A stretch of DNA of 64,000 nucleotides from a virus. Both the position numbers and the translations under genes were made by a program. The notes below the pieces were generated by a model that searched no databases, was not told where the DNA came from, and saw only the letters and a list, made by a program, of their open reading frames with translations. Shown one piece after another: positions 1 through 64,000 of the stretch; within the stretch, counting starts at the first letter, position 1; each line of letters starts with the position of its first letter. The DNA lies in IMG/VR virus record IMGVR_UViG_3300017991_004328, positions 23,271 to 87,270 of that record; one strand, given 5' to 3'.

Positions 1-1033
1 GCTTCAACGCACGGCGGAAGCGACGACCATAGTCCGCCGCGTCGTGCTTACTGGCCACCGAAGCACTTGCCTCGATCGGGATGTTGAGCTTTTTCGCATC
101 GGATTTGGTCGAAAGCTCTCGACCAAACACAGCCTTCTTAGGCGTAGCAGCCTTTTTGCTAAGCTTGCGAGCCTTGAACTTACGTAGCGCGGCCTTCAGA
201 CCCAACTTGTTCATCGTCTTGATCACGAGATGGGCAAACTTCGGGCTCTTGTACTCATCCGCACTGAACTCGCCTCGAGGGATGGTGCAGAAAGCACGTT
301 CGTTTGCATCGAGCACCTGCCAGGAACCCTTTTTGTATTCCATGGTCAGGTTAGCCACCGCAAACAGATCCGGGGTCTTGTCATTGACGGGCTTGCCCAT
401 CGTCGGTTTTTGTTCCATGGGCTTGAAGGACTTGTCCTTCATCTTTTTGACCATCCACTGATCACGCAGATACTCTTCACCCTTGGCTTTCTTCATGGCA
501 GCGCGGCGGGCCATAAGCTTACGCCGCAGCCGGGCTTTGATTTGAGCCCTTGCCAGTTTTGGGTTTCGGGGCGTTTGACGGCGGTTACCGGAACTCTTCC
601 GCAGGTTGCGTTTGCTACGCAACTCAGAACGGATCTTGCGGTAACGCGCAAGATTAGTTTTGTTCATTCTTGCTTCCTCCTCTAGTCCGAACTCATCTTC
701 GGTTACCTCTTCCTCGTCTTCTTCGTCTTTCTCTTCCAGAAACTCTTCAAAGCCGTCAGATCCGGAATCGCTATCTTCGTCTAACAGCAACTCTTCGATT
801 ACTTCTTTATGTTGCTCCAAACCATCAACAACGATGTCCATCGTCTCTTCGAGCTTTTCGACGCGGTCTTCTACTTCACCTTCGTCCGCTTCTTCCACCG
901 CTGCTTCCTCGTCAGGGTCGCCTAACGAGTCCATAGGAAAATCGGGAGCGGGCCCCTCTTCGGCAGGAGCCTCTTCTTCCTGCGCCTTTTTCAAAAAGGC
1001 ATTCACCTTATCTAATGTCGCTTTTCGTAGCAT
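1..1033 (-). CDS. Scaffold-like head protein, C-terminus cut by window edge
   Basis: Open reading frame running off the left edge; about 344 codons are visible without a stop. It starts at ATG 1033, six bases after a GAGGT ribosome site, nine bases beyond the stop of the prohead protease gene. Residues 15-125 are extremely acidic (runs of Glu and Asp, coiled-coil-like), followed by a strongly basic Arg/Lys stretch (about 125-190) and a mixed domain. A gene directly after the prohead protease with an acidic coiled N-terminus fits a scaffold or core protein, as in T4 gene order 21-22. That role is inferred from position and composition; no scaffold motif is recognised. Another internal head protein is possible. 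Confidence 0.6.
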   Translation of the reverse strand, partial: MLRKATLDKVNAFLKKAQEEEAPAEEGPAPDFPMDSLGDPDEEAAVEEADEGEVEDRVEKLEETMDIVVDGLEQHKEVIEELLLDEDSDSGSDGFEEFLEEKDEEDEEEVTEDEFGLEEEARMNKTNLARYRKIRSELRSKRNLRKSSGNRRQTPRNPKLARAQIKARLRRKLMARRAAMKKAKGEEYLRDQWMVKKMKDKSFKPMEQKPTMGKPVNDKTPDLFAVANLTMEYKKGSWQVLDANERAFCTIPRGEFSADEYKSPKFAHLVIKTMNKLGLKAALRKFKARKLSKKAATPKKAVFGRELSTKSDAKKLNIPIEASASVASKHDAADYGRRFRRALK

Positions 1034-1042
1034 TAGCACACC

Positions 1043-1927
1043 TCAAAACAGTTTTTGGGCCAGGTTGATCATGCTTTGTGGAAGGCTGTTAATGTTAGTT
1101 TCAAAGTAGCGCCCAACCTCCACAGCATCGTTACGATCAAGCAATCGGGACACAAGCGGCGGTAGGGAACTGTTGTTTTGTTTTAGAGACGCTGCCTTGC
1201 TTTGCATAAGGTACTGACGAACCGCTTTCGGGTCGGCGGGAATTTCAACGCCGCTTAGCTCAACAAAACATACCTCCAAGCAGTCTTCGCAAATTACCTC
1301 ACCGCCCACTACCTGCAGCATTTGATTTTTCAAGTGCGAGCACTTTTCGTTCTCGGTGCGGGCTATCTTTCTACATGCGCTGTGGCTACACTGAACGGCA
1401 CCACACCAGCACCCCATTGAGAACTTATCGTTTCTGCCGCTAACAAGACCTTCGGCATAGGCTGCGTCTTTTGTGGTATCAACCGCAACAACACAGGTTA
1501 CGTACTTATCTTCGGGACCGGTCACATAGGCAGCGTCGGGCAAAAAGCCTCGTGCGGTACGAGGGTCGTCTGCCATGTGCTCAATATGCAGTGGCACGTT
1601 ACGGAAGGTCTCATAAACTAAGCAACGGCAATCTGCGTCGTACCTTAGTAACTCTTGCTCGGTGAACCGGTCACCGTTACCATTGGCTTCATTGGCTGTC
1701 ACCGCACGAGCTACAGCGAACACGTAGTCATCAATGTTCGAACTAAGCTCATAATTCTGGGCGATGCTTTTTAGGCCCGGTCCTTCCGACACCAGCTCGA
1801 TCGCCTTTTTTGTGTGGGCAGCAACCCGAGGGTGCATCCGTTGAAATTGAGCGGTGATTCGAAAATTGTTATTTTGACTGGCTTGGAAAACTCCAAGTAC
1901 CGGCAGACTCGCTGTTTTGAAAAACAA
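1043..1927 (-). CDS. Prohead (capsid maturation) protease
   Basis: 294 residues. Phage prohead proteases are serine proteases that cleave scaffold and capsid proteins during head maturation. Visible signature: a conserved N-terminal strand ending in NGNGDRF (about 82-88), a His-containing segment PLHIEHMADD (about 112-121) and a Ser segment KFSMGCWC (about 168-175), the usual His/Ser pair. A Cys-rich insertion follows (residues 173-220, several CxxC-like pairs), unusual for the family and possibly metal-binding. The chosen start is TTG at 1927 with AGGGG about nine bases upstream; the first ATG (residue 31) has no ribosome site. It is followed at once by the scaffold-like gene, supporting the call. 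Confidence 0.75.
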   Translation of the reverse strand: MFFKTASLPVLGVFQASQNNNFRITAQFQRMHPRVAAHTKKAIELVSEGPGLKSIAQNYELSSNIDDYVFAVARAVTANEANGNGDRFTEQELLRYDADCRCLVYETFRNVPLHIEHMADDPRTARGFLPDAAYVTGPEDKYVTCVVAVDTTKDAAYAEGLVSGRNDKFSMGCWCGAVQCSHSACRKIARTENEKCSHLKNQMLQVVGGEVICEDCLEVCFVELSGVEIPADPKAVRQYLMQSKAASLKQNNSSLPPLVSRLLDRNDAVEVGRYFETNINSLPQSMINLAQKLF

Positions 1928-2085
1928 TATCGTATCCCCTATCGCTTAGATTCTTCGGCCAGTATGAGATTAGTTTCCTCGGGTGAGTTAACTTGCGTTT
2001 AGGCGCTAACCTAAAAACTAATGTTGACTATTTGCGAAAACGCGGTATGATTTTCTTGTTACTGGACGAGTGACTCGGAGAATGT

Positions 2086-2181
2086 GTCTATGTTACCGCT
2101 AGTTGGCTACCTCTATTATTTACCTTTGGTTCTCGAACCCCGAGGGCGAATGCTAGATTAGCGTTCAGCGGTGATAAAGAC
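2086..2181 (+). ncRNA. Compact structured RNA with long closing stem
   Basis: Seen in sequence: 2086-2100 pairs with 2167-2181 at 14 of 15 positions (two G-U wobbles, one A-A mismatch). Inside are two hairpins, GGTTC-TC-GAACC (2128-2139) and GAATGCTA-GAT-TAGCGTTC (2148-2166, one wobble). A rho-independent terminator follows three bases later. The 9-base segment CCCGAGGGC (2139-2147) can also pair with GCCCTCGGG (2187-2195), the left arm of that terminator, so two exclusive folds exist. This fits either a small RNA with its own terminator or an attenuator ahead of the tRNAs. I recognise no known RNA family, and no credible reading frame covers it. Confidence 0.55.
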
Positions 2182-2183
2182 AC

Positions 2184-2214
2184 AAAGCCCTCGGGAGAAA
2201 TTCCGAGGGCTTTT
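2184..2214 (+). terminator. Rho-independent terminator
   Basis: AAAGCCCTCGG (2184-2194) pairs with CCGAGGGCTTT (2203-2213) around an eight-base loop, followed by a run of six T. The stem is 11 bp and GC-rich at its centre. It lies between the structured RNA and the tRNA cluster on the same strand, so it ends the RNA or gates read-through into the tRNAs. Confidence 0.8.
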
Positions 2215-2239
2215 TTGTTGGTGACGAAAGTGGAGACAA

Positions 2240-2322
2240 CGGCAGGTGCTTGAGCGGTCAAAAAGGGCGGGCTGTACGAAGCCCTAGGGCAGCGGGTTTG
2301 TGTTCGAATCACACCCTGCCGA
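2240..2322 (+). tRNA. Tyr-like tRNA (GTA), possibly degenerate
   Basis: A seven-pair acceptor stem forms between CGGCAGG (2240-2246) and CCTGCCG (2315-2321), with discriminator A. The D arm CTT/AAG with loop GAGCGGTCAA and a T loop TTCGAAT (2303-2309) are present, and the central part resembles class II tRNA-Tyr. The anticodon region is irregular: GGGCT pairs with AGCCC around only six bases that contain GTA, and the T stem has one mismatch. No CCA is encoded. It could be a decayed or unusual tRNA, so the identity is tentative. Confidence 0.4.
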
Positions 2323-2326
2323 TTTT

Positions 2327-2400
2327 GCCTGTGTAGCCCAATTGGAAGAGGCGCTAGACTTAGGATCTAGAGGTTGGAGGTTCGACCCCTCTCGCAGGCA
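2327..2400 (+). tRNA. tRNA-Leu (TAG anticodon), short variable loop
   Basis: Full cloverleaf: acceptor GCCTGTG/CGCAGGC (one wobble), D arm GCC/GGC, anticodon stem CTAGA/TCTAG with loop CTTAGGA (anticodon TAG), a five-base variable loop AGGTT, and T arm GGAGG-TTCGACC-CCTCT. Discriminator is A2400; no CCA is encoded. The anticodon reads leucine CUA codons, but the body is class I, whereas bacterial leucine tRNAs normally carry a long variable arm. It follows the Tyr-like gene by four bases and is probably co-transcribed with its neighbours. Confidence 0.85.
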
Positions 2401-2406
2401 TTAGAC

Positions 2407-2480
2407 GCGCGGATGGTCCAACTGGTAGAGGCATTCGACTTAAAATCGAATTGTTGCGGGTTCGAATCCCGCTCCGCGCA
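2407..2480 (+). tRNA. tRNA-Leu (TAA anticodon), short variable loop
   Basis: Perfect acceptor stem GCGCGGA/TCCGCGC, D arm GTC/GGC with an AACTGGTAGA-type loop, anticodon stem TTCGA/TCGAA with loop CTTAAAA (anticodon TAA), five-base variable loop TTGTT, and T arm GCGGG-TTCGAAT-CCCGC. Discriminator is A2480; no CCA. The D arm and anticodon loop resemble T4-type tRNA-Leu(UAA), but the long variable arm is absent. It reads UUA codons, so the pair supplies A-ending leucine codons. Confidence 0.87.
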
Positions 2481-2502
2481 TATCCGTCTTTTGGCAAGCT
2501 TT

Positions 2503-2694
2503 TCAACTCTCTTGGTTTGACCGCTGCTTGCGAGCCCACCGAACAACATTTCGCGGAAGGTGCGCTTCGTCCATCGGCTCCCCTAATTCGTGGAGCCTTA
2601 GTAAGTAACGTGCAAGCTCTTGGACAGGGTAGTCCCCTCCAATGGTCCTAAGCAACGTGTCCATAGATTGTCTGTCTTCGTCACGAGGTTTCAC
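2503..2694 (-). CDS. Small hypothetical protein
   Basis: About 63 residues if started at GTG 2694, which sits about nine bases after AAGGA; an in-frame upstream start at 2736 would overlap the preceding gene by 56 bases and is less likely. The predicted protein is charged, mostly helical and without a recognisable motif (core around TIGGDYPVQELARYLLRL). It is the last gene of the minus-strand group 3345-2503 and ends just before the oppositely oriented tRNA cluster. Function unknown. Confidence 0.5.
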   Translation of the reverse strand: MKPRDEDRQSMDTLLRTIGGDYPVQELARYLLRLHELGEPMDEAHLPRNVVRWARKQRSNQES

Positions 2695-3172
2695 AACCAG
2701 TTCCTTGCGACGGTTCCAAAACAATGCGAGGATCAATCTTTACTAATTCTTTTTCCACCTGCACCAATGTCTTAAGATTTAGCTTACGCACAGGGCGTGT
2801 CTGCGAATACCAAGTACTGATATCCTGCTTTCCGTACGCCTTATCCGCCCCCAACCAGTCACAAAGCATTTCCAGCCTGTACTTACTGGGCATCTCCTGG
2901 ATCTTAGTTTTTCCAGAGTCTTCCTGCAACACCCAATATTGCCAATGGTGCTTATTTCGGTGCTGGTGTTTGAGCCAAGCTGCTTCGAACGCTTTATTAG
3001 TTTTTTCTGTCCTGTCCCCGTAGAAATAATTTGCGTACGGAAAAAACTCGCTGGGCCGGAATTTGGAAATGTCGTGCATAAGCCCGCGCCAGATCAAACC
3101 GCGTTTGGCGCACTCGACAAACACAAACCATTTATGTCTTAGTACTGCCTTTGCGTATTTCACATATTTCAT
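2681..3172 (-). CDS. DUF5662-like phage protein
   Basis: 163 residues from ATG 3172, which overlaps the upstream stop as ATGA. The order of segments matches the phage DUF5662 family as I know it: an N-terminal KYAKAVLRHKWFVF helix, the His-Asp segment LMHDISKFRPSEF, a His-rich HQHRNKHHW stretch, and LEMLCDWLGADKAYG before a C-terminal helix. The conserved His/Asp residues suggest metal binding, perhaps an HD-like fold, but no reaction is established. It is translationally coupled to the small Cys-containing gene upstream. Confidence 0.6.
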   Translation of the reverse strand: MKYVKYAKAVLRHKWFVFVECAKRGLIWRGLMHDISKFRPSEFFPYANYFYGDRTEKTNKAFEAAWLKHQHRNKHHWQYWVLQEDSGKTKIQEMPSKYRLEMLCDWLGADKAYGKQDISTWYSQTRPVRKLNLKTLVQVEKELVKIDPRIVLEPSQGTGCETS

Positions 3173-3345
3173 TCTGCTACCCCTACATTTGGCCAGGTGG
3201 TTTTTGCAAGATCGGGCAGTATCCAATCAGCCGGGTCTTCCACGTCCCGCCACGCACCACAAACCGAACACCATTCGATAGCACCGCCTGGATACTCTTT
3301 TTGCGCGATCGTCTCGATCTTATCTTCCGGATGCTTGCATTTCAT
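3169..3345 (-). CDS. Small putative zinc-binding protein
   Basis: 58 residues from ATG 3345, four bases after GAGGG; an in-frame upstream start at 3393 has no ribosome site. The sequence begins MKCKHPED and holds a CSVCGAW knuckle, so one C-x-H plus one CxxC could bind zinc. It is coupled by an ATGA overlap to the DUF5662-like gene. Function unknown. Confidence 0.55.
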   Translation of the reverse strand: MKCKHPEDKIETIAQKEYPGGAIEWCSVCGAWRDVEDPADWILPDLAKTTWPNVGVAE

Positions 3346-3465
3346 TTTGCCCTCGGTTTGGGATAAAATTCTAAGGTGGGTTGGCCTTTGCAACTAATTT
3401 ACAAAACCCCTAACGCATTTTGGAAATTGTACTGGGAGAACGCAGGAAAGTAAACAATAAAAAAC

Positions 3466-3933
3466 TTAACTTCTAGAGATGGCCTTCATAAGCCACATTG
3501 CGGATTCTTCGAGCTTCGTAATTGCCAAAGCCCGACTTCGGCTGTTTTCAACCTCGTCCTCGATGCAACTTAGCAAATCGCCATAAGCCGCTCTAAAGCC
3601 ATCTGCCACCAGATGCTTAGCCTCATTCATCTCCACGTGATCAAACGGTCCTAGCGGCTCTGTGTCCGTCTCAGCGGTATTCTGAAAGTTGCCCTCGACC
3701 ACGTTATCGTTTTCGTCGCTCATCTCTTCTTCCTCCTCTATTGGGACGACCACGTGAAAGTCGTGATCACCGCAATCACAAGGTTCTAAAAACCCAGCTT
3801 GGCAATCGTCTTTTATCGAACCGCAAGGGGCCAAGTCTTGAGTCTCACAGGCACACCCGTCTTCTTCGTTGTACAACCCTCCATACCCGTACTCGTCGAG
3901 GCACTCTTTGACGAAGTCTTTTACGGTAGGCAT
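3466..3933 (-). CDS. Cys-rich protein with C-terminal Acb2/Tad1-like hairpin
   Basis: 155 residues in two parts. Residues 1-60 form a Cys-rich segment (CAC, CGS, PCDCGDHDFH) seen as a stand-alone small protein in other phages. Residues 100-155 resemble the helical hairpin of Acb2/Tad1-type cyclic-nucleotide sponges, with SRSRALAITKLEESAMW as the most telling stretch. Acb2 proteins bind CBASS and Thoeris signal nucleotides, so an anti-defence role is inferred. Met71 (ATG 3723) is preceded by AGGAGG about ten bases upstream, so internal initiation could give an 85-residue protein close to normal Acb2 size. The link rests on motif memory, not alignment. Confidence 0.55.
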   Translation of the reverse strand: MPTVKDFVKECLDEYGYGGLYNEEDGCACETQDLAPCGSIKDDCQAGFLEPCDCGDHDFHVVVPIEEEEEMSDENDNVVEGNFQNTAETDTEPLGPFDHVEMNEAKHLVADGFRAAYGDLLSCIEDEVENSRSRALAITKLEESAMWLMKAISRS

Positions 3934-4045
3934 CCACGTCTCCTGGTTTCTTTCGTAGTCAAGCTACGCATCGAATCACCGAGTTAGGTCAACCACGGTA
4001 TAAAGCTCGCACACGTGCTGCACTCGGGTGGTGTAGTTCATTCCT

Positions 4046-6526
4046 CTAAAGGTCAACAGCGCGAATTCTAACTAAGTGCACGGTAAACGGGTTCATCGTC
4101 AAAGACAAGCTCATGCTTCCCGATCTTACCGTCTTGATTTCCTTTGTGGCGGGTTGTACAGCACCATAACTTTTTATGATCCGCACCCCCTCTAGCAAAT
4201 CCCAAGACAATCCGGAAAAACTTACTCCAGAAGCGCCTAAGGAAATATCGGTGTTGTCAACGTCGTAGTACCAAACCGCGTACGTACCCTTAGCCAGTCC
4301 AGTCAAGTCTAAAGACGTGGTACGGGTTAGGATGTCAAAGTTTACGCTTAGAACCGAAATATCTCGTCCGGAAAGGCTAGAAGTAACAATCGTATCTAAA
4401 TGCTCTGCCGTTGTCGCGCTTGCTACAACCGTCGGGTGCAAAAACGAATAGAACTGAAATACTTGGTGCAGCGGAGTAAACTCCGTCAACGTGTAATCGG
4501 TGAAGTTGTTGTCTGGACAAGTAACGTCGGCAGTAGAAGTAAAGTTAACCAAGGCATTCGTTGCAGAGGCAAATCCTGCAGCATTCCAAAAAAAGAACAT
4601 ATCAACGCCTTCGGCCAAAAGCTTATTCACTACTGTGGCAACGTAAGCGGCTTGCCATTGATCTCCGGGGTCGTTGTCAATGTCGTTGCTAGGACACGCC
4701 TCAAGTGCACCTGTTGTTCCTCGACCAAACTCCTCGATAACTACTTCGGCACTTGTGTACCCTGCGTCATCTAAGTAAGTTCGTGTGTTCTCGTACGTCC
4801 TAAACACTTCACGAGGATCACAACTGTAGCGGTGCACACTCATAAAATCCATTGGGCTATTTGCAGGAAGCTGTGAAAGAAAAGCAGGTATCCACGTGGC
4901 TGAAGGAAACGCATCGTTGCAGGACAAATAGCACGGATCGCCATACCCACCTATCTTTGTGTCAGCTCGTACTTTAGGAGCGAGCGCTTCGGCAGACTCA
5001 TTGTAGAAGGTGTAGAAGCTAGATGCGTCTGTAGGATCCCAAAAATACCCTAAGGGCTCGTTCGGCTCATTACCAATACTCCACCACTCGATTTGGTGGA
5101 AGTGTCGAATCATGTAATTTAGTACGCTAGCCCATTGGGTATAGTTCGCAGGAGGAGAAATATTCCAACGGATATTAGTTGCCGCCGCAGCATAAGCCGG
5201 GGAAAAGTCACCTTGGTCAGAAGCTAAGCACAATTCTGGAGTGGGCCCGCCTTGCCTACAATCAGAAGTAGGTTGTCGAGGAACTGTCTCTACAGTCATG
5301 TACGCATCAACTTTCATCGTAAAAACAGTGTCCATAAAATCATCCAAACCTAACCCAGCGTCGTAGGTTTCCCCTGCCAAGGTATCGGTTGCAGCAATTA
5401 AGTTATTACCTGGACAGGTGTACATCGCCACGGGGTAGAGCCCTTGTGAAAAATCGATCGTCTCCAAAGCCCGGTCGTATTTTAGTCGGTCCATGGGAAA
5501 TGTCATTCGGATCATCGGTCGCTGGCTTTGATGGGGGTTAGTCGCAGCAAACGCCGCTAAGCTAGCAAAGTCATCTCCCGAATAAAGATCTCCGGATCGT
5601 TTTACCCCCACCGAGCCTGGAGTAAAGATGTTCAAGCCGATCATAGGTACGTGGTTTAGGGTTTGCGCAACCGTAGAAGTATCGATTGCGATTGTCGGGC
5701 TTTGCGTTTTGCAGTACCCGTCAGTGTCAGCGGAGTAGATGTTAGAAATTGCAGCAGCGCTTAGCGCGTCATTGTGGATCAAAACCTCGTCGACGTATCC
5801 AATAAAGTACCCAAAGCTACCGCCTCCAATACCACCAGTGTCGCCAAAAAAGTAACCGCCAACTATTCCTGGATGCAAGGTAACGCCATCTGCATTTGAT
5901 CGAGTTCTCGTATCTACGCTGCTACCATTGACGTAAAGCTCGTATTCTGTATTAGCTCCCTGATCGTCTACCGTAACAGCGACATGGGTGTAGTTTGCGT
6001 CACTAATCGCAGCTTCATAAACAAGCATTGCAGGCATCCAGTTGCCTGCGTGTTCGTAAACAGAAATTCCATTAGTTCCAACCGAAACACCTACCGTAGC
6101 CTCGAACGGACCTACTAAACAATTTCCCGAGTACAGACAATCGCCCTGCGGGGGCCACAGAGCATAATTTTGTCCTTCCGTACCCGCAACATCGGAGCTT
6201 CCTGGATCTCCGTATTCAATATCGATGTCGTGTGTCGTAGTGGGCTTGACCCACATTTCCAGCGTAAAACTTGTTCCGACCGCACTTACTTCGTCGCAAT
6301 TGACGTACAGGCTCGTCGAGCCGGTAAAGTCAAAACCCTTGCCTACCTTAGCAGCGGGAAATGCGATCGAACCCGTGCCCTCAATTTTCCCGTCGTTAGC
6401 TCCTGCACTATCTAAGTAGGTGTCGTTTCCTGACCACCAATTAGTCGCAGTTGACGGAAGGGTTAGGCAAGCAGCAAAAACAACTCGGGAAATTAGAAGT
6501 GCAGTGAAAAAGGCTAGAGTCTTCAT
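4046..6526 (-). CDS. Secreted LamG-glycoside hydrolase
   Basis: 826 residues from ATG 6526, with AGAGGG five bases upstream. An N-terminal signal peptide ends near VVFA-ACL. Residues of about 20-260 form a LamG/concanavalin-like jelly roll (carbohydrate binding), with the usual FTLEMWVKP and YVDEVLIHNDALS strands. The following part looks like a TIM-barrel retaining hydrolase of clan A type: acid/base WSIGNEPNEP and likely nucleophile VVIEEFGRG, then a C-terminal beta domain. GH39, GH51 or GH79-like is possible; I cannot assign the family. A Sec signal on a phage enzyme suggests export from the infected cell, to act on host surface or matrix polysaccharide. It sits alone between small phage genes. 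Confidence 0.65.
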   Translation of the reverse strand: MKTLAFFTALLISRVVFAACLTLPSTATNWWSGNDTYLDSAGANDGKIEGTGSIAFPAAKVGKGFDFTGSTSLYVNCDEVSAVGTSFTLEMWVKPTTTHDIDIEYGDPGSSDVAGTEGQNYALWPPQGDCLYSGNCLVGPFEATVGVSVGTNGISVYEHAGNWMPAMLVYEAAISDANYTHVAVTVDDQGANTEYELYVNGSSVDTRTRSNADGVTLHPGIVGGYFFGDTGGIGGGSFGYFIGYVDEVLIHNDALSAAAISNIYSADTDGYCKTQSPTIAIDTSTVAQTLNHVPMIGLNIFTPGSVGVKRSGDLYSGDDFASLAAFAATNPHQSQRPMIRMTFPMDRLKYDRALETIDFSQGLYPVAMYTCPGNNLIAATDTLAGETYDAGLGLDDFMDTVFTMKVDAYMTVETVPRQPTSDCRQGGPTPELCLASDQGDFSPAYAAAATNIRWNISPPANYTQWASVLNYMIRHFHQIEWWSIGNEPNEPLGYFWDPTDASSFYTFYNESAEALAPKVRADTKIGGYGDPCYLSCNDAFPSATWIPAFLSQLPANSPMDFMSVHRYSCDPREVFRTYENTRTYLDDAGYTSAEVVIEEFGRGTTGALEACPSNDIDNDPGDQWQAAYVATVVNKLLAEGVDMFFFWNAAGFASATNALVNFTSTADVTCPDNNFTDYTLTEFTPLHQVFQFYSFLHPTVVASATTAEHLDTIVTSSLSGRDISVLSVNFDILTRTTSLDLTGLAKGTYAVWYYDVDNTDISLGASGVSFSGLSWDLLEGVRIIKSYGAVQPATKEIKTVRSGSMSLSLTMNPFTVHLVRIRAVDL

Positions 6527-6622
6527 GCATCCCTCTCTTTTGTTTTTCTGAGAGGGTACCACAAAGATCGATTAACTTATTTCTGGCTTTCTTTCAACAC
6601 GTACGTAATTTTTTTCAATTCT

Positions 6623-6830
6623 TCAAGGTCCTAGATCCTCGTGGGAAGATACGTTTAACTTAGAATCCAGTTTTTTGTATGGGAACTGGTAAAGTTTGAA
6701 GAATTTGTTTAGGTACGTACCCTTACTTGTAGCTTCCAAAAAGTCTTGGTAAACTTCCTCTGGAACATCGCTGTATTCATAACAGTAACTCGTCAAACTC
6801 CTGATCTGTCATCTTTGAATAATCCGTCAT
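6623..6830 (-). pseudogene. KTSC-domain protein interrupted by a frameshift
   Basis: ATG 6830 overlaps the upstream stop (ATGA) and opens a 17-codon frame ending in DELLL-stop. A +1 shift at the GAG-TTA-CTG codons continues as CYEYSDVPEEVYQDF, then a SKGTYLNKFF segment and FPYKKL, ending at 6623. That second part matches the KTSC domain (Lys-Thr-Ser-Cys family) typical of small phage and bacterial proteins. The joined product would be about 68 residues. Either a one-base indel, a sequencing error, or programmed +1 frameshifting explains it. The KTSC function is not known. Confidence 0.5.
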
Positions 6831-7318
6831 TTCAAACCCTCTCTTTTCTCTAATTCACACCACCAAATTGGTTTCGATCTTCCTTTTTCCCATCGGGCAA
6901 AATGTTTCTTCTCACTCCAATAATAACATCGATAAGCATAAACCGGATTGATGTTTCGATATTGATCCGGCATCGCCTGTGCCGGTACACTAAATATATC
7001 CGAATCCACCATCCCATCGGGAATCACAACCAAGTAGCCTTGCAACACTCTTCGGCAAGCATGAGGTTTCCCGTAACGAAAATAAAATTCATCTGCCAAA
7101 GCCATCGCGTATTTGTACAACCACAAATAATTCTGCCGACACTTGCGCGCCCACAGACTACATGGATGATTGTAGTGCGTGCGTCGATAGGGCACGTTCT
7201 CTTGCGGATGGCAATTGCAAAGCAACTGAGTTGCTTCGATCAGCATTTTGTTAACGTGCTTATCGCAAAGCATTTGAGCAGCGGCAACTGGGGCTGCGTC
7301 GAGAAAAAAAATATTCAC
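6827..7318 (-). CDS. Conserved phage protein of unknown function
   Basis: 163 residues if started at GTG 7318, eight bases after AGGGG. The pattern NIFFLD, then DKHVNKM, EATQLL, HYNHPCSLWAR, NYLWLY and FRYGKPHACRR is a family I have seen in many phages without a proven role. The invariant His/Asp/Glu residues suggest an enzyme or metal site. An in-frame extension reaches ATG 7408 and encodes a 30-residue segment (TQADCWRYVLDGG) that resembles the beginning of another small phage protein; it may be a decayed neighbour or a real N-terminal domain. Confidence 0.6.
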   Translation of the reverse strand: MNIFFLDAAPVAAAQMLCDKHVNKMLIEATQLLCNCHPQENVPYRRTHYNHPCSLWARKCRQNYLWLYKYAMALADEFYFRYGKPHACRRVLQGYLVVIPDGMVDSDIFSVPAQAMPDQYRNINPVYAYRCYYWSEKKHFARWEKGRSKPIWWCELEKREGLK

Positions 7319-7409
7319 GATCCGTCCCCTTTGAAGCGACCTGCTTTGTATCACACCCCCATCCAACACGTAGCGCCAACAATCCGCCTGCGTTTTTAGA
7401 TTTGTCATT

Positions 7410-8075
7410 CTAGGAGTCTTCTTTTAACAAGTCTTCTGCCGCACGACTGCCTAGCTTCGTAACCGTGTACCGATAAGCCTCGTCAAACTCAACAAGAAAC
7501 TTAGTTTTTAGCCTTCCTAAAAGATGCCTGGCCCATTCTCTACACCGAATAGATGCGTTCGGTCCCACCGGATTATGACCAGTGACGGTACTGTACAAAT
7601 TCTTTCCTAACTCAGCGGCAGTAACAGGGCTTTGCAAGTCGTAGAGATAGGTCAACACTTTTGCTTCCGAAGGGCCTATGTAAAACCCCACCGAAGGCAG
7701 CCAGATACGGTTAGAAACCTTTACGGCTCTTGGTTTTCGATGGCGTTTGATGCTTTGCGCAACCCTACGCAAAGCCTTCTTCAGAGCCTCGTACTTTCGA
7801 TCTGCGGGCCGCTCTGTAATTTTAGGGGTGGTGGGTAGTAACCTTATGGGAGGAGGAGCCTGGCACCCCTCAGGAACAAGATAGTGACCTAAGGTATTTT
7901 CGTACCTACCTCCTTTGAGCCACCAGACGGACCCATCTGCTAAAGTAAGCTTCGACCCATCGTTGTGGGCAATCATCGCCTTACTTTTTAGAGTTTGGTG
8001 CTTACGTGTCCGGATCTCGACAAACGCCTTGTCCTCATAACCTTTTGGCCTGTCGGCGGAATTGCTATTGCTCAT
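7410..8075 (-). CDS. Hypothetical protein with winged-helix-like C-terminus
   Basis: 221 residues from ATG 8075, which overlaps the end of the preceding gene. The N-terminus is Ser/Asn-rich. An SH3-like stretch DGSKLTLADGSVWWLKGG is followed by a basic linker and a C-terminal region (GPSEAKVLTYLYDL, TAAELGKNLYS, ARHLLGRLKTKFLVEF) that looks like a winged helix for DNA binding. Probably regulatory, but no specific family is recognised. Confidence 0.5.
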   Translation of the reverse strand: MSNSNSADRPKGYEDKAFVEIRTRKHQTLKSKAMIAHNDGSKLTLADGSVWWLKGGRYENTLGHYLVPEGCQAPPPIRLLPTTPKITERPADRKYEALKKALRRVAQSIKRHRKPRAVKVSNRIWLPSVGFYIGPSEAKVLTYLYDLQSPVTAAELGKNLYSTVTGHNPVGPNASIRCREWARHLLGRLKTKFLVEFDEAYRYTVTKLGSRAAEDLLKEDS

Positions 8076-8355
8076 TGGTCTTCTCTTCTGCAATTCGGCA
8101 CAAGGCGTAGCCTGCGATGTCTTTCCAAGGGTCCTCGCCAAACGCTTGTTTGTGGTGGGAGATCCTAGATATTTTTTCTAGGACACGAGCGATCATTACA
8201 AAGTCTAAGTACTGGTTTGGTTCCACTTTTTCGGCGTACAGATCTCTTAAGATCTTGTTCACAAAACCGTATGCGCTACCGTAGGACTCATTTTTTTGGC
8301 TGATAAACTTGCCTATTTGTTCTGCAACCTCGACAATAGCCTTAGAGCGATTCAT
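8065..8355 (-). CDS. DUF6378-like phage protein
   Basis: 96 residues from ATG 8355 (an alternative ATG lies two codons upstream), within a few bases of GAGG. The pattern KNESYGSAYGF, YLDFVMIARVLEKISRI and EDPWKDIAGYAL matches a common phage family annotated as DUF6378 or a nucleotide-modification-associated domain. The biochemical role is not established. It overlaps both neighbours by a few bases, so it is part of a translationally coupled minus-strand operon (8584-6827). Confidence 0.55.
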   Translation of the reverse strand: MNRSKAIVEVAEQIGKFISQKNESYGSAYGFVNKILRDLYAEKVEPNQYLDFVMIARVLEKISRISHHKQAFGEDPWKDIAGYALCRIAEEKTNEQ

Positions 8356-8584
8356 GATCATTTTCCTCAACACGCCGTTCAACGTAGACACCTTCTTCGA
8401 GTTTCATTTGGGTAACAACCTTGCCGTTGACGCAAAGGTACACGACTTCTCCCTTATCTAACGCCTCCTGGGCTTTTTCGTAGAGCTTCTGGTCAAGGCA
8501 CCGAACATTGGCCTCCTTGTCTCTTTCCAGGAGCAGACCGTTTGACCAATCGATAAAATTTCTTCTATTTAGTTTGTAGGGCAT
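8342..8584 (-). CDS. Small hypothetical protein
   Basis: 80 residues from ATG 8584. It is charged, with an N-terminal YKLNRRNFIDW segment and a predicted beta-hairpin EVVYLCVNGKVVTQMKLEEG. I recognise no family. Its stop overlaps the start of the DUF6378-like gene, indicating coupling. Upstream (8585-8642) I see no clear promoter. Confidence 0.45.
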   Translation of the reverse strand: MPYKLNRRNFIDWSNGLLLERDKEANVRCLDQKLYEKAQEALDKGEVVYLCVNGKVVTQMKLEEGVYVERRVEENDHESL

Positions 8585-8642
8585 TGCTTGTCCTCATAAT
8601 CTAAATAATTTTACCGGGTTTCGGTTTAGGAGTGGGGGTAGA

Positions 8643-8927
8643 CTAGCCAATGGCTTTTAGGACTTGGATCAGATCCTCGATTCGGCTGAATTCGACACGA
8701 TGGCCTGCCGGTGTGTGAAGAACTAAGGGGCCTTTTGATTTTGTCAACGGGACAGGTTCAGCGTTTTCCTGCTGCTGCTTTTCCCACGTCCTCAATGTGA
8801 TGTAGGGCAGACCTAACTTTGCCGCTGCCTGCTGCGCTGCTACACCGTCTGCCTTGAGTTTTCGGTAGCGTTTTACGAGTTCCGCTTTTTGTTCTGGTGT
8901 TTTGTTGTTTCTTTTTTTCACTTTCAT
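8643..8927 (-). CDS. Small helix-turn-helix protein
   Basis: 94 residues. Residues 10-52 look like a transposase-type helix-turn-helix: EQKAELVKRYRKLKADGV, then AAQQAAAKLGLPYITLRTW, which is a typical recognition helix. A short C-terminal beta segment (PLVLHTPAGHRVEFSRIEDL) follows. It has the size of a small phage transcription regulator. It starts after AGGAGGTACCCTT-type ribosome sequence just upstream. Confidence 0.55.
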   Translation of the reverse strand: MKVKKRNNKTPEQKAELVKRYRKLKADGVAAQQAAAKLGLPYITLRTWEKQQQENAEPVPLTKSKGPLVLHTPAGHRVEFSRIEDLIQVLKAIG

Positions 8928-8938
8928 AAGGGTACCTC

Positions 8939-9124
8939 CTAACGTTTTACCACGTCCAACAAACGAGAAAACCGATAAACAACATCTAATATTTCTTTTG
9001 CAGATTCATCCCCATTCTTTGCTTGTTTTTCTACTTGCTCTAAAAAAGCGCGAAGTTGAACAAAGCAGTCACCCCCATCGGCACCAGAAAAAACATCAGT
9101 AATTTTTTGCAGAGAAGTTTTCAT
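8939..9124 (-). CDS. Small helical hypothetical protein
   Basis: 61 residues starting at ATG 9124 after an AGGAGGTAAGCC ribosome site. The protein is helical and acidic in the middle (ALRAFLEQVEKQAKNGDE-like), with no recognisable motif. It lies directly upstream of the small HTH gene and is probably co-transcribed with it. Confidence 0.5.
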   Translation of the reverse strand: MKTSLQKITDVFSGADGGDCFVQLRAFLEQVEKQAKNGDESAKEILDVVYRFSRLLDVVKR

Positions 9125-9222
9125 TAGGCTTACCTCCTACCTATGATCGTAGTAAATCGCATCGATTCAAAACAGCAAAGTCAACATCCAACCATCTGGC
9201 TTGGCAACAGGTTCGAAGCGAA

Positions 9223-10296
9223 TCATCCCTCGCCCCCGTCAGCCGCTTCATGCTTGACGACCCATCGTGGCCAGAACGAATCGTGGCCAGCCAAAGTTCG
9301 AATGAGTTCTCGCAATGTAACGCTGTTGTCCTGCAAATCGAGCAGGAACACCCCGTCACGTTCCTCTTCGAAGATCAGCTCAATTGAGGCAAGAACCAGC
9401 GGCGAGTGTGTAGCGGTAATAAGTTGCGTCTTGGCGTTGTGCTCTCCAGTCAGGGCTTCCATCACTTCGAGCAAGGCCGGGACTACGCGTCGCTGCCATT
9501 CTGGATGCAGATGGGCTTCTACCTCGTCGATGAGGAAGATAATCTCTGAGACAGGTGTCTCGCCACGAAGCTTGCACGCCTCCAAATGCTCTTGCCAAGT
9601 CCAGACCAAAAGATAGGCCAGGGCCACTACTCGGCGCATACCAGCCGAGGCGTGGATGAGGGCGACGTCCTCGCCATAGGGCATCTTCAGGGTTGGGTAC
9701 CTTTTCGGATCATCCAGAGAAACCTTGCGAAGATCCCCGGGGATGAGCTGTGATGGTGAGAGCGACTTCAGAACGCTCTTGAGCTGTTGAAAAGCCTCTC
9801 CGTCTTCTCTTTGCCAAGATGCCCAATCACGAATGAGGCCTTCGCAGAGGTCGTTGCCTTCCCAGACCTGGTCGGAAGTGAAAAGATAGGACTTAGGACG
9901 ATCTGAATCATCTTTTTTCCAATAGTTGCGAGCGGGATCCCAGACCGAGAACCCGCCGTCGACCTGGGCGTAGATCACCATACTCGGAATAGGCGGGCGG
10001 CCTCGCTTGACGCTCCACTCTTCGCTTTCACGATCAAACGTGCTTGTGTAGTCGTACGTCCCACCGGCCTTCGCTTTGTAACGATAACTAATGCTCGGTC
10101 TTGCAAGTGGAGGATGAGGCACCATGGGAAGGCGCGCCCAGGTGCAAGTGAGCGCCCACCATGCGACATCAAGAAGAAAAGTCTTGCCGAGCCCATTGTC
10201 CCCAGCGAGAAAGTTCAAACGCTCTTTGAAGTCGATCTTGAGCGATGGCGCTGGGCCGACGTTTTGAAACTTCAGTGATTCAAGCTGTTTGCTCAT
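9223..10296 (-). CDS. AAA/ABC-type ATPase (AAA_21-like)
   Basis: 357 residues from ATG 10296, which overlaps the upstream stop (ATGA) and follows GGAGGGCAAGGA. Walker A is AGDNGLGKTF near residue 30; Walker B is IIFLIDEVEAHLHPEWQ in the C-terminal third, followed by an ITATHSPLVL H-loop. This architecture is that of OLD/AAA_21-type ATPases, which often serve in defence or DNA-repair complexes, but no TOPRIM nuclease is fused. Base composition is clearly GC-richer than the neighbouring phage genes, suggesting recent transfer. It is the last gene of a cassette with a zinc-knuckle protein and a pentapeptide-repeat protein. Function unknown. Confidence 0.65.
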   Translation of the reverse strand: MSKQLESLKFQNVGPAPSLKIDFKERLNFLAGDNGLGKTFLLDVAWWALTCTWARLPMVPHPPLARPSISYRYKAKAGGTYDYTSTFDRESEEWSVKRGRPPIPSMVIYAQVDGGFSVWDPARNYWKKDDSDRPKSYLFTSDQVWEGNDLCEGLIRDWASWQREDGEAFQQLKSVLKSLSPSQLIPGDLRKVSLDDPKRYPTLKMPYGEDVALIHASAGMRRVVALAYLLVWTWQEHLEACKLRGETPVSEIIFLIDEVEAHLHPEWQRRVVPALLEVMEALTGEHNAKTQLITATHSPLVLASIELIFEEERDGVFLLDLQDNSVTLRELIRTLAGHDSFWPRWVVKHEAADGGEG

Positions 10297-10601
10297 TCCT
10301 TGCCCTCCACAATGCGCTGTGCGTCGCCCCATTCTTTGCCATATTTCCAATCCAAATCTTGGCAGCAATCCCGCAAATCTCTGATCAGCCAAATGGCCAC
10401 AGCCAGGCGGGCCCTGAGGTCGTCATCTTCACCAAAACAACGACCGCACATGATGTTGGCCGCAGGCTCCCTGCCGCAACGGTGGCATCTAGCAAATACC
10501 TTTTTGTCAACGTCAACACAATGGTTCATGCCGTACAGCCTCTCGCAGATTTGCCTCACGCAAATCAGTCCAACACAGATCAGCCTCTCGCAGATGATCA
10601 T
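10293..10601 (-). CDS. Zinc-knuckle protein with repeat-derived N-terminus
   Basis: 102 residues from ATG 10601, overlapping the stop of the pentapeptide-repeat gene as ATGA. The first 22 residues (MIICERLICVGL, then CVRQICERL) are pentapeptide-repeat DNA read in a different frame from the upstream gene. The body has a CHRCGREP/CGRCF pair (two CxxC knuckles, likely zinc) and a helical C-terminus. The 18 bases around its start, GGTGAGAATATGATCATC, are identical to those at the start of the pentapeptide gene, so the start appears to have arisen by duplication. Role unknown; it is coupled to the ATPase downstream. Confidence 0.55.
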   Translation of the reverse strand: MIICERLICVGLICVRQICERLYGMNHCVDVDKKVFARCHRCGREPAANIMCGRCFGEDDDLRARLAVAIWLIRDLRDCCQDLDWKYGKEWGDAQRIVEGKE

Positions 10602-11116
10602 ATTCTCACCCCACATTCTTTGGCTATCATCTCCCACAGCTCCCAAAGGGGTTTGGCTGGCCCAGGCGACCATAGCCTTTTTTTCTCTTTGAAAAGCACA
10701 ACACGATCCTTCCCGCCCATGCGCAGTGGGCAGGACCCGCCATTCGTCCAATCGTTCATCAACGCCTCTCCGTTCGGCAACGCAGACGCGTCAAGCCTCA
10801 TCAACTCAACAGTCAGATCGTCTGATAATTCTCCCCAACTTGCCATCATTATCTGCACCACAGAATACCCAGCCCCACGCAGGTCGGCATCATGCATATA
10901 GGCTCCACGCAGATCAGCACCGATAAAAGAAGAATCACGCAAATCAGCCCGACACAGATTGACTCTACGCAGATCAGCCTCTCGCAGATCAGCCTCTCGC
11001 AGATCAACCTCTCGCAGATCAACCTTTCGCAAATCAGCCCAACACAGATTGACTCCACGCAAGACAGCCTTTCGCAGGTTGGCTCCTGGCTTGATTTCAT
11101 ATCCGTTGATGATCAT
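10598..11116 (-). CDS. Pentapeptide-repeat protein
   Basis: 172 residues from ATG 11116. Residues 12-90 contain tandem A(D/N)LR-type pentapeptides (ANLRK, ADLRK, VDLRE, ADLRE, and so on), which fold into a right-handed quadrilateral beta-helix. The C-terminus (LTVELMRLDA, ALMNDWTNGGSCP, WEMIAKECGVRI) matches a segment found after such repeats in other phage proteins. Pentapeptide proteins can mimic DNA or act as scaffolds, but no role is demonstrated here. Its ribosome site GAGGTGA is also the stop of the preceding gene, so the four genes 11507-9223 form one operon. Confidence 0.75.
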   Translation of the reverse strand: MIINGYEIKPGANLRKAVLRGVNLCWADLRKVDLREVDLREADLREADLRRVNLCRADLRDSSFIGADLRGAYMHDADLRGAGYSVVQIMMASWGELSDDLTVELMRLDASALPNGEALMNDWTNGGSCPLRMGGKDRVVLFKEKKRLWSPGPAKPLWELWEMIAKECGVRI

Positions 11117-11120
11117 ATTC

Positions 11121-11507
11121 TCACCTCAACGTAGCAAACACCTTGCCGTCACCCTCTACACCAAAATAACCTTCTCCCGAATGAAAATCCTCAGTGGGGC
11201 CAAAAGCGGCTAGCCACCACTTCACGGCTTCCAAAGAGGTTTCCGCAGAAACGGTTTGTTCAATTTGCAGCCCAACCAACTTGCCCTCCACAAAGGTGAA
11301 GGTGTTTTCTTCCCCGGCAACGTCGGTTGTTAGGTCTTGACCTTTCTGATCTTCGATAAGGCACACGTACCGCCCATTGACGGGATCTTGCCGGTTACAC
11401 AGTTTTGAAAACGTGTACATCCTCTTGACTTGTTTTGGGCTTTGACCCCAGGAGACACCCTGGTGAAAAGGTGCTGCTACCAACGCTACCAAAATAAGTG
11501 CTTGCAT
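11121..11507 (-). CDS. Putative exported protein
   Basis: 128 residues from ATG 11507 after a strong AGGAGGGAAAAA ribosome site. The N-terminus is a hydrophobic signal-like segment (LILVALVAAP) with a possible cleavage near SWG-QSP. The mature part is a small alpha/beta domain with two Cys (KLCNRQ, YVCLIED) that could form a disulfide. It is the first gene of the operon that ends with the ATPase. Upstream lies a TTTACTA-repeat region that may be an operator. Function unknown. Confidence 0.55.
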   Translation of the reverse strand: MQALILVALVAAPFHQGVSWGQSPKQVKRMYTFSKLCNRQDPVNGRYVCLIEDQKGQDLTTDVAGEENTFTFVEGKLVGLQIEQTVSAETSLEAVKWWLAAFGPTEDFHSGEGYFGVEGDGKVFATLR

Positions 11508-11517
11508 TTTTCCCTCC

Positions 11518-11562
11518 TAGTAAACCTTAGTAAAGTTTACTAAAGAAGGTCACTAGTAGTAA
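11518..11562 (-). promoter_or_regulatory. TTTACTA repeat and palindrome, operator candidate
   Basis: TTAGTAAA-G-TTTACTAA (11527-11543) is a perfect eight-base inverted repeat around one base. On the minus strand further TTTACTA copies flank it on both sides. It lies 20 bases upstream of the start of the exported-protein operon, ideal for a repressor site. The exact promoter hexamers are unclear. Confidence 0.45.
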
Positions 11563-11742
11563 AGTATTTTTTGTGGCTAGATTACAAGTCCGGATTATTG
11601 TTGTAAAAAATAGTGCCCGAAAAAGCGGCTTTGCTTGTGTGTGCCCAAGTGACTTTTGCAGTTAATCAAAAAAAACACGAAGCGGCTTTTATCGAGCACT
11701 TTCTGAAAAATAACTTGTCGGCAAAAGACCGTCAAATTAAAA

Positions 11743-11952
11743 TTACAGTTTGGAGCCTTTTTCTTCTAGTATTTTTGCGGTCCCTGCCTTTATTTCCTGA
11801 AGAGTTTGACGGGGGAGCATATTTCCTACGTAGATTTTAGAGCCCGCTGAGAACTTGACCAGATAAAAAGTCAATCCTCTGTCCCTAGCGTAGGTTTCAG
11901 CCTTTCGGCGCTGTCGTTTGTTGTCTGCAGGAAACCAGCGAGAAGCGGGCAT
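11743..11952 (-). CDS. Small basic hypothetical protein
   Basis: 69 residues from ATG 11952, after AAGGATTATGA. It is rich in Arg/Lys at the N-terminus (NKRQRRKAETYARDRG) and may bind nucleic acid, but I recognise no family. It follows the gene 12474-11962 after ten bases and is probably in the same transcript. The region 11563-11742 downstream has no convincing gene. Confidence 0.5.
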   Translation of the reverse strand: MPASRWFPADNKRQRRKAETYARDRGLTFYLVKFSAGSKIYVGNMLPRQTLQEIKAGTAKILEEKGSKL

Positions 11953-11961
11953 TCATAATCC

Positions 11962-12474
11962 TTACGTAAAAAGCGCCATTAGAAAATTGAAAAACTGTTG
12001 CTTGGGCACCTCAAGGGTCATTTTTACCATTGCGTTATTGGTGCTTTCAACCTGCAACGTCAAGGTCTCTTCAATGTTGCGTGGCTTACTTGGACTAATA
12101 TTCGCGGGGGGAGTAACCTTTTTGCGTGCGCCTTTTTCAACTTGCTTCTCAGCTTCCGCTTTGACGTTAGAGTCAATAACCGGGGTTCTCTTCGGTGCCC
12201 CGGTTTTACCCTGACCCACCGTATCTGGGATTCCCAACGTTTTACGAAGAGCAGCATCGATTTGTTTTTGAGTGCGTTTAGATTTGACCTTTACCGGCAA
12301 AGGCCGATCCAAACGCACCAACCGTGCTAAGTGGTGCCCCGGAGGAAGATCCACGTTATGCCTTTCTCGCAACAAAGACACAATTTTCCCCCACCGAGTT
12401 CCTTCTTTTTGAAGCACTAGTGCCTCGTTTTTGATTGTTGCCCACATGTCATAAGTAAGTTCCTTGTAGTGCAT
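11962..12474 (-). CDS. Hypothetical protein, possible DNA-binding
   Basis: 170 residues from ATG 12474, which has the strong site GGAGGTAGAAGA. N-terminal residues 1-60 (TIKNEALVLQKEGTRWGKIVSLLRERH) resemble a recombinase/HTH-like helix set, followed by a basic low-complexity linker and a C-terminal strand-rich tail (ETLTLQVESTNNAMVKMTLEVP). Overlaps the previous gene by 58 bases. Function unknown. Confidence 0.45.
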   Translation of the reverse strand: MHYKELTYDMWATIKNEALVLQKEGTRWGKIVSLLRERHNVDLPPGHHLARLVRLDRPLPVKVKSKRTQKQIDAALRKTLGIPDTVGQGKTGAPKRTPVIDSNVKAEAEKQVEKGARKKVTPPANISPSKPRNIEETLTLQVESTNNAMVKMTLEVPKQQFFNFLMALFT

Positions 12475-12716
12475 TCTTCTACCTCCAAAAAGTCCCTGCG
12501 TGCTTGCTGTAAGATGTTCCAAAAATGTTCGTAAGGTACGCCTAAGCTTTTACAGATCGAACTTGTTGCAGCAACAATGCCTGCAGCAAGAGGGTATAGG
12601 TACTTAGCCTCGATGTAGGTCTCGGCAGTAAGAATTCCAACAGCCACACTTTTAGCGTAGCTCTCAAACTCTTTTTTCGTTGCATCTCGATCTTTCAAAA
12701 GAAGCTCCCTGCACAA
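12417..12716 (-). CDS. Small helical hypothetical protein
   Basis: 99 residues if started at TTG 12716; a second TTG at 12698 with GGGAG upstream is an equally good start. Predicted helical, with an Ala-rich central helix (LYPLAAGIVAATSSICKSLG). It overlaps both neighbours by about 50 bases, which is much for this genome, so the limits are uncertain. No family recognised. Confidence 0.4.
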   Translation of the reverse strand: MCRELLLKDRDATKKEFESYAKSVAVGILTAETYIEAKYLYPLAAGIVAATSSICKSLGVPYEHFWNILQQARRDFLEVEECTTRNLLMTCGQQSKTRH

Positions 12717-13035
12717 CCGCCGCGTGACCGCAAGAGGTTTGGCTGTTCACATACTCAACCATATTAGGATTTCTGTTTATTACACAATCAACGAACTTCT
12801 TGATATCGCTCTTCACAAATTTATAAGCGAGGTAAACTTGTTCCCCGCGAATATTCATGTCATCGAGGTGAAAAAGCACCTCGATCATTTCCACCAAATC
12901 CGCTTGTAACTGCGTAAGGACAGATAGGGCCCCAGGATTGCCTTCGCTCATCAAAAGCAACAAGTCTTTGACGGACATATCGGGAGTTATGGATTCCCGC
13001 GCTGCTACCAAACCTTCATTTTTTTCGGAGCCCAT
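12664..13035 (-). CDS. Hypothetical protein
   Basis: 123 residues from ATG 13035 (AAGGA nine bases upstream). Helical, with VKDLLLLMSEGNPGALSVL, which resembles a segment seen in uncharacterised phage proteins, and a middle part (FHLDDMNIRGEQVYLAYKFV) likely to be structured. No function can be proposed. It is the first gene of the group reading to 11743. Confidence 0.5.
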   Translation of the reverse strand: MGSEKNEGLVAARESITPDMSVKDLLLLMSEGNPGALSVLTQLQADLVEMIEVLFHLDDMNIRGEQVYLAYKFVKSDIKKFVDCVINRNPNMVEYVNSQTSCGHAAVVQGASFERSRCNEKRV

Positions 13036-13148
13036 TAAACAAATTCCTTCTCTTGAAGTTTTCAATCGCATACCGCAGTGCCCGAAAACTAACTTAGTTT
13101 TATCTAGTAGTCAATTGGAAAACACCAGGGCCCTGGCGTCCCGTACTT

Positions 13149-13204
13149 TGCATCTTAGTGCATTATTGCCTGCTCTGAACAGCAAGAATCTGCACTAAGA
13201 TGCA
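13149..13204. repeat. 14-bp perfect inverted repeat between genes
   Basis: TGCATCTTAGTGCA (13149-13162) and TGCACTAAGATGCA (13191-13204) are exact reverse complements around 28 bases. The spacer itself contains GCTCTGAACAGC, a smaller palindrome. It lies in the 181-base gap before the gene starting at 13035. It lacks a T-run, so it is more like an operator, recombination site or transposon remnant than a terminator. Confidence 0.6.
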
Positions 13205-13216
13205 TCATCTCCGCGA

Positions 13217-13540
13217 TTAAACCCGTTGCTTAGCACGGGCATGCAGGTGCAAGTGGCTCGTCGCTTCCTTCTGACTGTAGTCTACCCACCAATTATTCGT
13301 CCCGTACCAATCATCGGCTACCGGCTTCAAAGCTCGATCCATCCGTAAAAGTAATCCAGGGCTAAAGTTTCTGGTGTGCTGTTTGAGCGTGGCGACGAAG
13401 TCTAAACAAATAGGACAACGAAAAACTAAAAACTCCTCAGTCTCTTTTATTATCTTTTGCGGTAGTTTGCACAAGGCACACCGCACCCGTGATCGCAAAT
13501 TCCAATCGATAACCGTTTCTAGATTTTCGAATTCGTTCAA
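13217..13540 (-). CDS. Putative zinc-binding hypothetical protein
   Basis: 107 residues from TTG 13540, five bases after GAGGA. CALC (about 21-24) and CPIC (about 42-45) could form a zinc ribbon. The C-terminus (WYGTNNWWVDYSQKEATSH) is aromatic and otherwise anonymous. The gene lies immediately beside the IS605-type element, whose insertion may have separated it from its former operon. Confidence 0.5.
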   Translation of the reverse strand: MNEFENLETVIDWNLRSRVRCALCKLPQKIIKETEEFLVFRCPICLDFVATLKQHTRNFSPGLLLRMDRALKPVADDWYGTNNWWVDYSQKEATSHLHLHARAKQRV

Positions 13541-13601
13541 CTCACTCCTCTATCTAAATCCAAATCGTACTCCTGGATGACCGTATGTATTTGTGCATGA
13601 A

Positions 13602-14867
13602 CTACACCACCTGAGCAAAAGGCGCTTCAGGTGGAGTTTCGTGCTTCAACGGCGGGTCCAACGACCCACCTCCACACCACGCCGGTTCCCGACGTGAAAG
13701 CTTCTTCAAAGCCCAAGCAAGCATCACTCTGGCTGCGTTTTCATCTCGTCCGCAGATGACCCCGCATTTGCACTCATGCATGCGATCAGACAGAGACTTG
13801 CGTCTCTGCTTTCCGCATACATGACAAGTCTGCGACGGCTTGACATGACGAGTTGGAATCTCCACCCACTCGACACCAGCTTCTTCCGCTTTGTATCTGA
13901 GGAGTTGGAGGAACGCAGACGGAGATGTGTCTAAGATAGACCGATTCAATCCGGCCTTTTGCCTCACGTTTTTGCCGGGGTCTTCTTTGGTCCCACGAGC
14001 TGAACTGGTCATCGCCTTGACGTTGAGCTTCTCGGTGGCAATCAGTGCCAACATCCCAATCAACTGAGCCGATAGCTTGTGCAAAAAATCCCTGCGCTTG
14101 TTGGCCACCTGGGCATGCAGTCTGGCTACTTGGCCACGAGCCTTGGTGCGATTCTTGGAGCCTCGTTTCTTGCGGGACAAATTGCGTTGGGCTTTTCTAA
14201 GCTTGCCCATGGCTTGGTTGATGTGTCTGGGGTTCTCAATCTCCTTGGTGCAACCGTCTTCGAAGGCCAATGTGCTGAACTTTGCCGTTCCCCAATCTAG
14301 GCCTGCTGCCAATCTTCCTTTTTGCCTCTTGGGTTCACAATTCAGCGTCACAGATGCGTACCATTTGCCCTGCCTGTGCTGAATCTCCATCGTCTTTGGA
14401 GTCCCAGGCGTTCTTGCTCGGCCACGTATCGTGATCAACCCAACCCCGGACACTCTCAGCTTGCCGTTGCGCTGGCCCTCCCCAGCCAGCAGGCGCCATC
14501 CATCGCCGTGGGTTTTGTATCCCCAGCCTGAAAAGCGACGAAGAGACTTGAACCTGGGAAATCCTGCCTTGCCCTTACGGGTCCGCACTCGACGAAAGAA
14601 GTGCTGAAAAGCCAGGTCTAGGCGCTTCAAAGTCACCTGGCATGATTGAGCATTGAGCTTCTGGTAATCAGGATCATCTCTGCGGAGCTGGGTCAACTCA
14701 CGGCATTGCTGGGAAAAACGAACCGTCTCTTGGCGAGACCGATAAGCCCAGATTCGATGTTCAAGCGCTGCATTGTACAGCCTTTGGTGGGCTTGCAATT
14801 GTCCTTGAAGCTGCTCCTGTTGCTTCTTTGTTGGATACAGTTGATATGTGACCTTGCGTTGTTCCAC
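13602..14867 (-). CDS. tnpB: TnpB, RNA-guided nuclease of IS605 family
   Basis: 421 residues, close to the usual TnpB length. TnpB is an omega-RNA-guided DNA nuclease, ancestor of Cas12. N-terminal OrfB HTH-like domain; RuvC-like nuclease with Asp in GLDWGTAKF, Glu in IATEKLNVKAM and Asp in ICGRDENAARV; between them a zinc ribbon CHVCGKQ / CKCGVICG. All three acidic residues are present. The guide RNA is expected from the tnpB 3-prime end towards the hairpin at 13607-13634. The start is close to the start of tnpA, in divergent orientation. Confidence 0.9.
   Translation of the reverse strand: MEQRKVTYQLYPTKKQQEQLQGQLQAHQRLYNAALEHRIWAYRSRQETVRFSQQCRELTQLRRDDPDYQKLNAQSCQVTLKRLDLAFQHFFRRVRTRKGKAGFPRFKSLRRFSGWGYKTHGDGWRLLAGEGQRNGKLRVSGVGLITIRGRARTPGTPKTMEIQHRQGKWYASVTLNCEPKRQKGRLAAGLDWGTAKFSTLAFEDGCTKEIENPRHINQAMGKLRKAQRNLSRKKRGSKNRTKARGQVARLHAQVANKRRDFLHKLSAQLIGMLALIATEKLNVKAMTSSARGTKEDPGKNVRQKAGLNRSILDTSPSAFLQLLRYKAEEAGVEWVEIPTRHVKPSQTCHVCGKQRRKSLSDRMHECKCGVICGRDENAARVMLAWALKKLSRREPAWCGGGSLDPPLKHETPPEAPFAQVV
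13607..13634. repeat. Subterminal hairpin at the tnpB end of the element
   Basis: CCACCTGA and TCAGGTGG form a perfect eight-bp stem with a 12-base loop overlapping the last tnpB codons. Together with upstream coding sequence it is the expected site of the TnpB guide RNA 3-prime end. Confidence 0.65.
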
Positions 14868-14934
14868 GTCTAAGTCTCACCCCAAGCTCAAACTCTTTGA
14901 CTTTATCACCCATCTCTGACACAAACTCTTAGTT

Positions 14935-15351
14935 ATGGCAAGCAAAATTGAACTAGAAACCCTTTCTCACTGCTCATATTCAATGCATGTGCATTTAGTT
15001 CTAGTCACAAAGTACCGCCGCAAGTGTATTGATCGCCAAGTCCTAAACCGCCTAAGAGAGATCTTCGAAGCCACAACCGCGAAATGGAACTGTCGGCTCT
15101 TGGAGTTCAACGGAGAACGGGACCATGTTCACTTGCTCATGGCCATCAACCCGACCATCCAACCATCTAAGCTCATCAACAACCTCAAGACAGTCTCATC
15201 CAGACTGATTCGCAAAGAATTTCAGAAGCGGCTTGAGAAAGTGTACAGAAAACCGGTGTTCTGGAGCCGCACCTACTGCCTCATAAACTGCGGAGGCGCT
15301 CCCCTGAGCATCATCAAGCAGTACATCGAAAACCAAGATGACCTCGATTAA
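14935..15351 (+). CDS. tnpA: TnpA, Y1 HUH transposase
   Basis: 138 residues, the normal IS200/IS605 TnpA size. It cuts and joins single-stranded ends of the element. HUH motif is HVHLL within RDHVHLLMAI (about residue 64), and the catalytic Tyr is in SIIKQYIENQ (about 130). Both are intact. It is divergent from tnpB and ends within the downstream boundary of the element; its stop overlaps the end of the minus-strand gene at 15348. Confidence 0.92.
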   Translation: MASKIELETLSHCSYSMHVHLVLVTKYRRKCIDRQVLNRLREIFEATTAKWNCRLLEFNGERDHVHLLMAINPTIQPSKLINNLKTVSSRLIRKEFQKRLEKVYRKPVFWSRTYCLINCGGAPLSIIKQYIENQDDLD

Positions 15352-15650
15352 CACCGCCGCGCTTCACCACCAGCCAACGAAAACCCTGTTTGGCTGGAGC
15401 ACTGCGCGGCATTTGGGTAGGCCCATTCAATCGCGTCTTGCGGAGTTTTGAACTTTTCGTCTGCTGTTGTGTACTTCCGTACACTCCTAATCTCCGATTG
15501 ATTGACCAGGTGGTACAACGCAAAAAACGCTTCTTGGGCATGCAGAACTGCATAAGCTTGTTCTTTAGGGACAACCAAAATAACTGTTTGGTTGTCAGGA
15601 CTGGGTTGAATCGTGACCGCTGGTTTTTCTTGGCAACAATATTTTTTCAT
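15348..15650 (-). CDS. Hypothetical protein, end altered by the insertion
   Basis: 100 residues from ATG 15650 after AGGGG. N-terminal half looks like an alpha/beta domain (VTIQPSPDNQTVILVVPKEQ); no family recognised. The last 15-20 codons lie inside the IS605-type element's right end, including its hairpin at 15370-15397, so the native C-terminus has probably been replaced. It overlaps the YkgJ-like gene by 56 bases. Confidence 0.5.
   Translation of the reverse strand: MKKYCCQEKPAVTIQPSPDNQTVILVVPKEQAYAVLHAQEAFFALYHLVNQSEIRSVRKYTTADEKFKTPQDAIEWAYPNAAQCSSQTGFSLAGGEARRC
15370..15397. repeat. Subterminal hairpin at the tnpA end of the element
   Basis: CCAGCCAA and TTGGCTGG form a perfect eight-bp stem with 12 unpaired bases, matching in size the hairpin at the other end. 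It lies 19 bases after the tnpA stop, where TnpA binding hairpins are expected. Confidence 0.65.
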
Positions 15651-16041
15651 TCACTGCCCCTAGATCTATTACTTTTTCTTGATCTGGTTCAATCCCAAAC
15701 TTACTAAACGCTACCGTGTACCACTCATTATTCACAGCTTCTTGCGCTTGCTCTTTGGTGATTTTCTTGCCTGCCAACGCCATCCCGATTTCACACAAAT
15801 AAAGGTTGCAAACCTTAGGACGACGAGACCTCTTCAATTTGCAACCTCGACGAGGTCTTTGATAGGGGCAAGAAAGATTAGCAGAGCGTCTCGGAAAGCG
15901 ATCGGTGATTTCTGGAACGTCTACCCAAAACTTACAACAGTTACCGCAACTGACTGGACACGGGATGTTTTCTAAGGGATTGCCGTCATCGTCGGCCAGG
16001 TACCGAATTACTTTTGTGGTGTCTTCGAATTTTGCCAACAT
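15595..16041 (-). CDS. YkgJ-like cysteine-cluster protein
   Basis: 148 residues. The N-terminal CPVSCGNCCKFW motif, followed by CPY, GCKL and VCNLYLCE, is the cysteine cluster of the YkgJ family (putative zinc or iron-sulfur chelators). No reaction is proven for the family. It starts at the stop of the nuclease gene upstream (16041), so the two are translationally coupled. Confidence 0.65.
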   Translation of the reverse strand: MLAKFEDTTKVIRYLADDDGNPLENIPCPVSCGNCCKFWVDVPEITDRFPRRSANLSCPYQRPRRGCKLKRSRRPKVCNLYLCEIGMALAGKKITKEQAQEAVNNEWYTVAFSKFGIEPDQEKVIDLGAVNEKILLPRKTSGHDSTQS

Positions 16042-16796
16042 TATTTTGTGTACCTACTGTTTTGATCTTTGAAGCAATGCTCTCGGTAGGAACAATACCC
16101 GCACCACTTGAATTTTAAGTTGCGAAAAAACCAATCCTCGTTCGTTCGCATCGCTTTCCTTACTTCAGCGGCCATTTCCCAAAACTTAGCAACCGTTTGC
16201 TTTATCTGATCCTCAGACACAGAAACAGAAATTACTTTTCCAGGCTCCAAAAAAACATACTCCCCTTTAGCCGGGATGCGAAACTTTTTTCTGGCCCAAT
16301 TAACGTAAGTAGGAATTTGGGGGCTGTTTAGTATTTCTTTCTTCGTCAGAGCCTTTTTGTTAGTTTTGTAGTCAACCACAACCAGTTCATTGTTCCTACT
16401 ATCTACTCGATCGGCTTTTCCTACCACCACCACGTCGTTGCCGATCGGGAGCTTGAACAACTGCTCTACGCTAACGATGTCTTGAGGATTTGGCTTAGGA
16501 GCGGTTTTGAGGTACCACAGAAGCATTCGTTTGATACGTTGCTTGTCAGGAGTAGTCAAGCCCTTCGATTGTCTCACAGCGGCTCTGAAGGATTCGGACA
16601 TCAACTTAGAAAGGTTTTCGTCGCTGTCTTGCTGGTGCTTGTGAAAAAGCTCTAACGCAAGGTGCGCCGTATTACCAATCTCCAACGCAGTACTAGGAGG
16701 CTCGGGCCTTTTCTGAACGTACTTATAAAGGTAAAGCCTACGACAATTGTGATAAGTTTCTAACTTAGATACCGAGGTGTAGAACTTGTAAGCCAT
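16041..16796 (-). CDS. PD-(D/E)XK nuclease with iron-sulfur cluster cysteines
   Basis: 251 residues, resembling the Cas4/RecB-type nuclease domain (PF12705-like). Motifs: SKLETYHNCRRLYLY (first cluster Cys), GNTAHLALELFH, GKADRVD with LVVVDYKTNKK as the catalytic D-x(n)-DYK, and CGYCSYREHC with three cluster cysteines at the C-terminus. Expected to act on DNA ends, in recombination or packaging. It is the gene after the portal, with a 32-base gap. Confidence 0.8.
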   Translation of the reverse strand: MAYKFYTSVSKLETYHNCRRLYLYKYVQKRPEPPSTALEIGNTAHLALELFHKHQQDSDENLSKLMSESFRAAVRQSKGLTTPDKQRIKRMLLWYLKTAPKPNPQDIVSVEQLFKLPIGNDVVVVGKADRVDSRNNELVVVDYKTNKKALTKKEILNSPQIPTYVNWARKKFRIPAKGEYVFLEPGKVISVSVSEDQIKQTVAKFWEMAAEVRKAMRTNEDWFFRNLKFKWCGYCSYREHCFKDQNSRYTK

Positions 16797-16828
16797 GCGC
16801 CTTCCTTTTTGCAGAAGGCGTACCGGCT

Positions 16829-18445
16829 TTAGGCAGAAAGAAGGAAGTTATCTTTTTTGGAAGGTCTTTTAGACGTCTTCAAAACAGACTCAACGTTTGC
16901 CTGCAACTCGGCTTGCTTTCGTTGAGTGATGTAAGGATTTACCTTAGACGCTTTTTTCGACGTTGTTTTGGTGTAGAAGTCGGGCTCTGGGTTAGCCTGG
17001 GCTTCAGCGTAAGCTTCCTCTTCCTTTTTGTTCCTTCTTTCGGTCTCAAGATCCACACCAGCACCAACCGCGTACGTGCGATCGCTAAGAATCCCTCTTT
17101 CTTTTAGATCTCGCCAAACACCTAGCAGAGCAGTGTCCTGCGTCGATTCAAGATTCTTAGCCCAACGAATTTTAGGAACGATTAGCTTACGCTCTTCGGG
17201 CTTATCGATCCTAATCCGATGCTCCAGTTGAGACTGCGGGCGTTCGTAAAAGTCATGCATTTCCGCAATCGGCTTACAAATCTTCTCGATAAGCCAACCG
17301 TACTCCCACGCCTCACGAAAAGAGTTGAGCCGATCAATAAGCGTTTGAAGACCTGCAACCGCCGCTGCAAAACTTGTCTCACCAACTAAGAAACTTTTCG
17401 CCATACCCATAGCTAGCAACTTCACACGTTCGATAAATTCCCACTCCCGAGAAATTAGCATCGCTTTGTCCGCAACACCGATGTAATCGATCGAGACAAA
17501 CGGGTGCGTCACGATCGCAGCAAGCGGATCTACTTCCGCCATACTAAGCTGTTCCATGAACGCATCGACGTCTTCGTCCGTTGGCATCCACCCGTTAGGG
17601 CTGGGGTCTCCTAGTTTGATTAAACGCACAGGAGCAGCGTTGCGTTGACTTACAGCCAGGCTTGCGTTGACCGTAAAATCTTCGTACATCGTTGAGCGGA
17701 ACAACCGGGTGTAAAAGCTCTCTCCACGAACTTTGTCGCTGGTGCTTTGCCGTGGGAAATAACCTGTATTTAGGTTATCGAGCAGAATTTTTTGTCCGCT
17801 TCGAAAAGCGTTTACTAAGCTCGAAGGCAACGCACGTACGAACCGCTGCACTCGCGGGTCAGGGGAATTTATTAAATTTAGAATTTCTGGGGTCGGATGC
17901 ATCCACAACAAAGGCTGGTCCGCTACCAATCCCAATCCCTGCACCTCAATGTAGTCAGGGTTGTGAGAGATTACTCTTTCCCAATAACCTTTGTTGCTGT
18001 TGAAAATGTTGTGCGGGATAAATTCCCCGGTAACCAAGAAGTCTCGGGTAAACGTAGGAAACTTAGGAACGAGGTTGAGATCGGTAAACATGTCCTCGTA
18101 CAGGTTTCTAACAGTGGTATCTTCAATGCCATCGATTTCAAAATTGCTCCAAGGCAATTCTGCGTAAACGTCAGTTCCGATCGCAATCGTGGGGTCCCTG
18201 CGATACATGTCTCTAAAAACAGAATTTGCAATAGCTCGTTCTTTGGGGAAGTAAAACTTATCAGGTGTAGAGTAACGATAGTCGTAGAATAAGGGACTTT
18301 GAGAAATAGAGTTTGTCGCGCCACTGCCTGAAGTAGCTCCACCAGGCAAAACCGAAGCGGTTTTTGGGAACGCTTTGGGAAGCTTCTTCCCTCCCGTTCT
18401 TAGGATTCTTGGCGCTGGAGGAGTGTACTTTTTCTTCTTAGCCAT
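16829..18445 (-). CDS. Portal protein
   Basis: 538 residues. Portal proteins form the dodecameric vertex channel through which terminase pumps DNA. Long length, position after terminase, and typical segments (YYSTPDK-like start, MYRRDPTIAIGTDVYAEL, FLVTGEFIPHNIFN, WLIEKICKPIAEMHDF near the C-terminus, stem region) support it; the Lys-rich tail (SKKASKVNPYITQRKQAEL) is disordered. No nuclease or protease motif is present. The N-terminus is basic and low complexity. Confidence 0.75.
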   Translation of the reverse strand: MAKKKKYTPPAPRILRTGGKKLPKAFPKTASVLPGGATSGSGATNSISQSPLFYDYRYSTPDKFYFPKERAIANSVFRDMYRRDPTIAIGTDVYAELPWSNFEIDGIEDTTVRNLYEDMFTDLNLVPKFPTFTRDFLVTGEFIPHNIFNSNKGYWERVISHNPDYIEVQGLGLVADQPLLWMHPTPEILNLINSPDPRVQRFVRALPSSLVNAFRSGQKILLDNLNTGYFPRQSTSDKVRGESFYTRLFRSTMYEDFTVNASLAVSQRNAAPVRLIKLGDPSPNGWMPTDEDVDAFMEQLSMAEVDPLAAIVTHPFVSIDYIGVADKAMLISREWEFIERVKLLAMGMAKSFLVGETSFAAAVAGLQTLIDRLNSFREAWEYGWLIEKICKPIAEMHDFYERPQSQLEHRIRIDKPEERKLIVPKIRWAKNLESTQDTALLGVWRDLKERGILSDRTYAVGAGVDLETERRNKKEEEAYAEAQANPEPDFYTKTTSKKASKVNPYITQRKQAELQANVESVLKTSKRPSKKDNFLLSA

Positions 18446-18463
18446 ACTTGGCTACCTTTCGGG

Positions 18464-18673
18464 TTACTGAGTTCGACAGATCAAACCTAAGTCGATGCTC
18501 AACCCTCTACCAAAAAATGCTTGTACAACCGCTTCACGGGCGTGCTTCGATCTCATACCCATAGCTTCAAGAGTTGCACGAGCGTTTGCCAAAGGACCTA
18601 AAAACTGAACCCCTTGATCACTTACGTAGGTGTAGGATCGTGACGCTGTGTCATAAACCAAACGTCCTTGCAT
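18464..18673 (-). CDS. Small hypothetical head-module protein
   Basis: 69 residues between the portal gene and a larger structural-like gene, with gaps of 18 and nine bases. Begins MQGRLVYDTASRSYTYVSD, then a helix ARATLEAMGMRSKHAREAV. No family recognised; location suggests a minor head or regulatory component. Confidence 0.55.
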   Translation of the reverse strand: MQGRLVYDTASRSYTYVSDQGVQFLGPLANARATLEAMGMRSKHAREAVVQAFFGRGLSIDLGLICRTQ

Positions 18674-18682
18674 TGTCGCCTC

Positions 18683-19846
18683 CTACCACACCAGCTTAGC
18701 AGACAGTTGGTTGATATGGGCTGTCTTCAACAAAGCTTCCGCTTGGTCAAGGGCAGCAATCGACTCTGCTACCTTAGGATAAGTCTCGCCGCTAAGCTTG
18801 TTGCCAATTGCTTTGATCTTTTCCCAAAGGCCCTTGAAGAAATTTTTCACCTTAGTGAAAAGTTGGCTTTGCTTACGCGGATTCGGATTTTCTCTGAACG
18901 GGAAAACCGAAAGAACATTTTCCGCAGACCGGTTCGTTTCCTGAACGGTCTCTTTCCATTGTTCAAGCGCTTCGTAAACAGCCCCAACAATCTTAGGGTG
19001 ATTTTCGTTCACCTGTTCAAGAATATTTCTAAGCGCGTTCAACTCATCTGCGGGCGTTGGGGGCTTACCTTCCTCATCGAGGGTACGTCGAAAAGCAGCG
19101 ATCTTTCCTTTGTACTGCGTAAACACAACTTGATCTAACTCTTCTAAGTCTTGTTGAATCGTATCCATACTTAGAAAAGCGTTTTTTAGTTCGTCTTGCT
19201 GATCTTTCTTTAAGGTACTAAGTTGAGCAGCCAAAGGCTTCAATTGCTCGTCTTTTATTTTCTTTATCTGCGCAGTCAGTTCTTGCTCCATCTCTCGGAG
19301 CCCTTCAAGGTTATTGAGCATCTGAGACAATTGCTCATCGGCTTCTTCCACGTCGCCTACATCCGGGGCTACGTCTCCTAACCCCTTCGGGGCACGCGTA
19401 AGCTCTTTGTACCGGTAGCCCTCGGGGTACTCTTCGGGGACAACCTTAATTGGTTCGTTCTCAGGGGGATCGTACTTTTGGCCCAGCAAAGACATAGCTG
19501 CTTGCCGCATGTGATGTGCGTAAGCTAAGCTTTCTGTGGCGTCTTGGCTAAACTGGTTCTCACGAACCGTCAGCGAACCAAACAGTGGGTCCTCGACATC
19601 GACTTCGTCTTTGTTGATTGCCGCCACACGCACTAGGGAGCCCGTAGACAGTTGCGCCCACTGGCCCGGTGTGACGAAAGGACCCTTCGTCTCAAGGGCA
19701 TGTACGGCTTCTTGTGCCTTCTCGACGGCATTCTCAGCCTTACGTTCTGTTATCTCGTACTGTTCCACCAAGAGGTCTTCAACCTCAGGCCAAGACCAAC
19801 CTAGCAACCAATACGCTTGGGCGATCTGTTCAACAGGCGTGTCCAT
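18683..19846 (-). CDS. Coiled-coil head-module protein
   Basis: 387 residues. An N-terminal helical segment (AQAYWLLGWSWPEVEDLLVEQ) and a small beta domain (LSTGSLVRVAAINKDEVDV) precede a long coiled coil (about 165-260, EQELTAQIKKIKDEQ and so on) and a helical C-terminus. Its place next to the portal suggests a structural or assembly function. No family is recognised. Confidence 0.55.
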   Translation of the reverse strand: MDTPVEQIAQAYWLLGWSWPEVEDLLVEQYEITERKAENAVEKAQEAVHALETKGPFVTPGQWAQLSTGSLVRVAAINKDEVDVEDPLFGSLTVRENQFSQDATESLAYAHHMRQAAMSLLGQKYDPPENEPIKVVPEEYPEGYRYKELTRAPKGLGDVAPDVGDVEEADEQLSQMLNNLEGLREMEQELTAQIKKIKDEQLKPLAAQLSTLKKDQQDELKNAFLSMDTIQQDLEELDQVVFTQYKGKIAAFRRTLDEEGKPPTPADELNALRNILEQVNENHPKIVGAVYEALEQWKETVQETNRSAENVLSVFPFRENPNPRKQSQLFTKVKNFFKGLWEKIKAIGNKLSGETYPKVAESIAALDQAEALLKTAHINQLSAKLVW

Positions 19847-19862
19847 TAGAAGCTCCTGCTAC

Positions 19863-20723
19863 TTAGATTTCTTTTATGTCTTTGACACCGCGCTCCATCA
19901 AAACGTCTACGATTGCGTTAGACCACGCGGCTTCCCAGGCATCAACAGCTTTCTGAATTCCGCGATCACCGTTCAGCATTTCGTAAATGTGCTTCTGGTC
20001 TTCTGGGGTAATCAAATGATCCCAGTCACCATCCATAAAAGTTATACCATGACCAAGAGCAGTCATCCACAAAAGATAGTTGGCGTCGGGCAGTTCAGCA
20101 TTTTCATCGTTCATAAAACCCATTACGTGCTTATCGATAAAAGCGTCTAGCGCAGTATCAGCCTTATCAGAAGCTGCTTGCAATTCAGGGTTGTTTGCCA
20201 AGTCCTCTAGAAAATCAAAATCGTCCATCCAATCTTCGGCGTTGGTGCCATGCAACTGACTTTCGGCTTCTATTCGAGCGTAGTCATACAAAAACTCAGG
20301 GTCGCTGATATCGCCTTCCATCGCTTTCTTTTTTAGTGACGCCTTTCGCATTTCAGCTTCCTCCACAAAACACGGTTGATTGTTTTCAATTCCTAACGAT
20401 TCACACGTACCGCCCACCAATTCCAACACCAAGTCAGCGTAGCATGACCAGCGTTCCTTAGTTCCTGGCTGCGCGTTGTGGACAACCTTAGCAACCCGAT
20501 ACTCATTTTGTTCTTTCCTAAGAAAGACAATGTCAATCGGAAAACTAACGCTACCCATGTGAAACGTTGTTTGGTGCGGGGTGTTGAAAACAAAAAGTAA
20601 GCCTTCGTTAGAAGGCAAAGAGGCAACACCCTGCAAGCCCGTTGTCAGTTCTTGCTGTGTTTGCGCCAACGCAACGTTGAACGTTGCTGACCCAAAACTT
20701 ACTTTTGTTTGCAGGGTGGCCAT
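19863..20723 (-). CDS. DUF192 domain protein in the head module
   Basis: 286 residues. Residues 1-125 match DUF192: FGSATFNVALAQTQQELTTGL, LLFVFNTPHQTTFHMGSVSFPIDIVFL and a C-terminal GTCESLGI turn. The DUF192 fold is a small beta protein of unknown function, usually exported and free-standing. Here it is fused to about 160 residues of acidic helical sequence. The gene sits between the portal-side gene and the 1045-residue head-associated protein. Function unknown. Confidence 0.65.
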   Translation of the reverse strand: MATLQTKVSFGSATFNVALAQTQQELTTGLQGVASLPSNEGLLFVFNTPHQTTFHMGSVSFPIDIVFLRKEQNEYRVAKVVHNAQPGTKERWSCYADLVLELVGGTCESLGIENNQPCFVEEAEMRKASLKKKAMEGDISDPEFLYDYARIEAESQLHGTNAEDWMDDFDFLEDLANNPELQAASDKADTALDAFIDKHVMGFMNDENAELPDANYLLWMTALGHGITFMDGDWDHLITPEDQKHIYEMLNGDRGIQKAVDAWEAAWSNAIVDVLMERGVKDIKEI

Positions 20724-20732
20724 TGTCTATTC

Positions 20733-23700
20733 CTAAATTTTTTCCCAGAAGTCGTAAGCCTGCTCCGGGGTGATATCCCCGTTGCTGACCGCGTAGCCAA
20801 TCGTCATTCCACGCTTCCATATCGTTGCTGCGTCTTGCGCGTCGAGCCCCCAGTCTTCTAAAGCCTTTGCTGCGGAAGGCTCAAACACACCTACACGCAT
20901 CCACTCTTCGGCGTCTTCTACATCAGGATATTCGTCCATCCAATCTTGAGCAGTTTGTTCAATATCGTTACCATGAAATCTTTTACCCATGGACTGCAGA
21001 AGATTCACAAATTCGTCAAGTTCATCATCTTCATCATCGTCCATGGGATCACGGACAAACTCTTCAAAATCGTCGGCAACCTCGTCCCAGTCAACTTCGT
21101 CGAGATCAATATCAACACCCTCAATTCCGCCCATTGCGTGAACGTAATCATCGATCGCATCTGCAAGCTTTCTCAGCGACTCTGCTTCTTTAGCCAAAGA
21201 AACAACGTCGTGGTACATACCTTGATCATTCAACAGCCAACGAGACACCTCATCGGTGTCCCAACCCGCACGACGACGAATCTCGCTGCTGCGTTTTCGA
21301 ACTGGTATTTTTCGGCCAACGCGGCGGGAAGGCTTACGGGTGCGAGAAGACAACTTGTTTGTTCGGCGTCTGATCATTTTTTTAGCCTTTCTTTTTTTTG
21401 AGCTTTCTTTTTCTTCGGGGGGAGGCCAACCACCGTAAAGTTCTTTCCACGAATCTAACTCTTCTTGAATATGTTCCTTGCCCCGCTTGCTAGCAAGCAT
21501 CGCATCTACAAACTCGCGTGCTGTCATCGTATAAGAACGTCCGTCTACATTTTCCGTTAATACGTCATACGCTTCATCGCCCCACTCTTCCTCCAACTCC
21601 TTGACGTAATCCTTATCTTCCATCAATAAATTTGTTGTGATTTCGTAAGCACCTTCAAGAGCATCTTGGTCAGAGCCGGTCCAATCTGCCACTAGTGCCC
21701 CGGCGTAACTAAGATAGCCTTCTTGACTCCACGTAATCCCAACAAAAACAGGGTCTGAAGGGTCTTCAGGCAATCCGATCTCGGACTCCTTCAACATCAC
21801 AGCCCCCAACACCCGCTCAAAATCTTCTTTAGCTCCCGCTTTCCGTCTAATCATTTTGTCTCCCTTAAACTTTGCAAGCTTTCGCTTAGCTGCTGTAGCG
21901 GGGAGCTTCTTGATTGTCTCAGCCAAAAGCTCACCCTGGTACAACAAGTTTTGAATTTCCTTACTTGCAGCTTGAGTCACGTCAACACGTTCGAGCATGT
22001 TCAAAAAGTCTTGAGCCACTTTCTGGGCCTGTCCTACGTCAACTTGCGCTTTTCGTTGATGTGCCAAAGCCAGGCGAATCTTTGTTTTCACCTTAGCGAC
22101 ACGGCGAGAGGCTAATTTGTTAGATCGTCTGCGTTGCAACACACTCTTCATTTTCTTTGTCTTCTTTCTTTTGTCACAAGACTTCGCCAACCGCCGGCGC
22201 TTAGCCCGCAACCTCGCCAACTCCAACGCGGGACCACCCATGTCCTCAAACTCAACAAATTCGCGATACTGCTCTGTGGGCCGCTCTTCCATATTGGTGT
22301 CTTCCTTGCCGTGCCAGAGGTCGTCCCAAATTGACTTTACCTCTGCCCATGTGTCGCTCTCTTTGACACGTTGGAGCCACTGTTTGATATTGGGCAACGA
22401 CGGAACCCAATCGCGAATGGCTTCAGCCAATTCCTTCTTCTCGGTCTCTAATGCTTGGGCAAAAGCTAACTTACGCGCAGCCTCTTTTGCGTCGTTCTTT
22501 TTCTCAAACACTTCTGTGGACGCAACGGTAACCGACTTGTCGAGAACGTTTGCCTTGTAGCCACCTTCGACCTTATAGATCTTGGCCTGGTAACTTTTGG
22601 GTTCGCGCATCATCGTATTTTCCTTATCTTGGTTAGCAGGTCTTGAACGCACAGACAGATTCGGATTGCGCAAACTAGCAGCGGTTTCATCGCTGTCCTC
22701 TTCGCTAGTGTTTTCATTTTCCTCGGTGTCGGAATCATTTTCGTCATCCTCCCACCAAGAGTCTTGTGCAGCGGTAATTTCGTCTTCGTGTTCTTCCTCA
22801 ACCCTTTTAGCAGCTATGCTTTCTAAGTCGTACACAACAATCCCATCTTCTGTCAGCACAATAGGATGATTATAAGTTTCCGCAAACCAATAGGACAACT
22901 CCGGGTTATCGTGCGCCTCTGCATGATTAACAATGTCCGAAGGGTTAAATTCCGCAGCTAACAACTCAAACGCCTCGGAAAGTTCGTCAGGGCTTGGATC
23001 GTCTACAGCATAACCTAACTCATTAAGGGAGTGTTCTACATATTCAGTAGTCACTCCTCCTTTGAGGTAGTCTTTCTCAATAGTTTTCGCAAGCTCGTTT
23101 TGGGCAGCTTCCGTACGCATATCGATCGGGTCTACAATAGGAGTGAACACCCAAACTGACCCGTCATCACCTGCGTACTGCTCTGCTACAGCCCAATCAA
23201 CAGTACCGTAAATGTGCATACCAGTTTCTAAATCTTGCCTACTCGCCCTACCGTGGACGTACCAGCCCTCAGGAAGCTCATCCCAAATTTTTAGGTTTTT
23301 CACCTGCTCTAGAACAGGATGATCTGCACTAGACTTTTTAGGCATTTCGTTTTTGACGTTTGGGTTTTTCACCTTACGCTTTACTTCCTTCTGGTATTCG
23401 GAAGTCTCATTGCGAGAAGGCATCTTTTGTTTTGGAAGTGCCTGCAAAGCCGTTTTGCTTTCACCCAAAGGCAACCCGTGTAGCAAGATCCAATTGTTGA
23501 TTTGCGCGGCAATAGAGGCGGACTTACTTTTCAGCAAGTCGTCATAGAAGCTTTCGTCAAGACTACCGTGCTCGTTGACGTAGCTTACCAACTCCAAGAT
23601 CGCTTCGTCTGTTTCTGTCTGCGAGCTGTTCAAATTGTCTTGAACTCTGATCTCAGCCGACGCAAGACCCATCGTAAAAGCGTCTTGTTCTGTCTCCCCC

Positions 23701-23870
23701 AACTTAGTAAGAATGGTTTCGTACCACTCTGAATCAAGACGCTTGTCAACACTCTTTGCCAAAGCTAACGTAAGAGCATCGTCTATCGTCATATCCAAGA
23801 CAGAATCTAAGTCACTAGGCGTGGCAACAGAAATCGAATCGCCGAAAACGTCTTGCGCCGAGATTTTCAT
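20733..23870 (-). CDS. Large head-associated protein with ART-like segment
   Basis: 1045 residues. Residues of about 203-370 resemble the phage ADP-ribosyltransferase-like group: WYVHGRASRQDLETGMHIYG, TVDWAVAEQYAG, VWVFTPIVDPIDMR, then a tail reading IVVYDLES. The rest alternates acidic helical segments with at least four very basic patches (for example QRRRSNKLASRRVAKVK and RRRTNKLSSRTRKPSRR). Such patches recall DNA-binding or cleavage linkers in internal head proteins. A packaged, possibly processed protein like T4 Alt is a hypothesis from position, size and the ART-like part. No catalytic residue is certain. Confidence 0.45.
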   Translation of the reverse strand: MKISAQDVFGDSISVATPSDLDSVLDMTIDDALTLALAKSVDKRLDSEWYETILTKLGETEQDAFTMGLASAEIRVQDNLNSSQTETDEAILELVSYVNEHGSLDESFYDDLLKSKSASIAAQINNWILLHGLPLGESKTALQALPKQKMPSRNETSEYQKEVKRKVKNPNVKNEMPKKSSADHPVLEQVKNLKIWDELPEGWYVHGRASRQDLETGMHIYGTVDWAVAEQYAGDDGSVWVFTPIVDPIDMRTEAAQNELAKTIEKDYLKGGVTTEYVEHSLNELGYAVDDPSPDELSEAFELLAAEFNPSDIVNHAEAHDNPELSYWFAETYNHPIVLTEDGIVVYDLESIAAKRVEEEHEDEITAAQDSWWEDDENDSDTEENENTSEEDSDETAASLRNPNLSVRSRPANQDKENTMMREPKSYQAKIYKVEGGYKANVLDKSVTVASTEVFEKKNDAKEAARKLAFAQALETEKKELAEAIRDWVPSLPNIKQWLQRVKESDTWAEVKSIWDDLWHGKEDTNMEERPTEQYREFVEFEDMGGPALELARLRAKRRRLAKSCDKRKKTKKMKSVLQRRRSNKLASRRVAKVKTKIRLALAHQRKAQVDVGQAQKVAQDFLNMLERVDVTQAASKEIQNLLYQGELLAETIKKLPATAAKRKLAKFKGDKMIRRKAGAKEDFERVLGAVMLKESEIGLPEDPSDPVFVGITWSQEGYLSYAGALVADWTGSDQDALEGAYEITTNLLMEDKDYVKELEEEWGDEAYDVLTENVDGRSYTMTAREFVDAMLASKRGKEHIQEELDSWKELYGGWPPPEEKESSKKRKAKKMIRRRTNKLSSRTRKPSRRVGRKIPVRKRSSEIRRRAGWDTDEVSRWLLNDQGMYHDVVSLAKEAESLRKLADAIDDYVHAMGGIEGVDIDLDEVDWDEVADDFEEFVRDPMDDDEDDELDEFVNLLQSMGKRFHGNDIEQTAQDWMDEYPDVEDAEEWMRVGVFEPSAAKALEDWGLDAQDAATIWKRGMTIGYAVSNGDITPEQAYDFWEKI

Positions 23871-24445
23871 TACTCCAATCCTCTCTCCTCGTACTCATTG
23901 AGTACGTCGTCCAAAATTTCGGACTTCAGCCGGTAGTGGGTAGCAATCCCCAAACGCCCGGCTAGTTCCTTCAGATCGTTCAGAAGTAATTTTTCTACTT
24001 CTTCGATTTTGGGAAATTCCGACTTAGCAGCGATGGCCGATTCAATCGGATCCTCCACAACGGGCAAATCGAACTTAGTTTTCGCTACAAGCTCCTCGAC
24101 CTTTTTAGGGGCCTCCTGAGCCTTCTCAACAACGGGGACAGGCTCGGGGTTCAATTCCACCACCAACGGCTTCTCAGCGGCAGGAGGGATTCGAGGAGCC
24201 AAGTTTCTGGGCGGTACCTTCTTGGGTTTGGCCTTCAAGTTCTTTTTGGGAAGCTTGGCCTCAGAATCAAAGACCAAAACCAATGCTCCCCCTCGAAGCA
24301 ATCTTTGAATTTCGTCTGAGGACTTAAGAAATTCCCTAGAGCAGAATTTATCGAGATCCAGGGTTCCGCTTCGTCCGATCGTCGTGGATCCGTTTTCGAC
24401 GCCAAACGACAAGGATCCGGGCATGGTGTTTTTTACTTTGAACAT
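23870..24445 (-). CDS. Hypothetical protein with SAP-like C-terminus
   Basis: 191 residues. A beta N-terminus (FKVKNTMPGSLSFGV) leads into a Pro/Lys/Glu-rich linker (about 70-135) and a short helical C-terminus LKELAGRLGIATHYRLKSEILD, which resembles a SAP or Rho-N-type nucleic-acid-binding motif. It lies between terminase and the 1045-residue protein. Role unknown. Confidence 0.5.
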   Translation of the reverse strand: MFKVKNTMPGSLSFGVENGSTTIGRSGTLDLDKFCSREFLKSSDEIQRLLRGGALVLVFDSEAKLPKKNLKAKPKKVPPRNLAPRIPPAAEKPLVVELNPEPVPVVEKAQEAPKKVEELVAKTKFDLPVVEDPIESAIAAKSEFPKIEEVEKLLLNDLKELAGRLGIATHYRLKSEILDDVLNEYEERGLE

Positions 24446-24501
24446 TTTTTGGGGCCTCCCGTTGAAACTTAGTATCTAGCAAAACTCAACTACGCTGTAA
24501 A

Positions 24502-26400
24502 CTAACGTCGCATGCGATGACTTCTTGGTCTCATAGGTCTAGCACGCCTAACGTTTTTGCGGTTAGACAGCGTGCCTAAGTTTTTAGTAAGCATCCGGTG
24601 AACCCCCACGTAGCACTGGATCATATCGTTCGATCCGTTCTTGGGGTGGTCAACTTTAGTTCCTGTGTCTTCTAAGGTAGCTAACTCCCACAACGCTTTT
24701 GCACACGGCATACACCGCGACTCCGCAGGATCTGCGGTGGCGTGCTCTCTTGTCGGAAGTAAGCAACTTCGGTTTCTGACGTCCGCCAAAAAGTCAACGT
24801 GCTCGTCTCTGGTAAGGTTTGCCTTGAAAGCGTGCACGTTGCTATCGAGCAAGCGCTGAATCTGCTCGGTGCTATTCCACCGGTCATATCCGACTGCCCC
24901 TAAACTTAGCGTATCGTTGAGCATCAAAATGATCTCGGTTACGGCGGGAAAATAAACCGTATGCGGTGGTAGTCCCATTTTGTTATCAGCCCTGATCGGC
25001 CTAATCTCCAACGCACCGTCAATGCGTTTTATGCTCTCCTCATTGTGACCGATAGCTAAACAAAAGCTATCTCCTGCCTCACCGGGGTCGCAATGAACGT
25101 AGTAGGTGTAGAGATGGTTAAAATCGATTCTGGAGACAAGCAAACGAACATAGTGGTAAGTCTTCTCAATAAGCTTAGTGCTAATGTGTTTTTTGAAAAA
25201 CTCTTCGCGGTAGGTGAACATATTTTGCTTAGTCGGATCGATCGCCGCCTCGATAATGTCTGGGTCTTCTACGAAAGGGCTTTCAGCCCCCGGTGGGTTA
25301 GCACCGTAATCTCGTTCGGCTCCCAAAGGATCTTTGGCGTACTCCTCGTTTAGCTCTTCTCTGGTAATCGTTGGGTTAAACTCCCACGTCGCTTTGTGAA
25401 AGGTGAACATTCTTTTTACAACCTTTGCCTGCTTCAACAAGTTCATGCTTTTGTCGGTAGAGAACAGCGGCGAGCTAATGCTAACCATAAAACCCGCAAG
25501 CAAGTCGTGTCGGTTTTCGTTTTTTCTTATTTTATCGATCGCAGAACGCACCGTCCTCAAAGAGCGCTCCATTACTCGATACACCTCGGTAGCGGATTGC
25601 TTAGCGTTGCCCGCGTCCATACGACTAAGCTCATCGACAATCGCAAACAACCGCGTTCTACCAGCCTGGGTTGCCGAGTTAGCAGGAATGGATTCAGCCT
25701 TGATCTGTGCGTCTTTCCAATAAACGACACGTGTGCTTTCTTGGTAGAGGTCACCACGCCTAAGGTTTGGCTCTGCTAACTCCACACGCATCAACTCTTG
25801 CTTGTACTGCTGGAACCAAGGGCTTTCGCTATACATGCTTCTAAATTGCCCATACACGGTCTCTTGAGCCTGTTCCCCGGCTGCAGCAGCGAAGCTTGCG
25901 TCTAAACGCTGCGCACGAAAAATTCCAAGCTCCTGGGACATACGTTCGTAGGTTAGTGCGTAGTGAAGCAACGCAGCGGCTACAGACGCTGCCCATGCGC
26001 TCTTTCCGGCACGCATCCCCACCACACCGTTGACCGTATCGAAGAAGCGAAACGTACCCTCCTTAAAGTCTGCTTTCGTTTGTTTGCAAACCGGACAACG
26101 CCCCCACTCAAACAAAATTTGCTCGTCCCTTGGAATATCATCCTGGGTGTGGATCCTAACCAAGTCGTTGCACTTAGGGCAGAGCAGTTCAAACACGTCG
26201 CGAGTCATTTTGTACTGCTCGGGGAAGAGAGGGTTGGGACCAGATAAAAAGTCAGGGCTTTCGATAAACACGATTGGATTAGGCGCAACTGGCAACCTAA
26301 CACGCCCTTGTGTGACGTGCTTGTTCTCGCCTTTGGTGCCTTCGATAAACGTGTCTAGGCTGGAGAAAATATCAGAAGGTTCGTGTTCTGCAGTAAGCAT
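24502..26400 (-). CDS. Terminase large subunit
   Basis: 632 residues. It is the packaging motor: N-terminal ATPase and C-terminal RNase-H-like nuclease. P-loop VVGMRAGKSA (about 127-135), Walker B LFAIVDE (about 251-257), and nuclease Asp in VHCDPGEAGDSF and GYDRWNS. A zinc-finger-like insertion CPKC...CPVC (74-77, 102-105) precedes the ATPase, less usual. A small subunit is not obvious next to it. The start overlaps the preceding gene region; the first ATG at 26400 is used. Confidence 0.85.
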   Translation of the reverse strand: MLTAEHEPSDIFSSLDTFIEGTKGENKHVTQGRVRLPVAPNPIVFIESPDFLSGPNPLFPEQYKMTRDVFELLCPKCNDLVRIHTQDDIPRDEQILFEWGRCPVCKQTKADFKEGTFRFFDTVNGVVGMRAGKSAWAASVAAALLHYALTYERMSQELGIFRAQRLDASFAAAAGEQAQETVYGQFRSMYSESPWFQQYKQELMRVELAEPNLRRGDLYQESTRVVYWKDAQIKAESIPANSATQAGRTRLFAIVDELSRMDAGNAKQSATEVYRVMERSLRTVRSAIDKIRKNENRHDLLAGFMVSISSPLFSTDKSMNLLKQAKVVKRMFTFHKATWEFNPTITREELNEEYAKDPLGAERDYGANPPGAESPFVEDPDIIEAAIDPTKQNMFTYREEFFKKHISTKLIEKTYHYVRLLVSRIDFNHLYTYYVHCDPGEAGDSFCLAIGHNEESIKRIDGALEIRPIRADNKMGLPPHTVYFPAVTEIILMLNDTLSLGAVGYDRWNSTEQIQRLLDSNVHAFKANLTRDEHVDFLADVRNRSCLLPTREHATADPAESRCMPCAKALWELATLEDTGTKVDHPKNGSNDMIQCYVGVHRMLTKNLGTLSNRKNVRRARPMRPRSHRMRR

Positions 26401-26401
26401 G

Positions 26402-26611
26402 TTACTCCTTCTTCTTGGCTCCTCCCTTTGCGATTATCGCAATATCCGTCGCAGTGTGGCCAAGAATCATCGCAGAGGTTAGGAAAATAAGGACTGTCTC
26501 CCAAATGTCTTGATCTACCTTTCCCAAAATGAGCAGCACGGTTGACAAGATAAGACACAACAAAGCCCAACTAAACTTTTTACCACCCAGCATTTCAAGT
26601 ATGGTATTCAC
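26402..26611 (-). CDS. Small membrane protein, holin-like candidate
   Basis: 69 residues from GTG 26611, which has a perfect AAGGAGG six bases upstream; a start at ATG 26647 would be possible but without a good ribosome site. Two hydrophobic helices (FSWALLCLILSTVLLILG and a second of similar length ending near ATDIAIIAKG) separated by a short polar turn and a Lys-rich tail resemble class II holins. No endolysin is next to it, so a holin role is only inferred; it could also be an accessory membrane protein. Confidence 0.5.
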   Translation of the reverse strand: MNTILEMLGGKKFSWALLCLILSTVLLILGKVDQDIWETVLIFLTSAMILGHTATDIAIIAKGGAKKKE

Positions 26612-26657
26612 TGAATCCTCCTTTTTGTTTACCTCTATTTTAGACATAGGAGATCTT

Positions 26658-27491
26658 ATGTACTTAATCACCGGCGCGGAAGGACAACTTGGAAGAGCCT
26701 TTGTTAGCTTATTTTGTCGCAAGGAGATTAGTTTCAAAGCTTTTGGGCACAGAGCCTGGGACATCACAAACGAGCCTCAGACCGCTGAGATTATGGCCCC
26801 CTACCCCGGATGCACCGTCATCAACTGCGCCGCTTACAACTTCGTCGACGGCGCTGAAGAGAATCAAGAGTTAGCAAAAAACATTAATTCTGAAGCTCCC
26901 GCAACCCTTGCGGCCCTGTGCAAACGGCGCGGTGGAAAGCTAATCCATTTCTCGTCGGACTTTGTCTTTTCAAGTAACGACCCTACAGCCACATTTAGTT
27001 GTGATGCCCCTGTCAACCCTATCAACTTCTACGGACTAACAAAAGCGTGGGGCGAGGAAAGGGTAAGGAGCAACCTAAAAAATCATCTTATTGTTCGCAC
27101 GTCCTTTGTTTTTGGGCATGCTCGCACACCCAACATTGTGCACAAGCTAAAAGATCTTTTGGAGCACGAACACAATCGAGGCGGAAAACCAATAATCGCC
27201 ACCCGCCCCATAAGCAAAATGACTTACGCACCGGACTTAGTCAAAGAGACATGGAAGCTGATACAGAAAAACGAGCAAGGGACTTTTCACATTACCAACA
27301 GTGAAACATTTTGCCCGTTTGAATTGGCGTCCTTTCTAGGGGATAAATTAGGTGTCTCGTGCGCAATACCGGGGGAGTATCAAACACGGGCTCCTCGTCC
27401 AATTTGCAGCACGCTAGATGACTGTCCTGATCTTCCTAACTGGATGTCGCGGGTTGCTCTTTTTCTAAAGGAGTCACCCAGGGGGATTTAG
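26658..27491 (+). CDS. RmlD-like dTDP-4-keto-sugar reductase
   Basis: 277 residues from ATG 26658 after GGAG; the start is only 46 bases from the divergent membrane-protein start. Short-chain dehydrogenase fold: nucleotide-binding ITGAEGQLG at the N-terminus, AAYNFVDGAE and HFSSDFVFSS, then the catalytic YGLTK pair. RmlD reduces dTDP-4-keto-rhamnose; the exact substrate here is not defined. Opens the glycan-modification region and is the only plus-strand gene of that block. Confidence 0.8.
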   Translation: MYLITGAEGQLGRAFVSLFCRKEISFKAFGHRAWDITNEPQTAEIMAPYPGCTVINCAAYNFVDGAEENQELAKNINSEAPATLAALCKRRGGKLIHFSSDFVFSSNDPTATFSCDAPVNPINFYGLTKAWGEERVRSNLKNHLIVRTSFVFGHARTPNIVHKLKDLLEHEHNRGGKPIIATRPISKMTYAPDLVKETWKLIQKNEQGTFHITNSETFCPFELASFLGDKLGVSCAIPGEYQTRAPRPICSTLDDCPDLPNWMSRVALFLKESPRGI

Positions 27492-27833
27492 TTTTACAAC
27501 TTCAAACTTTTCGATCTCCCCTTTTTTTACAGGAGATCCGCAAACAGGGCATACGTTGTCATAGACCTCTGTGAAGTCACAATTGCTGGGGCACGTAACA
27601 CGCCGATGGGCCACAATGATTTTTCCCTCGGAATAAAAAATTCCATTAAGAACACCCAACACACCTACAAACCCTTTTCCTGAAGACCAGTGGGGAACCT
27701 TGCATTGAATTGTAGGGTGGTTTACGATCCCTTCGTTACACCACACTTCTTTTTCAAAAAGCTTACTAATCCCTCCTTGGTCCAATTGCAGGGCTTCATT
27801 TAGCAGCGCTGTCGTGTCTTCAATCGTTGGCAT
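27474..27833 (-). CDS. Hypothetical protein with zinc-ribbon C-terminus
   Basis: 119 residues from ATG 27833. C-terminal CPSNC and CPVCGSPVKKGE suggest a zinc ribbon; the N-terminus contains TALLNEALQLDQGGISKLF. Its stop overlaps the convergent rmlD-like gene by 18 bases. No specific function recognised. Confidence 0.5.
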   Translation of the reverse strand: MPTIEDTTALLNEALQLDQGGISKLFEKEVWCNEGIVNHPTIQCKVPHWSSGKGFVGVLGVLNGIFYSEGKIIVAHRRVTCPSNCDFTEVYDNVCPVCGSPVKKGEIEKFEVVKLNPPG

Positions 27834-27864
27834 TAGGAAAGGCTCCGTTTGATAGCTTTTACCT

Positions 27865-28587
27865 TCACAATTCACCCCATTTTCTTTGCGCGTTTACGAT
27901 TGGACCTTTGTTATCTCGCTTGCCTAAAAAACGTGCCTTGTTTTTTAGGATCAGATCATTTCGAAAGTATCCTGGGTTTCTTGCGTGCGGAAGATGGATC
28001 ATACTTGTATCATCCATGTGCATCATCTTCCACGCGGCTAATTTGGCTCTCAGGTTTAGATCTTTGTCTTCGTATCCCCAACCTCGATAAGTCTCGTCAA
28101 ACCCTTTGACGTAGTGCAACCAACTGGTTTTGACTCCCTGACAATTTCCTACGCCGTGCGGTTTCTTCGTAGCCGTTGCTAGTACGGTGTTGCGGTACTG
28201 TCGATACTTCTTCCAATTAAACTGGTGGGGATCAAACTTCGGAGGTGAATCCGCAAAGTCCGTCAAGCACCTTACGAACCCATGTTCAATGTTCTGCATT
28301 ACTTTATGAAAAAAGTTAGGTTGGAAAATTTGGTCTACGTCTGTGATCAAAGTGTAAGGGGTCTGCACTGCCTTAATCCCAATATTCAACGCGCGTGCTT
28401 TGTGGAACAAAGCCGTGTCACGCACCACACGAATTACTTTTCCTTCTGTCTGCAACCTAACTGGCTTTGCAGATCCAAAGTCGACAACAATTAGCCGGGG
28501 CTTAGGATCGCAATAAGCAATCGAGTGTTCGCAGTAAGCTAAGTTTTCGGTGCGGTCTTTTACCGCTATAACAACAGTTAGGTCCAT
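27865..28587 (-). CDS. Glycosyltransferase (GT2/galactosyltransferase-like)
   Basis: 240 residues. GT-A fold: N-terminal LTVVIAVKDRTENLAYC, a TDVDQIF donor/metal motif (about 117-123), and a C-terminal GWGYEDKDLNLRAK segment typical of glycosyltransferase domains with an ED acid. Donor and acceptor are unknown. Starts at ATG 28587, overlapping the sulfotransferase stop; first member of a coupled set of four genes. Confidence 0.75.
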   Translation of the reverse strand: MDLTVVIAVKDRTENLAYCEHSIAYCDPKPRLIVVDFGSAKPVRLQTEGKVIRVVRDTALFHKARALNIGIKAVQTPYTLITDVDQIFQPNFFHKVMQNIEHGFVRCLTDFADSPPKFDPHQFNWKKYRQYRNTVLATATKKPHGVGNCQGVKTSWLHYVKGFDETYRGWGYEDKDLNLRAKLAAWKMMHMDDTSMIHLPHARNPGYFRNDLILKNKARFLGKRDNKGPIVNAQRKWGEL

Positions 28588-29204
28588 GTGTACCCAAACC
28601 TTTTAAAGTCGTCTGAGAACATTCCTGCGACCAAGCTTACTGAACGAGGGGTGTAGTAGGACCGGTAATCTCGATGGGAGGTTTTGTTGGTGTGCGGTAG
28701 AAAAGAGTTTACCTGAACCTTTACTGAGATCGATTTCCACGCACTTCCGATTTCTTCGAGCTTGTAATACTTACTTACGATTTGATTTCCGGCACGGTCC
28801 GACAAATACCACCATTGACCGTTGCGAATCGGGTGCCGGTAGGGATTTGATTTTTCGAACCACTCTACAAATTCAGGAAAGCCTAGCTTGTTAGCAATTT
28901 GATGTCTTGGATCGTGGGTGTCTTTTCGGATGTAAAAATAAGCAGAGACCATCCAATCAAATGGGTTCCTCACTATCCCAAAGCTAAACATCTCTGCCCA
29001 GGAGGCATACCCCATGTGTTGCCTAAGGTCTCTGGCGGGGGCGTGCTTCCACAGTCTAGGATTTGCTTGCTTAGCTACCCCCGGTGGCGGATTGTGTTGG
29101 TAGACCCCGACGGTTGCGTGCTTGCCCAAAACCTTTTTGATACTGGTCCCACCAGTTTTCGGGATGTGGACAAAAACAAATTTTTTGGTGTTGGAAATGA
29201 TCAT
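28578..29204 (-). CDS. Sulfotransferase
   Basis: 208 residues. PAPS-binding 5-prime-phosphosulfate loop HIPKTGGTSIKK (about 13-24) and 3-prime-phosphate motif VRNPFDWMVSAYFYI. This is the Sulfotransfer_2-type signature; the enzyme transfers sulfate from PAPS to a carbohydrate. No PAPS-synthesis genes are visible here, so host PAPS would be needed. It overlaps the GT upstream and the next gene by a few bases. Confidence 0.75.
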   Translation of the reverse strand: MIISNTKKFVFVHIPKTGGTSIKKVLGKHATVGVYQHNPPPGVAKQANPRLWKHAPARDLRQHMGYASWAEMFSFGIVRNPFDWMVSAYFYIRKDTHDPRHQIANKLGFPEFVEWFEKSNPYRHPIRNGQWWYLSDRAGNQIVSKYYKLEEIGSAWKSISVKVQVNSFLPHTNKTSHRDYRSYYTPRSVSLVAGMFSDDFKRFGYTWT

Positions 29205-29881
29205 TTTTTCCAGTGGACCAGTTTAGGGTCAATCCACGTCTCAACCTGTCGTTTATTGAGCGTTGGTTTTTCCTCGATGAACTTACAAATCTGCTTGTAG
29301 GTCTTCCACGGCTTAGTGAACAATTTCTTGAACTCCAAGTCCATGTACTTAGCAAAGCCGTAGTGAGCCCTCACACGCTTCTCGTGCTCTGCCCATGCTC
29401 TGATATGGGTTTTGATAGTTGGAAGGCTTGCATCGCGCTCCACGGGGTTCCTAGAGCCTTTCCACATTCTCTGCGTGCTCTTGGCTTGCGCATCGATGTC
29501 GCGCTGCATACACAACACGTACACTTCAACGTCAGGCACGCCTGCGAGAAAAGCTAAGTGAAGGTATCGCTGGGCCTTGAACGCAACTAAGTTTTTCGCA
29601 AATTCCTTTTCGAGTATTTTTTTGAATTCGTCGGTATGTCTCTTCGCCACCGTTCTCAAGTTACTTATCTCAGGAACGTACTGCAGGTTGTCTCCGTAGA
29701 ACATTCCCCAAACGTTGCGCTGGAATTCTCGAAAAGACCTTAGCTCAAAGTAGCCTTTTGGGTTCATCGGACTTTTACCCGTAAGACTTTTTCCAACGTC
29801 GCAGCCGTGGATCTTAAGCAACCCCATCGTTGCACTAGTGCCCATCCTCCCCAAACGACTTCCCACCAGAACGATTTTCAT
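29201..29881 (-). CDS. Sulfotransferase-like protein
   Basis: 226 residues. Glycine/Ser-rich loop VGSRLGRMGTSATMGLLKIHG near the N-terminus, followed by NPKGYFE and a conserved ELRSFREFQRN segment; shares its general layout with the next gene. The P-loop is less canonical than in the other sulfotransferases. Overlaps both neighbours by four bases, so it is co-translated. Probably acts on glycan or an activated sugar. Confidence 0.6.
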   Translation of the reverse strand: MKIVLVGSRLGRMGTSATMGLLKIHGCDVGKSLTGKSPMNPKGYFELRSFREFQRNVWGMFYGDNLQYVPEISNLRTVAKRHTDEFKKILEKEFAKNLVAFKAQRYLHLAFLAGVPDVEVYVLCMQRDIDAQAKSTQRMWKGSRNPVERDASLPTIKTHIRAWAEHEKRVRAHYGFAKYMDLEFKKLFTKPWKTYKQICKFIEEKPTLNKRQVETWIDPKLVHWKK

Positions 29882-30603
29882 TTTTTACTAAGCTCCTGGA
29901 GCTTGTTGTACAACGGTAAGAGGTTTTCAGGATAGCGCATTGGCTTAGACCGTTTTAGTTTTACGTCAGGAAATTTTCGATCAACATCGGCAATAACGGC
30001 ATCAACCACTTTTTCGATTCCCGCCTTCGTCAGTATCTCGTCAAAGGAGATAAACTTCCAAGGGCGTGTACTGTCGGCATAGTGGTTTAAGATGTTTAGG
30101 TACATGTCTTCCCACACACCAAACAAGTAAGAGGCGTCGTGTTTGTAGTTTGCTAGGTACTTAGCTTTTCTTATCTCCTGCCGCATACTAGAAACCGTAA
30201 TTCCAGGGTTTCGAAAGACGACCAAAACAACGGTGTTGGAGGGAAGATAGGCGTCCCAGGTAGGAAATGTGTACGAAAGCCGGGGGTCCTTCAAACAAAA
30301 CGGTTTGGGTCTTGGTTGCAGGTACTTTCTAATCAGCACCCGCTGTTGATAAGTCGAGTACAGCGGCGTACCTGGAGCTAATCTTTTTAACCACCAATGC
30401 CCCCTCGGTACCTGTCTTTGCGTTGTTTGCTTCAGTATCCCCTCATTGATCTCGTGGTTGACCGTAGAATCCTCGAAGAAGCCTTTCGGATTAGCAGGGC
30501 TCGGCGGAATAAGATTGTCGCCGTGCCAATGCGTTTTGTTCATAAGCCCCGCCAGTAGGCTGCTTCCACTTCTACCGGACCCGAGAACCACGACGTTTTT
30601 CAT
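29878..30603 (-). CDS. Sulfotransferase family protein
   Basis: 241 residues. PAPS loop VLGSGRSGSSLLAGLMN (about 5-21), NPKGFFED, and the 3-prime-phosphate segment VFRNPGITVSSMRQEIRK with CLKDPRLS. The order fits the Sulfotransfer_3 group. Start overlaps the upstream fucosyltransferase gene by four bases. Three such genes in a row are rare in phages and point to a sulfated glycan. Confidence 0.72.
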   Translation of the reverse strand: MKNVVVLGSGRSGSSLLAGLMNKTHWHGDNLIPPSPANPKGFFEDSTVNHEINEGILKQTTQRQVPRGHWWLKRLAPGTPLYSTYQQRVLIRKYLQPRPKPFCLKDPRLSYTFPTWDAYLPSNTVVLVVFRNPGITVSSMRQEIRKAKYLANYKHDASYLFGVWEDMYLNILNHYADSTRPWKFISFDEILTKAGIEKVVDAVIADVDRKFPDVKLKRSKPMRYPENLLPLYNKLQELSKK

Positions 30604-31502
30604 TTTGAGAAAACCTTTTTGAAGCTAGAAATTATTGTTTGCGGGTGCGTCCACCGCGTATGTTGGTTGTTGGGCAACCACGGTTGTGCAAGCATTTTCA
30701 AATAAGCCTCGTCGTTGCTGTCCAAAAAAGCTACCTGATCTAGCAGTGCCCTCAGTACTGACGAGTATCCGCTAATGCCCTTGTGGTAGGGGTGAACAAA
30801 ACTATCTCCGTTGAAGTCTCTGCACACCTCAGGATTACCCCAATAAATAGGAATCGCATTAGCTAGCATCGCATGGTAGATCTTCTCGGTTGTGTAACCG
30901 GGGTAAGCACTGTTCTCAAAGGAGATGACAAACTTGTACGGTTTGAGGTAGTCTATTTTTTCCTGAAAAAAGTTTGGACTGCTGTGCCTGCTGCTGTGCG
31001 GGTCTTTGTACCCACCGATCGGTTTTGCATTGTTCCTGCAGTTACCCGGCGAATCGACTCGCTTGTACTTGTTCAAAACATCGAACATTTGATTTCGAAT
31101 TGTAATGTTGTGGGCGTAGACGAATGCACAAAACTTAGTTTTGCTAGCTAGGATTTTTTCGGGGTCGTAATCCTTGGGTTTGATTAGGTCTTGTCCTGCA
31201 CCATTCTTGACGTAGTTCGGCACCCGAAAGTAATGCGGCTTTTGAATCTCATCTTCGTAGTCAGTGCCCATGCACCAATCACAATTTTTTGTGTCCGGCC
31301 TTACGTTCTCGTTGTTGAAAAATATCCTGGTGTAATTTGTTCTTCCTTTGATCCCCTGCCCAGACAAGACATGTGTTGGGTTAGCCCGATCGTGAATAAA
31401 CTCGAAGTGATCGAAGAGGTATGTCATTTTTCGGAAGAACCTGTTGGCGGTAAGTTGCTTGCTCCACATATTGCGAACGTCGGTGCGGACTCTTGTTTTC
31501 AT
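30600..31502 (-). CDS. GT10 fucosyltransferase-like enzyme
   Basis: 300 residues from ATG 31502. GT10 alpha-1,3/4-fucosyltransferases use GDP-fucose. The signature YKFVISFENS, GYTTEKIYHAMLANAIPIYWG (about 210-240) is clear, with GNPEVCRDF after it; the N-terminal Rossmann half is present. Resembles the second copy at 35319-36227, so two related enzymes exist. GDP-fucose synthesis genes are not in the window. Substrate unknown. Confidence 0.82.
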   Translation of the reverse strand: MKTRVRTDVRNMWSKQLTANRFFRKMTYLFDHFEFIHDRANPTHVLSGQGIKGRTNYTRIFFNNENVRPDTKNCDWCMGTDYEDEIQKPHYFRVPNYVKNGAGQDLIKPKDYDPEKILASKTKFCAFVYAHNITIRNQMFDVLNKYKRVDSPGNCRNNAKPIGGYKDPHSSRHSSPNFFQEKIDYLKPYKFVISFENSAYPGYTTEKIYHAMLANAIPIYWGNPEVCRDFNGDSFVHPYHKGISGYSSVLRALLDQVAFLDSNDEAYLKMLAQPWLPNNQHTRWTHPQTIISSFKKVFSK

Positions 31503-32346
31503 GTCTTTTTCTTTCGTACGCACGCTCAACTGGATCGAGTGCTTTTTCGATCGGGTCTTGCGAAATCGCTTGTGAGAACAGACCATGCGATCGCAGCCAC
31601 TCCCGGAACCTGCCCATTTCCAGTGGCTTTGACGCGGTCCATCCGATTGGCCACCCCATCATCCACTCGCGCAAAGCGGGGTAGACGCCACCAGTCAGTG
31701 ACTTCACACCTCCCTTGTTGCTGCCGTAGAGACTTGCTGTTGGTGTTGGCAATTTGTTCAGCACCGTAGCCAAACCATTGCCCGACCTGGAGGACGCCCC
31801 TTTCTTGTTGTAGTCTCCGCATACTGTCAAGGTTGGCAGCATTTCCAATCCACTCACTGGACACGGCAACGATCCACATTCGTCTTCGCTCATGGTTCGC
31901 ACCGATGTCCCCAGCTCCCAATACCCCGACCCGTCCCACATACCCCATGCTGATAAATCTCTCGACGATTGTGGCCAACCCCTTGGTACGTAGGTGCGGA
32001 CTGTTTTCCGTGAACACAAACGTAGGCCGCACTTCATCAACAATTCTGAGCATTTCGTAGACAAGCCCAGAACGTGATCCGGTAATTCCAGCACCTTGAC
32101 CCGCCGCACTGATATCCTGGCATGGGAATCCTCCGCTAATGACATCAACGTGTCCGCGCCAGGAGCGCCCGTCGAACGTGCGAACGTCGTCCCATATTGG
32201 GAATCGGGGCAAGCACCCATCTCGCTGTCTGCCGAGCAATATCTGCTGGCAGTAGGGATCAAGCTCGACAGCGCAGACGGTGCGCCATCCAAGCAAGTGT
32301 GAGGCCAGCAAGCCGCCTCCTGCCCCTGCAAATAATGCCAGCTCAT
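31381..32346 (-). CDS. Overlapping (second-frame) ORF within the cytosine methyltransferase
   Basis: 321 codons from ATG 32346 in another frame of the Dcm gene. The translation is not random: MLPTLTVCGDYNKKGASSRS, RSGNGLATVLNKLPTPTAS, PALREWMMGWPIGWTASKPL and EMGRFREWLRSHG read like a family of annotated phage proteins I have seen beside or overlapping such methyltransferases. The same DNA simultaneously encodes the complete Dcm. Either a true dual-coding gene or a widely conserved shadow of it. The last 60 codons run beyond the Dcm stop into the GT10 gene. Confidence 0.4.
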   Translation of the reverse strand: MSWHYLQGQEAACWPHTCLDGAPSALSSLIPTASRYCSADSEMGACPDSQYGTTFARSTGAPGADTLMSLAEDSHARISVRRVKVLELPDHVLGLSTKCSELLMKCGLRLCSRKTVRTYVPRGWPQSSRDLSAWGMWDGSGYWELGTSVRTMSEDECGSLPCPVSGLEMLPTLTVCGDYNKKGASSRSGNGLATVLNKLPTPTASLYGSNKGGVKSLTGGVYPALREWMMGWPIGWTASKPLEMGRFREWLRSHGLFSQAISQDPIEKALDPVERAYERKRHENKSPHRRSQYVEQATYRQQVLPKNDIPLRSLRVYSRSG

Positions 32347-32350
32347 TCAC
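31526..32350 (-). CDS. DNA cytosine-5 methyltransferase
   Basis: 274 residues from GTG 32350 (a TTG at 32365 is alternative). Motif I LFAGAGGGLLASHLLG, catalytic GGFPCQDIS (motif IV), TENSPHL (motif VI) and a C-terminal ATGNGQVPGVAAIAW (motif X). All main motifs are present, so activity is likely. Target sequence cannot be read. Clearly GC-richer than the flanking genes, so a recent arrival. No partner restriction enzyme is seen, suggesting self-protection against host restriction. Confidence 0.85.
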   Translation of the reverse strand: MNELALFAGAGGGLLASHLLGWRTVCAVELDPYCQQILLGRQRDGCLPRFPIWDDVRTFDGRSWRGHVDVISGGFPCQDISAAGQGAGITGSRSGLVYEMLRIVDEVRPTFVFTENSPHLRTKGLATIVERFISMGYVGRVGVLGAGDIGANHERRRMWIVAVSSEWIGNAANLDSMRRLQQERGVLQVGQWFGYGAEQIANTNSKSLRQQQGRCEVTDWWRLPRFARVDDGVANRMDRVKATGNGQVPGVAAIAWSVLTSDFARPDRKSTRSS

Positions 32351-32985
32351 GCCTGTCTCGACCAAGAAGGGAATTTACGAACAAAGGGGCTTTCGGTTTT
32401 ATTCAGTTCCAACAGACCCCAGCCCACCAAAGGATGGTAGGGACTGGTCTTTTCTTCGTAACTCGGATAAACAACAGTGTGCGGTACCGTACAACAATCT
32501 TTGATGTAAGCGTAGGAGCAAACCTGGTTGTTGTACCGGTCGAACTGAAATTGCTTTTTACCAGGCACCTGAAAATCGTCGATGAGGATAAACCAAGAAC
32601 GATCACCAACGTGCTTGCAAATCATTCTTACTTCGTCTCTCAAAGGCCATTGAAAGCCCCTGCCGTGCGCGTCTAACCAAAAGACAGCACTATACACGTC
32701 CAACTTTGGCAGGAGCTTAGGAAGGAACTGTTGACTTGTGGCATGGTACAACCGAACATTGTTCATCCCAGCACAATTTTGCTTAGCTCTGGCAAACTGC
32801 TTTTCGTCCGCTTCACAACTGTAGCAAAGCAAAGAAGGGTGGTTGCCTGCTACGTAGTGCAAGGTGGCCCCGATATTAGTTCCTGTCTCCACAAACACTA
32901 GCGTATTCTTGAGCAGGTACGCGGCACCTTGCATTAGGTAGTAATCGCCGTGGAAGCCTACCGGGGGATAAATTTTTCTGTTCAC
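32347..32985 (-). CDS. SAM-dependent methyltransferase-like protein
   Basis: 212 residues. Motif I FVETGTNIGATLHY (about 30-43), followed by CYSCEADEKQF and VFWLDAHG, a layout known from FkbM-adjacent glycan methyltransferases. Substrate unknown, probably a sugar. Overlaps the FkbM gene upstream by four bases, so coupled with it. Confidence 0.6.
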   Translation of the reverse strand: MNRKIYPPVGFHGDYYLMQGAAYLLKNTLVFVETGTNIGATLHYVAGNHPSLLCYSCEADEKQFARAKQNCAGMNNVRLYHATSQQFLPKLLPKLDVYSAVFWLDAHGRGFQWPLRDEVRMICKHVGDRSWFILIDDFQVPGKKQFQFDRYNNQVCSYAYIKDCCTVPHTVVYPSYEEKTSPYHPLVGWGLLELNKTESPFVRKFPSWSRQA

Positions 32986-33695
32986 AACTTTCCTGCCTTC
33001 TTGAGATCGTTGCAGGGGTGGTCGGTGTGGATAAGCTGCGCTCGTGGAATATTTGCGGCGTTGTGAACCTTATCGACGAATCGTGCGGGGGTAAAGAAAA
33101 GGTTGTTTGCAAGCTTTCGTGCTCGATGGTAGCCAAAAGTCTTTAGGTAGACCTCCAGCTCGATTTCTTTTTCCCGGTCGATTGCCTCGCAAACGATAAT
33201 GCTGGGGGCGTACTTTCTAAGGTCAAACCCCTTCAGCACTCTTAGTTCTGCACCCTCCACGTCGATCGTTACCATATCGACCTTAGGAACTTGAGCTTCG
33301 GTAAGAAGAGTGTTCAAACACCTTGCGGGAACCTTTACTTTCTTGTACCCCCGAAAAGCTTTGGGATAAGCTTTTTTGAAGTACTCGCCCATGCTCGGAT
33401 CGATCGTGCTAAGCGTTCCAAGCTCGTTCAAGTAGAAATCCATCTCTTCTTGATCACACTCACAACACGCGCCTGAAAACACCACTGACTTAGGCCGATT
33501 CTTTTTTACGAGTTCTGCGTAGGCCGGGTGCACCTCGACGCAGAGCCCTTGCCAACCAGCCTGCTCGAAGCTGTAGGAGTTAGAAAAGCGCTTACCGTCA
33601 AGCGCCCCCACATCCACAAAAAACCCCTTGTAGCCAGGATCAAACACCGACCAAAGAATTTTGTCTTCGCCGTTTTGGGAGTAGTATTTAGGCAC
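32982..33695 (-). CDS. FkbM family methyltransferase
   Basis: 237 residues from GTG 33695 with AAGGAGATTAGAG upstream, a better start than GTG 33722. Typical FkbM: YYSQNGEDKIL, FFVDVGALDGKRFSNSY (motif I), GLCVEVHP, VDMVTIDVEGAELRVLKG. FkbM enzymes methylate hydroxyl groups of sugars or polyketides. In this neighbourhood, a glycan O-methyltransferase is likely. Confidence 0.82.
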   Translation of the reverse strand: MPKYYSQNGEDKILWSVFDPGYKGFFVDVGALDGKRFSNSYSFEQAGWQGLCVEVHPAYAELVKKNRPKSVVFSGACCECDQEEMDFYLNELGTLSTIDPSMGEYFKKAYPKAFRGYKKVKVPARCLNTLLTEAQVPKVDMVTIDVEGAELRVLKGFDLRKYAPSIIVCEAIDREKEIELEVYLKTFGYHRARKLANNLFFTPARFVDKVHNAANIPRAQLIHTDHPCNDLKKAGKL

Positions 33696-33763
33696 CTCTA
33701 ATCTCCTTTGGTGTGATCTCACGCCATTCAGGAAAAAGTTGCAGAAAGCGATCGACTGCTAAA

Positions 33764-33904
33764 TCATCTGCCCGCAGTACCTCGCCAGCTCCAATTCAGA
33801 TCTCTTCGGTGCCACAAGCCGTGTTTGCCGCGCTTAACCCAAAACTTGTGCATCTTAGCCGCGTTCTTCCTGGTTTTCCTTAGCCACCTTGCTGTCTTTT
33901 TCAT
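33764..33904 (-). CDS. Very small basic protein
   Basis: 46 residues from ATG 33904 after a strong GGAGGTTGCT ribosome site. Highly basic with aromatic residues (MKKTARWLRKTRKNAAKMHK, then WVKRGKHGLWHRRD). It could bind nucleic acid or act on membranes, but nothing is recognised. The gap to the FkbM start is 68 bases. Confidence 0.5.
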   Translation of the reverse strand: MKKTARWLRKTRKNAAKMHKFWVKRGKHGLWHRRDLNWSWRGTAGR

Positions 33905-33926
33905 AGCAACCTCCAACAAATGAAAT

Positions 33927-34763
33927 TTACTTCTGCAAAGCCTTCCTTTTCATCCGCTCTGCTTTGGCATCTACCCAAATATCCTTCAAAGGAATAAACG
34001 TCGGCTCCTTCTGTCTTCCGAGATTAGCTTGCTTCAATCGCTTAGTTACCTCGTAAGGGTGTTTTCTCGTCGTCTCCCAAATACTTCTACGGTGCCACAA
34101 CAAAAACTTCGAGTAGCCTTTTGCGTGCCACAGGTGGTAGAGCTTGTGATCAAACTTATGCTCTTTACCTAAAATGTGCTTAGCTCGCCAAGCGATGTCA
34201 TTGTCGTTACCGCCCCACCCCAAGTAGTTTTCGTTGTACCCACCGAGGCGATCCCAAAAAAACTTAGCGTTGGCTGCTACGGAATACCCTGCGAACAAAA
34301 GTGTTCCCGACTTCTGACGTTCAGCCTTTTCTAAGTGCTTACGTTCAAGCTTCTTCGTCTGCATTACTTCTGCAGAAGCTTTTGCATCCATAGCCAGCAT
34401 CGTACTCCACGCAATAAAGTAAGGCGCTCTAAAATTTCTTACTGCTTGAAGATACGTCTCCGAACACACCAAATCGATGTCGTAAAACAAGTAACGTTCG
34501 CCGTTGGCAATCTTCGCCCCGACGTTGGCCATCCAGGGTTGGTTGAAGTGGTTTTCTCCAGGGCCTTCGATTTGAATGTACTTGTCGACTGGAAGATCCT
34601 GGTAGTACGGTCCACCTGTTCTTAACCCGCCTAACAAAGCATTGATTTGTTCGACAAGAATAATCTCGTATTCGACGTTTCTGCTTTGCCTAAGAAAATG
34701 GATGCACGTTTGCGCGTGCTCTTGCCTGTTTTTCCCTGTGATGGGAATTATGACCGAGAGCAA
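33927..34763 (-). CDS. Glycosyltransferase family 2-like
   Basis: 278 residues from TTG 34763 with GGAGG six bases upstream; a longer frame to 34856 lacks a ribosome site. GT-A features: LSVIIPITGKNRQEHA, YLFYDIDLVCSE (DxD) and GGYNENYLGWGGNDNDIAWR near residue 195. This arrangement resembles galactosyltransferase-type GT2/GT7 proteins. Substrate unknown. Confidence 0.78.
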   Translation of the reverse strand: MLSVIIPITGKNRQEHAQTCIHFLRQSRNVEYEIILVEQINALLGGLRTGGPYYQDLPVDKYIQIEGPGENHFNQPWMANVGAKIANGERYLFYDIDLVCSETYLQAVRNFRAPYFIAWSTMLAMDAKASAEVMQTKKLERKHLEKAERQKSGTLLFAGYSVAANAKFFWDRLGGYNENYLGWGGNDNDIAWRAKHILGKEHKFDHKLYHLWHAKGYSKFLLWHRRSIWETTRKHPYEVTKRLKQANLGRQKEPTFIPLKDIWVDAKAERMKRKALQK

Positions 34764-34765
34764 GG

Positions 34766-35002
34766 CTACCTCCTCAATAGCTTTGTTTGTACGGTTTTCA
34801 GACCAGTAATCGAAACCTGCTTGTTGTGCCCCTTGTTCAAACAAGGACCAACACACTCACCTTTTGAGTTCACTAAGGTTAGCCCACAACCCTCACAAAG
34901 GACAGAAGCTAAGTAGCCATGTTCAACCAGCCCCACAAAGTCATTTGGTTGGTCTAAATCCGGATACACGTCTTTCATACATTGTTGGCAGTACGATCCC
35001 AT
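34766..35002 (-). CDS. Small zinc-binding protein
   Basis: 78 residues. Cysteine pattern CQQC near the N-terminus, then CEGCGLTLV and GECVGPCLN, a zinc-ribbon arrangement common in small phage proteins. Ends just before the TTG start of the glycosyltransferase, whose ribosome site it overlaps. Function unknown. Confidence 0.6.
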   Translation of the reverse strand: MGSYCQQCMKDVYPDLDQPNDFVGLVEHGYLASVLCEGCGLTLVNSKGECVGPCLNKGHNKQVSITGLKTVQTKLLRR

Positions 35003-35203
35003 TTACGCATCCTCCGTTGGCGGAATGTAACCCAGGCCCACCTTTTTAACAAAAAGCGCTTCCGGAAAATACTCGGCAACCTCTTCCAGATTTTTAGCAA
35101 GACAGTAAATGTGTCCGTCCTGCACGTCGATGTAGTCGCCATCTACTTCAGCGGTGCTTTTCAATGCGTTCGTTGTTTTGAGTTCTACTAAGTAGCAATT
35201 CAT
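35003..35203 (-). CDS. Small hypothetical protein
   Basis: 66 residues from ATG 35203, overlapping the stop of the peptide upstream (ATGA). Beta-rich, with CYLVELKTTNALKSTAEVD and YIDVQDGHIYCLAK. No family recognised. In a chain of small coupled genes. Confidence 0.5.
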   Translation of the reverse strand: MNCYLVELKTTNALKSTAEVDGDYIDVQDGHIYCLAKNLEEVAEYFPEALFVKKVGLGYIPPTEDA

Positions 35204-35304
35204 TTTAGGGAACTCCACAAAACATCGTCATCCCGAACAAGAAATTCTGGAACCCAGAAGCACCCTTCCGCAATACTGAATAACTGGACAAGGCTAATAT
35301 CCAT
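35200..35304 (-). CDS. 34-residue peptide
   Basis: ATG 35304 follows AAAGGG and the frame ends with an ATGA overlap to the next gene. Sequence begins MDISLVQLFSIAEGCFWVPE and ends in an acidic VRDDDVLWSSLK. The signals for translation are good, but there is no family I recognise. Confidence 0.45.
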   Translation of the reverse strand: MDISLVQLFSIAEGCFWVPEFLVRDDDVLWSSLK

Positions 35305-35318
35305 TTTTGGGTCCCTTT

Positions 35319-36227
35319 CTATTTGGGTTGCAGTAGGATCTTATCAAATTGTTTTCTAATCTTTTCGGGGTCGACCCAATCGGTGTACGTGTTGTTGGGA
35401 AGCCAGGGTTGCCTAAGCTTAGCTAAGTATTTGTTAGGATCCTTGTCAACAGCCTCAACCTTATCCACCAACGCGGCAAAGCTGCCATCGAAATTAATAA
35501 AGCTCTTGGGGTTAAAATCGCGGTGAACTTGAGTGTTGCCCCAATAAATCGGAATGCAGCCAGCGAGCATGGCAAGATAAAGTTTTTCGGAGGTGTACCT
35601 GTTATCTCGTTCGTTCTCGAAGGCAATGACAAACTTGTACTGCCGGTAGAACTCCACCACCTCATCAAACTTACGGTACAGACGGCGTCTAAGGTGGTGT
35701 CTGAGGTTTTGTCGGGTTGCCCCACCCAAAGGAGCCATGTTGTTACAAACCGCCCCAGGGGCGTCTACGCGCTTGTAGCGTGACAACAGTTCAAAGAACC
35801 TCATTCGATTAGGTTCAGGGTTTGAGTAAACAAACGCGCAAAACTTAGTTTTGCTAGCTAGGATTTTTTCGGGGTTGTAGTGGGGAGGTTTGATCAAATC
35901 AGGACCGGCTCCAATCCTGGCATAGTTTGGCAACCGATAATGCCTCGGGTTGTTGTCCACGTCTTCGGGGTAGAAAAACGTAAACGAGTAGTCAGCCTGC
36001 TTGAGATTCGGACCGTGGTTCTCAACAGGAATCCAAACCTTCTTGGCTGTCTTAGGAATGTTCTTAGCCTGGTGGGGCTTAGAATAAAAAACAACTCTTG
36101 GGTTTGAAGGAACAAAATCGTAGTTGTTAGCCACGCATTTGAGCCTAGCAAACAAAATATTGGCACTTATCTCCGGACGCCACATCCAAGCTACTGCAGG
36201 CACTTCAATCATTTTAGGTTTTCCCAT
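35319..36227 (-). CDS. GT10 fucosyltransferase-like enzyme, second copy
   Basis: 302 residues from ATG 36227. As in the 30600 copy: AFENERDNRYTSEKLYLAML, CIPIYWGNTQVHRDFN, with the N-terminal half rich in Arg/Trp (VAWMWRPEISANILFAR). The two differ enough (different N-terminal halves) to act on different acceptors. Both share an identical KILASKTKFCAFVY segment, pointing to duplication. Donor GDP-fucose is inferred. Confidence 0.8.
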   Translation of the reverse strand: MGKPKMIEVPAVAWMWRPEISANILFARLKCVANNYDFVPSNPRVVFYSKPHQAKNIPKTAKKVWIPVENHGPNLKQADYSFTFFYPEDVDNNPRHYRLPNYARIGAGPDLIKPPHYNPEKILASKTKFCAFVYSNPEPNRMRFFELLSRYKRVDAPGAVCNNMAPLGGATRQNLRHHLRRRLYRKFDEVVEFYRQYKFVIAFENERDNRYTSEKLYLAMLAGCIPIYWGNTQVHRDFNPKSFINFDGSFAALVDKVEAVDKDPNKYLAKLRQPWLPNNTYTDWVDPEKIRKQFDKILLQPK

Positions 36228-36409
36228 AGCCTTGGTTCTCCTTCCTCGCAACCGTAGCCTAAGGGACACCAACAACCCACCATCCCTAATAGGTGGGTAC
36301 AGCAACCCTGCCCCTCTTCTATTCCAGTTGGGCGACAGAACTCTTTGTGCTCACAATCCTTGCAGAGTTTTATGTAGACGCACTCAGCACAAAGAATTCG
36401 CTTAGCCAT
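36209..36409 (-). CDS. Small cysteine-rich protein
   Basis: 66 residues with eleven cysteines (CAECVYIKLCKDCEHKEFC, CCTHLL, GCWCPLGYGC). Probably binds zinc or iron-sulfur; no family identified. It overlaps both neighbours and is coupled within the small gene chain. Confidence 0.5.
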   Translation of the reverse strand: MAKRILCAECVYIKLCKDCEHKEFCRPTGIEEGQGCCTHLLGMVGCWCPLGYGCEEGEPRLWENLK

Positions 36410-36752
36410 TTTTGCGACTCGTGTTTAGTATTGCTTGCTGGTACGAATTTGAGATTGCTTGATAGTGGGCAAGCTTTTCGATCTGTTTTTTTAGGCTCGC
36501 TGAGAGAACCCGCACCCCCCGCTCGTCGTAAAGACGATCAACCAGTTCTCGCAACACTTCTCTTTCCGTATTTCTAATTTCTAACATTTCTTTGTCTTTC
36601 CGCTCTCTAATCTCGGACCTAGACTGAATAAGCTCAATTTCTTTGCGAGACAACCGTGCTTCTAACTTGATTACTTTTTTTCGTAACTTACTGTTTTCTT
36701 CCTTAGTGCACTTCCACTCAGAAAACAAAGGACACTCTTGAGGGCAAGGCAT
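36402..36752 (-). CDS. Coiled-coil hypothetical protein
   Basis: 116 residues: short Cys-containing N-terminus (PCPQECPLF), then a long charged coiled coil (about 25-100). No function can be given. Starts at ATG 36752, ten bases after the stop of the gene upstream. Confidence 0.5.
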   Translation of the reverse strand: MPCPQECPLFSEWKCTKEENSKLRKKVIKLEARLSRKEIELIQSRSEIRERKDKEMLEIRNTEREVLRELVDRLYDERGVRVLSASLKKQIEKLAHYQAISNSYQQAILNTSRKNG

Positions 36753-36761
36753 AGGGATCTC

Positions 36762-36950
36762 CTAACAACAGCTTTTGAGAAGTTCTGATTGCAGTTCAAC
36801 GTAAGAAAGATCTTTGAACCGAATAGGTGCACCTACCGACTTGAGAATAACAACCACGGCGTCAGGCTCTTCCCAAAAAGCCACGATGTCATTGATTCGA
36901 AAAGCGTGCTCCCCCCGATCTCCCACAAACACAAAGTCAGATGCTTTCAC
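36762..36950 (-). CDS. Small hypothetical protein
   Basis: 62 residues from GTG 36950, six bases after GGAG; a start at ATG 36971 would overlap the methyltransferase by 20 bases. Beta-rich with DFVFVGDRGEHAFRINDIV. No family recognised. Confidence 0.5.
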   Translation of the reverse strand: MKASDFVFVGDRGEHAFRINDIVAFWEEPDAVVVILKSVGAPIRFKDLSYVELQSELLKSCC

Positions 36951-36951
36951 G

Positions 36952-37647
36952 TTACGCTCCGTATCCTGCATAGGGGTAAAACTTAGGTCGGGCTTTTAGT
37001 ACTTGTTTACAGGGTTTTCCCACCCAAAGCACATAGACAAAGGATCGGTAAATCGGAGGGCACAGAGGCTTACGAGGCTTGGCTCCTTCTTTTATGTACA
37101 GATCGCACATAGAGTTCAATGCCTCGCAATAGGAGTTCGAGGCAGCATCCAAGGGTATGATGTCCTGTGAGTCGGTACTGTTTAGCAGGGGCTTTTCGAT
37201 AAGCAAAGAGTACGGCAGTTTTAGGCTTGCGGCGCAAGCTTGCAAAAAGCTTGTGGTGACCCTTGTTTTGTGACCGCATCCATCTCTCCAATAAAACTTA
37301 GTTCCCTTCTGCTCCAAGTAGTCGTCGAAGTCGAAACTAGGTCCTTCGACGTAAACAAATTCCCGGCTCTTCTTGCAAGCCGTTTTTAGAGCCGTGTAAA
37401 CGTCTTCGTAGCTAGGAAGGTGTTCTAAGACGTGGCAAGCCATCGAAAAGCGCACAGTGCCCTGTAGCTTGTCTAGTTGCTGAATAGGAAGGCACGCTGC
37501 AACGTAACCTGCATCTTTTAGCAATTTGACACGTTCAGGATTCTTGTCGATGCACAAACCAACCTTGCCCCCAAACTTGTGCTTCGCGATTTTGTAACTA
37601 CCCCCGTGACCAGCACCGAGATCAAGAAAATCAACTTGAACTTTCAC
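36952..37647 (-). CDS. Class I SAM methyltransferase
   Basis: 231 residues. Motif I FLDLGAGHGGSYKIA at the N-terminus, acidic CIDKNPERV (motif II), FSMACHVLEHLPSYEDV (motif post-II). This is a Methyltransf_11/12-like domain; C-terminal part is specific to it. Substrate unknown but the context suggests sugar. Starts inside the SpeD-like gene end. Confidence 0.7.
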   Translation of the reverse strand: MKVQVDFLDLGAGHGGSYKIAKHKFGGKVGLCIDKNPERVKLLKDAGYVAACLPIQQLDKLQGTVRFSMACHVLEHLPSYEDVYTALKTACKKSREFVYVEGPSFDFDDYLEQKGTKFYWRDGCGHKTRVTTSFLQACAASLKLPYSLLIEKPLLNSTDSQDIIPLDAASNSYCEALNSMCDLYIKEGAKPRKPLCPPIYRSFVYVLWVGKPCKQVLKARPKFYPYAGYGA

Positions 37648-37978
37648 ACGACCCCCTAATTACAGAACGTGACTCGAAATAAGTCGGTTTGTACAACAAA
37701 ATTAGTTTAGCCAAAATAACCTCGGGATTTTCAAACCCGTAGATATCAAGGCACGCCGCTTTGTTCTCAGGCCACGTGTGGATCGTAATGTGCTTGTGGT
37801 CGTCTAGTAAGATGGCGGACATTCCTTGAGGCTCAAATTTGCGTACCAGCAATTCTGCGTCTAAAAGGTTTAGTTCTTTCAAAATGCATTCATCGTCAAG
37901 ATCATGTTCTGAGATTAGGTTCACGATACAATGGGCCTTTTCCATAAGCTCCTCGGGGATTGAATAGCATTTACCCAA
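37631..37978 (-). CDS. SpeD-like protein lacking the pyruvoyl serine
   Basis: 115 residues. The strand LDDHKHITIHTWPENKAACLD matches the SpeD core ESH-I-IHTWPE motif, which normally self-cleaves at Glu-Ser to make the pyruvoyl cofactor. Here the expected Glu-Ser is His61-Lys62, so no pyruvoyl group can form. The remaining His63, His67, Trp69 and Glu71 are kept. Decarboxylase activity is therefore unlikely; a ligand-binding or regulatory role is possible. Next to a methyltransferase that would also bind SAM. Confidence 0.65.
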   Translation of the reverse strand: MGKCYSIPEELMEKAHCIVNLISEHDLDDECILKELNLLDAELLVRKFEPQGMSAILLDDHKHITIHTWPENKAACLDIYGFENPEVILAKLILLYKPTYFESRSVIRGSCESSS

Positions 37979-37981
37979 AAA

Positions 37982-38018
37982 CCTTAGTTTTAGCTAGGAG
38001 GCTAGGTATTAACTAAGG
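37982..38018. repeat. Inverted repeat before the SpeD-like gene
   Basis: CCTTAGTT (37982-37989) and AACTAAGG (38011-38018) are exact reverse complements; the 21-base interior contains CTAGGAGGCTAG, itself a palindrome. Located three bases upstream of the start codon at 37978, so a hairpin could control translation or serve as operator. Confidence 0.5.
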
Positions 38019-38062
38019 ATACGAAAAAAGACGTACGTTAGGGTAAGCCACAGGAGACGCAG

Positions 38063-38262
38063 ATGCGAATTCGAGCAATTGATGTCCTGGCGGTTATGAC
38101 GTTGCCCTTACCGAGGTTGCAAAAAGGTTCATCGAGGAACATCCCGAATATTACCTCGAAGAAGCGAAAAAGGCTCTGAACGAATTTATCGAACGCGAGG
38201 CCAAAAAATTAGTCTCTCTAGCGGTTTCGAGTGACCGAAAAACTCGCTATTCAGGTATGTAG
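38063..38262 (+). pseudogene. Small plus-strand gene with frame break
   Basis: ATG 38063 has an optimal CAGGAG site and opens MRIRAIDVLAVM. A -1 shift near GTC-CTG-GCG continues as GGYDVALTEVAKRFIEEH, then YYLEEAKKALNEFIERE and ends at 38262. The second part looks like a genuine helical acidic/basic protein, the first frame stops after 35 codons. Sequencing error, a true lesion or programmed -1 frameshifting could explain this. It is an isolated plus-strand gene in a minus-strand region. Confidence 0.4.
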
Positions 38263-38477
38263 CGCTGCAGAGCTATGTACTCGTTGACAAGGTGGACTGG
38301 AGGATTGCTTGCAATCCGTAGAAGGTATGAAGCCAAGTCTTCGAATATACTAAAAATGAATATGTTAGCCAAACCTAGAGAGACTATTTTTTTTTGCGTG
38401 GTGCCGATTTGCGTGAACTTGGATCGGGTGTCTTGGGAATTCCTAGCAGACCACGTTGTTGATTCTTCTACGTTCAT
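38247..38477 (-). CDS. Small hypothetical protein
   Basis: 76 residues from ATG 38477, which has AGGAAGG five to six bases upstream. Helical with hydrophobic stretch GLANIFIFSIFEDLASYLL. No family known. Ends head-on with the plus-strand frame-broken gene at 38262. Confidence 0.45.
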   Translation of the reverse strand: MNVEESTTWSARNSQDTRSKFTQIGTTQKKIVSLGLANIFIFSIFEDLASYLLRIASNPPVHLVNEYIALQRYIPE

Positions 38478-38850
38478 GTAAGACCTTCCTGTAAGTCTTC
38501 CTCAACAACTTTTTCCAAGCCTTAGTTAGCCTTTTGTAATCGATCGAAGACTGGTTGACGTACTTTGTACTTGTATCCTCGGTGCTCTCAGAAGGTTCTA
38601 CCTGCAACACACTAAGCATTTGGTTGGTTGTTTTGACTAATCTTTTCTGAAAGTCGTACCACCCTTGAACTAGTTTTTCGTTATTCGACATCGATCGGTT
38701 GCTTTTCTCGAACGTCTTCTGTTTCAACATCAAAGCCGTCTTCCATTTGATGTCATTAGGCGCTATTAGAACTTGTGCAGGGTAACATCCACGAGGTATT
38801 TCATTCGTTCCCCTTATCCACCAACCAAGCCTCAACATTAATTTCCTCAA
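38443..38850 (-). CDS. Hypothetical protein
   Basis: 135 residues if the whole frame is used, overlapping its neighbour by 50 bases; the true start is uncertain and may be further in. Basic and helical (YKRLTKAWKKLLRKTYRKV). No recognised motif. Confidence 0.35.
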   Translation of the reverse strand: MRKLMLRLGWWIRGTNEIPRGCYPAQVLIAPNDIKWKTALMLKQKTFEKSNRSMSNNEKLVQGWYDFQKRLVKTTNQMLSVLQVEPSESTEDTSTKYVNQSSIDYKRLTKAWKKLLRKTYRKVLHERRRINNVVC

Positions 38851-39154
38851 CCTCTACAGGCTTTGCGTAAAAAGGTAGCCACTCATACTTTAGGGTATCG
38901 GCTAACTTAGCTGCGTAGTCCTTCGTGTCGTTAGACAGCGTAACATCCTCTTCGCACACGCGGTAGCGTTTATCTAAGCTGTCTAGGATACGAAAAATAA
39001 TATCTGATTCAGGGTCTACTTCGAAGTCGTCGGTTTGGTATTTTTCCAAGGTAATTACCTCTGGTTCGTATCCTTGCGTTTCTCGCAGTACCTGAAAGAT
39101 TAGTGAATCCTTATCCACGCTTCTTTCGGTCTTATTGTAAAACCACAGGTACAT
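38801..39154 (-). CDS. Hypothetical protein
   Basis: 117 residues from ATG 39154 after AAGGGAGAAAAA. Acidic, with many aromatic residues (YLWFYNKTERSVDKDS, VEAWLVDKGNE). No family. Downstream of the long leader and the strong promoter near 39420, so probably well expressed. Confidence 0.5.
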   Translation of the reverse strand: MYLWFYNKTERSVDKDSLIFQVLRETQGYEPEVITLEKYQTDDFEVDPESDIIFRILDSLDKRYRVCEEDVTLSNDTKDYAAKLADTLKYEWLPFYAKPVEVEEINVEAWLVDKGNE

Positions 39155-39400
39155 TTTTTCTCCCTTAGGTGGGTTGTACCGGGATTAGTTTGCGGGGGAG
39201 TTTAGCAGAAAGGAAAAAACTTGGCCTGTAAAATCGCCCAAATACAGAGGCGGTTGATCAAACCACGTGTCTTTGGGTCTGGCACAGACAAGCCTACTTA
39301 AACAGCAGGAGGAGCCGCGCACTACCCTCCGGCGTGCCAACCTTCGGTAGATATTGAGGCCCAATTGCTGCTTCGGCAAGGATTCCACAGACCAAATCTA
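39155..39400 (-). other. Long non-coding leader
   Basis: 246 bases between the promoter at 39408-39436 and the gene at 39154 without a plausible reading frame; the one open frame (39185-39388) has no ribosome site. The transcribed sequence is moderately structured (for example GCACGCCGGAGGGTAGTGCGCGGC). It could be a regulatory leader or small RNA. Confidence 0.35.
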
Positions 39401-39407
39401 AGATAAA

Positions 39408-39436
39408 ATTTTACTGTTTTTCAAAAACGCTGTCAA
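39408..39436 (-). promoter_or_regulatory. Sigma70-type promoter with TTTTTGAAAAA spacer
   Basis: On the minus strand TTGACA (-35, 39431-39436), 17 bases, TAAAAT (-10, 39408-39413). The spacer contains the palindrome TTTTTGAAAAA. The sequence TTTACTGTTTTTCAAAAA occurs twice on the plus strand (39410-39427 and 39443-39460), so an operator pair probably overlaps the promoter. Reads towards the gene at 39154. Confidence 0.65.
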
Positions 39437-39460
39437 GGCTAATTTACTGTTTTTCAAAAA
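39410..39460. repeat. Direct repeat overlapping the promoter
   Basis: Two identical 18-base copies of TTTACTGTTTTTCAAAAA, starting at 39410 and 39443 (33 bases apart, three helical turns). Each carries TTTTTCAAAAA. Spacing and overlap with the promoter suggest a repressor or activator site. Confidence 0.55.
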
Positions 39461-39474
39461 GCCCTTTTGCCCTA

Positions 39475-40169
39475 TCAAGTAAGTTTTTCAAACCTCAAAT
39501 TTGGGAATTCTTTTTTCAACCGCGCTACCGCTATTTTGAGGTAGCTTTTTTCTAGGTCAACTCCGATAACTCTGTGACCATTTTTCAAAGCCGCTAGTGC
39601 TGTTGTCCCGGAACCCAAAAACGGATCAAATACAATTGCGTTAGGAGGAGACACCAACCGAACTAAATAATCAACCAGTGCTAGAGGCTTGACTGTCGGG
39701 TGGGTGTTTATTTCTCCACGTTCTTTTTTCGACGCTTTCGCTGCATAAAAAAACCTGGCAGCAGACCCTATCGAGGTATCTGTTTTTGAGGTTTCGTAAT
39801 TAGTCGGATCGCCATTGTTGTTGAAATGCCGTGCACCTTGGGTTCTGTTCCACGTCCCGCCCTTCGCGTCCGGGAATAATTCTTTTACCTCTTTGCTACC
39901 GTCGTGCAAAAAGTTAGCTGGCCAACGACCGTCTTTTTTGTATTCCATCGTACTGTTCTGCTCGTGGGCTTTTTTTCTTGGCTAGCGCTTTAGACACGTT
40001 CAAGGACTTAGGAAAACCCGAGGAGTACACCCATTGCATTTGATCACGTATTTCCCACGTATGGAGGATCCGTCACAATTGCGTCTACTGAATTTTCTTT
40101 TAGGGCTCTTGCTACTCTCAGACTGTCTGCGACAAACAGATTTATTTTTTTAGCGTGTATTTTGAGCAT
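39475..40169 (-). pseudogene. Broken N6/N4 DNA methyltransferase
   Basis: Three frames hold parts of one enzyme. ATG 40169 opens KINLFVADSLRVARALKEN, SVDAIVTDPPYV, then a stop. A second frame gives EIRDQMQWVYSSGFPKSLNV, a third (39948-39475) gives GRWPANFLHDGSKEV, THPTVKPLALVDYLVRL, FDPFLGSGTTALAAL. DPPY (motif IV) and FxGxG (motif I) are both kept. The region of about 55-60 codons expected between DPPY and EIRDQ is missing, so an internal deletion plus another frame change inactivated it. The C-terminal piece alone (157 residues) lacks the catalytic site. Confidence 0.7.
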
Positions 40170-40357
40170 CGTTTCGGATAACCTTCATGGAATCTCGGAA
40201 AAACATCCGCCGACCTTTTGATCAGAAAGTATTCGTACCCATCGATGCAATAAACCTCTAATTCATACGGAAACTCACTAAGGGGTTTTGTTCTTCTTTC
40301 TTCCGGGCTCTCGGAACAGCAAAAAAAGAAAATGCACAGCAACAAAAAAGCTTTCAT
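40142..40357 (-). CDS. Small lipoprotein-like protein
   Basis: 71 residues: a hydrophobic N-terminus FLLLCIFFFCCSES resembling a lipobox, followed by LEVYCIDGYEYFLIKRSADVF. Similar small proteins occur in other phages. Overlaps the start of the broken methyltransferase by 28 bases. Function unknown; possibly an inner-membrane or periplasmic protein. Confidence 0.5.
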   Translation of the reverse strand: MKAFLLLCIFFFCCSESPEERRTKPLSEFPYELEVYCIDGYEYFLIKRSADVFPRFHEGYPKRCSKYTLKK

Positions 40358-40360
40358 AGG

Positions 40361-41281
40361 CTACTCCAAAAACTTAGTAAGTGATTGCTCGAACCGATCC
40401 ACAACGTTCTGCCACTTGAATTTAGGGTGCTGCGCTGTTTTGAGCCCATGCGCTTTTAGAGCCCGTCTAAGCGACTTGTCTGCCAAAAGCTTAGCAACCC
40501 CTTTCCAAATCCCTTGAGGGCTTCTGGGGACAACTACGGCGTTGCGGTTGTTCCTTACAAAGTCTCGGCTTCCCCCGTCGTCAGTACACACCACCGGGCA
40601 CCCACAACTCATCGCTTCGAGGATCGGAAAATTAAATCCCTCTACCTGGCATGCCGACACAAAAAGCGTGCTTCTGTTGTACAGATGCCACATTTTTTCT
40701 TGTGGTGTGTTTAGCCCGTGCATTTTTAGTAGCTTTACTGATTTTCCTAAAAGTGCTCCCTCAACCAAGTGTGTACCCTTCCAAGGGCGAGGACTACCGT
40801 AGTACAACACATCGAAGTCTTTTGGCACTGTCGGATCGTGTCGAAAGTGTTCTGTGTTGATCCCCCCTGGAATAATCGGAATCTCTTGCTTAGTTTTGGT
40901 GTGCTTTTTTATGTACTGCTCGACGTACCTAGAATTTGCAAAGTAAGTTAGTCCTGGTTGCTGCAATCCGGCCAGGGGTACCGCAGGGTTTTTGTACTCG
41001 GCTTCTGCAGCCAGCACCCAAAACACTTTTAGCTTAGCTTTGGAGCGCAGACAAAGTCTGTACTGCTCTGCGAGGTTGAAAAGGGTCACATCGTACGTCT
41101 CGGTCTTCAAGCGGCTCATATCGAACGTAGGGGCTTGTGACGGCATCCAGGTACAAGGCTTCCCCTTCGGGGTTAGCAATTCTACCTCGTGACCTTTTTT
41201 CAGCATGCGATTGCTAATCTCCACGATTCTTCGGATACCGCCAACGCACAAAAGGTGAGGTTCGATAAAAGCGATTCTCAT
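40361..41281 (-). CDS. Glycosyltransferase family 4-like
   Basis: 306 residues, GT-B fold. N-terminal IAFIEPHLLCVGGIRRI (acceptor domain), middle YGSPRPWKG (donor phosphate contact), and EGFNFPILEAMSCGCPVVC with the E-x7-E donor site (about 210-229). Retaining GT4 enzymes use NDP-sugars. Directly follows the next gene upstream (41282) with no gap. Sugar unknown. Confidence 0.8.
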   Translation of the reverse strand: MRIAFIEPHLLCVGGIRRIVEISNRMLKKGHEVELLTPKGKPCTWMPSQAPTFDMSRLKTETYDVTLFNLAEQYRLCLRSKAKLKVFWVLAAEAEYKNPAVPLAGLQQPGLTYFANSRYVEQYIKKHTKTKQEIPIIPGGINTEHFRHDPTVPKDFDVLYYGSPRPWKGTHLVEGALLGKSVKLLKMHGLNTPQEKMWHLYNRSTLFVSACQVEGFNFPILEAMSCGCPVVCTDDGGSRDFVRNNRNAVVVPRSPQGIWKGVAKLLADKSLRRALKAHGLKTAQHPKFKWQNVVDRFEQSLTKFLE

Positions 41282-42313
41282 TTACTCCCCCGTTATCTTC
41301 TTCACGGTGTTTACGAAACGTGCCCCTTGTTTGCTCCACTTGAAGCTTTGAGCAAGGATCATCCCATTTTTAGTAATTTGTTCTCTTAGGGAACGCTCGT
41401 TGATCAAGCGTCCGATCTTTGCCATCAAATCTTTTTTCGTCCCGTCGGACACCAGGCAGTTTTTTCCGGACACTAAGTAATCTTCAAGACCTTTGTTTTT
41501 CGTCCACACTACGGGAACACCGCAAGCCATCGCCTCTAACGGAGGCAATCCGAATCCTTCGTTCTTACTCGTTGCGACCCACACCTTGCACTGGTTGTAG
41601 ATTAGCGGCAAAAAAGAAGTTGGGGGATCAATAAAAATAGCGTACTGGCAGTGCATATTCTGAAATAATTCTTTTTTGGCGTACTCAACCCGTGCCGCAA
41701 CGAGCATCGCTTTGTACTTACGTTCTCGCTTAGCTCCTTGGCTTGCAGCCATACTAAGGGCTGCCAAAAGAACGTCGCTGTTTTTATCCTCAGAAGAGTG
41801 CAACAATCCCCCTACAGGGATTTGGCAACTAAATAACTTCGGCAGGGGTCGGAATATCTCGTCGACGGCGGGTGGGATCACAAAGACTTTCTCGTGATTC
41901 GCTTTTAAGGCAAGTCTAGCTAACCAAGAACTCGTTGCAATCACTGCGTCGTAAGGATAGCTTAGGTTTCTGTTCTCTTTTTCTTCGTTCTGTGTTCCGT
42001 ACCCCTGCAACAAAAGAATGTGCTTTGCGTTGTCTTTCTTCAGATCCTTCACTTCTTCGGGATCCCCATCAAGGTAATCCACAATCACATCGGCATTTTT
42101 CAGGTGCTTTTTTCTTGCGTCTTTTTCTACCACCAAATTGCAGGTAATTTCTTTTAGCTTTGGCGTGCACATCCAATAAGTGGGATTGAGCTTTTTTGCT
42201 ACGATCGCCACCCGGTTGTCTTTACTAATCCTGTTTACGTACTCTGCAAACCTAATAATTACTTTTGTCCCCCCTGAAACTTTCGTGTGTGGAGTAAGAA
42301 AAACGTATCGCAT
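41282..42313 (-). CDS. Glycosyltransferase family 4-like
   Basis: 343 residues, GT-B fold: YVFLTPHTKVSGGTKVIIRF at the N-terminus, GLLHSSEDKNSDVLL in the middle, NEGFGLPPLEAMACGVPVVW as the donor site. It abuts its neighbours (42314 and 41281), so it is translationally coupled. Substrate unknown. Confidence 0.82.
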   Translation of the reverse strand: MRYVFLTPHTKVSGGTKVIIRFAEYVNRISKDNRVAIVAKKLNPTYWMCTPKLKEITCNLVVEKDARKKHLKNADVIVDYLDGDPEEVKDLKKDNAKHILLLQGYGTQNEEKENRNLSYPYDAVIATSSWLARLALKANHEKVFVIPPAVDEIFRPLPKLFSCQIPVGGLLHSSEDKNSDVLLAALSMAASQGAKRERKYKAMLVAARVEYAKKELFQNMHCQYAIFIDPPTSFLPLIYNQCKVWVATSKNEGFGLPPLEAMACGVPVVWTKNKGLEDYLVSGKNCLVSDGTKKDLMAKIGRLINERSLREQITKNGMILAQSFKWSKQGARFVNTVKKITGE

Positions 42314-43198
42314 CTAGCCAACCCTCGAAAATATTCTCTTTGTATTTGTTTCTTCTTTTAGGCACGCAGGCGAAAACCAGATAGCTTCTTGATTTTTGGT
42401 CTTGGTGCTATTGTACGTGCTGCGAACACGAGACCACCGCACGACATCCCACCCTGGCAGGTCATAATCTCCGATATGCCCGCATAGCGCAACACGCAGC
42501 CGATCCTGCTCTGTTTCACGACACCACGCCTCGCAATGTGCAGCGACAGGCACCTGTTTTGAATATAGCCTCTCGAACCCCCTGTATGGCGGATCGAGAA
42601 ACACCGCGCAAATACCGCCGCCCTCTAGTCCATAGCGCGTGTTGACACATCGGTCCCATGCGCCGTGCAAAACTCTAACGCGCTCTAAGCGGGCGCTTAG
42701 CTCTGCGACCAATTGCGCACCGCCAGATGTACTCTGAACACCCATGCCTATGTTGCTGATATGCGGGATCGGCCCAAGGCGTCGACCTGTTATTTTGTCG
42801 CACCAGCCTTTTCCAATCCACGAGCACTGCCCCCACAACCACCAGCCCGCGATCCTAGGGTCCCCTGGCCACTCTGGGTCCAAGAGCCTGTCTTGCAGAT
42901 CAGCCACCCTCTCTGGATCAGTCAACCACCAGTGCCTTGCCGACTGATCAATGTGACTCACCGGGTAGTCAGCTTCGGCCCATGTGGCATCTGGCTGATA
43001 TTTCACGGCGCGCCAGAAGTTAGCTATGTATAGATTCAGATCACAGATCACCTCAAGATTTGCCTGGCGGGGGGCGTTGAGCAGCATTGCTGCCGATCCA
43101 CAAAACGGCTCAATGTAATTTTTGACTCGCCCGAATCGTTGCCACACCAACTTAGCTACGCGGGACTTGCCGCCGAAATACGGAAATGGTGACTTCAC
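42314..43198 (-). CDS. D12-class N6-adenine methyltransferase (Dam-like)
   Basis: 294 residues. Motif I PFPYFGGKSRVAKLVW at the N-terminus, FCGSAAMLLN, and catalytic DPPYRGFERLYS (about 200-211); target recognition region between. The composition is GC-richer than the surrounding glycosyltransferase genes, suggesting a recent insertion. It overlaps the GT upstream by four bases (43195-43198), so inserted cleanly into the operon. Probably protects phage DNA against host restriction. Confidence 0.82.
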   Translation of the reverse strand: MKSPFPYFGGKSRVAKLVWQRFGRVKNYIEPFCGSAAMLLNAPRQANLEVICDLNLYIANFWRAVKYQPDATWAEADYPVSHIDQSARHWWLTDPERVADLQDRLLDPEWPGDPRIAGWWLWGQCSWIGKGWCDKITGRRLGPIPHISNIGMGVQSTSGGAQLVAELSARLERVRVLHGAWDRCVNTRYGLEGGGICAVFLDPPYRGFERLYSKQVPVAAHCEAWCRETEQDRLRVALCGHIGDYDLPGWDVVRWSRVRSTYNSTKTKNQEAIWFSPACLKEETNTKRIFSRVG

Positions 43199-43818
43199 CT
43201 TCGCTCCGAGTGGTAAAGTTGCTTAGCTTTCATTCGTTCCTTTTCCACATCCATACCTGAGACCCGCACAGAAGCCTCTCCTTCGTGCCAAACAAACGAT
43301 CCCTGGGACCAATAGCAATTTAGCCCCAAAGCTGTTCTAGAGCGGTCTATGAAGTCTGACTCTTGTCCGTAGAACGTGTAACGCTCATCGAACTTATTTA
43401 GCGCGTGCCAAAGCTGCCTTTCGAAGACGAGGCAAAAGCCAGAAATCGGATCCGTCATTTTTTTGTACTTGCCGCTTCTTTTCTTAGCCTCTTCAGGAGT
43501 AGGGATTTTTTTTTGCGGGGAATGGCAATTGTTGGTACTAGGCCCGACGAATCCACAGTCTTTGAACTTATCAAAAGCTTCGAGCATAAGTTCCAACCAA
43601 CCTGAGGTTACTTGGGTATCGGAGTTTAGCAAGCAAATGTAGTCCGCTTCGCTTTTGCGGATCAGTTTATTCCACACCTGTGTCAACGTAAGCTTATTTT
43701 TCTTGTTGTCGGTGTATGTCAGCGTAAACGGCACCGAGGTATGATTCAGAACGCTTTTCAAGCACTGGCTTTCCATCTCGGGTAATCCGTAGCCGACAAC
43801 AATGATCTGCGTTTTCAT
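43195..43818 (-). CDS. Glycosyltransferase family 2
   Basis: 207 residues from ATG 43818. GT-A: TQIIVVGYGLPEMESQCL, YICLLNSDTQVTSGW (DxD-like SDT), and TFYGQESDFIDRSR with an ED acid. Inverting GT2 likely; donor unknown. Overlaps its neighbour at 43818 and the D12 methyltransferase. Confidence 0.8.
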   Translation of the reverse strand: MKTQIIVVGYGLPEMESQCLKSVLNHTSVPFTLTYTDNKKNKLTLTQVWNKLIRKSEADYICLLNSDTQVTSGWLELMLEAFDKFKDCGFVGPSTNNCHSPQKKIPTPEEAKKRSGKYKKMTDPISGFCLVFERQLWHALNKFDERYTFYGQESDFIDRSRTALGLNCYWSQGSFVWHEGEASVRVSGMDVEKERMKAKQLYHSERR

Positions 43819-44030
43819 TAGCCATCCCACGTCGAGCTTGTTCTAACGTTTTTTCGGCACAACAACCACGCCACACAGCTAGGACACAGATCCATCGAGT
43901 CCAGTTTTTCATTTCCAAAACTAATGTTTTCTATTCTTACCCAGCCTTCAGGAAGGTTCTCTTCGGTACTAGGTACCTGCTGTGAGTAACCACAGTCGCT
44001 ACGATCGCAGGTGATTACGTACTTTTTCAT
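43818..44030 (-). CDS. Small putative zinc-binding protein
   Basis: 70 residues with CDRSDC near the N-terminus and LCPSCVAWLLC near the end; probably a zinc knuckle. The stop overlaps the GT2 start. No function recognised. Confidence 0.5.
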   Translation of the reverse strand: MKKYVITCDRSDCGYSQQVPSTEENLPEGWVRIENISFGNEKLDSMDLCPSCVAWLLCRKNVRTSSTWDG

Positions 44031-44033
44031 TTC

Positions 44034-44591
44034 CTAGTCCTCACGTGCGATAAAAATGGGTTGGAAGTGCGGATCGGAAGGATAGGGCGGATAACTTAGT
44101 TTGTCTTCGATCTGGTCTCCGAACAACTCTTCGTCGGGAAGTTCCACAAGTTGACTGTCTGTCAGGAACTGCAACAGGGTAAGTGTTTTTGCCTCTGTTA
44201 GCGTTCCGTTGTTGCAAGCTAAGCTAAGAGCTGCGTCTTGTTCCATACCCAAATTCACGTCGGCCAAACTAAAGTCTAGCGGTGCTCGACGGGGATAAAC
44301 CGTTCTGTCTGGCAATTGGTAAATCTCCTGCACCGAGCTAATTCGGTAACAGACTTTCCTCGAAGTCCCGTCTTCTTGTAGACACACCAGCATCCTCAAT
44401 GCAGACGAGTACTGGTGTTGGTTGAGCCACATCGCTCCCCTTAGTTGAAATTCGTCGTCTCGATGCAGTAGCGGCAAAGTTAGGAAAGTGTCGTTTTCTG
44501 ACCAATAAGCCGTCTTTGAAAAAAGGATCGCGTCAAGGCTTTCGATCAGGAATCTCTTCATCACTGTGTGTAAGGGAGATACGTTTGACAT
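44034..44591 (-). CDS. Hypothetical protein
   Basis: 185 residues from ATG 44591 after AGAGAGG. Contains a beta-rich middle (DEFQLRGAMWLNQHQYSSALRML) and a helical C-terminus. No family recognised. Coupled with its overlapping upstream neighbour (58 bases). Confidence 0.5.
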   Translation of the reverse strand: MSNVSPLHTVMKRFLIESLDAILFSKTAYWSENDTFLTLPLLHRDDEFQLRGAMWLNQHQYSSALRMLVCLQEDGTSRKVCYRISSVQEIYQLPDRTVYPRRAPLDFSLADVNLGMEQDAALSLACNNGTLTEAKTLTLLQFLTDSQLVELPDEELFGDQIEDKLSYPPYPSDPHFQPIFIARED

Positions 44592-44781
44592 AAGATGCCT
44601 CTCTGGAGCAATTGGAGGCCCTCAGGGCCTCTTGAAAGAACTGACCCAGGGCTTGTATCGGATTTTCGTACGAAGCCTCTGTAACCCACTCTGAGCCTTC
44701 CAAACGTTGAAAGTGCAAAACCTCGCCCTCAGCGATTACGCGGGAAGTGTTTAGCTTGCAGAGGATTTTGGGCTGATCCAA
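44533..44781 (-). CDS. Hypothetical protein
   Basis: 82 residues from TTG 44781 with AAGGGG about eight bases upstream. Mixed alpha/beta (KILCKLNTSRVIAEGEVLHF). No family. Overlaps both neighbours by about 55 bases, typical of this cluster. Confidence 0.45.
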   Translation of the reverse strand: MDQPKILCKLNTSRVIAEGEVLHFQRLEGSEWVTEASYENPIQALGQFFQEALRASNCSREASYVKRISLTHSDEEIPDRKP

Positions 44782-45136
44782 TTTCTAACCCCTTCTGGTT
44801 CGGCATTACCAAACCGCTACAGTAAGCTTTCCAGCGTTGCACAGAGTCTTGGTATTGAGTCCACAGCTCGGGTCCTTGTTCGCCGACCTTGCAAATAATC
44901 TCCAAAGCTGTGGGCAAGACCCTGATTTGTTCTTGTGCGGACTTATCCGAGTGCAACGGTTGGATCAACAACGCTGCTCCTCCGTCTCTGGGAACCTCAG
45001 CGTAGAGCTTAGGGTACACCACCCGCAGGGGTTGGATATTTCCGGCTAAGAAATTGTCATAGGGTTTTTGATAAATCGTTCCGAGCATTCTTTGGTTCGG
45101 CAAATAAATCATGACAAACAGATCTGCGTGTTTCAT
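44729..45136 (-). CDS. Hypothetical protein
   Basis: 135 residues from ATG 45136, which shares bases with the stop of the GT4 gene (TAATG) and follows GAGGAAAAG. Alpha/beta domain with LLIQPLHSDKSAQEQIRVLP. No family recognised; the three genes 45136-44034 are probably a small operon unit within the glycan region. Confidence 0.5.
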   Translation of the reverse strand: MKHADLFVMIYLPNQRMLGTIYQKPYDNFLAGNIQPLRVVYPKLYAEVPRDGGAALLIQPLHSDKSAQEQIRVLPTALEIICKVGEQGPELWTQYQDSVQRWKAYCSGLVMPNQKGLEIGSAQNPLQAKHFPRNR

Positions 45137-46143
45137 TACTTTTCCTCCAACACGGTGTCGATGGCTTTTTGCCACAAAGCGTAGTTCTTATTTAGGTCGT
45201 ATTTTTCTTCGACTAACTTAGTTGCATTTTTGAGAACTTCTTTTCTCTCTTGTTCGTTGTTCAGCACGTACCGAACCAGCTCGTACCAATCCTTGCGTTG
45301 CTTAGCAAGGTATCCGTCAACACCGTGGGTGATTGTTTGTTGGTAAGGTCCAAAGTCACTGGCAATCGTTACGATGCCCTGTGCTGTGTATTCTAGAAAT
45401 TTCAAGTTCGACTTAGACAGATTGAATTTACAAGGCACCAACGGAGCTAAACCCACCGTTGCGTCTGTTTGGCTAAGTACGACGTGGAAGCCTTTGAACT
45501 CCACAGGCGGTACCTGGTAGATCCCTTTCATTGGTGCGTAGAAGACCTTCGGAAAACAATCCCCGTCTTTTTTCAGTTGCTGCATAGCAGGCTCGATAAG
45601 CGCTAGGTCTTTTTTGTGCGTGTGCGATCCTTGCCAAAGCACAACGGGTTTGACCGAGTTGTCAGGCTTAGGTGTGAACAACTCAAACGGTACCGAGTTA
45701 GGAAGCACAAAGACGTTGTCGTTGTACTGCCGATAAACCTCTGCTAAGTCCTCGGTGGTAACAAACACCGCGTCAACTAAGTTACAGAAGCGTTTGACGT
45801 AGTCTTGCACCTGAGGATTTCCCAGTTCTTTTTTTGCAGGGTTCCAATCAGGGATCGAGAACAGATCATCGTCTATCTCGTACACCAATTTTGTTCTGGC
45901 TTTCCCAGGCCTGTTCTTAGTTTTTATCCTTTGTGCAGTCTCGTAGACCTTAGGCATGTACTGACGTTGGAAGATTGCTAGATCAAACCCTCCAACTTGT
46001 CGTTCGTCCATAACCCCTGTAACCGAGATCATGTACTCCTTCGAGTGTTTTGCTAATGTTGAAAAGGGAAGGTGAATTCTGTAGAACCAACAAGCTCCAG
46101 AGTCACCTCGATAAGCGATTATTTCTGTAGGTTGTTTTTCCAT
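45136..46143 (-). CDS. Glycosyltransferase family 4-like
   Basis: 335 residues, GT-B type: GDSGACWFYRIHLPFSTLAK start, YEIDDDLFSIPDW, VVLWQGSHTHKKDLALIEPA, and a donor region SNLKFLEYTAQGIVTIASD. More divergent than the other two GT4-like genes. First gene of the leftward operon facing the 1.4-kb non-coding region; ribosome site is weak (GAAAGATGT). Confidence 0.75.
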   Translation of the reverse strand: MEKQPTEIIAYRGDSGACWFYRIHLPFSTLAKHSKEYMISVTGVMDERQVGGFDLAIFQRQYMPKVYETAQRIKTKNRPGKARTKLVYEIDDDLFSIPDWNPAKKELGNPQVQDYVKRFCNLVDAVFVTTEDLAEVYRQYNDNVFVLPNSVPFELFTPKPDNSVKPVVLWQGSHTHKKDLALIEPAMQQLKKDGDCFPKVFYAPMKGIYQVPPVEFKGFHVVLSQTDATVGLAPLVPCKFNLSKSNLKFLEYTAQGIVTIASDFGPYQQTITHGVDGYLAKQRKDWYELVRYVLNNEQERKEVLKNATKLVEEKYDLNKNYALWQKAIDTVLEEK

Positions 46144-47546
46144 ACATCTTTCATACCCTGAAAAGAATAAATCAAAAAGAGGGTTCTTATGATCTTCCTA
46201 AGGTCCGTAGGGTACCGAGACCGCGATAGCGGTGGAGGGACTAAAGACGGACCTTAGGGCGTCCGTACCCGTACGGTGGTTGGGTGATACAAGCTCCCGC
46301 TAAGGGAGCGAAGGATCTGCCCAAACAGCGTACGGCTTACTTTACCTAAAAAGTAAAATAATTTTTGTATATATTAGGTTTTTTAGTTTACTCGAAATGT
46401 ACCAGGCGGCCCACCGTAACCGCTGCCTTAGGCAGCCTGCCGTGGTTTGCCGCATGAAAGTTTTTTTAGTTTCCGAAAACTAAAAAATGGTCTACTCGCT
46501 AGACGGATCTATCAGCAAAACATGAAACATGTAATGTACAATCCGCCATGTGCGGCGTTCGGTAAATTACATGTAGTATGCAACAAGTAATACTCGTTAG
46601 CGTCGCAAGGTGTTGCGCCGCATGTCACTTCGCATTACTTGTTGGTATGGGAGGCAATGTATTCGCCTTCGGCTCATAAGCAACATTGCCTCACCATATT
46701 CGCCTTCGGCTCATGTTCGTTGTTCGTCGTTGTTTGTCGACGTAGGCCGCTGGGGCGGCAGGGAACCCGCGCGAGGCTACCCAGAAATCCGATTTTTTGT
46801 CAAGGAGCATTTCGGTTTAATTTTTTTGTTTTGTTTTCGATGATTTCAATAGTGTACGATCTACAATTATAAAGTGATCTTTTCCAGTTTCTTGCTTTTT
46901 TGTGGAATTGGTACGTTCCTAGTAGTAAAATATGCCCGTTTACTGGACTCGAGTGTCAGGTTATTTTTTTCTACATGTTTGAAATCGTTCGATTCACGAA
47001 AAGTTTGCGAGGTGAAGCGTTTTTACAAATTTTACTTTACCTTTTTCTACATGCCTGTAAATAAACAAGAAAAAAAAAGTCGAAACTACTATACACTTTT
47101 CTGAAAACCAGGTAGCGCATTTTCTAAGTTTTATAAACTTATTGTTTATATACAATCGGTTATAGAAAAAAACCTTAGTTTTAGTCAAATTATTACTTTT
47201 CTGAAACTAAGAAAGTCCCCTGCAAAATTTGTGCATTTTTTTCCGCGCGGTTTCTGTGGCTACGAGAAGGCCTTTTTTTGTTTTGGGTGAAGCCATATGG
47301 CGACAGGTGATTTGATAGAAGACCGAAACCAAACAACAATTTTTTATACAATAGATATTTTACAAAAGTTATTTTTTGGAAAAAATAGGTCGGGATGCAT
47401 ATTTTCGAGTTACTTGCAACAAAAAAAACGATCAAAAGGCAAAAAAGTTGATGGGCTTGGAGGGGGTCGAAAACCCTCTCTTTGGACCCCCAACAAAGGC
47501 TGTTTTTAGCCTGGTACGATGCCTCTAAGTTTGGTACTTATAAGAA
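46144..47546. other. 1.4-kb non-coding region, candidate origin or control locus
   Basis: No gene with usable translation signals lies here. Left part (46197-46714) is a run of hairpins. Right part (46800-47546) is AT-rich with many T and A runs (for example TTTATAAACTTATTGTTTATATAC) and a GC hairpin near 47457-47492 (GGGGGTC/GACCCCC). It separates the leftward glycan operon from the rightward replication block, the layout expected for an origin or early control region. No known iterons or DnaA-box pattern was recognised. Confidence 0.45.
46197..46714. repeat. Array of long perfect hairpins
   Basis: Successive inverted repeats: 46197-46208/46247-46258 (12 bp, with inner ACCGC/GCGGT), CCGTAC/GTACGG (46263-46276), GCTCCC/GGGAGC (46293-46309), GCTGCC/GGCAGC (46422-46436), a T/A-rich stem 46463-46486, CATGTAAT/ATTACATG (46528-46573), CAACAAGTAAT/ATTACTTGTTG (46581-46644) and GAGGCAATGT/ACATTGCCTC (46651-46692). 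TATTCGCCTTCGGCTCAT occurs twice (46660 and 46697). Each stem is different but similarly built, with a GC-rich tip. Confidence 0.7.
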
Positions 47547-47966
47547 ATGAAACCCATATACCTGTTTGTCAAAAGCGGTCGAAAAGTAGGCAAGCTAGTT
47601 GTAACACCGACCCACCTTGTTGTTATGGTAACCGACCACAAGTTCTTTGTTCCCCCTCTACAGACAGAGCACAGGTTCGAGTTCACTAGAAGGACACGCT
47701 TACGCAGCAGCCTTCTAAAACACGCAGGCAAAGCCTTGTTCAAGCCAAGTACCGGAACCTTTCTTGCTGAGATCAAGTTACCGAACAAACCTAAGTTTAG
47801 GGTTGCGTCTAAGCGTCGCTTGCCTGACTGGATTTGGAAGAGGGGTTTGCCAGAACCTAAAAAAAGGAAGCGTAAGTACAAACCGAAGTACTACTCACTA
47901 GGCAGGACGAGAAACCAATCCAAGAACTGTGGGCGTAGGCAGTGTGCGGTTCTCAACAGTTACTAA
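47547..47966 (+). CDS. Basic hypothetical protein
   Basis: 139 residues from ATG 47547; a weak ribosome site. N-terminus is beta-rich (KPIYLFVKSGRKVGKLVV), C-terminus very basic (PEPKKRKRKYKPKYYS). Nucleic-acid binding is plausible. First gene right of the non-coding region; overlaps the convergent gene at 47963 by four bases. Confidence 0.55.
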   Translation: MKPIYLFVKSGRKVGKLVVTPTHLVVMVTDHKFFVPPLQTEHRFEFTRRTRLRSSLLKHAGKALFKPSTGTFLAEIKLPNKPKFRVASKRRLPDWIWKRGLPEPKKRKRKYKPKYYSLGRTRNQSKNCGRRQCAVLNSY

Positions 47967-48262
47967 TCTCTAATACCTTTTATCCTTGCCTGTACGCGCT
48001 TTAGCCAAGCTTGTCCAGACCCCGAACCCAACCACTGCACGAAAGAGCACACGGCGACCCTGCGAGGGTCTGAGGCAGGTACAAGCTCAACCTTGGTGTT
48101 TGGCCCAGCGCATAACTGATCAATTAGGTCTGGTGTCTGGGGAAGGTTGAGCATTTGAAATTCGTGGGCAAAAACCCATTCCACTCTATTCTCGGGTTGC
48201 TCCAACCTTTCAGAGTAAGTGCCTACGTACTTTTGAATAAGCTTAGGTCGGCGTCGGTCCAT
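47963..48262 (-). CDS. Hypothetical protein
   Basis: 99 residues starting at ATG 48262; convergent with the preceding gene. Contains VEWVFAHEFQMLNLPQTPDL. No family recognised. Confidence 0.5.
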   Translation of the reverse strand: MDRRRPKLIQKYVGTYSERLEQPENRVEWVFAHEFQMLNLPQTPDLIDQLCAGPNTKVELVPASDPRRVAVCSFVQWLGSGSGQAWLKRVQARIKGIRD

Positions 48263-48275
48263 TCCCCGTCCCCTG

Positions 48276-49097
48276 CTAGTGCATTTGGTACTTGCCTGCA
48301 GATTTCGTTATTTCCCATTCCTTCCTTAGCTTAACCAAAGCTTGAGCCAAACTTTGGTCCACCTTATCAGGATCTCTATCGGGAAAGGCCTTGATAATCT
48401 TTTTGACCAGGTAATCCTTCGATCTTGCAACCCCGGATAAAAGAGCCTTCTCGACAACAGTCTGGACGGTTTTTCTATTTTTAGGTGTCTTAGCGACCTT
48501 TTTTCTCGTTACGTGTCGCTTAGTTTTCTTAGTTGTTTTGGCTTTCTTTTTGGGCTTAGCCACAAGCTTGATGGTTTCTTTCGGTTCTTCCTTACCCACG
48601 TGTTCGTTGTTGAGTTCCTTGCAAACGAACTCAAACAAATTGTTGTTGTGTTTTTTTATCTTCTCTTCGTAGCTCAACACCTCCTTTTCCTTTTCAGTCA
48701 AGGGTAGCTTTGCTTTCTTCTTCTTTTTTGCCATCTCAAGCCTAATCTGCAGTCGATTGGCCATCGAATACCGCGTCGAATAATGCGTCGAGCAGTACCC
48801 CTTACTGATTGATTTTTTGTCGCACTCATTAGCGACACATTGCTTCGGATAGGTAGCTTTTAGTGGAACCACAAAATAACTGTCCCGGTCATCTTTGATC
48901 TTTAGCGCTTCTTTGATCAACTCCCAAGCTTTCTCGCTAGGAACCGATCTTCTGCTTTCCCAAGAATACAGGGACATCTTGGTATACCCAATCTCCTGGG
49001 CCAGAGCGGCTACGCTAAAGCCTACGCTCTGCCTGGTTTTCTTCAAGCTTTTCAGTCTTTTCTTCTTCTGTGGAAAACTCTGTGGACTAGTTGTCAT
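48276..49097 (-). CDS. Xre-type HTH protein with lysine-rich tail
   Basis: 273 residues. An N-terminal Cro/C1-type HTH (SVAALAQEIGYTKMSLYSWESRRSVP) is followed by a Cys/His segment (CVANECDKKSISKGYCSTHY), a long Lys/Thr/Arg-rich linker (about 185-220, histone-H1-like) and a C-terminal helical domain. Probably a DNA-binding regulator or nucleoid protein. Divergent from the sigma factor gene, 147 bases apart from its start, so it may control that promoter. Confidence 0.65.
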   Translation of the reverse strand: MTTSPQSFPQKKKRLKSLKKTRQSVGFSVAALAQEIGYTKMSLYSWESRRSVPSEKAWELIKEALKIKDDRDSYFVVPLKATYPKQCVANECDKKSISKGYCSTHYSTRYSMANRLQIRLEMAKKKKKAKLPLTEKEKEVLSYEEKIKKHNNNLFEFVCKELNNEHVGKEEPKETIKLVAKPKKKAKTTKKTKRHVTRKKVAKTPKNRKTVQTVVEKALLSGVARSKDYLVKKIIKAFPDRDPDKVDQSLAQALVKLRKEWEITKSAGKYQMH

Positions 49098-49244
49098 TTA
49101 CTTACCTCCAACTAAGTTGTTGTGATCCGATCCATACCTTGTTTTTTGCAAACAATCCTTGACTACTACCAATTCTCCATGCTAGTCTCTTTCCCACTTT
49201 TGGGCAAGGTTTGTTTACAAAAAATTCATTTTCTAGGGGGCAGC

Positions 49245-50006
49245 ATGCTTAGCATCAAAGAGCAGCAAAAGCTGGTGGAGGAGTGCTCGTACCTCGCAAC
49301 AACCATCGCGGCAAAGTATTTCAAACGTAAAAAGGGGAATAAGCAAGAGGATTTTCTAGACCTTCAGCAGGAGGGGTTTGTGGGATTGTGCCACGCTGCA
49401 AAGCTCTACAATCCGAAGAACAAGGCTGGAGCTAAGTTTTCGACCTACGCGCAATACTGGGTCCACAAGTACGTCAGAAAGATGGCCATGAAGTCGATGA
49501 GCCCTTTGAAAATTTCCGAAGAGGCAATGCACAAGAGAAAGCGACTAAACGAGATCGCAGACCGTACTTACACAAAAAGCGGTGTCTACCTCGATTCAGA
49601 AATGCCTGAAATGAATGATAACTTATTGAAGCCCATTAGTTTGGATTTTCAGTACGAAAAATCTAAAGCTTCTTACGTCGTCAACGATTGTATCGAGCCC
49701 AGCCAAAGCAACTCCTTAACAAGTTACTTCAATTGCTTTGGCGAAAGTGGGTTGATTAATCGTGTCGAGTACACGAAGATAAGAGAAGTAATGCCTCAGC
49801 TCAACCCCAAAGAGCACCGGGTTCTAAACCATTACCTCAACGGTGTTGAAAAAACCGAGATTGCACGACGGTGCAAGGTTACCAAACAACGGGTATACTT
49901 CTTGTACAACTCCGCTGTGGAGCATTTGCAGGCAATAATAGGTAGCCAACAAAATGGATCTCAAATCGGCAATTCGCGCAAACAAACAGCTAACCAAACG
50001 ATTTGA
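49245..50006 (+). CDS. Phage-encoded sigma-70 family factor
   Basis: 253 residues from ATG 49245 after AGGGGG. Region 2: FLDLQQEGFVGLCHAAKLYN and FSTYAQYWVHKYVRKMAM, which fit promoter melting; region 4: QLNPKEHRVLNHYLNGVEKTEIARRCKVTKQRVY with a clear helix-turn-helix. Region 3 is short. It would direct host RNA polymerase to phage promoters. The C-terminal tail (about 18 residues) is low complexity and overlaps the next gene. Confidence 0.82.
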   Translation: MLSIKEQQKLVEECSYLATTIAAKYFKRKKGNKQEDFLDLQQEGFVGLCHAAKLYNPKNKAGAKFSTYAQYWVHKYVRKMAMKSMSPLKISEEAMHKRKRLNEIADRTYTKSGVYLDSEMPEMNDNLLKPISLDFQYEKSKASYVVNDCIEPSQSNSLTSYFNCFGESGLINRVEYTKIREVMPQLNPKEHRVLNHYLNGVEKTEIARRCKVTKQRVYFLYNSAVEHLQAIIGSQQNGSQIGNSRKQTANQTI

Positions 50007-50706
50007 ACGCTACCTAAAGGCCCACCCCGACGTACTAAAAAAAGTAAGCAAAAGGGTATCTACTCGCATCCGCAGACAAGCCTGCTTAGGATACGCCCCC
50101 AAAAGCTACGACCTACAAGACTGGGCAAAACAAAGAAACATCCAACAAAGTACCTTAGCTGCGTTGGGGCTGGTTACGGAAAACGGAAACTCATTTTTCA
50201 GAAATCGAATTATCATCCCGATCTTTTATGCGGGTTGGGTAATTGGGTTTGGAGGTAGGGCAGTAGACGAATCGGACATAAAATACATCAATTCCAAAAA
50301 GTCTGATCTGTTTGACAAAAAATCCGTACTATTCAACTTACAAAATGCACGAGAATCAATTATTAGAACAAAAGCTGCAGTAATTGTAGAAGGGTATTTT
50401 GACTGCTTGAAGATGCATGAGATTGGTATCACTAATTGTGTTGCCACGTGCGGAACTTCCTTCACGGCTGAACATGCTTCGATGCTTCAAAGGTATACCA
50501 ACAAGGTCCTTATTGCGACGGACGGAGACGGTGCGGGAAGAAAGGCTGCCAAAAAGATTGCTCGGTCGCTTGCTAATCTTGGAATACCTTCCGCCAAACT
50601 CCGTTTACCTGGGTTAGATCCCGAAGAATTTGTCAACGAGTACGGTCCTACAAAGATGCGCAAGTTAATAAAAGCTACTTGGAGACGAGATGGAAATTAC
50701 CGCTGA
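49954..50706 (+). CDS. DnaG-type primase catalytic core (TOPRIM), no zinc finger
   Basis: 250 residues. Corresponds to the Toprim_N and TOPRIM parts of bacterial primase: FFRNRIIIPIFYAGWVIGFGGRA, IVEGYFDCLKMHE (catalytic Glu146) and ATDGDGAGRKAAKK (Asp190, Asp192). The N-terminal CHC2 zinc-binding domain is missing; a separate CHC2 protein is encoded at 62923-63396. The usual C-terminal helicase-interaction domain is also absent. Start overlaps the sigma gene by 53 bases. Confidence 0.8.
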   Translation: MDLKSAIRANKQLTKRFERYLKAHPDVLKKVSKRVSTRIRRQACLGYAPKSYDLQDWAKQRNIQQSTLAALGLVTENGNSFFRNRIIIPIFYAGWVIGFGGRAVDESDIKYINSKKSDLFDKKSVLFNLQNARESIIRTKAAVIVEGYFDCLKMHEIGITNCVATCGTSFTAEHASMLQRYTNKVLIATDGDGAGRKAAKKIARSLANLGIPSAKLRLPGLDPEEFVNEYGPTKMRKLIKATWRRDGNYR

Positions 50707-51139
50707 AGCACGTAAGGAGTTTGCACGAGCCCAACTAAGATTTCTAAGACAAAAAGGTGTCACTGATCAAGAACGGTTGAGTCGTATTTTCAAAGCAGCC
50801 GGACCAGGACAAATTAGAGAAGCGTGGAAATTGGCAAACTCCGAAACCTCTCAAGAGCGTATCGACCTTTTAGACGTAGTGTTGACGGGCGTTTGCGGAT
50901 CTCAAAATTTTGGACGATCGAGAATGGAATCTGTTTTGAAAGAATGCGGTATATACGTTCCAGAAGCACCAAACACGAACTGCTTTTTTCGTGTTCTCGA
51001 TGGAGCACTTGAAATTTTAGTTCCTGGTTCGTACGAGTTTGAAGAAAAAGATTTGGAACAGATTAGAGGTGGAGGCCAACAAAGCAATGATGACATCGAA
51101 GCAACGCAAGCTGAAGAAAGCGAAGAAGATGATTATTGA
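50690..51139 (+). CDS. Hypothetical protein with acidic tail
   Basis: 149 residues, overlapping the primase gene end by 17 bases. An N-terminal helical part (EARKEFARAQLRFLRQKGVT) and a beta part (NTNCFFRVLDGALEILVPGS) end in an acidic tail (AEESEEDDY). May interact with primase or DNA; not recognised. Confidence 0.5.
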   Translation: MEITAEARKEFARAQLRFLRQKGVTDQERLSRIFKAAGPGQIREAWKLANSETSQERIDLLDVVLTGVCGSQNFGRSRMESVLKECGIYVPEAPNTNCFFRVLDGALEILVPGSYEFEEKDLEQIRGGGQQSNDDIEATQAEESEEDDY

Positions 51140-51257
51140 GGAACTAAACCGAAGTTACCACAAATGGGCTTGCGAAAAAGACGATAAAGAAACAACTGTA
51201 ACTTTGTCACGCCGAACCCACACAACCGTGGTCCAGTACCTAGACGCACTAATCTAG
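51087..51257 (+). CDS. Small basic protein
   Basis: 56 residues from ATG 51087, overlapping the end of the previous gene; GGAGG lies about 12 bases upstream. Lys-rich N-terminus, then EELNRSYHKWACEKDDKET. Immediately followed by the TnpB element boundary; the C-terminus is probably native. Confidence 0.45.
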   Translation: MMTSKQRKLKKAKKMIIEELNRSYHKWACEKDDKETTVTLSRRTHTTVVQYLDALI

Positions 51258-51285
51258 TCTCACCGAATGCTAAGCTGTGCTTTCG

Positions 51286-52815
51286 ATGAAGACTAAGACC
51301 AAAAGCTTCGTTTGCGAGTTGCCTCTGGACCCCACAAGAGAGGATGAACGCAGACTGTTTGTTTGCTTCGAGGTCGCACGGCAAATCTACAACGCGTGTT
51401 TGGGTGAAGGACTGAGACGACTCCGGCTAATGCGTGAAAGCCGTGACTGGCAGCGGGCTCGGGCTCTGCCAAAAGGTCATGAAAGAAGCACATTGTTTCG
51501 ATCTTGTACGATCCGCTTTGGATTCCGAGAGTATGATCTGCACGCATACGCCAAGCAGTTCAATCGTGGCTGGCTCGGCCAGCATATCGACATCAACACA
51601 ATCCAGAAGCTGGCAACCAGGGCGTATTGTTCTCTCAAGGAACACATGTTTGGCAAGCGAGGTCGACCTCGCTTCAAAGGCTATCGGGGCCTGCAGTCTG
51701 TGGAGGGCAAGACCAACGCGTCGGGAATTCGTTGGCGAGATGGTGTGGTTCATTGGAAAGGCTTGTCATTGCAAGCGTTGCTGGACCCGCAGGACAAAGC
51801 TGGTTGGCAGGCAGAAGCTCTGAGCCGCAGAACTAAGTACTGCCGCATTGTGCGGCGCCAGGTCCGAGGAAAGACCCGCTGGTACGTTCAACTGGTGCAA
51901 GTTGGACTGCCGCCCCCTAAGCAACACGAGCGCACCAAGGCAGTCGTTGGTTTGGATGTCGGACCTAGCACCATCGCTGTGGTGGGCGAGCAAAGAGCCG
52001 TTCTGGAGCGTTTCTGTCCGTCGGTCGAGCAGCCCTGGCGCCAAACGCGTCGGATTCAAAGAGCCATGGACCGCTCGCGGCGGTCCACCAACCCGGACAA
52101 CTACAACCCAGACGGCACCGTCAAACCCGGCCGCAAAAGATGGAATCGTTCCGAGCGGTACAAGAGGCTCGCAGCCCAGCGGGCAGAGAACGAACGCCGA
52201 TTGGCCGCAGAGCGCAAGCGAGCCCATGGGGAACTTTCCAACCGCATTCTGGCGCTGGGCACGACGGTCAGAACTGAGAAGTTGAGCTACCGATCCTTCC
52301 AGAAGAACTTCGGCAGAAGCGTCAAGGTCCGTGGCCCTGGGATGCTTATCGACATGCTGCGCCGCAAGGCTGAGAGTGCTGGCGGCCAGCTCGAGGAGTT
52401 CCCAACGCAACCGACGAAGCTGTCTCAAGTTTGCCATGGGTGTGGCCAGACCAAGAAGAAGCCCTTGTCGCTTCGGACCCACGAATGCGAATGCGGAGTG
52501 GGTCCGGTGCAGAGGGACTTGTACAGTGCGTTCCTGGCTTGCTTTGTAAGCCAGGCCAAGCTCAACGCCCGGCAGGCCCAAGAGGCCTACCCGGCTGCGG
52601 AACCGCTGCTGCGACGGGCGGCGTTGAGCTTCAATCAATCTGCGAGCAGAAGGGCTTCGGCTGCTTCTCGCGTCAACACAGACGTTAGAGCGGATCGTCC
52701 GTCGAAGGGGGTCAGGAAGGCATCGAGGCCGCAGACGTCGTACCGGCGTGGTTCCCATGTCCGGGAGGGCTGCGGAGAGATGCGTTCTGTTTCCTCCAGA
52801 ACCCCCGGGCTTTAG
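51286..52815 (+). CDS. tnpB: TnpB, RNA-guided nuclease, second type
   Basis: 509 residues from ATG 51286 (a GTG at 51277 is possible). RuvC acids: Asp in GLDVGPSTIAVV, Glu in VRTEKLSYRSF, Asp in VGPVQRDLYSAFL. Zinc ribbon CHGCGQTKKK / HECECG. A C-terminal extension of about 80 Arg/Ser-rich residues and longer spacing make it a different subgroup from the TnpB at 13602. Catalytic residues are intact. Presumed guide RNA from its 3-prime end and the hairpins at 52802-52877. Confidence 0.88.
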   Translation: MKTKTKSFVCELPLDPTREDERRLFVCFEVARQIYNACLGEGLRRLRLMRESRDWQRARALPKGHERSTLFRSCTIRFGFREYDLHAYAKQFNRGWLGQHIDINTIQKLATRAYCSLKEHMFGKRGRPRFKGYRGLQSVEGKTNASGIRWRDGVVHWKGLSLQALLDPQDKAGWQAEALSRRTKYCRIVRRQVRGKTRWYVQLVQVGLPPPKQHERTKAVVGLDVGPSTIAVVGEQRAVLERFCPSVEQPWRQTRRIQRAMDRSRRSTNPDNYNPDGTVKPGRKRWNRSERYKRLAAQRAENERRLAAERKRAHGELSNRILALGTTVRTEKLSYRSFQKNFGRSVKVRGPGMLIDMLRRKAESAGGQLEEFPTQPTKLSQVCHGCGQTKKKPLSLRTHECECGVGPVQRDLYSAFLACFVSQAKLNARQAQEAYPAAEPLLRRAALSFNQSASRRASAASRVNTDVRADRPSKGVRKASRPQTSYRRGSHVREGCGEMRSVSSRTPGL

Positions 52816-52877
52816 CCCTGGGGAGGTTCAGTCCAGGGTCTCATGAGGGTAGGCCCTTAAGCCTTCGGGCAACCCTC
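52802..52877 (+). ncRNA. 3-prime end hairpins, presumed omega-RNA part
   Basis: CCCCCGGGC/GCCCTGGGG around TTTA (52802-52823), then GAGGGT/ACCCTC (52845-52877) enclosing GCCC/GGGC. Directly after tnpB on the same strand, typical for right-end structures and TnpB guide RNAs. The guide itself would lie just beyond, near 52880-52900. Confidence 0.5.
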
Positions 52878-52950
52878 CCTTCTTCCTTTCTCGCTTCCTA
52901 AAAGCTAAGCAAATAGCCAAGGCATAATCAACCAATCAAAGGAGATCATT

Positions 52951-53532
52951 ATGCGCTTGCTGCTTCGTTTTCTAAGTTGGTTGTCTTACGGCACAGGCCT
53001 TTGGCACTGGTGGAGTCGTTTCTATCGCAGACATTTAGAAGGCAATGGAAAAAAATCGGTCACCTTGCCAGTCGCAGACACTTGGGAGAACCTTGAACAA
53101 ATAATCGGTAAATTAGAATGGACACCTGATAAGTTTTGGCCGCACTTGTTTGACGTCTGCCAATCTGCTGAAGCGACTTGGTACAAGCATTTGCAAGGCC
53201 GCCCCGCAGGTGACTGTGATGATCATGCATTTTTAGCCGCGTCGATTATCGAAAATAGCTTTAACCTTTCTACGAAAGCAACCTTTGTGGGGCTTCTTAC
53301 CGTGCTTTATGGAATAAAAGGTCATACTGTTTGTGTGTTTAAGTACATAGACAACAATGCTACGAGGTACGCACACCTTAGCAACTGGTACAACGGAAAG
53401 ATACAAAAAGGATTCAACTGCTTAGAAAACGTAGTTACTGAAATATTGGATTGCAAAAACGAACAACTTGTTCGTTGGTCATTGACCCGAATAGAGCCTT
53501 TTACGCTAATCGAAAGCAAAACTAAGGTTTAG
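52951..53532 (+). CDS. Transglutaminase-like cysteine peptidase fold
   Basis: 193 residues after GGAG. Catalytic-type segment GDCDDHAFLAASII (Cys near residue 90), His in GHTVCVFKY (about 133), and an Asp/His candidate in RYAHLSNW. These are the features of the transglutaminase-like (BTLCP/TGL) fold. N-terminus (LLRFLSWLSYGTGLWHWW) is amphipathic and may bind membrane. Peptidase or amide-modifying activity is inferred. Directly upstream of the tail-fibre-like gene. Confidence 0.5.
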   Translation: MRLLLRFLSWLSYGTGLWHWWSRFYRRHLEGNGKKSVTLPVADTWENLEQIIGKLEWTPDKFWPHLFDVCQSAEATWYKHLQGRPAGDCDDHAFLAASIIENSFNLSTKATFVGLLTVLYGIKGHTVCVFKYIDNNATRYAHLSNWYNGKIQKGFNCLENVVTEILDCKNEQLVRWSLTRIEPFTLIESKTKV

Positions 53533-53542
53533 TGAGGAATAC

Positions 53543-55888
53543 ATGGCTGTCATTACTTCTAACGCTTCCGGCAATTGGTCAGCAGGCGGTACGTGGGTAG
53601 GTGGTGTTGCTCCTGCGTCCGGTGACTCTGCGGTTATCGCTAACACTCACGTTGTAGACATTGACGGAAATATTACGGTGGGTCCTGCCAGTGGGCTCGA
53701 TCCTAACCCAACTAGCGATTGTTCGGTGTACATCCAAACTGGTGGAACCCTTCGAGTTCCGCATACCGTAGCAGGTAACTACACCCTTACGCTTCGCGGT
53801 CCAATCTACGTAGCTACTGGCGGTACGTTTACGATCGGTACCGACAGCGATAATCCAATTCCTAGTAACCGAACTTTCGATATTCTCTTCGACGACATTA
53901 CGGTCAACAATTGGATAGCAGGGTCGTTTAAGATCTACGGATACCCGTCTTACCACATGGCAGACGCCGATTCTTATCGTTCTAGAATTGACACAGACGC
54001 TGGAGCAGGTGCAGGAGCTACGCTAAGTTTGCCAGATAGTGTGGATTGGCAAAGTGGAGACACCGTATTGGTTGGCACAGGCGGCGACCCTGGCCATGCG
54101 ATCACAGGTGTAGAAAAGGTTACTCTTACTGGCAAGACAGACGCAAGCACCTTTACTGCCAACCTTGGGTCTAATCACTTTGGAGATGCAAATTACGGGG
54201 ATGTACTAGTAAACATAACTAGAAACGTAAACATCGATATCGGTGGGGCTTACCAGTACCAATTTGCAAATCGGGATAGTACAGTTTCATTTGTTAGAGA
54301 CGCAGAGTTTGACCTTAACTGGTGCTGCTTTAGCAACGGAGGAAGAAGCACAGAAGCTCTTTTTGAGTTTGGTCTGTTGAATGCTAGGTACGCTGCAGAC
54401 AAGGTAAGCTTCAATCACGTATGTTTCGACACAATCCGATCGGCTACGGTACCTTGGATCAACATTGAGAACTGTGGGATCGATCCTGCGGACGGGTATC
54501 AATTTACAGATCTCGTTTTTTACGACTCCTACATTTGTATTCGAGTACAAGACGGTACAGGCTGGAGGATAAACGGAATAACAAGCATTGATGCTAATAG
54601 CACACACCTAAATTCTATAAACACAACCCTAGACTCAACAGGGATTGAAGAGGTTTTGAATGCTTGGTTTGTGTACGACGGTATTGTGTTCGATGACATC
54701 ATGCCTAGTTTGGTGACTAACTTCAAAATCCATGGGGTTGACTATTTTGCTAATGTATCTTCAACCACTTCTAGTGACAACCAACGAAAGTCTAAATGGG
54801 ATACTGGAGAAATTTTCGCTTTGCAAAATGTGGCAGGAACGTTGATAGGTACGGGGTCAGACAATCCTTTGAATTGGTTTTTCAAAGACGTTGAATGGAA
54901 ATCTTGTCTTGGGCATTGTTTGAATTACAACGCATGCTCCGGTACTTCGGTGTTTGAGTTTGTTGGTTGTTCTTTTGACGGCAACAATACTGGCAATAAC
55001 AACGCTCGTGCAGCAATCGCAATTAACCAAGCTCCTGGATCTTCGTTAATTTTTCGTTCGTGCAACTTCGGAACAACAACTCAAAATTATCGGTGGAACA
55101 CCATATTCAACACACACCCACGAGGCGCTTTGTCTAGACTTCTTTTTTCTAATTGCGTAATCAAAGAACCTGCCAACTGGTCACCTACCACAACCTATGA
55201 CTGGTACGGAGACGGCGACAGAGAAAGACTGTGGGCGCTTGGACTAAATTCTTACCAATCGCAATACGACAGAATGCAACTTGGAATTAACGGGTCATAT
55301 GAATTGGTTGACTGCCAATTACTAAACGCAGCCGACGCCGATCAATGGAGCACTTTGTATCCGAACACCGATTCCGTAGCCTTTATACACGGCGGTGGGG
55401 AGATGCACAAAGTAAGTTCTGGAGAAGCCGCCGGTTATCAAGATGGAACTTATGCCCGAAAGTTTTTGCCGTTTAACCCAGGCATGCGAACTTATGCAAC
55501 CTATGCGAGACCGTTGCTAATCCCACTAACGAGCGGGGAACAGATAACAGTAACCTTAGACTTCAAGAAAAATTTAGCAGTGCAATCTGATTTTCGCTTA
55601 CCGAAACTGCACATGGAAGGCTGTGGTATCTCAACGCTAGACACTATGCAGGATATTCAAAACACCTGGGATACCCTTACAGTAACTGGAACTGCTAGCT
55701 ACACAGACGTTGTTCGGGTTACGGTATCTTGTTGGGCCATGGTCGACGATTCATACATATTGAGCGCCGACAACCCAACAAGACAAGCTACTACGTCAAC
55801 GGTAGGTGCTTACAACTATCCTTACGACCCTGGGGATTCAGACAACCTAATTTTATACTGTGATAAGCTTACCGTAACGATTAGTTGA
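53543..55888 (+). CDS. Tail-fibre-like protein with G8-like beta-helix
   Basis: 781 residues, from ATG 53543 after GAGG. N-terminus NASGNWSAGGTWVGGVAPASGDSAVIA resembles a G8-type or tail-fibre repeat (WsaggTW...G..P..GDsavI). A long beta-rich, parallel beta-helix-like part follows with YLGS-type repeats, then a C-terminal domain beginning near residue 620 (RPLLIPLTSGEQITVTLDF). Probably the host-recognition protein. It is alone among structural genes in the right half. Confidence 0.65.
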   Translation: MAVITSNASGNWSAGGTWVGGVAPASGDSAVIANTHVVDIDGNITVGPASGLDPNPTSDCSVYIQTGGTLRVPHTVAGNYTLTLRGPIYVATGGTFTIGTDSDNPIPSNRTFDILFDDITVNNWIAGSFKIYGYPSYHMADADSYRSRIDTDAGAGAGATLSLPDSVDWQSGDTVLVGTGGDPGHAITGVEKVTLTGKTDASTFTANLGSNHFGDANYGDVLVNITRNVNIDIGGAYQYQFANRDSTVSFVRDAEFDLNWCCFSNGGRSTEALFEFGLLNARYAADKVSFNHVCFDTIRSATVPWINIENCGIDPADGYQFTDLVFYDSYICIRVQDGTGWRINGITSIDANSTHLNSINTTLDSTGIEEVLNAWFVYDGIVFDDIMPSLVTNFKIHGVDYFANVSSTTSSDNQRKSKWDTGEIFALQNVAGTLIGTGSDNPLNWFFKDVEWKSCLGHCLNYNACSGTSVFEFVGCSFDGNNTGNNNARAAIAINQAPGSSLIFRSCNFGTTTQNYRWNTIFNTHPRGALSRLLFSNCVIKEPANWSPTTTYDWYGDGDRERLWALGLNSYQSQYDRMQLGINGSYELVDCQLLNAADADQWSTLYPNTDSVAFIHGGGEMHKVSSGEAAGYQDGTYARKFLPFNPGMRTYATYARPLLIPLTSGEQITVTLDFKKNLAVQSDFRLPKLHMEGCGISTLDTMQDIQNTWDTLTVTGTASYTDVVRVTVSCWAMVDDSYILSADNPTRQATTSTVGAYNYPYDPGDSDNLILYCDKLTVTIS

Positions 55889-55912
55889 CTTTTTCAAAAA
55901 GCACGGTACAAT
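55885..55912 (+). promoter_or_regulatory. Sigma70-type promoter with TTTTTCAAAAA spacer
   Basis: TTGACT (55885-55890), 16 bases, TACAAT (55907-55912). The spacer starts TTTTCAAAAA, so with the T of the -35 box it carries the palindrome also found in the 39408 promoter. It overlaps the tail-fibre stop codon and reads towards the hairpin and the dehydrogenase gene. Confidence 0.55.
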
Positions 55913-55963
55913 TAATTTGCCTGCGGTCGATGTTCCCCCCCACATTGGTCCAGGCTTAGGCTG

Positions 55964-56004
55964 TGAGGGCCAGCCACAAGGTATCCGTAGGGTACCAGCC
56001 CTCA
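55964..56004 (+). ncRNA. Hairpin leader before the dehydrogenase gene
   Basis: TGAGGGC (55964-55970) pairs with GCCCTCA (55998-56004), enclosing GGTA...TACC. The segment TCCGTAGGGTACC (55984-55996) is identical to 46204-46216 in the hairpin array. Sits in the 187-base leader between the promoter and ATG 56076. Confidence 0.5.
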
Positions 56005-56075
56005 ATTCTTCCGTTGAAAATTCCAAAAAATCAGGTAGGTTTTAAGCACACTCAAAAACTCTTGCGAGGACAGGC

Positions 56076-57305
56076 ATGCACTCAGTTTCGGTTGTTGGGT
56101 TAGGGTACGTAGGATTGCCTTTGGCTCTGGCGTTTGAGGCTGTAGGGTTGCGCGTTTGGGGGATTGATCACGATCTTGAAAAAGTACAAATGCTCAACCG
56201 CAAAAAATCTTACCTAACCACAGTCCACGACAACCGATTGCTTTTCGCTTCTGGGTTTCATGCCACAACTAAAAAAGCAGTAATTGCTGAATCCGCTGCG
56301 GTTATTGTTTGCGTTCCAACACCAATCGACGAAAACAACGAACCTAACCTTAGTTACCTTAAAGACACTTGCCAACAAATTGCCGAACACCTAAACGGAC
56401 AGCTCGTGGTAATCGAATCAACAAGCTATCCCGGAACAACCGAAGAGATCGTCAAACCGATCTTAGACTCTTCAGGAAAGCATTACAGCTTAGCTTACTC
56501 TCCCGAAAGAGAAGACCCCGGCAACCCTCATTACAACGTGTTCAACACGCCTAAGATCGTAGGAGCGGACGATAAGCTAAGCTTGGACCAGGCTATCGAA
56601 CTTTACGAAAAGGTGTGCAAAACCGTAGTTCCGGTAAGTTCCTGCAAAGTAGCGGAGATGGCCAAGTGCTTGGAAAACGTCTACAGAATGGTCAACATTA
56701 GCCTGGTCAACGAACTAAAGGTTTTTTGTGACTGCGAGGGGATAGACATTTGGGAAGTAATCGAAGCCGCTAAGTCAAAGCCCTTCGGCTTTCAAGCCTT
56801 CTATCCAGGCCCCGGTACTGGAGGGCACTGCCTGCTACCTGATTCGATGTACCTCGCAGCCAGGGCCAAGCAAATCGGTGCTAAGGTCAATTTCATCGAG
56901 CTGGCGGGACAAGTCAACAAGTCCATGACATGGTTTGTATTTAAAAAAGCTCGTCAGGCCCTCAAGGAAGTTTTGGACAAGGACCTAAAAGACTCAAAGG
57001 TTTTGGTAATTGGACTGGCATACAAACCCAATATCAACGATACCCGCGAAAGTCCCGCATTCCCGCTTATCAAGGAACTAAAGTTTTTCGGGGCCGACGT
57101 GTGTTATCATGATCCATTTGTCCCCGTGTTCCCAAAAACCCGCAATTATGAGTTCGACCTTGCTTCGATCGACATTTGTGAGGACCACGGTATTGACTGC
57201 GCGATTTTAGTGACGGATCACGACAATCTAAACTACTTAGAGATTTCTAAGTTTCCTGTCATTGTAGACACCCGCAACCGTATTCCTGCTGCCTTCAAAG
57301 CCTAA
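56076..57305 (+). CDS. Nucleotide-sugar dehydrogenase (UDP-Glc/GDP-Man family)
   Basis: 409 residues. NAD-binding VVGLGYVGLPLALAF at the N-terminus, VCVPTPIDENNEP, YSPEREDPGN, and catalytic Cys252 in GPGTGGHCLLPDSMYL. Oxidises a UDP- or GDP-sugar to the uronate. It is 10 kb from the glycan operon but probably provides a uronic acid donor for it or for the host surface. Own promoter and leader upstream. Confidence 0.82.
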   Translation: MHSVSVVGLGYVGLPLALAFEAVGLRVWGIDHDLEKVQMLNRKKSYLTTVHDNRLLFASGFHATTKKAVIAESAAVIVCVPTPIDENNEPNLSYLKDTCQQIAEHLNGQLVVIESTSYPGTTEEIVKPILDSSGKHYSLAYSPEREDPGNPHYNVFNTPKIVGADDKLSLDQAIELYEKVCKTVVPVSSCKVAEMAKCLENVYRMVNISLVNELKVFCDCEGIDIWEVIEAAKSKPFGFQAFYPGPGTGGHCLLPDSMYLAARAKQIGAKVNFIELAGQVNKSMTWFVFKKARQALKEVLDKDLKDSKVLVIGLAYKPNINDTRESPAFPLIKELKFFGADVCYHDPFVPVFPKTRNYEFDLASIDICEDHGIDCAILVTDHDNLNYLEISKFPVIVDTRNRIPAAFKA

Positions 57306-57325
57306 CCTTACAAGGAGAGGGGTTT

Positions 57326-57766
57326 ATGCTAGTTCATCCACACCTGCACAAGGCGATGGAAAGCCTAAGAACCTTTGCGGATAAGAAGCACCTCGACTTT
57401 GGCTGTATGGACTTAGGAACGGCGTACTCACACCTACGGGTCATGCGGTACAACACAATCGCAGAGATGATTCGAGAAGACCCCGATCTTTTCAGAAAGT
57501 GTGTGCGAGACGGAACCAAACCAATCAAAACGCTTCGCAACACATTGTCTTCAACAAAGACAGACTTCATAGTGAACACTCTGCGAAAGAGACGGTGTAC
57601 AAAGACAGAGCTTGCTGAACTTTTGCACGAAGAGTTCAACGATGGCCGCACCATCCGAGACCTTATTGGGTACGTCAATGAACGTTTCGTTGCGCTAAAA
57701 AAACGTGGAGTAAAAGTCATCAAAGTTGGTGCTAAGGGACGCAAAGGAGTTTACGAAATCAAATGA
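57326..57766 (+). CDS. Hypothetical protein, winged-helix-like
   Basis: 146 residues after GGAGAGG. Middle section KRRCTKTELAELLHEEFNDGRTIRDLIGYVNERFVALKKRG looks like a winged helix. Possibly a DNA-binding regulator; it is coupled to the MT-A70 gene by a four-base overlap. Confidence 0.5.
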   Translation: MLVHPHLHKAMESLRTFADKKHLDFGCMDLGTAYSHLRVMRYNTIAEMIREDPDLFRKCVRDGTKPIKTLRNTLSSTKTDFIVNTLRKRRCTKTELAELLHEEFNDGRTIRDLIGYVNERFVALKKRGVKVIKVGAKGRKGVYEIK

Positions 57767-58326
57767 AAGGATTCGATCTAATCTACGTTGATCCTCCCTG
57801 GTCATACAAGGACACGTGCTCTGCGGGTAAACGAGGCGCTGTTCACAAGTACCCAGTGATGAGTTTAGAAAACATTATTAGCCTTCCTATTTGGAAGCTG
57901 GCATCAGACAACTGTCTTTGTGCTACTTGGGGGACGTGGCCTCAACTACCAATCGTTTGCCAAGCACTAGAGGGCTGGGGGTTTACGTACAAAAGCGTTG
58001 GGTTCGTCTGGGTCAAGACAACCAAAAACAAAAAGCTTCATTGGGGGATGGGCAACTGGACACGCGCAAATAGTGAGTTTGTTTTGTTAGGCGTGCGAGG
58101 AAAGCCAAAACGTGTGGACAAGGCAATTCATTCGATTGTGCATTACCCAATTTCGAAAACACATTCTCGAAAACCTAATGTAATACGAAAAAAGCTGGCT
58201 AGGCTTGTAGGCAACCCTGAACGCAAAATCGAATTGTTTGCCACAGATAAGGTTCCTGGTTGGCGGTGTACAGGGTTTGAAGTAGATGGTCGTGATATTC
58301 GAGATGTCTTGAAAAGGATAAAGTGA
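57763..58326 (+). CDS. MT-A70-type N6-adenine methyltransferase
   Basis: 187 residues. DPPWSYKDTCS near the N-terminus (catalytic DPPW, 10-13) with YPVMSLENIISLPIW, SEFVLLGVRGKP and HSRKPNVIRKKL, as in phage MT-A70 proteins. Methylates adenine in DNA (or RNA); target unknown. Start overlaps the previous stop. Third or fourth DNA methyltransferase of the window, and the only one in the replication block. Confidence 0.82.
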   Translation: MKGFDLIYVDPPWSYKDTCSAGKRGAVHKYPVMSLENIISLPIWKLASDNCLCATWGTWPQLPIVCQALEGWGFTYKSVGFVWVKTTKNKKLHWGMGNWTRANSEFVLLGVRGKPKRVDKAIHSIVHYPISKTHSRKPNVIRKKLARLVGNPERKIELFATDKVPGWRCTGFEVDGRDIRDVLKRIK

Positions 58327-58327
58327 A

Positions 58328-58741
58328 ATGACCACAGACGACGAGTTCTTTGATATTTTGGATACTCAATTGGTTGAAAAACCGATCGAACCCAAGATAC
58401 CATTAGAGCAGTTGGACCCTCCAGAAACGTGTACCGTAGAAGACATTCGAAAAACACATGTCTACCCAGAAGGGATAAAAGACCAGCTCGATAAGTACGA
58501 AAAGTTTTTGAAGGAGATGGCCAGTGCTAACGACAAAATTCAAAAAATTTTGGAGAGCTGGTTCAACGAGGAAAGCAATGAACAAGATCGCCTAAAAAGG
58601 TTCGTACAAGGGATAAAAATTCTACAATACCGAATGATCGTAAGTGTTATTTCAAACAACCTAAACGCAGACGATGCCCAGAAATACGTCAACCTCTACC
58701 AAGAATTGGTACAAGCGGAACTACAACTTAGAAAAGGGTAA
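58328..58741 (+). CDS. Hypothetical helical protein
   Basis: 137 residues after AAGGAT. Acidic N-terminus, helical body (DQLDKYEKFLKEMASANDK, RLKRFVQGIKILQYRMI). No family known; in a replication-gene operon. Confidence 0.5.
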   Translation: MTTDDEFFDILDTQLVEKPIEPKIPLEQLDPPETCTVEDIRKTHVYPEGIKDQLDKYEKFLKEMASANDKIQKILESWFNEESNEQDRLKRFVQGIKILQYRMIVSVISNNLNADDAQKYVNLYQELVQAELQLRKG

Positions 58742-58743
58742 CG

Positions 58744-58929
58744 ATGAACGCCAAAGTTACAGACGCATTTGTTCAAGCTTTTAGAAGCGAGGCAGACTAC
58801 CACGACGCTTTTGCAAATCTAGTTGCTACAGGTGTCTTGCCGCTAGGAGTGGTAAAAGACGATCCAAGAGTAAAGGACATAGTTTTACGTTGTCAAAAGG
58901 CACGCAATGAAAATCTTAATCACCGTTGA
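58744..58929 (+). CDS. Small hypothetical protein
   Basis: 61 residues after AAAAGGG. Helical; no motif. Overlaps the helicase gene by 23 bases. Confidence 0.45.
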   Translation: MNAKVTDAFVQAFRSEADYHDAFANLVATGVLPLGVVKDDPRVKDIVLRCQKARNENLNHR

Positions 58930-60334
58930 CCCGCACCGTCTAAAAGTATCTCCTAAAATACCAAAGTACCTGCTTGAAAATTTGTGTTTGTACACTCGTT
59001 ACAGGGTTGATAATTACGAGTACACCGTTAGGGGGCAGGAAGGATGGAACGGCTATGTCAATACGTTCAACGTTTACAAACAAGAGGCTCCTGCTGGTTT
59101 GTGGCGGCGTATTCAAAATTTTTTCAAAAACGAAGAATTCGATGTCGAAGTTGTTTGGGCTGAATGCAAACCTCTTGGAAAAAAGAAGCCATGGGTACAC
59201 ACCCTAGACCTTGCCCACCACCAAATAAGATCCGTAGAGGCTGCTGTAAAAGGGCGTTACGGAATTATCGACGGGGCAATCAGGTCAGGCAAAACAGCGA
59301 TCATGGGGGCGATCCTAAACAAAATTAATCGAACACCTGCAATTGTTCTAACCGTTGGTAAAGACTTAGTGATTCAAACATCCCGTGAATTGGAGCGTTT
59401 CACAGATTTTGAAGTAGGCAGTCTTGTAGATTCCAAGTATGAAAAGGGAGAGGTGCTGGTTACGAGCTATCATGCTCTTATCTCTGCTCTAAAAAACCGA
59501 TCGGAAACAACAGAAAAAACGAAGCAACGCAACAAAGAGATCAGAAAATTTGTTGGGGATACTGACGTGCTTTTACTCGATGAGTGCCATTACGCCTTAG
59601 CGCCCAAAACCGCAAAGGCCTTAAAGAAGCTTAGTCCAGCTTATAAGATCGGCTTGTCTGGAACGCCTAACAGAGAAGGCACACAGACAACTGAACGAGA
59701 AGCTGCGCTAGGACCAACCCTTTGTCGAGTAAGCTTACAACAAATGGTTGAAATCGGAAGGTTGGCAAAACCGCTAACAATTTGGTACGAGCTTCCTGCA
59801 CAGTGGTATCTCAAAGACGGGATTTATGATTTTGGAGAAGACTACGATTCAAACATTATTAAGAACGCTTACCGCAACCAGTTCATCAAAGAAATCGTTG
59901 ATAACCTTTATTCAAAGGGCAAATCCTCGTTCGTTATGGTTTCTAAGATTGAGCACGGCAAGGAACTAGAAAGGCTTATCCCCAAAAGTTACTTCGTTCG
60001 AGGAGCAGTCAGTACTAAGGTTAGATGGAACATGTATCGTGCTGTGCAAGAAGGGAAGCTTTCTTGCGTGATTTCAACAGTCTCCAAACTTGGCCTAGAC
60101 CTACCAAAATTAAATGCAGTGATCAACGCAGAAGGCTACCGAAGCAAAACAAGCACAGTGCAGAAGCTGCGATCATTGACCGGCATTGAAGGCAAAAGGG
60201 TCGGGTTGATTATCGACTTCTTGGACCATTCGAAGTACACGCAAAGACACAGTATTCAGAGGTTGAAGTTGTACAAATCTAAACAGTTTGTGATCAAAAA
60301 ACGCCAAGTACCGGAGGATTACTATGGGAAATAA
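58907..60334 (+). CDS. SF2 helicase, UvsW-like
   Basis: 475 residues. Motif I AIRSGKTAIM (about 125-134), DECHYAL (motif II, a DEAH variant), GLSGTPNREGT (motif III) and a second RecA domain with KSSFVMVSKIEHG and a truncated Q-x-x-R end (VQKLRSLTGIEGKR). Resembles T4 UvsW, which unwinds D-loops and R-loops during recombination-dependent replication. N-terminal 110 residues form a separate domain. Good placement in the replication operon. Confidence 0.78.
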   Translation: MKILITVDPHRLKVSPKIPKYLLENLCLYTRYRVDNYEYTVRGQEGWNGYVNTFNVYKQEAPAGLWRRIQNFFKNEEFDVEVVWAECKPLGKKKPWVHTLDLAHHQIRSVEAAVKGRYGIIDGAIRSGKTAIMGAILNKINRTPAIVLTVGKDLVIQTSRELERFTDFEVGSLVDSKYEKGEVLVTSYHALISALKNRSETTEKTKQRNKEIRKFVGDTDVLLLDECHYALAPKTAKALKKLSPAYKIGLSGTPNREGTQTTEREAALGPTLCRVSLQQMVEIGRLAKPLTIWYELPAQWYLKDGIYDFGEDYDSNIIKNAYRNQFIKEIVDNLYSKGKSSFVMVSKIEHGKELERLIPKSYFVRGAVSTKVRWNMYRAVQEGKLSCVISTVSKLGLDLPKLNAVINAEGYRSKTSTVQKLRSLTGIEGKRVGLIIDFLDHSKYTQRHSIQRLKLYKSKQFVIKKRQVPEDYYGK

Positions 60335-60863
60335 GCCGGTCTGCAAACGAAGAACCTTGCTTTTTACCGACGACCCTATCGAACGAAAAATTATTGAAAT
60401 GGCTTCTACCTTATCTAGTCAAAACGACCGGCTAAAAAAACAGATCGAAAAATCTGGCGCTTGGGCAGCCCAGAAGCATGTTGACCAGTGGAGACCTTTT
60501 GACTTCCTACATTACTTCAATGACCTTTATGAACAACGCTACCGTCGCCAATACCACCTAAAAGGAAGTTTAGTTCGTGCCTATGATCAAATCGAAAAAT
60601 TTATGCGGGAAGTAGACGCAGATAACAAGACGTTTAAGAGTTTTATCGATATAGCTTTTGCCAGGCACTTCAACGATTTCGCTCCTCCAACACTTCAACA
60701 CATTATCAACAAAACAATCTTTTCGAAAGTGATGAAAAAGCACAAACCAAGTAAAAGACTGACAGACTTAGACCACCGAATCGCTAGAGAATCTTTTATC
60801 GAAGACGAGCACGACCCCTACGCTTACTTGGACGAAATGATTGCTAATGAGTGCCTACACTGA
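60324..60863 (+). CDS. Hypothetical protein, replication operon
   Basis: 179 residues after GGAGG. Helical throughout (IIEMASTLSSQNDRLKKQIE, DFLHYFNDLYEQRYRRQYH). Its place directly before the helicase loader suggests a replication-initiation or loader cofactor, inferred only. Overlaps neighbours by 11 and 17 bases. Confidence 0.5.
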   Translation: MGNKPVCKRRTLLFTDDPIERKIIEMASTLSSQNDRLKKQIEKSGAWAAQKHVDQWRPFDFLHYFNDLYEQRYRRQYHLKGSLVRAYDQIEKFMREVDADNKTFKSFIDIAFARHFNDFAPPTLQHIINKTIFSKVMKKHKPSKRLTDLDHRIARESFIEDEHDPYAYLDEMIANECLH

Positions 60864-61563
60864 CCTTGAGAAAATAAAAAAAAATTGCAAGCTCTGTGCT
60901 GGTATTGGAATGGTTCTCGTTGACGACGAACTACAATACTGCAAGTGCGTTCAACGGATTCGTCAAAAAGCTAAGCTTATTGACGCAAACATTCCAAAGC
61001 AGTACTGGGATTTTCACATCGCGGATATTCACCAAAGCTTCAAAGAAGACAACAAAAAAGAATTCCATGCAGTACAAGCGTACATCAAACGCATAAGGGC
61101 AAACATCCGCAACGGTAAGGGGCTTTGGTTGTGGAGCCCTCCCGGTATGGGTAAAAGCACTTGTATTGCAGACATTCTCAGATCTGCGATCGCTACTGAG
61201 CACAAAGCTTACTTCTTGAAAGCAGCAAAGGTTGTTGAGCTTAGGATGAAGGCTCTTCGATCTGCTGAGGCTTCTGGCTTAGTAGACTACTTGTTATCTA
61301 AGGTAGACATTATTGCGGTTGAGGAAATAGAAAAAGTTTACCTAGCTTCGGAAGACACGCTACCAAACACGTTATTTTTTGATTTTCTTTCTGACTTATA
61401 CGATTCGAAAAGAGCGCTGCTAGTTACTTCAAACTGTTCCCCCGCTAAGGTAATTGAAAAGTTCCCTACGTATATTGCAGACAGGTTGCGTTTGTTGAAA
61501 GTTCTACGATTTACGGGGAAGTTTTCGGGGCGTAAACTGGCGCAGGCAAATGCTCGAACTTAG
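60847..61563 (+). CDS. DnaC-like helicase loader (AAA+)
   Basis: 238 residues from ATG 60847. Walker A WSPPGMGKSTCIAD (about 95-108), Walker B IIAVEEIEKVY, sensor TSNCSP, as in DnaC/IstB loaders. N-terminal Cys pair CKLCAGIG and CKC could bind zinc. Probably loads the DnaB-like helicase encoded next (overlap of 14 bases). Loader and helicase side by side strengthen both calls. Confidence 0.8.
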   Translation: MSAYTDLEKIKKNCKLCAGIGMVLVDDELQYCKCVQRIRQKAKLIDANIPKQYWDFHIADIHQSFKEDNKKEFHAVQAYIKRIRANIRNGKGLWLWSPPGMGKSTCIADILRSAIATEHKAYFLKAAKVVELRMKALRSAEASGLVDYLLSKVDIIAVEEIEKVYLASEDTLPNTLFFDFLSDLYDSKRALLVTSNCSPAKVIEKFPTYIADRLRLLKVLRFTGKFSGRKLAQANART

Positions 61564-62926
61564 ATCTGACAAGGTCGAAAAAAGATTACTGTCCTTCTAC
61601 TTTCGTAAGCCTTACTTTGCCAGGCTTGTCGATCTCGACGAGAACAAGTTTTTTACTCGTGCGAAGTACCGTACCTTAGCCCGTCTTGCCAAAAGCTACA
61701 TAAAAAAATACCAACAGCCGCCTACCAAAAAGGTTCTGTACGAATACACCAAAGACACAGAACGGCACTCAAACGTTGACGAGATCGGGTCAGCGATGTC
61801 TTTAATGGCGACCCTCCCAAAACCACGTAAGGATGAGTTTGAATACTTACTTGACCGAGGCAAAGACCTTCTTCTAACCCGCAACCTCTACGACGTAGCG
61901 GACCACATAAAAAACGCTCTTGAGTCTGACGGAGAATTAAAGGAGACCCATCGTAAGGTCCTCACGTCCCTTCTGCGAGCAGACGAGACGAGGACGGCTA
62001 ACCGTATGGGGTTTCTGCACGAGACCGCACAGGAGCGCTGGAACACGTTTGTGCGGCAGGATCACAAGGATGACATTATTCGCTTTGGCATGGACCCCCT
62101 AGACGAAGCCTTAGGAGGCATGCGAAAAACGTTCACGACTTTGATCTACTCCAAAACCGGTGGTGGTAAGACCAGGACCGCTGTCAACGTTGCGATCAAT
62201 GCGGCTAGGCAAGGCAAAAATGTTATCTATTTCTCGCTTGAGATGGCAACCGAACTTATCGGGGCTGTGTTCGACAGTCGATTAGCTTGGTTAGACTCTT
62301 CCAAAATCGTATTTTCTAAGCTAAGTCAACAAGAAAAACGAAAATACCGAATAATGCTAAAAAAGCAAGTTCAGAAAAAGCTCGGTGTTTACATTGTGGA
62401 CATTCCTTCGAACGCAACCACGTCAGATTTGTACGAGGCTGTGGAGACCTACAGGGCTGTCACAGGGCTCGAACCCGACTTGGCCATCCTCGACTACGCC
62501 AATCTGCTCGAACCGCTTAGATCGTACGCTGGCCGTTCTGAGAAGTACGACGTTCTTTTCAAAGAGCTACACGAGTTTGCCCGAGCACAGCGAGTTGCTT
62601 TGCTAACAGCTACCCAGGAGAAGCGCCAGAGCAACGACAACAAGAAGGATAAGGACCCTTACGAACCAGATATCGAAAACATCGGCCTAAGTAATTACAT
62701 GGCCGTGCACTGCGAGACGGTACTAAGGTTAGTCCAGACTGAGGAAGACAAACTCCAAAACAGTTTGTGGATTGTCGTGGACAAGAGCCGCTACAGCGCA
62801 GTGGGGACTAAGATTTCTCTAATTGCACTGTGGAGCCACTCGTACGTAGGCGATCGGTTTGTTGGAAATATTCCCGGTGTGCGCGTTGTAAAAAGGAGAA
62901 AAAAGAGTAAGAAAAAGAAAGAATGA
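61550..62926 (+). CDS. DnaB-like replicative helicase
   Basis: 458 residues. RecA-fold C-terminal half: Walker A YSKTGGGKTRTAVN (about 200-213), Walker B LAILDYANLLEP, and ATQEKRQSN. The N-terminal part is shorter than that of bacterial DnaB (about 100 residues of helical domain), and the C-terminus is very basic (VKRRKKSKKKKE). Acts with the loader and the split primase. Confidence 0.82.
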   Translation: MLELRSDKVEKRLLSFYFRKPYFARLVDLDENKFFTRAKYRTLARLAKSYIKKYQQPPTKKVLYEYTKDTERHSNVDEIGSAMSLMATLPKPRKDEFEYLLDRGKDLLLTRNLYDVADHIKNALESDGELKETHRKVLTSLLRADETRTANRMGFLHETAQERWNTFVRQDHKDDIIRFGMDPLDEALGGMRKTFTTLIYSKTGGGKTRTAVNVAINAARQGKNVIYFSLEMATELIGAVFDSRLAWLDSSKIVFSKLSQQEKRKYRIMLKKQVQKKLGVYIVDIPSNATTSDLYEAVETYRAVTGLEPDLAILDYANLLEPLRSYAGRSEKYDVLFKELHEFARAQRVALLTATQEKRQSNDNKKDKDPYEPDIENIGLSNYMAVHCETVLRLVQTEEDKLQNSLWIVVDKSRYSAVGTKISLIALWSHSYVGDRFVGNIPGVRVVKRRKKSKKKKE

Positions 62927-63396
62927 ATACTCTTACTCTTTTGGAGACTCTTGAATTTACGGGAATTCAAGAAGCCGGTGACGGGAAGTACCGCTGCTTA
63001 TGCCCCTTCCACAAAGAAACTAAGCCATCCTTTTACGCCTACCCAGACGGAACTTATCACTGCTTCGGTTGCTTAGCCCATGGAGATTTGTGGGAATTAG
63101 GGGACGAAGAGGATTTGGCCTGGAACGTAGCGCGATTAGAGATAAGTTTTTCGAAAAACGGGTACAACCCAAAAAAGCTTAGGTCTAGATTTTGCTCTGT
63201 GGTAAACAAGCTGATCGCGAAAGGCAACCTTGGCCCTCGAATCCAAAACCGTGTGTGGGAAGCGTTTGACCGAGCAGACTTAGTTGCTACAGCGAAATCC
63301 AATAATTTGCTTGACTACGATCTTTCAATGCGTCTGAGTCTACACAAAATAGCTAAAGGAGTAAAACACCATGCCTCAAAAAAAACAAACGCCTAA
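62923..63396 (+). CDS. Stand-alone CHC2 zinc-finger primase domain
   Basis: 157 residues, start overlapping the helicase stop (ATGA). Residues 20-55 carry the primase CHC2 finger: CPFHKETKPSFYAYPDGTY then HCFGCLAHGD, giving Cys27, His30, Cys47, Cys50. No TOPRIM follows. Pairs logically with the zinc-finger-less catalytic core at 49954-50706. Such a domain recognises template and product start. C-terminal part is basic and helical. Confidence 0.8.
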   Translation: MNTLTLLETLEFTGIQEAGDGKYRCLCPFHKETKPSFYAYPDGTYHCFGCLAHGDLWELGDEEDLAWNVARLEISFSKNGYNPKKLRSRFCSVVNKLIAKGNLGPRIQNRVWEAFDRADLVATAKSNNLLDYDLSMRLSLHKIAKGVKHHASKKTNA

Positions 63397-64000
63397 AGAA
63401 ATGCAAACCTTGTTGAAACAAACACCTAGAGAAATGCAAACCTTGTTGATTCAAGATTGCGAGGTTGGAGAAGAGTACCTTACTAAGTATGGAAAAATTA
63501 TCAAGCTGCTAGCGTTGAAGCCAAAGCCCAGGGTTCTGGTTCCCGCAATCGACACTGAAGTCGAGGTAGGGTTGGAATACGAAGTGTACGCGGTACCTTT
63601 GACGTCGACCGAAGATCAAATTGAAGCAGAGATCGAAAAATCTAAGCCTCTCGAAAAAGAGCTTCGTAGCAGCAGTAACAACGACAAACCTAAACCCAAG
63701 CGCAAGGTTCTGGTCAAGTCGAAAAAGACAAGCCGCAAAGACATGCAAATCACCAAGGATAACTCTGTTTCAAAAAGCGACGACCTTGAAGCAGAGGAAC
63801 TTTTTTACTTTTGTCCTGAGGCATCAGAAGAAGTTGAAGAAGAAATTTTGACCGAGGAAGACCTAGAAGAGGTTTTGGAAGAACCAGAAGAAGAAGAACC
63901 AGAAGAAGAAGAACCAGAAGAAGAAGAACCAGAAGAAGAAGAAGAACCAGAAGAAGAAGAACCAGAAGAAGAAGAACCAGAAGAAGAAGAACCAGAAGAA
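63371..64000 (+). CDS. Acidic repeat protein, cut by the window edge
   Basis: 210 codons visible, no stop. ATG 63371 follows GGAGTAAAACACC. N-terminus repeats TPKEMQTLL / TPREMQTLL, then a mixed basic-acidic region (KPKPKRKVLVKSKK), and from about residue 170 a simple EEEEP repeat runs to the end. Function unknown; may bind replication proteins. The repeat makes assembly here unreliable. Confidence 0.6.
   Translation, partial: MPQKKQTPKEMQTLLKQTPREMQTLLIQDCEVGEEYLTKYGKIIKLLALKPKPRVLVPAIDTEVEVGLEYEVYAVPLTSTEDQIEAEIEKSKPLEKELRSSSNNDKPKPKRKVLVKSKKTSRKDMQITKDNSVSKSDDLEAEELFYFCPEASEEVEEEILTEEDLEEVLEEPEEEEPEEEEPEEEEPEEEEEPEEEEPEEEEPEEEEPEE

Follow-up and report, generated by a model that had tools for sequence, protein, structure and literature searches.

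A conserved phage gene module predicted to build a fucosylated, O-methylated and sulfated glycan

The DNA analysed here (the window, 64,000 nucleotides) is part of a contractile-tailed phage, of which an identical, longer record of 136 kb exists and which comes from metagenomes only. Sequence comparisons confirm a coherent, conserved glycan module of about 30 genes. With this gene set, the phage should make activated fucose and rhamnose and fucosylate, O-methylate and sulfate a sugar chain, and sulfation of a phage-built chain would be an unusual trait. The genes, their motifs, their co-linearity and the complete donor pathways were observed directly. The genes named in the window are as follows:

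26658..27491, plus strand: RmlD, dTDP-4-dehydrorhamnose reductase (PF04321, 1.5e-52)
27865..28587, minus strand: GT2-family glycosyltransferase, GT2a (PF00535, 6e-11; orthologue at the equivalent position in G006, 50% identical)
28578..29204, minus strand: sulfotransferase ST1, Sulfotransfer_2 (PF03567, 2.1e-15, above the Pfam cut-off)
29201..29881, minus strand: sulfotransferase-like ST2, Sulfotransfer_3 (PF13469, 3e-5, below the curated Pfam cut-off)
29878..30603, minus strand: sulfotransferase-like ST3, Sulfotransfer_3 (PF13469, 1e-3, below the curated Pfam cut-off)
30600..31502, minus strand: GT10 alpha-1,3/4-fucosyltransferase-like, GT10a (PF00852, 2e-16, plus FucT_N; start taken at 31502)
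31526..32365, minus strand: cytosine-C5 DNA methyltransferase-like ORF (GGFPCQDIS motif read from the sequence; absent at this position in the relative G006)
32347..32985, minus strand: putative O-methyltransferase, MT35 (PF20553, 0.005, weak; 48% in G006)
32982..33722, minus strand: FkbM-family methyltransferase (PF05050, 4.5e-18; TIGR01444 above cut-off)
33927..34856, minus strand: galactosyltransferase/GT7-C-like glycosyltransferase (PF02709, 5e-7; 56% in G006)
35319..36227, minus strand: GT10 fucosyltransferase-like, GT10b (PF00852, 9e-16; start taken at 36227)
36952..37647, minus strand: class I methyltransferase (PF13489/PF08241, weak, 0.005/0.014; 36% orthologue in G006)
37631..37978, minus strand: AdoMet decarboxylase, SpeD-like (PF02675, 7e-12; not in the G006 block, no G006 hit)
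39475..39948, minus strand: N4/N6 DNA methyltransferase (PF01555, 1.4e-21)
40361..41281, minus strand: GT4 glycosyltransferase, GT4a (PF00534, 2.6e-19; 52% in G006)
41282..42313, minus strand: GT4 glycosyltransferase, GT4b (PF00534, 8.6e-20; 36% in G006)
42314..43198, minus strand: D12-class adenine DNA methyltransferase (PF02086, 2.3e-10)
43195..43830, minus strand: GT2 glycosyltransferase, GT2b (PF00535, 9e-8; 54% in G006)
45136..46143, minus strand: GT4 glycosyltransferase, GT4c (PF00534, 2.4e-8; 47% in G006)
56076..57305, plus strand: UDP-glucose/GDP-mannose-type dehydrogenase (PF03721, 2e-37)

All of these genes except RmlD and the nucleotide-sugar dehydrogenase lie on the minus strand, in agreement with an earlier note on this DNA that described them as running in nearly one direction. 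Every gene named in that note was found in the window with Pfam support, which is weak for ST2, ST3 and two methyltransferases, and the dehydrogenase lies at 56076, where the note had placed it. Overlaps of 4-10 bases are frequent between neighbouring genes (28578/28587, 29201/29204, 29878/29881, 30600/30603, 32982/32985), an arrangement suggestive of translational coupling, as in an operon. Interspersed among the sugar genes are three DNA methyltransferase genes and the AdoMet decarboxylase gene, all absent from the earlier note. The DNA methyltransferase genes (31526, 39475 and 42314) are probably interlopers in the glycan block.

Further genes for donor sugars and glycan assembly lie outside the window:

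L016:16673-17224: RmlC (passes the NCBIfam equivalog cut-off)
L016:17249-18187: RmlB (below the NCBIfam equivalog cut-off)
L016:18978-19742: RmlA (below the NCBIfam equivalog cut-off)
L017:446-1432: CgeB-like glycosyltransferase
L017:1429-2400: Gmd (TIGR01472, 410 bits, cut-off 415)
L017:2367-2807: cupin
L017:2804-3886: DegT sugar aminotransferase
L017:3814-4428: methyltransferase
L017:4425-5165: GT2 glycosyltransferase
L017:5178-5975: GT2 glycosyltransferase
L017:9176-10135: GT9/heptosyltransferase-like
L234:727-1674: Fcl (NF047922, 432 bits, cut-off 500)

With RmlD in the window and the rest on the 136-kb record, all four enzymes of the dTDP-L-rhamnose pathway are encoded. Each matched its own family best, and RmlC alone of the four scored over the NCBIfam equivalog cut-off (RmlD: TIGR01214, 163 bits, cut-off 224). 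This RmlD was the only strong match to its family among 11 compared viruses. The GDP-L-fucose pathway is likewise encoded in full, by Gmd and Fcl, both of which score below their NCBIfam equivalog cut-offs; Fcl was located by tblastn with the Fcl of cyanophage S-SKS1. The dehydrogenase scored over the subfamily cut-off of TIGR03026 (387 bits), and its sequence does not fix the substrate.

The catalytic residues of fucosyltransferases are present in both GT10 proteins, which are about 40% identical to each other. The residue set tested comprised E95, R195, E249 and K250 of H. pylori FucT, with E95 and R195 placed by counting along the alignment to the structure 2nzw. GT10a keeps E95, R195 and the TEK motif in this alignment, and its E65, R136, E206 and K207 are invariant across four phage GT10s. 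In G006, the last catalytic residue of one GT10 paralogue is R. GT10b is 44% identical to its G006 counterpart.

PAPS-binding-type motifs are intact in all three sulfotransferase-like proteins. ST1 contains a 5'-PSB-type motif, HIPKTGGTS, and a 3'-PB-type motif, VRNPFDWMVSAY, whose form is kept in its G006 orthologue; the 5'-PSB loop and 3'-PB motif are also kept in the G006 orthologue of ST3 (43% identical). ST2 matches ST3 locally and partially (47% over 45 residues) and is an extra copy compared to G006, where the ST3-type gene is single. When the ST3 model, itself modest (pLDDT 68), was compared by Foldseek, the best matches were sulfotransferases (E 2.5e-4). The ST1 model was poor (pLDDT 61) and gave no match below 1e-3, yet its top 18 matches were sulfotransferases. 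ST1-ST3 are predicted PAPS-dependent sulfotransferases, with modest fold support for ST1 and ST3. No APS kinase was found on the phage, indicating that sulfation would depend on host PAPS. The earlier note had called sulfation in phage glycosylation scarcely described. This holds for experiments: the role of phage sulfotransferases has been termed unclear (PMC10580990), and our literature searches returned no direct report of phage virion sulfation. It does not hold for genes, as at least 510 sulfotransferase-related stretches were found in viral contigs.

The earlier note had also suggested a search for the same gene order elsewhere. In G006, a distant relative (terminase 48% identical), 20 module genes occur in unbroken order with 36-64% identity, among them both GT10s and two sulfotransferases. 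Median identity between the two phages is 47% for the module and 39% for other shared genes. The glycan pathway put forward in that note gains from this conserved order, from Gmd, Fcl and RmlABCD on the phage, and from the intact GT10 and sulfotransferase motifs. Glycosyltransferase islands in phages are often mosaic, and the DNA methyltransferases, SpeD and ST2 are missing from the G006 block, as would fit a loose island of horizontally acquired sugar genes with no single product. We regard such an island as improbable, given 20 genes in unbroken order between phages whose terminase, portal and sheath proteins are only 48-57% identical, module conservation at least equal to that of other shared genes, and the 4-base overlaps. 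RmlB/C/D and Fcl were not found in the available G006 sequence, so donor supply either differs between the relatives or sits in missing parts. A third relative, L007, carries RmlC and RmlB near the terminase.

Beyond this lineage, eight unrelated viral contigs carry both a sulfotransferase and a GT10 gene, and in six of these the two are neighbours (about 20% expected per contig). The pairing was rejected as a general rule: PF03567 is absent from 15 other GT10-bearing IMG/VR records and from S-SKS1, and loci with both genes are a minority. In the unrelated huge phage LR756508 (L021), Sulfotransfer_2 genes, GT10, Gmd, an Fcl-like gene, and MT35-like and propeller homologues lie within about 10 kb, with sulfotransferase and GT10 close together and the MT35 homologue (31%) two genes after the GT10. 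Unlike the phage studied here, LR756508 has GT29 sialyltransferase-like genes, NeuB and a CMP-sugar synthase-like gene, and lacks a strong RmlD match.

From these data we infer the enzyme activities, the order of steps, the acceptor and the purpose. Gmd and Fcl would convert host GDP-mannose into GDP-L-fucose, and RmlA, B, C and D would convert glucose-1-phosphate into dTDP-L-rhamnose. The nucleotide-sugar dehydrogenase may supply a uronic acid donor, and the DegT aminotransferase and cupin an amino-sugar donor. Some twelve soluble glycosyltransferases, including the two GT10 fucosyltransferases, would then build an oligosaccharide, to be O-methylated by FkbM and other methyltransferases and sulfated by two or three PAPS-dependent sulfotransferases using PAPS from the host. 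The acceptor would most likely be virion protein, of one kind or several, that receives the glycan in the cytoplasm during particle production, and the resulting charged, capped coat could shield or re-target the particle.

Several observations bear on the acceptor. A simple hydropathy scan of the ORFs called on the 136-kb record, which is possibly incomplete, gave no candidate for a multi-span flippase, polymerase, priming transferase or Gtr protein, and none of the module proteins showed a convincing membrane segment. The thymidylate synthase/dCMP-hydroxymethylase family (PF00303) was not found in G001 or G006. Together, these absences favour a cytosolic acceptor, most likely a virion protein. 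A virion-protein target is favoured by the glycan operon itself, which has the orientation of the terminase, portal and sheath genes and ends beside them. We see about an even chance that the lineage has its own cytosolic glycosylation pathway for a sulfated glycan, with virion protein(s) as the most likely acceptor. Counting against this, soluble transferases could also act on lipid-linked precursors of the host.

Sugar decoration of modified DNA bases is a published idea for some phages (Iyer et al. 2013, cited in PMC10829341), and three DNA methyltransferase genes interrupt the block. It is nevertheless very improbable that the glycosyltransferases and sulfotransferases act on a modified base of the phage DNA, because PF00303 is lacking from G001 and G006, the G006 block occurs without the interrupting methyltransferases, and FkbM, GT10 and RmlABCD are oligosaccharide enzymes.

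Alternatively, the enzymes might construct or cap host glycans (LPS, capsule or S-layer) during infection, thereby preventing superinfection, concealing receptors or protecting the infected cell. Fucose pathways have been described in cyanophages, where such loci are usually read as modifying host LPS or cell wall (PMC9602691); the nearest isolate precedents, S-SKS1 (Gmd-Fcl-GT10) and S-SCSM1, lie in loci read so. RmlABCD and Gmd/Fcl are also classic O-antigen genes, and the GT9/heptosyltransferase-like gene points the same way. Against this, the hydropathy results suggest that all export steps would be borrowed from the host, and we consider a host-envelope target possible but doubtful. As here, Gmd occurs in S-SKS1 and S-SCSM1 (Synechococcus) and P-SSM2 (Prochlorococcus), and the first two also have Fcl, fucosyltransferases and multiple glycosyltransferases. 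Identities are 48-51% for Gmd, 53% for S-SKS1 Fcl and 32% for S-SKS1 GT10. Unlike this phage, S-SKS1 lacks Sulfotransfer_2, and a sulfotransferase is not mentioned for S-SCSM1 in PMC9602691. The cyanophages form a separate lineage, and the gene order of their loci does not match this module.

We found no described phage module in the literature that joins a fucose pathway with a sulfotransferase. Sulfotransferases also accompany sugar-nucleotide pathways and glycosyltransferases in the fibril-glycan clusters of Megavirinae (Moumouvirus australiensis, Cotonvirus japonicus), where sulfation of virion sugars was proposed and the authors call for experimental validation (PMC10117803). Those are eukaryotic giant viruses with their own bifunctional sulfate adenylyltransferase/APS kinase and UDP-L-QuiNAc/diNAcBac sugars. 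Chlorovirus glycosyltransferases act on the viral capsid protein, and their glycoprotein virions are proven (PMC5408694, PMC7826918). The chlorovirus capsid N-glycan machinery differs in belonging to algal viruses. To our knowledge, sulfation is no part of it.

Shine-Dalgarno-like motifs precede 47% of ATG starts versus 8% in the background, a frequency that seems to speak against a typical Bacteroidota host. Naming the host via GT10 relatives failed: over long matches, the 43 loci in bacterial genomes did not exceed 38% identity, and they were spread among Bacteroidota, Verrucomicrobiota, Proteobacteria and others.

More tentatively, virus-made sulfated and fucosylated glycans linked to protein might sit on the particles of this lineage and on those of other, unrelated huge phages, LR756508 among them. 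They would be the counterpart, in prokaryotic viruses, of sulfated Lewis-type glycans, with neighbouring sulfotransferase and GT10 genes as the core that recurs. A syntenic module linking sulfotransferases, fucosyltransferases and donor pathways provides a concrete substrate hypothesis, namely sulfation of a fucose-containing glycan. Located on the virion, this glycan would revise how surface charge, adsorption, decoy binding and clearance of phages are understood; located on the host, it would make the module a self-contained surface-remodelling kit.

The virus record from which the window comes is 87,270 bases long, and the window spans its positions 23271-87270. A longer record, G001 (IMGVR_UViG_3300018080_000117, 136,432 bases), is identical to window 24692-64000 over all 39.3 kb compared and is 49 kb longer than the first record; it was taken as the same virus and not counted as independent evidence. 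Because a terminase, a portal, a sheath-like protein and baseplate J are present, the virus is, judged by its genes, a contractile-tailed phage. Its terminase is closest to those of Virus Rctr197k and jumbo phages (31%). A transposase (phrog_506, 2e-88) lies within the structural gene region at 13602-14867. Positions 2240-2480 hold two tRNA-Leu genes plus an odd tRNA candidate whose anticodon has two bases. On another stretch, the protein at L016:52-705 adjoins the DNA polymerase; it includes a long PEEEEPEEEE repeat and has a tail rich in lysine.

It was previously proposed from the sequence that this phage encodes a pathway for a fucosylated, sulfated and methylated glycan. Pfam searches recovered all of the proposed enzyme classes in the window; the weak points are the sulfotransferase-like ST2 and ST3 and two methyltransferases, whose scores fall under the curated cut-offs. 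Overlaps of 4-10 bases at several gene junctions indicate that the glycan genes form a coupled operon. Three DNA methyltransferases and the following gene are scattered among them:

37631-37978, minus strand, SpeD-like AdoMet decarboxylase, overlapping a methyltransferase gene

Key enzymes appear intact. When the fucosyltransferase-like GT10a was aligned with the H. pylori alpha-1,3-fucosyltransferase 2nzw, E95 and R195 were in register and the TEK motif was retained. ST1 carries HIPKTGGTS and VRNPFDWMVSAY, and ST3 carries LGSGRSGSS and VFRNPGITVSS, all in the same forms in the orthologues. The ST3 model, which is only moderately confident, was nearest to sulfotransferases in Foldseek (E 2.5e-4).

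Further glycan genes of the phage lie outside the window, encoding RmlC, RmlB, RmlA, a CgeB-like glycosyltransferase, Gmd, a WbuC-like cupin, a DegT aminotransferase (matches include perosamine synthetases), a methyltransferase, two GT2 enzymes, a GT9-like protein and Fcl. Together with RmlD in the window, RmlA, RmlB and RmlC make up the full dTDP-L-rhamnose gene set, and Gmd and Fcl the full GDP-L-fucose set. GDP-L-fucose would be the expected donor for both GT10 enzymes.

The module is conserved in G006 (IMGVR_UViG_3300015370_000011, 121 kb), which on protein identity (terminase 48%, portal 57%, sheath 54%) is a distant relative. Twenty module genes form one block there, in this order (GT, glycosyltransferase; MT, methyltransferase):

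Genes 1-13: GT4c, GT2b, GT4b, GT4a, MT23, GT10b, GT7, FkbM, MT35, GT10a, ST3, ST1, GT2a
Genes 14-20: CgeB-GT, Gmd, cupin, DegT, MT11, GT2c, GT2d

The window phage keeps this order with a single break: genes 1-13 occupy 46143-27865 on the minus strand, and genes 14-20, encoded on the plus strand, come about 38 kb later in the record, past the window end. Median identity between the two phages was 47% for the module and 39% for other shared genes (Mann-Whitney p 0.006), a rough comparison in which the other genes were ORFs with a BLAST match; on this rough measure, module identity was not lower than that of the other genes. The G006 block lacks the DNA methyltransferases, SpeD and ST2, which look like insertions or additions. 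In a third relative, RmlC and RmlB are near the terminase. Just upstream of the operon, window 46180-46800 is a non-coding run of many strong hairpins (RNA fold z-score -6.9 on the minus and -5.9 on the plus strand) with no Rfam match; the upstream stretch tested in G006 showed only moderate RNA structure (z -3.1).

By hydropathy, the module proteins have no convincing transmembrane segment, and no flippase, polymerase or priming transferase candidate was detected on the phage, which argues that the glycan is assembled on an acceptor in the cytosol. No APS kinase was found on the phage, so PAPS would have to be supplied by the host, and sulfation would draw on it. Phage DNA is unlikely to be the glycosylation target because neither G001 nor G006 encodes a thymidylate-synthase-family enzyme. 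The glycan operon is directed toward the terminase and the portal-sheath block. On these grounds, we prefer virion proteins as the putative acceptor, with about an even chance of being right; the host envelope as acceptor is possible and a good deal less probable. Among the structural genes, L004:8438-10321 encodes a protein with Laminin_G_3/concanavalin A-like lectin domains, possibly a carbohydrate-binding virion protein.

Genes of the ST1 type occur commonly in viral contigs, with at least 510 related stretches, and most GT10-bearing viral records tested lacked PF03567. Eight unrelated contigs, this phage lineage excluded, had both a sulfotransferase and a GT10 gene within 10 kb; in six the two occupied adjacent slots on the same strand, where about 20% would be expected per contig (binomial p about 0.001). 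Sulfotransferases of these types were absent within 10 kb of GT10 at all 43 cellular loci. LR756508, a 484-kb phage, was the only INPHARED entry matched by both ST1 and GT10a. It carries three Sulfotransfer_2-type genes, GT25 and GT10 in succession, then beta-propeller and MT35 homologues of the window phage, an Fcl-like gene and Gmd. Its stretch L021 (LR756508.1 300000-340000) also contains, at 8061-26846, several GT29 sialyltransferase-like genes (best tested PF00777, 8e-32), NeuB (5e-68) and a gene resembling CMP-sugar synthases, which lie beside the sulfotransferases, GT10, Gmd and Fcl-like gene; the glycans of this phage are possibly sialylated.

Fucose pathways are already known from phage S-SKS1 and from S-SCSM1, where the pathway was interpreted as cell-wall modification (PMC9602691). 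Virus-encoded sulfotransferases inside glycan clusters are known from Megavirinae (PMC10117803), and sulfotransferase function in phages has been called unclear (PMC10580990). The literature, so far as searched, describes no phage module like this one. What appears to be new, within that search, is a conserved phage module uniting full fucose and rhamnose donor pathways with fucosyltransferases, methyltransferases and sulfotransferases.

Follow-up and report, generated by a model that had tools for sequence, protein, structure and literature searches.

We sought to understand what an array of long, mutually dissimilar hairpins does in a non-coding gap of a jumbo-type tailed phage, a bacterial virus. 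The window (the whole stretch of 64,000 nucleotides analyzed) is part of an 87-kb viral contig, G000, and a 136-kb sister contig (IMGVR_UViG_3300018080_000117, G001) is identical to it across the array region. A similarity search of positions 45000–48300 among cultured phages gave no match, our literature search returned no description of such a hairpin array, and no replication origin or control center has been described for this jumbo-type phage clade as far as the literature was searched. The preliminary description had proposed a replication origin, a recombination hotspot or a collection of mobile palindromic elements; of these options the origin gains most, from the location of the array at the genome's major point of gene divergence, the AT-rich tract beside it, the recurrence of position and palindrome density in five relatives, and the repeats found in three. 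We regard the array as the palindromic half of a DNA-level control region, and most likely as the putative main replication origin or part of it, an assignment that we hold with about even confidence.

The array occupies one end of a gap where leftward and rightward gene blocks part, and from the start of the glycosyltransferase gene (46143) to the small ORF that begins at 47547 there is no open reading frame longer than 80 aa. The gap and the genes that bear on its interpretation are as follows.

24502–26400, minus strand: terminase large subunit, in the leftward structural block (phrog_17415, E 3e-61)
45136–46143, minus strand: glycosyltransferase, first gene of the leftward block, adjoining the array (phrog_7162, E 4e-50)
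46144–47546: non-coding gap of 1.4 kb (array plus AT-rich tract)
47547–47966, plus strand: 139-aa ORF without family, right border of the gap
48276–49097, minus strand: helix-turn-helix (HTH) regulator, reading leftward between the blocks (HTH_3, E 2e-5)
49122–50006, plus strand: phage sigma-70-like factor, start of the main rightward block (phrog_351, E 1e-27; Sigma70_r2)
49954–50706, plus strand: DnaG-type primase core (Toprim)
60841–61563, plus strand: AAA+ ATPase resembling helicase loaders (weak matches to the AFG1, DnaA and IstB families; homologue in G002)
61550–62926, plus strand: DnaB-type replicative helicase (homologues 43–45% identical in G015 and G023)

Leftward genes to the left of the gap include those for terminase and portal, and the rightward genes from 49122 onward include those for the sigma factor, primase and helicases. 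GC skew flips sign at the array, yet it tracks gene strand further right; we therefore dropped it as independent evidence for an origin.

The presence of a hairpin array in non-coding DNA was borne out, over ~600 bases without genes (46197–46790). The end given in the preliminary description, 46714, was slightly short, with weak stems reaching ~46790; its count of at least eight different stems of 5–12 bp compares with 11 non-overlapping perfect stems of 6–12 bp within 46190–46800. The common style of GC-rich tip that it had recognized was also found, in that most of the hairpins are nested, a longer outer stem carrying a short GC-rich inner tip. In the following list, z refers to single DNA folds against each element's own shuffles.

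46197–46258: nested hairpin 1, 12-bp perfect outer stem CCTAAGGTCCGT, inner tip ACCGC-GATA-GCGGT; z −5.9 (plus), −4.6 (minus)
46269–46335: nested hairpin 2, outer 16-nt arms CCGTACGGTGGTTGGG (88% complementary), inner tip GCTCCC-GCTAA-GGGAGC at 46293–46309; z −6.1 (plus), −3.6 (minus)
46337–46379: weak AT-rich stems 3, perfect arms of 7 and 6 bp; z +0.2 (46334–46384 folded)
46406–46453: nested hairpin 4, GGCGG outer arms, inner tip GCTGCC-TTA-GGCAGC at 46422–46436; z −1.5, weak
46462–46487: hairpin 5, 11-bp A/T stem TTTTTTAGTTT-CCGA-AAACTAAAAAA; z −4.2, both strands
46490–46504: small hairpin 6, GTCTA-CTCGC-TAGAC; z −1.5
46527–46574: nested hairpin 7, outer ACATGTAATGTAC arms, GC-rich inner tip near 46544–46557; z −3.1, −3.3
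46581–46644: nested hairpin 8, 11-bp perfect outer stem CAACAAGTAAT, inner tip CGCAA-GGTG-TTGCG; z −3.1, −4.8
46646–46698: nested hairpin 9, outer stem TATGG/GAGGCAATGT, direct-repeat copy 1 near its apex; z −5.6, both strands
46660–46677, minus strand: direct-repeat copy 1, reading ATGA-GCC-GAA-GGC-GAAT, a C(GAA)G mini-hairpin flanked by GA/GA
46697–46714, minus strand: direct-repeat copy 2, start-to-start spacing 37
46800–47520: AT-rich non-coding tract with T-runs and the short repeats TTTTTCTACATG, ACTTTTCTGAAA and TATACAAT, each present twice

At least six strong hairpins beat their own shuffles on both strands (z −3.1 to −6.1 on the plus strand for the six), and three stretches did not stand out from theirs (46406–46453 and 46490–46504, both at z about −1.5, and the AT-rich 46334–46384 at z +0.2). 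The whole array region reached z −9.7 when only Watson–Crick pairs were counted and −6.8 when G-U pairs were allowed; folding each strand separately gave −6.0 on the plus and −10.1 on the minus strand. Hairpins were ranked by a GC-regression scan together with dinucleotide shuffles of intergenic gaps. The array is the top hairpin outlier of the window, of the 87 kb in 300-nt windows and of the 136-kb sister contig in a 200-nt scan, and of 28 intergenic gaps the one at 46144–47546 exceeds its shuffles in hairpins the most. The stems are equally good on either strand, and G-U pairs are scarce in them (4/98 and 6/97 pairs on the two strands, in helices of at least 6 bp); since the stems are nearly G-U-free on both strands, they give no sign of a transcribed strand.

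Beside the hairpins, the AT-rich tract falls to a minimum of 23% GC per 100 nt (genome 47%), as is expected of the unwinding tract of an iteron-type origin. An iteron array was not found in the window gap, where the repeats are short and in two copies only.

Whether such a region is peculiar to this phage could be judged from its relatives. Single window proteins searched against viral contigs returned only the identical sister contig and one relative with a 47% identical terminase; the relatives used here were found via alignments of at least two relatives. Terminase matches at ~26–31% identity come from large phages such as Virus Rctr197k, PaBG and Vibrio phage GR7B, and closer relatives, 46–50% identical in terminase, are G002 (39 kb), G015 (91 kb), G016 (24 kb), G023 (121 kb) and G024 (59 kb). 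At the corresponding divergence point, all five of these distant relatives show an intergenic gap rich in palindromes and flanked by a glycosyltransferase operon and/or a phage metallopeptidase, with the terminase block running away from the gap. In G002, G015 and G016 the metallopeptidase (PF18894) and the glycosyltransferase operon point in opposite directions on either side of a gap of 388–630 bp; homologues of the glycosyltransferase at 45136–46143, which served to locate the relatives, flank the gap in these three. G023 has a 647-bp gap between the metallopeptidase and a 336-aa gene at the glycosyltransferase position (a putative glycosyltransferase, identified from position and sequence reading), and the G024 contig starts inside the gap, with the metallopeptidase adjoining. 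In the window phage the operon is inverted, the gene across the gap differs from that of the relatives, and a homologue of the operon's usual first gene lies elsewhere (L126:9176–10135); because of this inversion and the different border gene, the gaps are putative orthologues, matched by position and not by alignment.

When each gap is scored against dinucleotide shuffles of itself, the one at the divergence point takes first place among intergenic gaps in five of the six genomes (of 28, 6, 4, 21 and 11 gaps) and second of 14 in G015, where a tRNA cluster comes first. A 300-nt scan likewise places the most hairpin-dense windows in these gaps for the window phage, G015, G016, G002 and G024, and ranks the G023 gap only 12th of 1208. 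Were ranks random, the chance of such a set would be ~1 in a million, a figure that overstates the case, since z rises with gap length and the gaps compared here are some of the longest. In all six gaps the lowest GC content of any 100-nt stretch is 21–29%. Direct or iteron-like repeats occur in three of the relatives' gaps: seven 13-bp iterons of CCTTGTATAAGTC type in G002, CTTGTTAAGGCC-type repeats in G016, and CCTATAG and CCTAATATTAGG repeats in G015; reading by eye, without a repeat-finder, gave apparent CAGACA and GGAGTCATTAAA repeats in G023.

The letters of these gaps are essentially unrelated. The window gap has no sequence similarity to those of the relatives, and the only sequence shared among gaps amounts to some short words common to G015 and G016 and a 23-base tip that G016 and G024 share with a single difference. 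As material for compensatory changes, the only near-identical copy of the array (in the sister contig) is 100% identical, and the relatives' gaps cannot be aligned. Place and style are thus kept and letters are not, which points to a DNA-level start site or control region rather than a fixed RNA; a fast-evolving DNA-level control region fits this pattern, which argues against one conserved structured RNA. A palindrome-rich gap kept in one place across six lineages while its letters are replaced provides a concrete site for tests, and its function may rest on the ability to form hairpins and not on sequence. Hairpin-dense stretches in more distant phages proved to be of another kind, consisting of stems that resemble terminators or, within a low-GC island, of TGAGGA-type repeats. 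The latter refers to G014, a high-GC genome with a 32% identical terminase, in which a low-GC, hairpin-rich intergenic island with repeated TGAGGA/CCTCAC words (L226:13000–13260) is possibly an analogous region.

Under the origin reading, the array would stand at the divergence of a leftward block for head and packaging functions and a rightward block for sigma factor, primase and helicase. Its inverted repeats, accompanied in some relatives by tandem direct repeats, would be extruded as cruciforms or bound by a phage protein, and the adjoining AT-rich tract would melt; the phage helicase, loader and primase would then start bidirectional replication, and divergent promoters may share the gap region. 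The rightward block does encode a primase, a helicase and a loader-like ATPase. This ATPase (60841–61563) and the HTH protein (48276–49097), the latter a possible binder of the gap region, are candidates only for the initiator.

Known iteron-type origins offer a partial precedent. Lambda ori is non-coding and joins semi-palindromic repeats to an AT-rich stretch, and its repeats diverge rapidly. In the phage satellite PLE the origin is likewise placed in non-coding DNA, where semi-palindromic iterons vary from one PLE variant to the next and correspond to the initiators of those variants; ICP1, the host phage of PLE, uses an internal origin for bidirectional replication (PMC7145576, PMC8263062). 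The window region resembles the PLE origin in its non-coding location, semi-palindromic repeats, AT-rich stretch and rapid repeat divergence (PMC7145576, PMC8263062). It differs from both the PLE origin and lambda ori in that its array is made of unlike nested hairpins and not of copies of one iteron. An unlikely variant is an initiation region set by DNA shape and not by sequence, in which ever-changing nested palindromes would be extruded into hairpins (some with GA-flanked C(GNA)G tips); a phage protein would recognize these hairpins and set off replication or early transcription, and shape recognition would leave the sequence free to drift while position and style are retained.

The same layout is open to a reading without any replication role, in which the gap is mainly a transcription control center whose divergent promoters and palindromic operators would be bound by the HTH protein and the phage sigma factor. 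The position between oppositely read blocks, the genes for an HTH regulator and a sigma factor nearby, and an AT-rich tract with short repeats (among them the paired copies of TATACAAT and TTTTTCTACATG) are all compatible with this, and palindromes and repeats are typical of operators. The hairpins are, however, long, nested and all different, unlike the repeated operators of a single regulator, and promoter-like matches are at chance level (5 found, 3.8 expected); we consider a purely transcriptional center possible but doubtful. We find it distinctly unlikely that the array acts as a structured RNA or 5′ leader of ~600 nt, which would most probably be transcribed leftward into the glycosyltransferase operon. 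Both strands fold strongly, at the z values given above, the array lies directly upstream of that operon's first gene, and several hundred non-coding, strongly folding bases in a phage recall the large ornate RNAs GOLLD, ROOL and OLE. Against an RNA stand the lack of sequence similarity to the relatives' gaps, G-U counts that give no strand preference, and the lack of any terminator-like site within 46000–49300. The earlier impression that no known RNA is involved held, the window giving no Rfam 15 match at gathering or relaxed thresholds and the relatives' gap regions no match to Rfam covariance models; unlike GOLLD, ROOL and OLE, the array has neither a covariance-model match nor a sequence or individual hairpins shared between relatives. 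A terminator role is also unlikely, because no terminator-like site was found there and the region is divergent, not convergent.

The remaining alternative, that the array is a functionless graveyard of short selfish palindromes piled up in one large non-coding space, appears improbable to us. It draws on fast hairpin turnover, on the recurrence of a 17-base tip of the array between genes of unrelated bacteria, archaea and viruses, and on the near-identical 23-base tip lodged in the otherwise unrelated G016 and G024 gaps; yet a phage genome whose genes are tightly packed has, in six lineages, retained both the gap and its surplus of palindromes at the corresponding position, and the array is not repeated elsewhere in the window phage. 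REP/BIME elements are a close comparison, being intergenic palindromes, and the 17-base tip is likewise dispersed in several unrelated genomes, whereas the array itself is a single cluster of unlike palindromes. Many same-genome copies of one palindrome, as in REP/BIME, were not found, the 136-kb sister contig giving only chance-level matches elsewhere, and no REP-associated transposase was recognized near the array. Mobile palindromic elements as first proposed thus survive for one component, the 17-base core that recurs as an intergenic hairpin tip in unrelated genomes, and not for the array, which has no other copies in the phage. The turnover of hairpins between relatives would also be compatible with the recombination hotspot suggested at first.

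The tip in question belongs to the direct repeat. The 18-base repeat noted earlier in the last hairpins, TATTCGCCTTCGGCTCAT, is exact at 46660–46677 and 46697–46714, and a search of the 87 kb gave no GA-flanked C(GNA)G tips besides its two copies. The arrangement GA-stem-C(GNA)G-stem-GA occurs at seven sites in six sequences (~420 kb), four of them in the gaps, which make up ~1% of the bases; this enrichment is suggestive only, because the motif was defined after the window repeat and the G016/G024 match had been seen. Phage N4 virion RNA polymerase uses hairpin promoters with a C(GNA)G triloop, and the mini-hairpins at the two repeat copies carry this triloop. Most hairpins of the array differ from N4 promoters in having other loops, and no gene for a giant virion RNA polymerase was seen, the largest ORF listed being 1045 aa in a contig that is probably incomplete.

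In its exact form the 17-base core was found in 113 viral contig stretches. These are mainly freshwater contigs, not kin of the window phage, in which several hairpins follow a small ORF on its downstream side as a cluster. The 17-mer ATTCGCCTTCGGCTCAT (window 46660–46676; loci L003–L115 and L243–L358) is intergenic and often a hairpin tip in unrelated genomes. It is present in at least 20 contigs of one Bacteroidales MAG, in eight of a Woesearchaeota MAG, and several times in Fibrobacter, Omnitrophica and Bacillus genomes, with many copies in several unrelated cellular genomes; in two contigs (L257 and L358) it is near-tandem. In many of the metagenomic viral contigs (L003–L115, e.g., L013:7212–7396 on the minus strand, and L030) three to four hairpins including the 17-mer lie between a small ORF and a putative proteasome-like gene, and single hairpins in these clusters are swapped for unrelated ones among relatives. 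The shared GA-C(GNA)G-GA tip, one exact form of which recurs in unrelated bacteria, archaea and viruses, poses a question of its own that merits further work.

Several other features of the window and its sister contig may be recorded. Three consecutive tRNA genes, two for tRNA-Leu and one with an unassigned anticodon, lie at 2240–2480. The window encodes two fucosyltransferase-family glycosyltransferases, a UDP-glucose/GDP-mannose dehydrogenase and an MT-A70 methyltransferase (30600–31586, 35319–36305, 56076–57305 and 57763–58326). A further strongly hairpin-dense place, of 57–64% GC, is found in the sister contig (L127:1001–1400, ~128.0–128.4 kb of G001). Two TnpB-like genes are present (13602–14867, minus strand, and 51277–52815, plus strand), the second within a locally GC-rich stretch (60%); its hairpin-dense 3′ end near 52700 could be the guide RNA of this TnpB-like gene.
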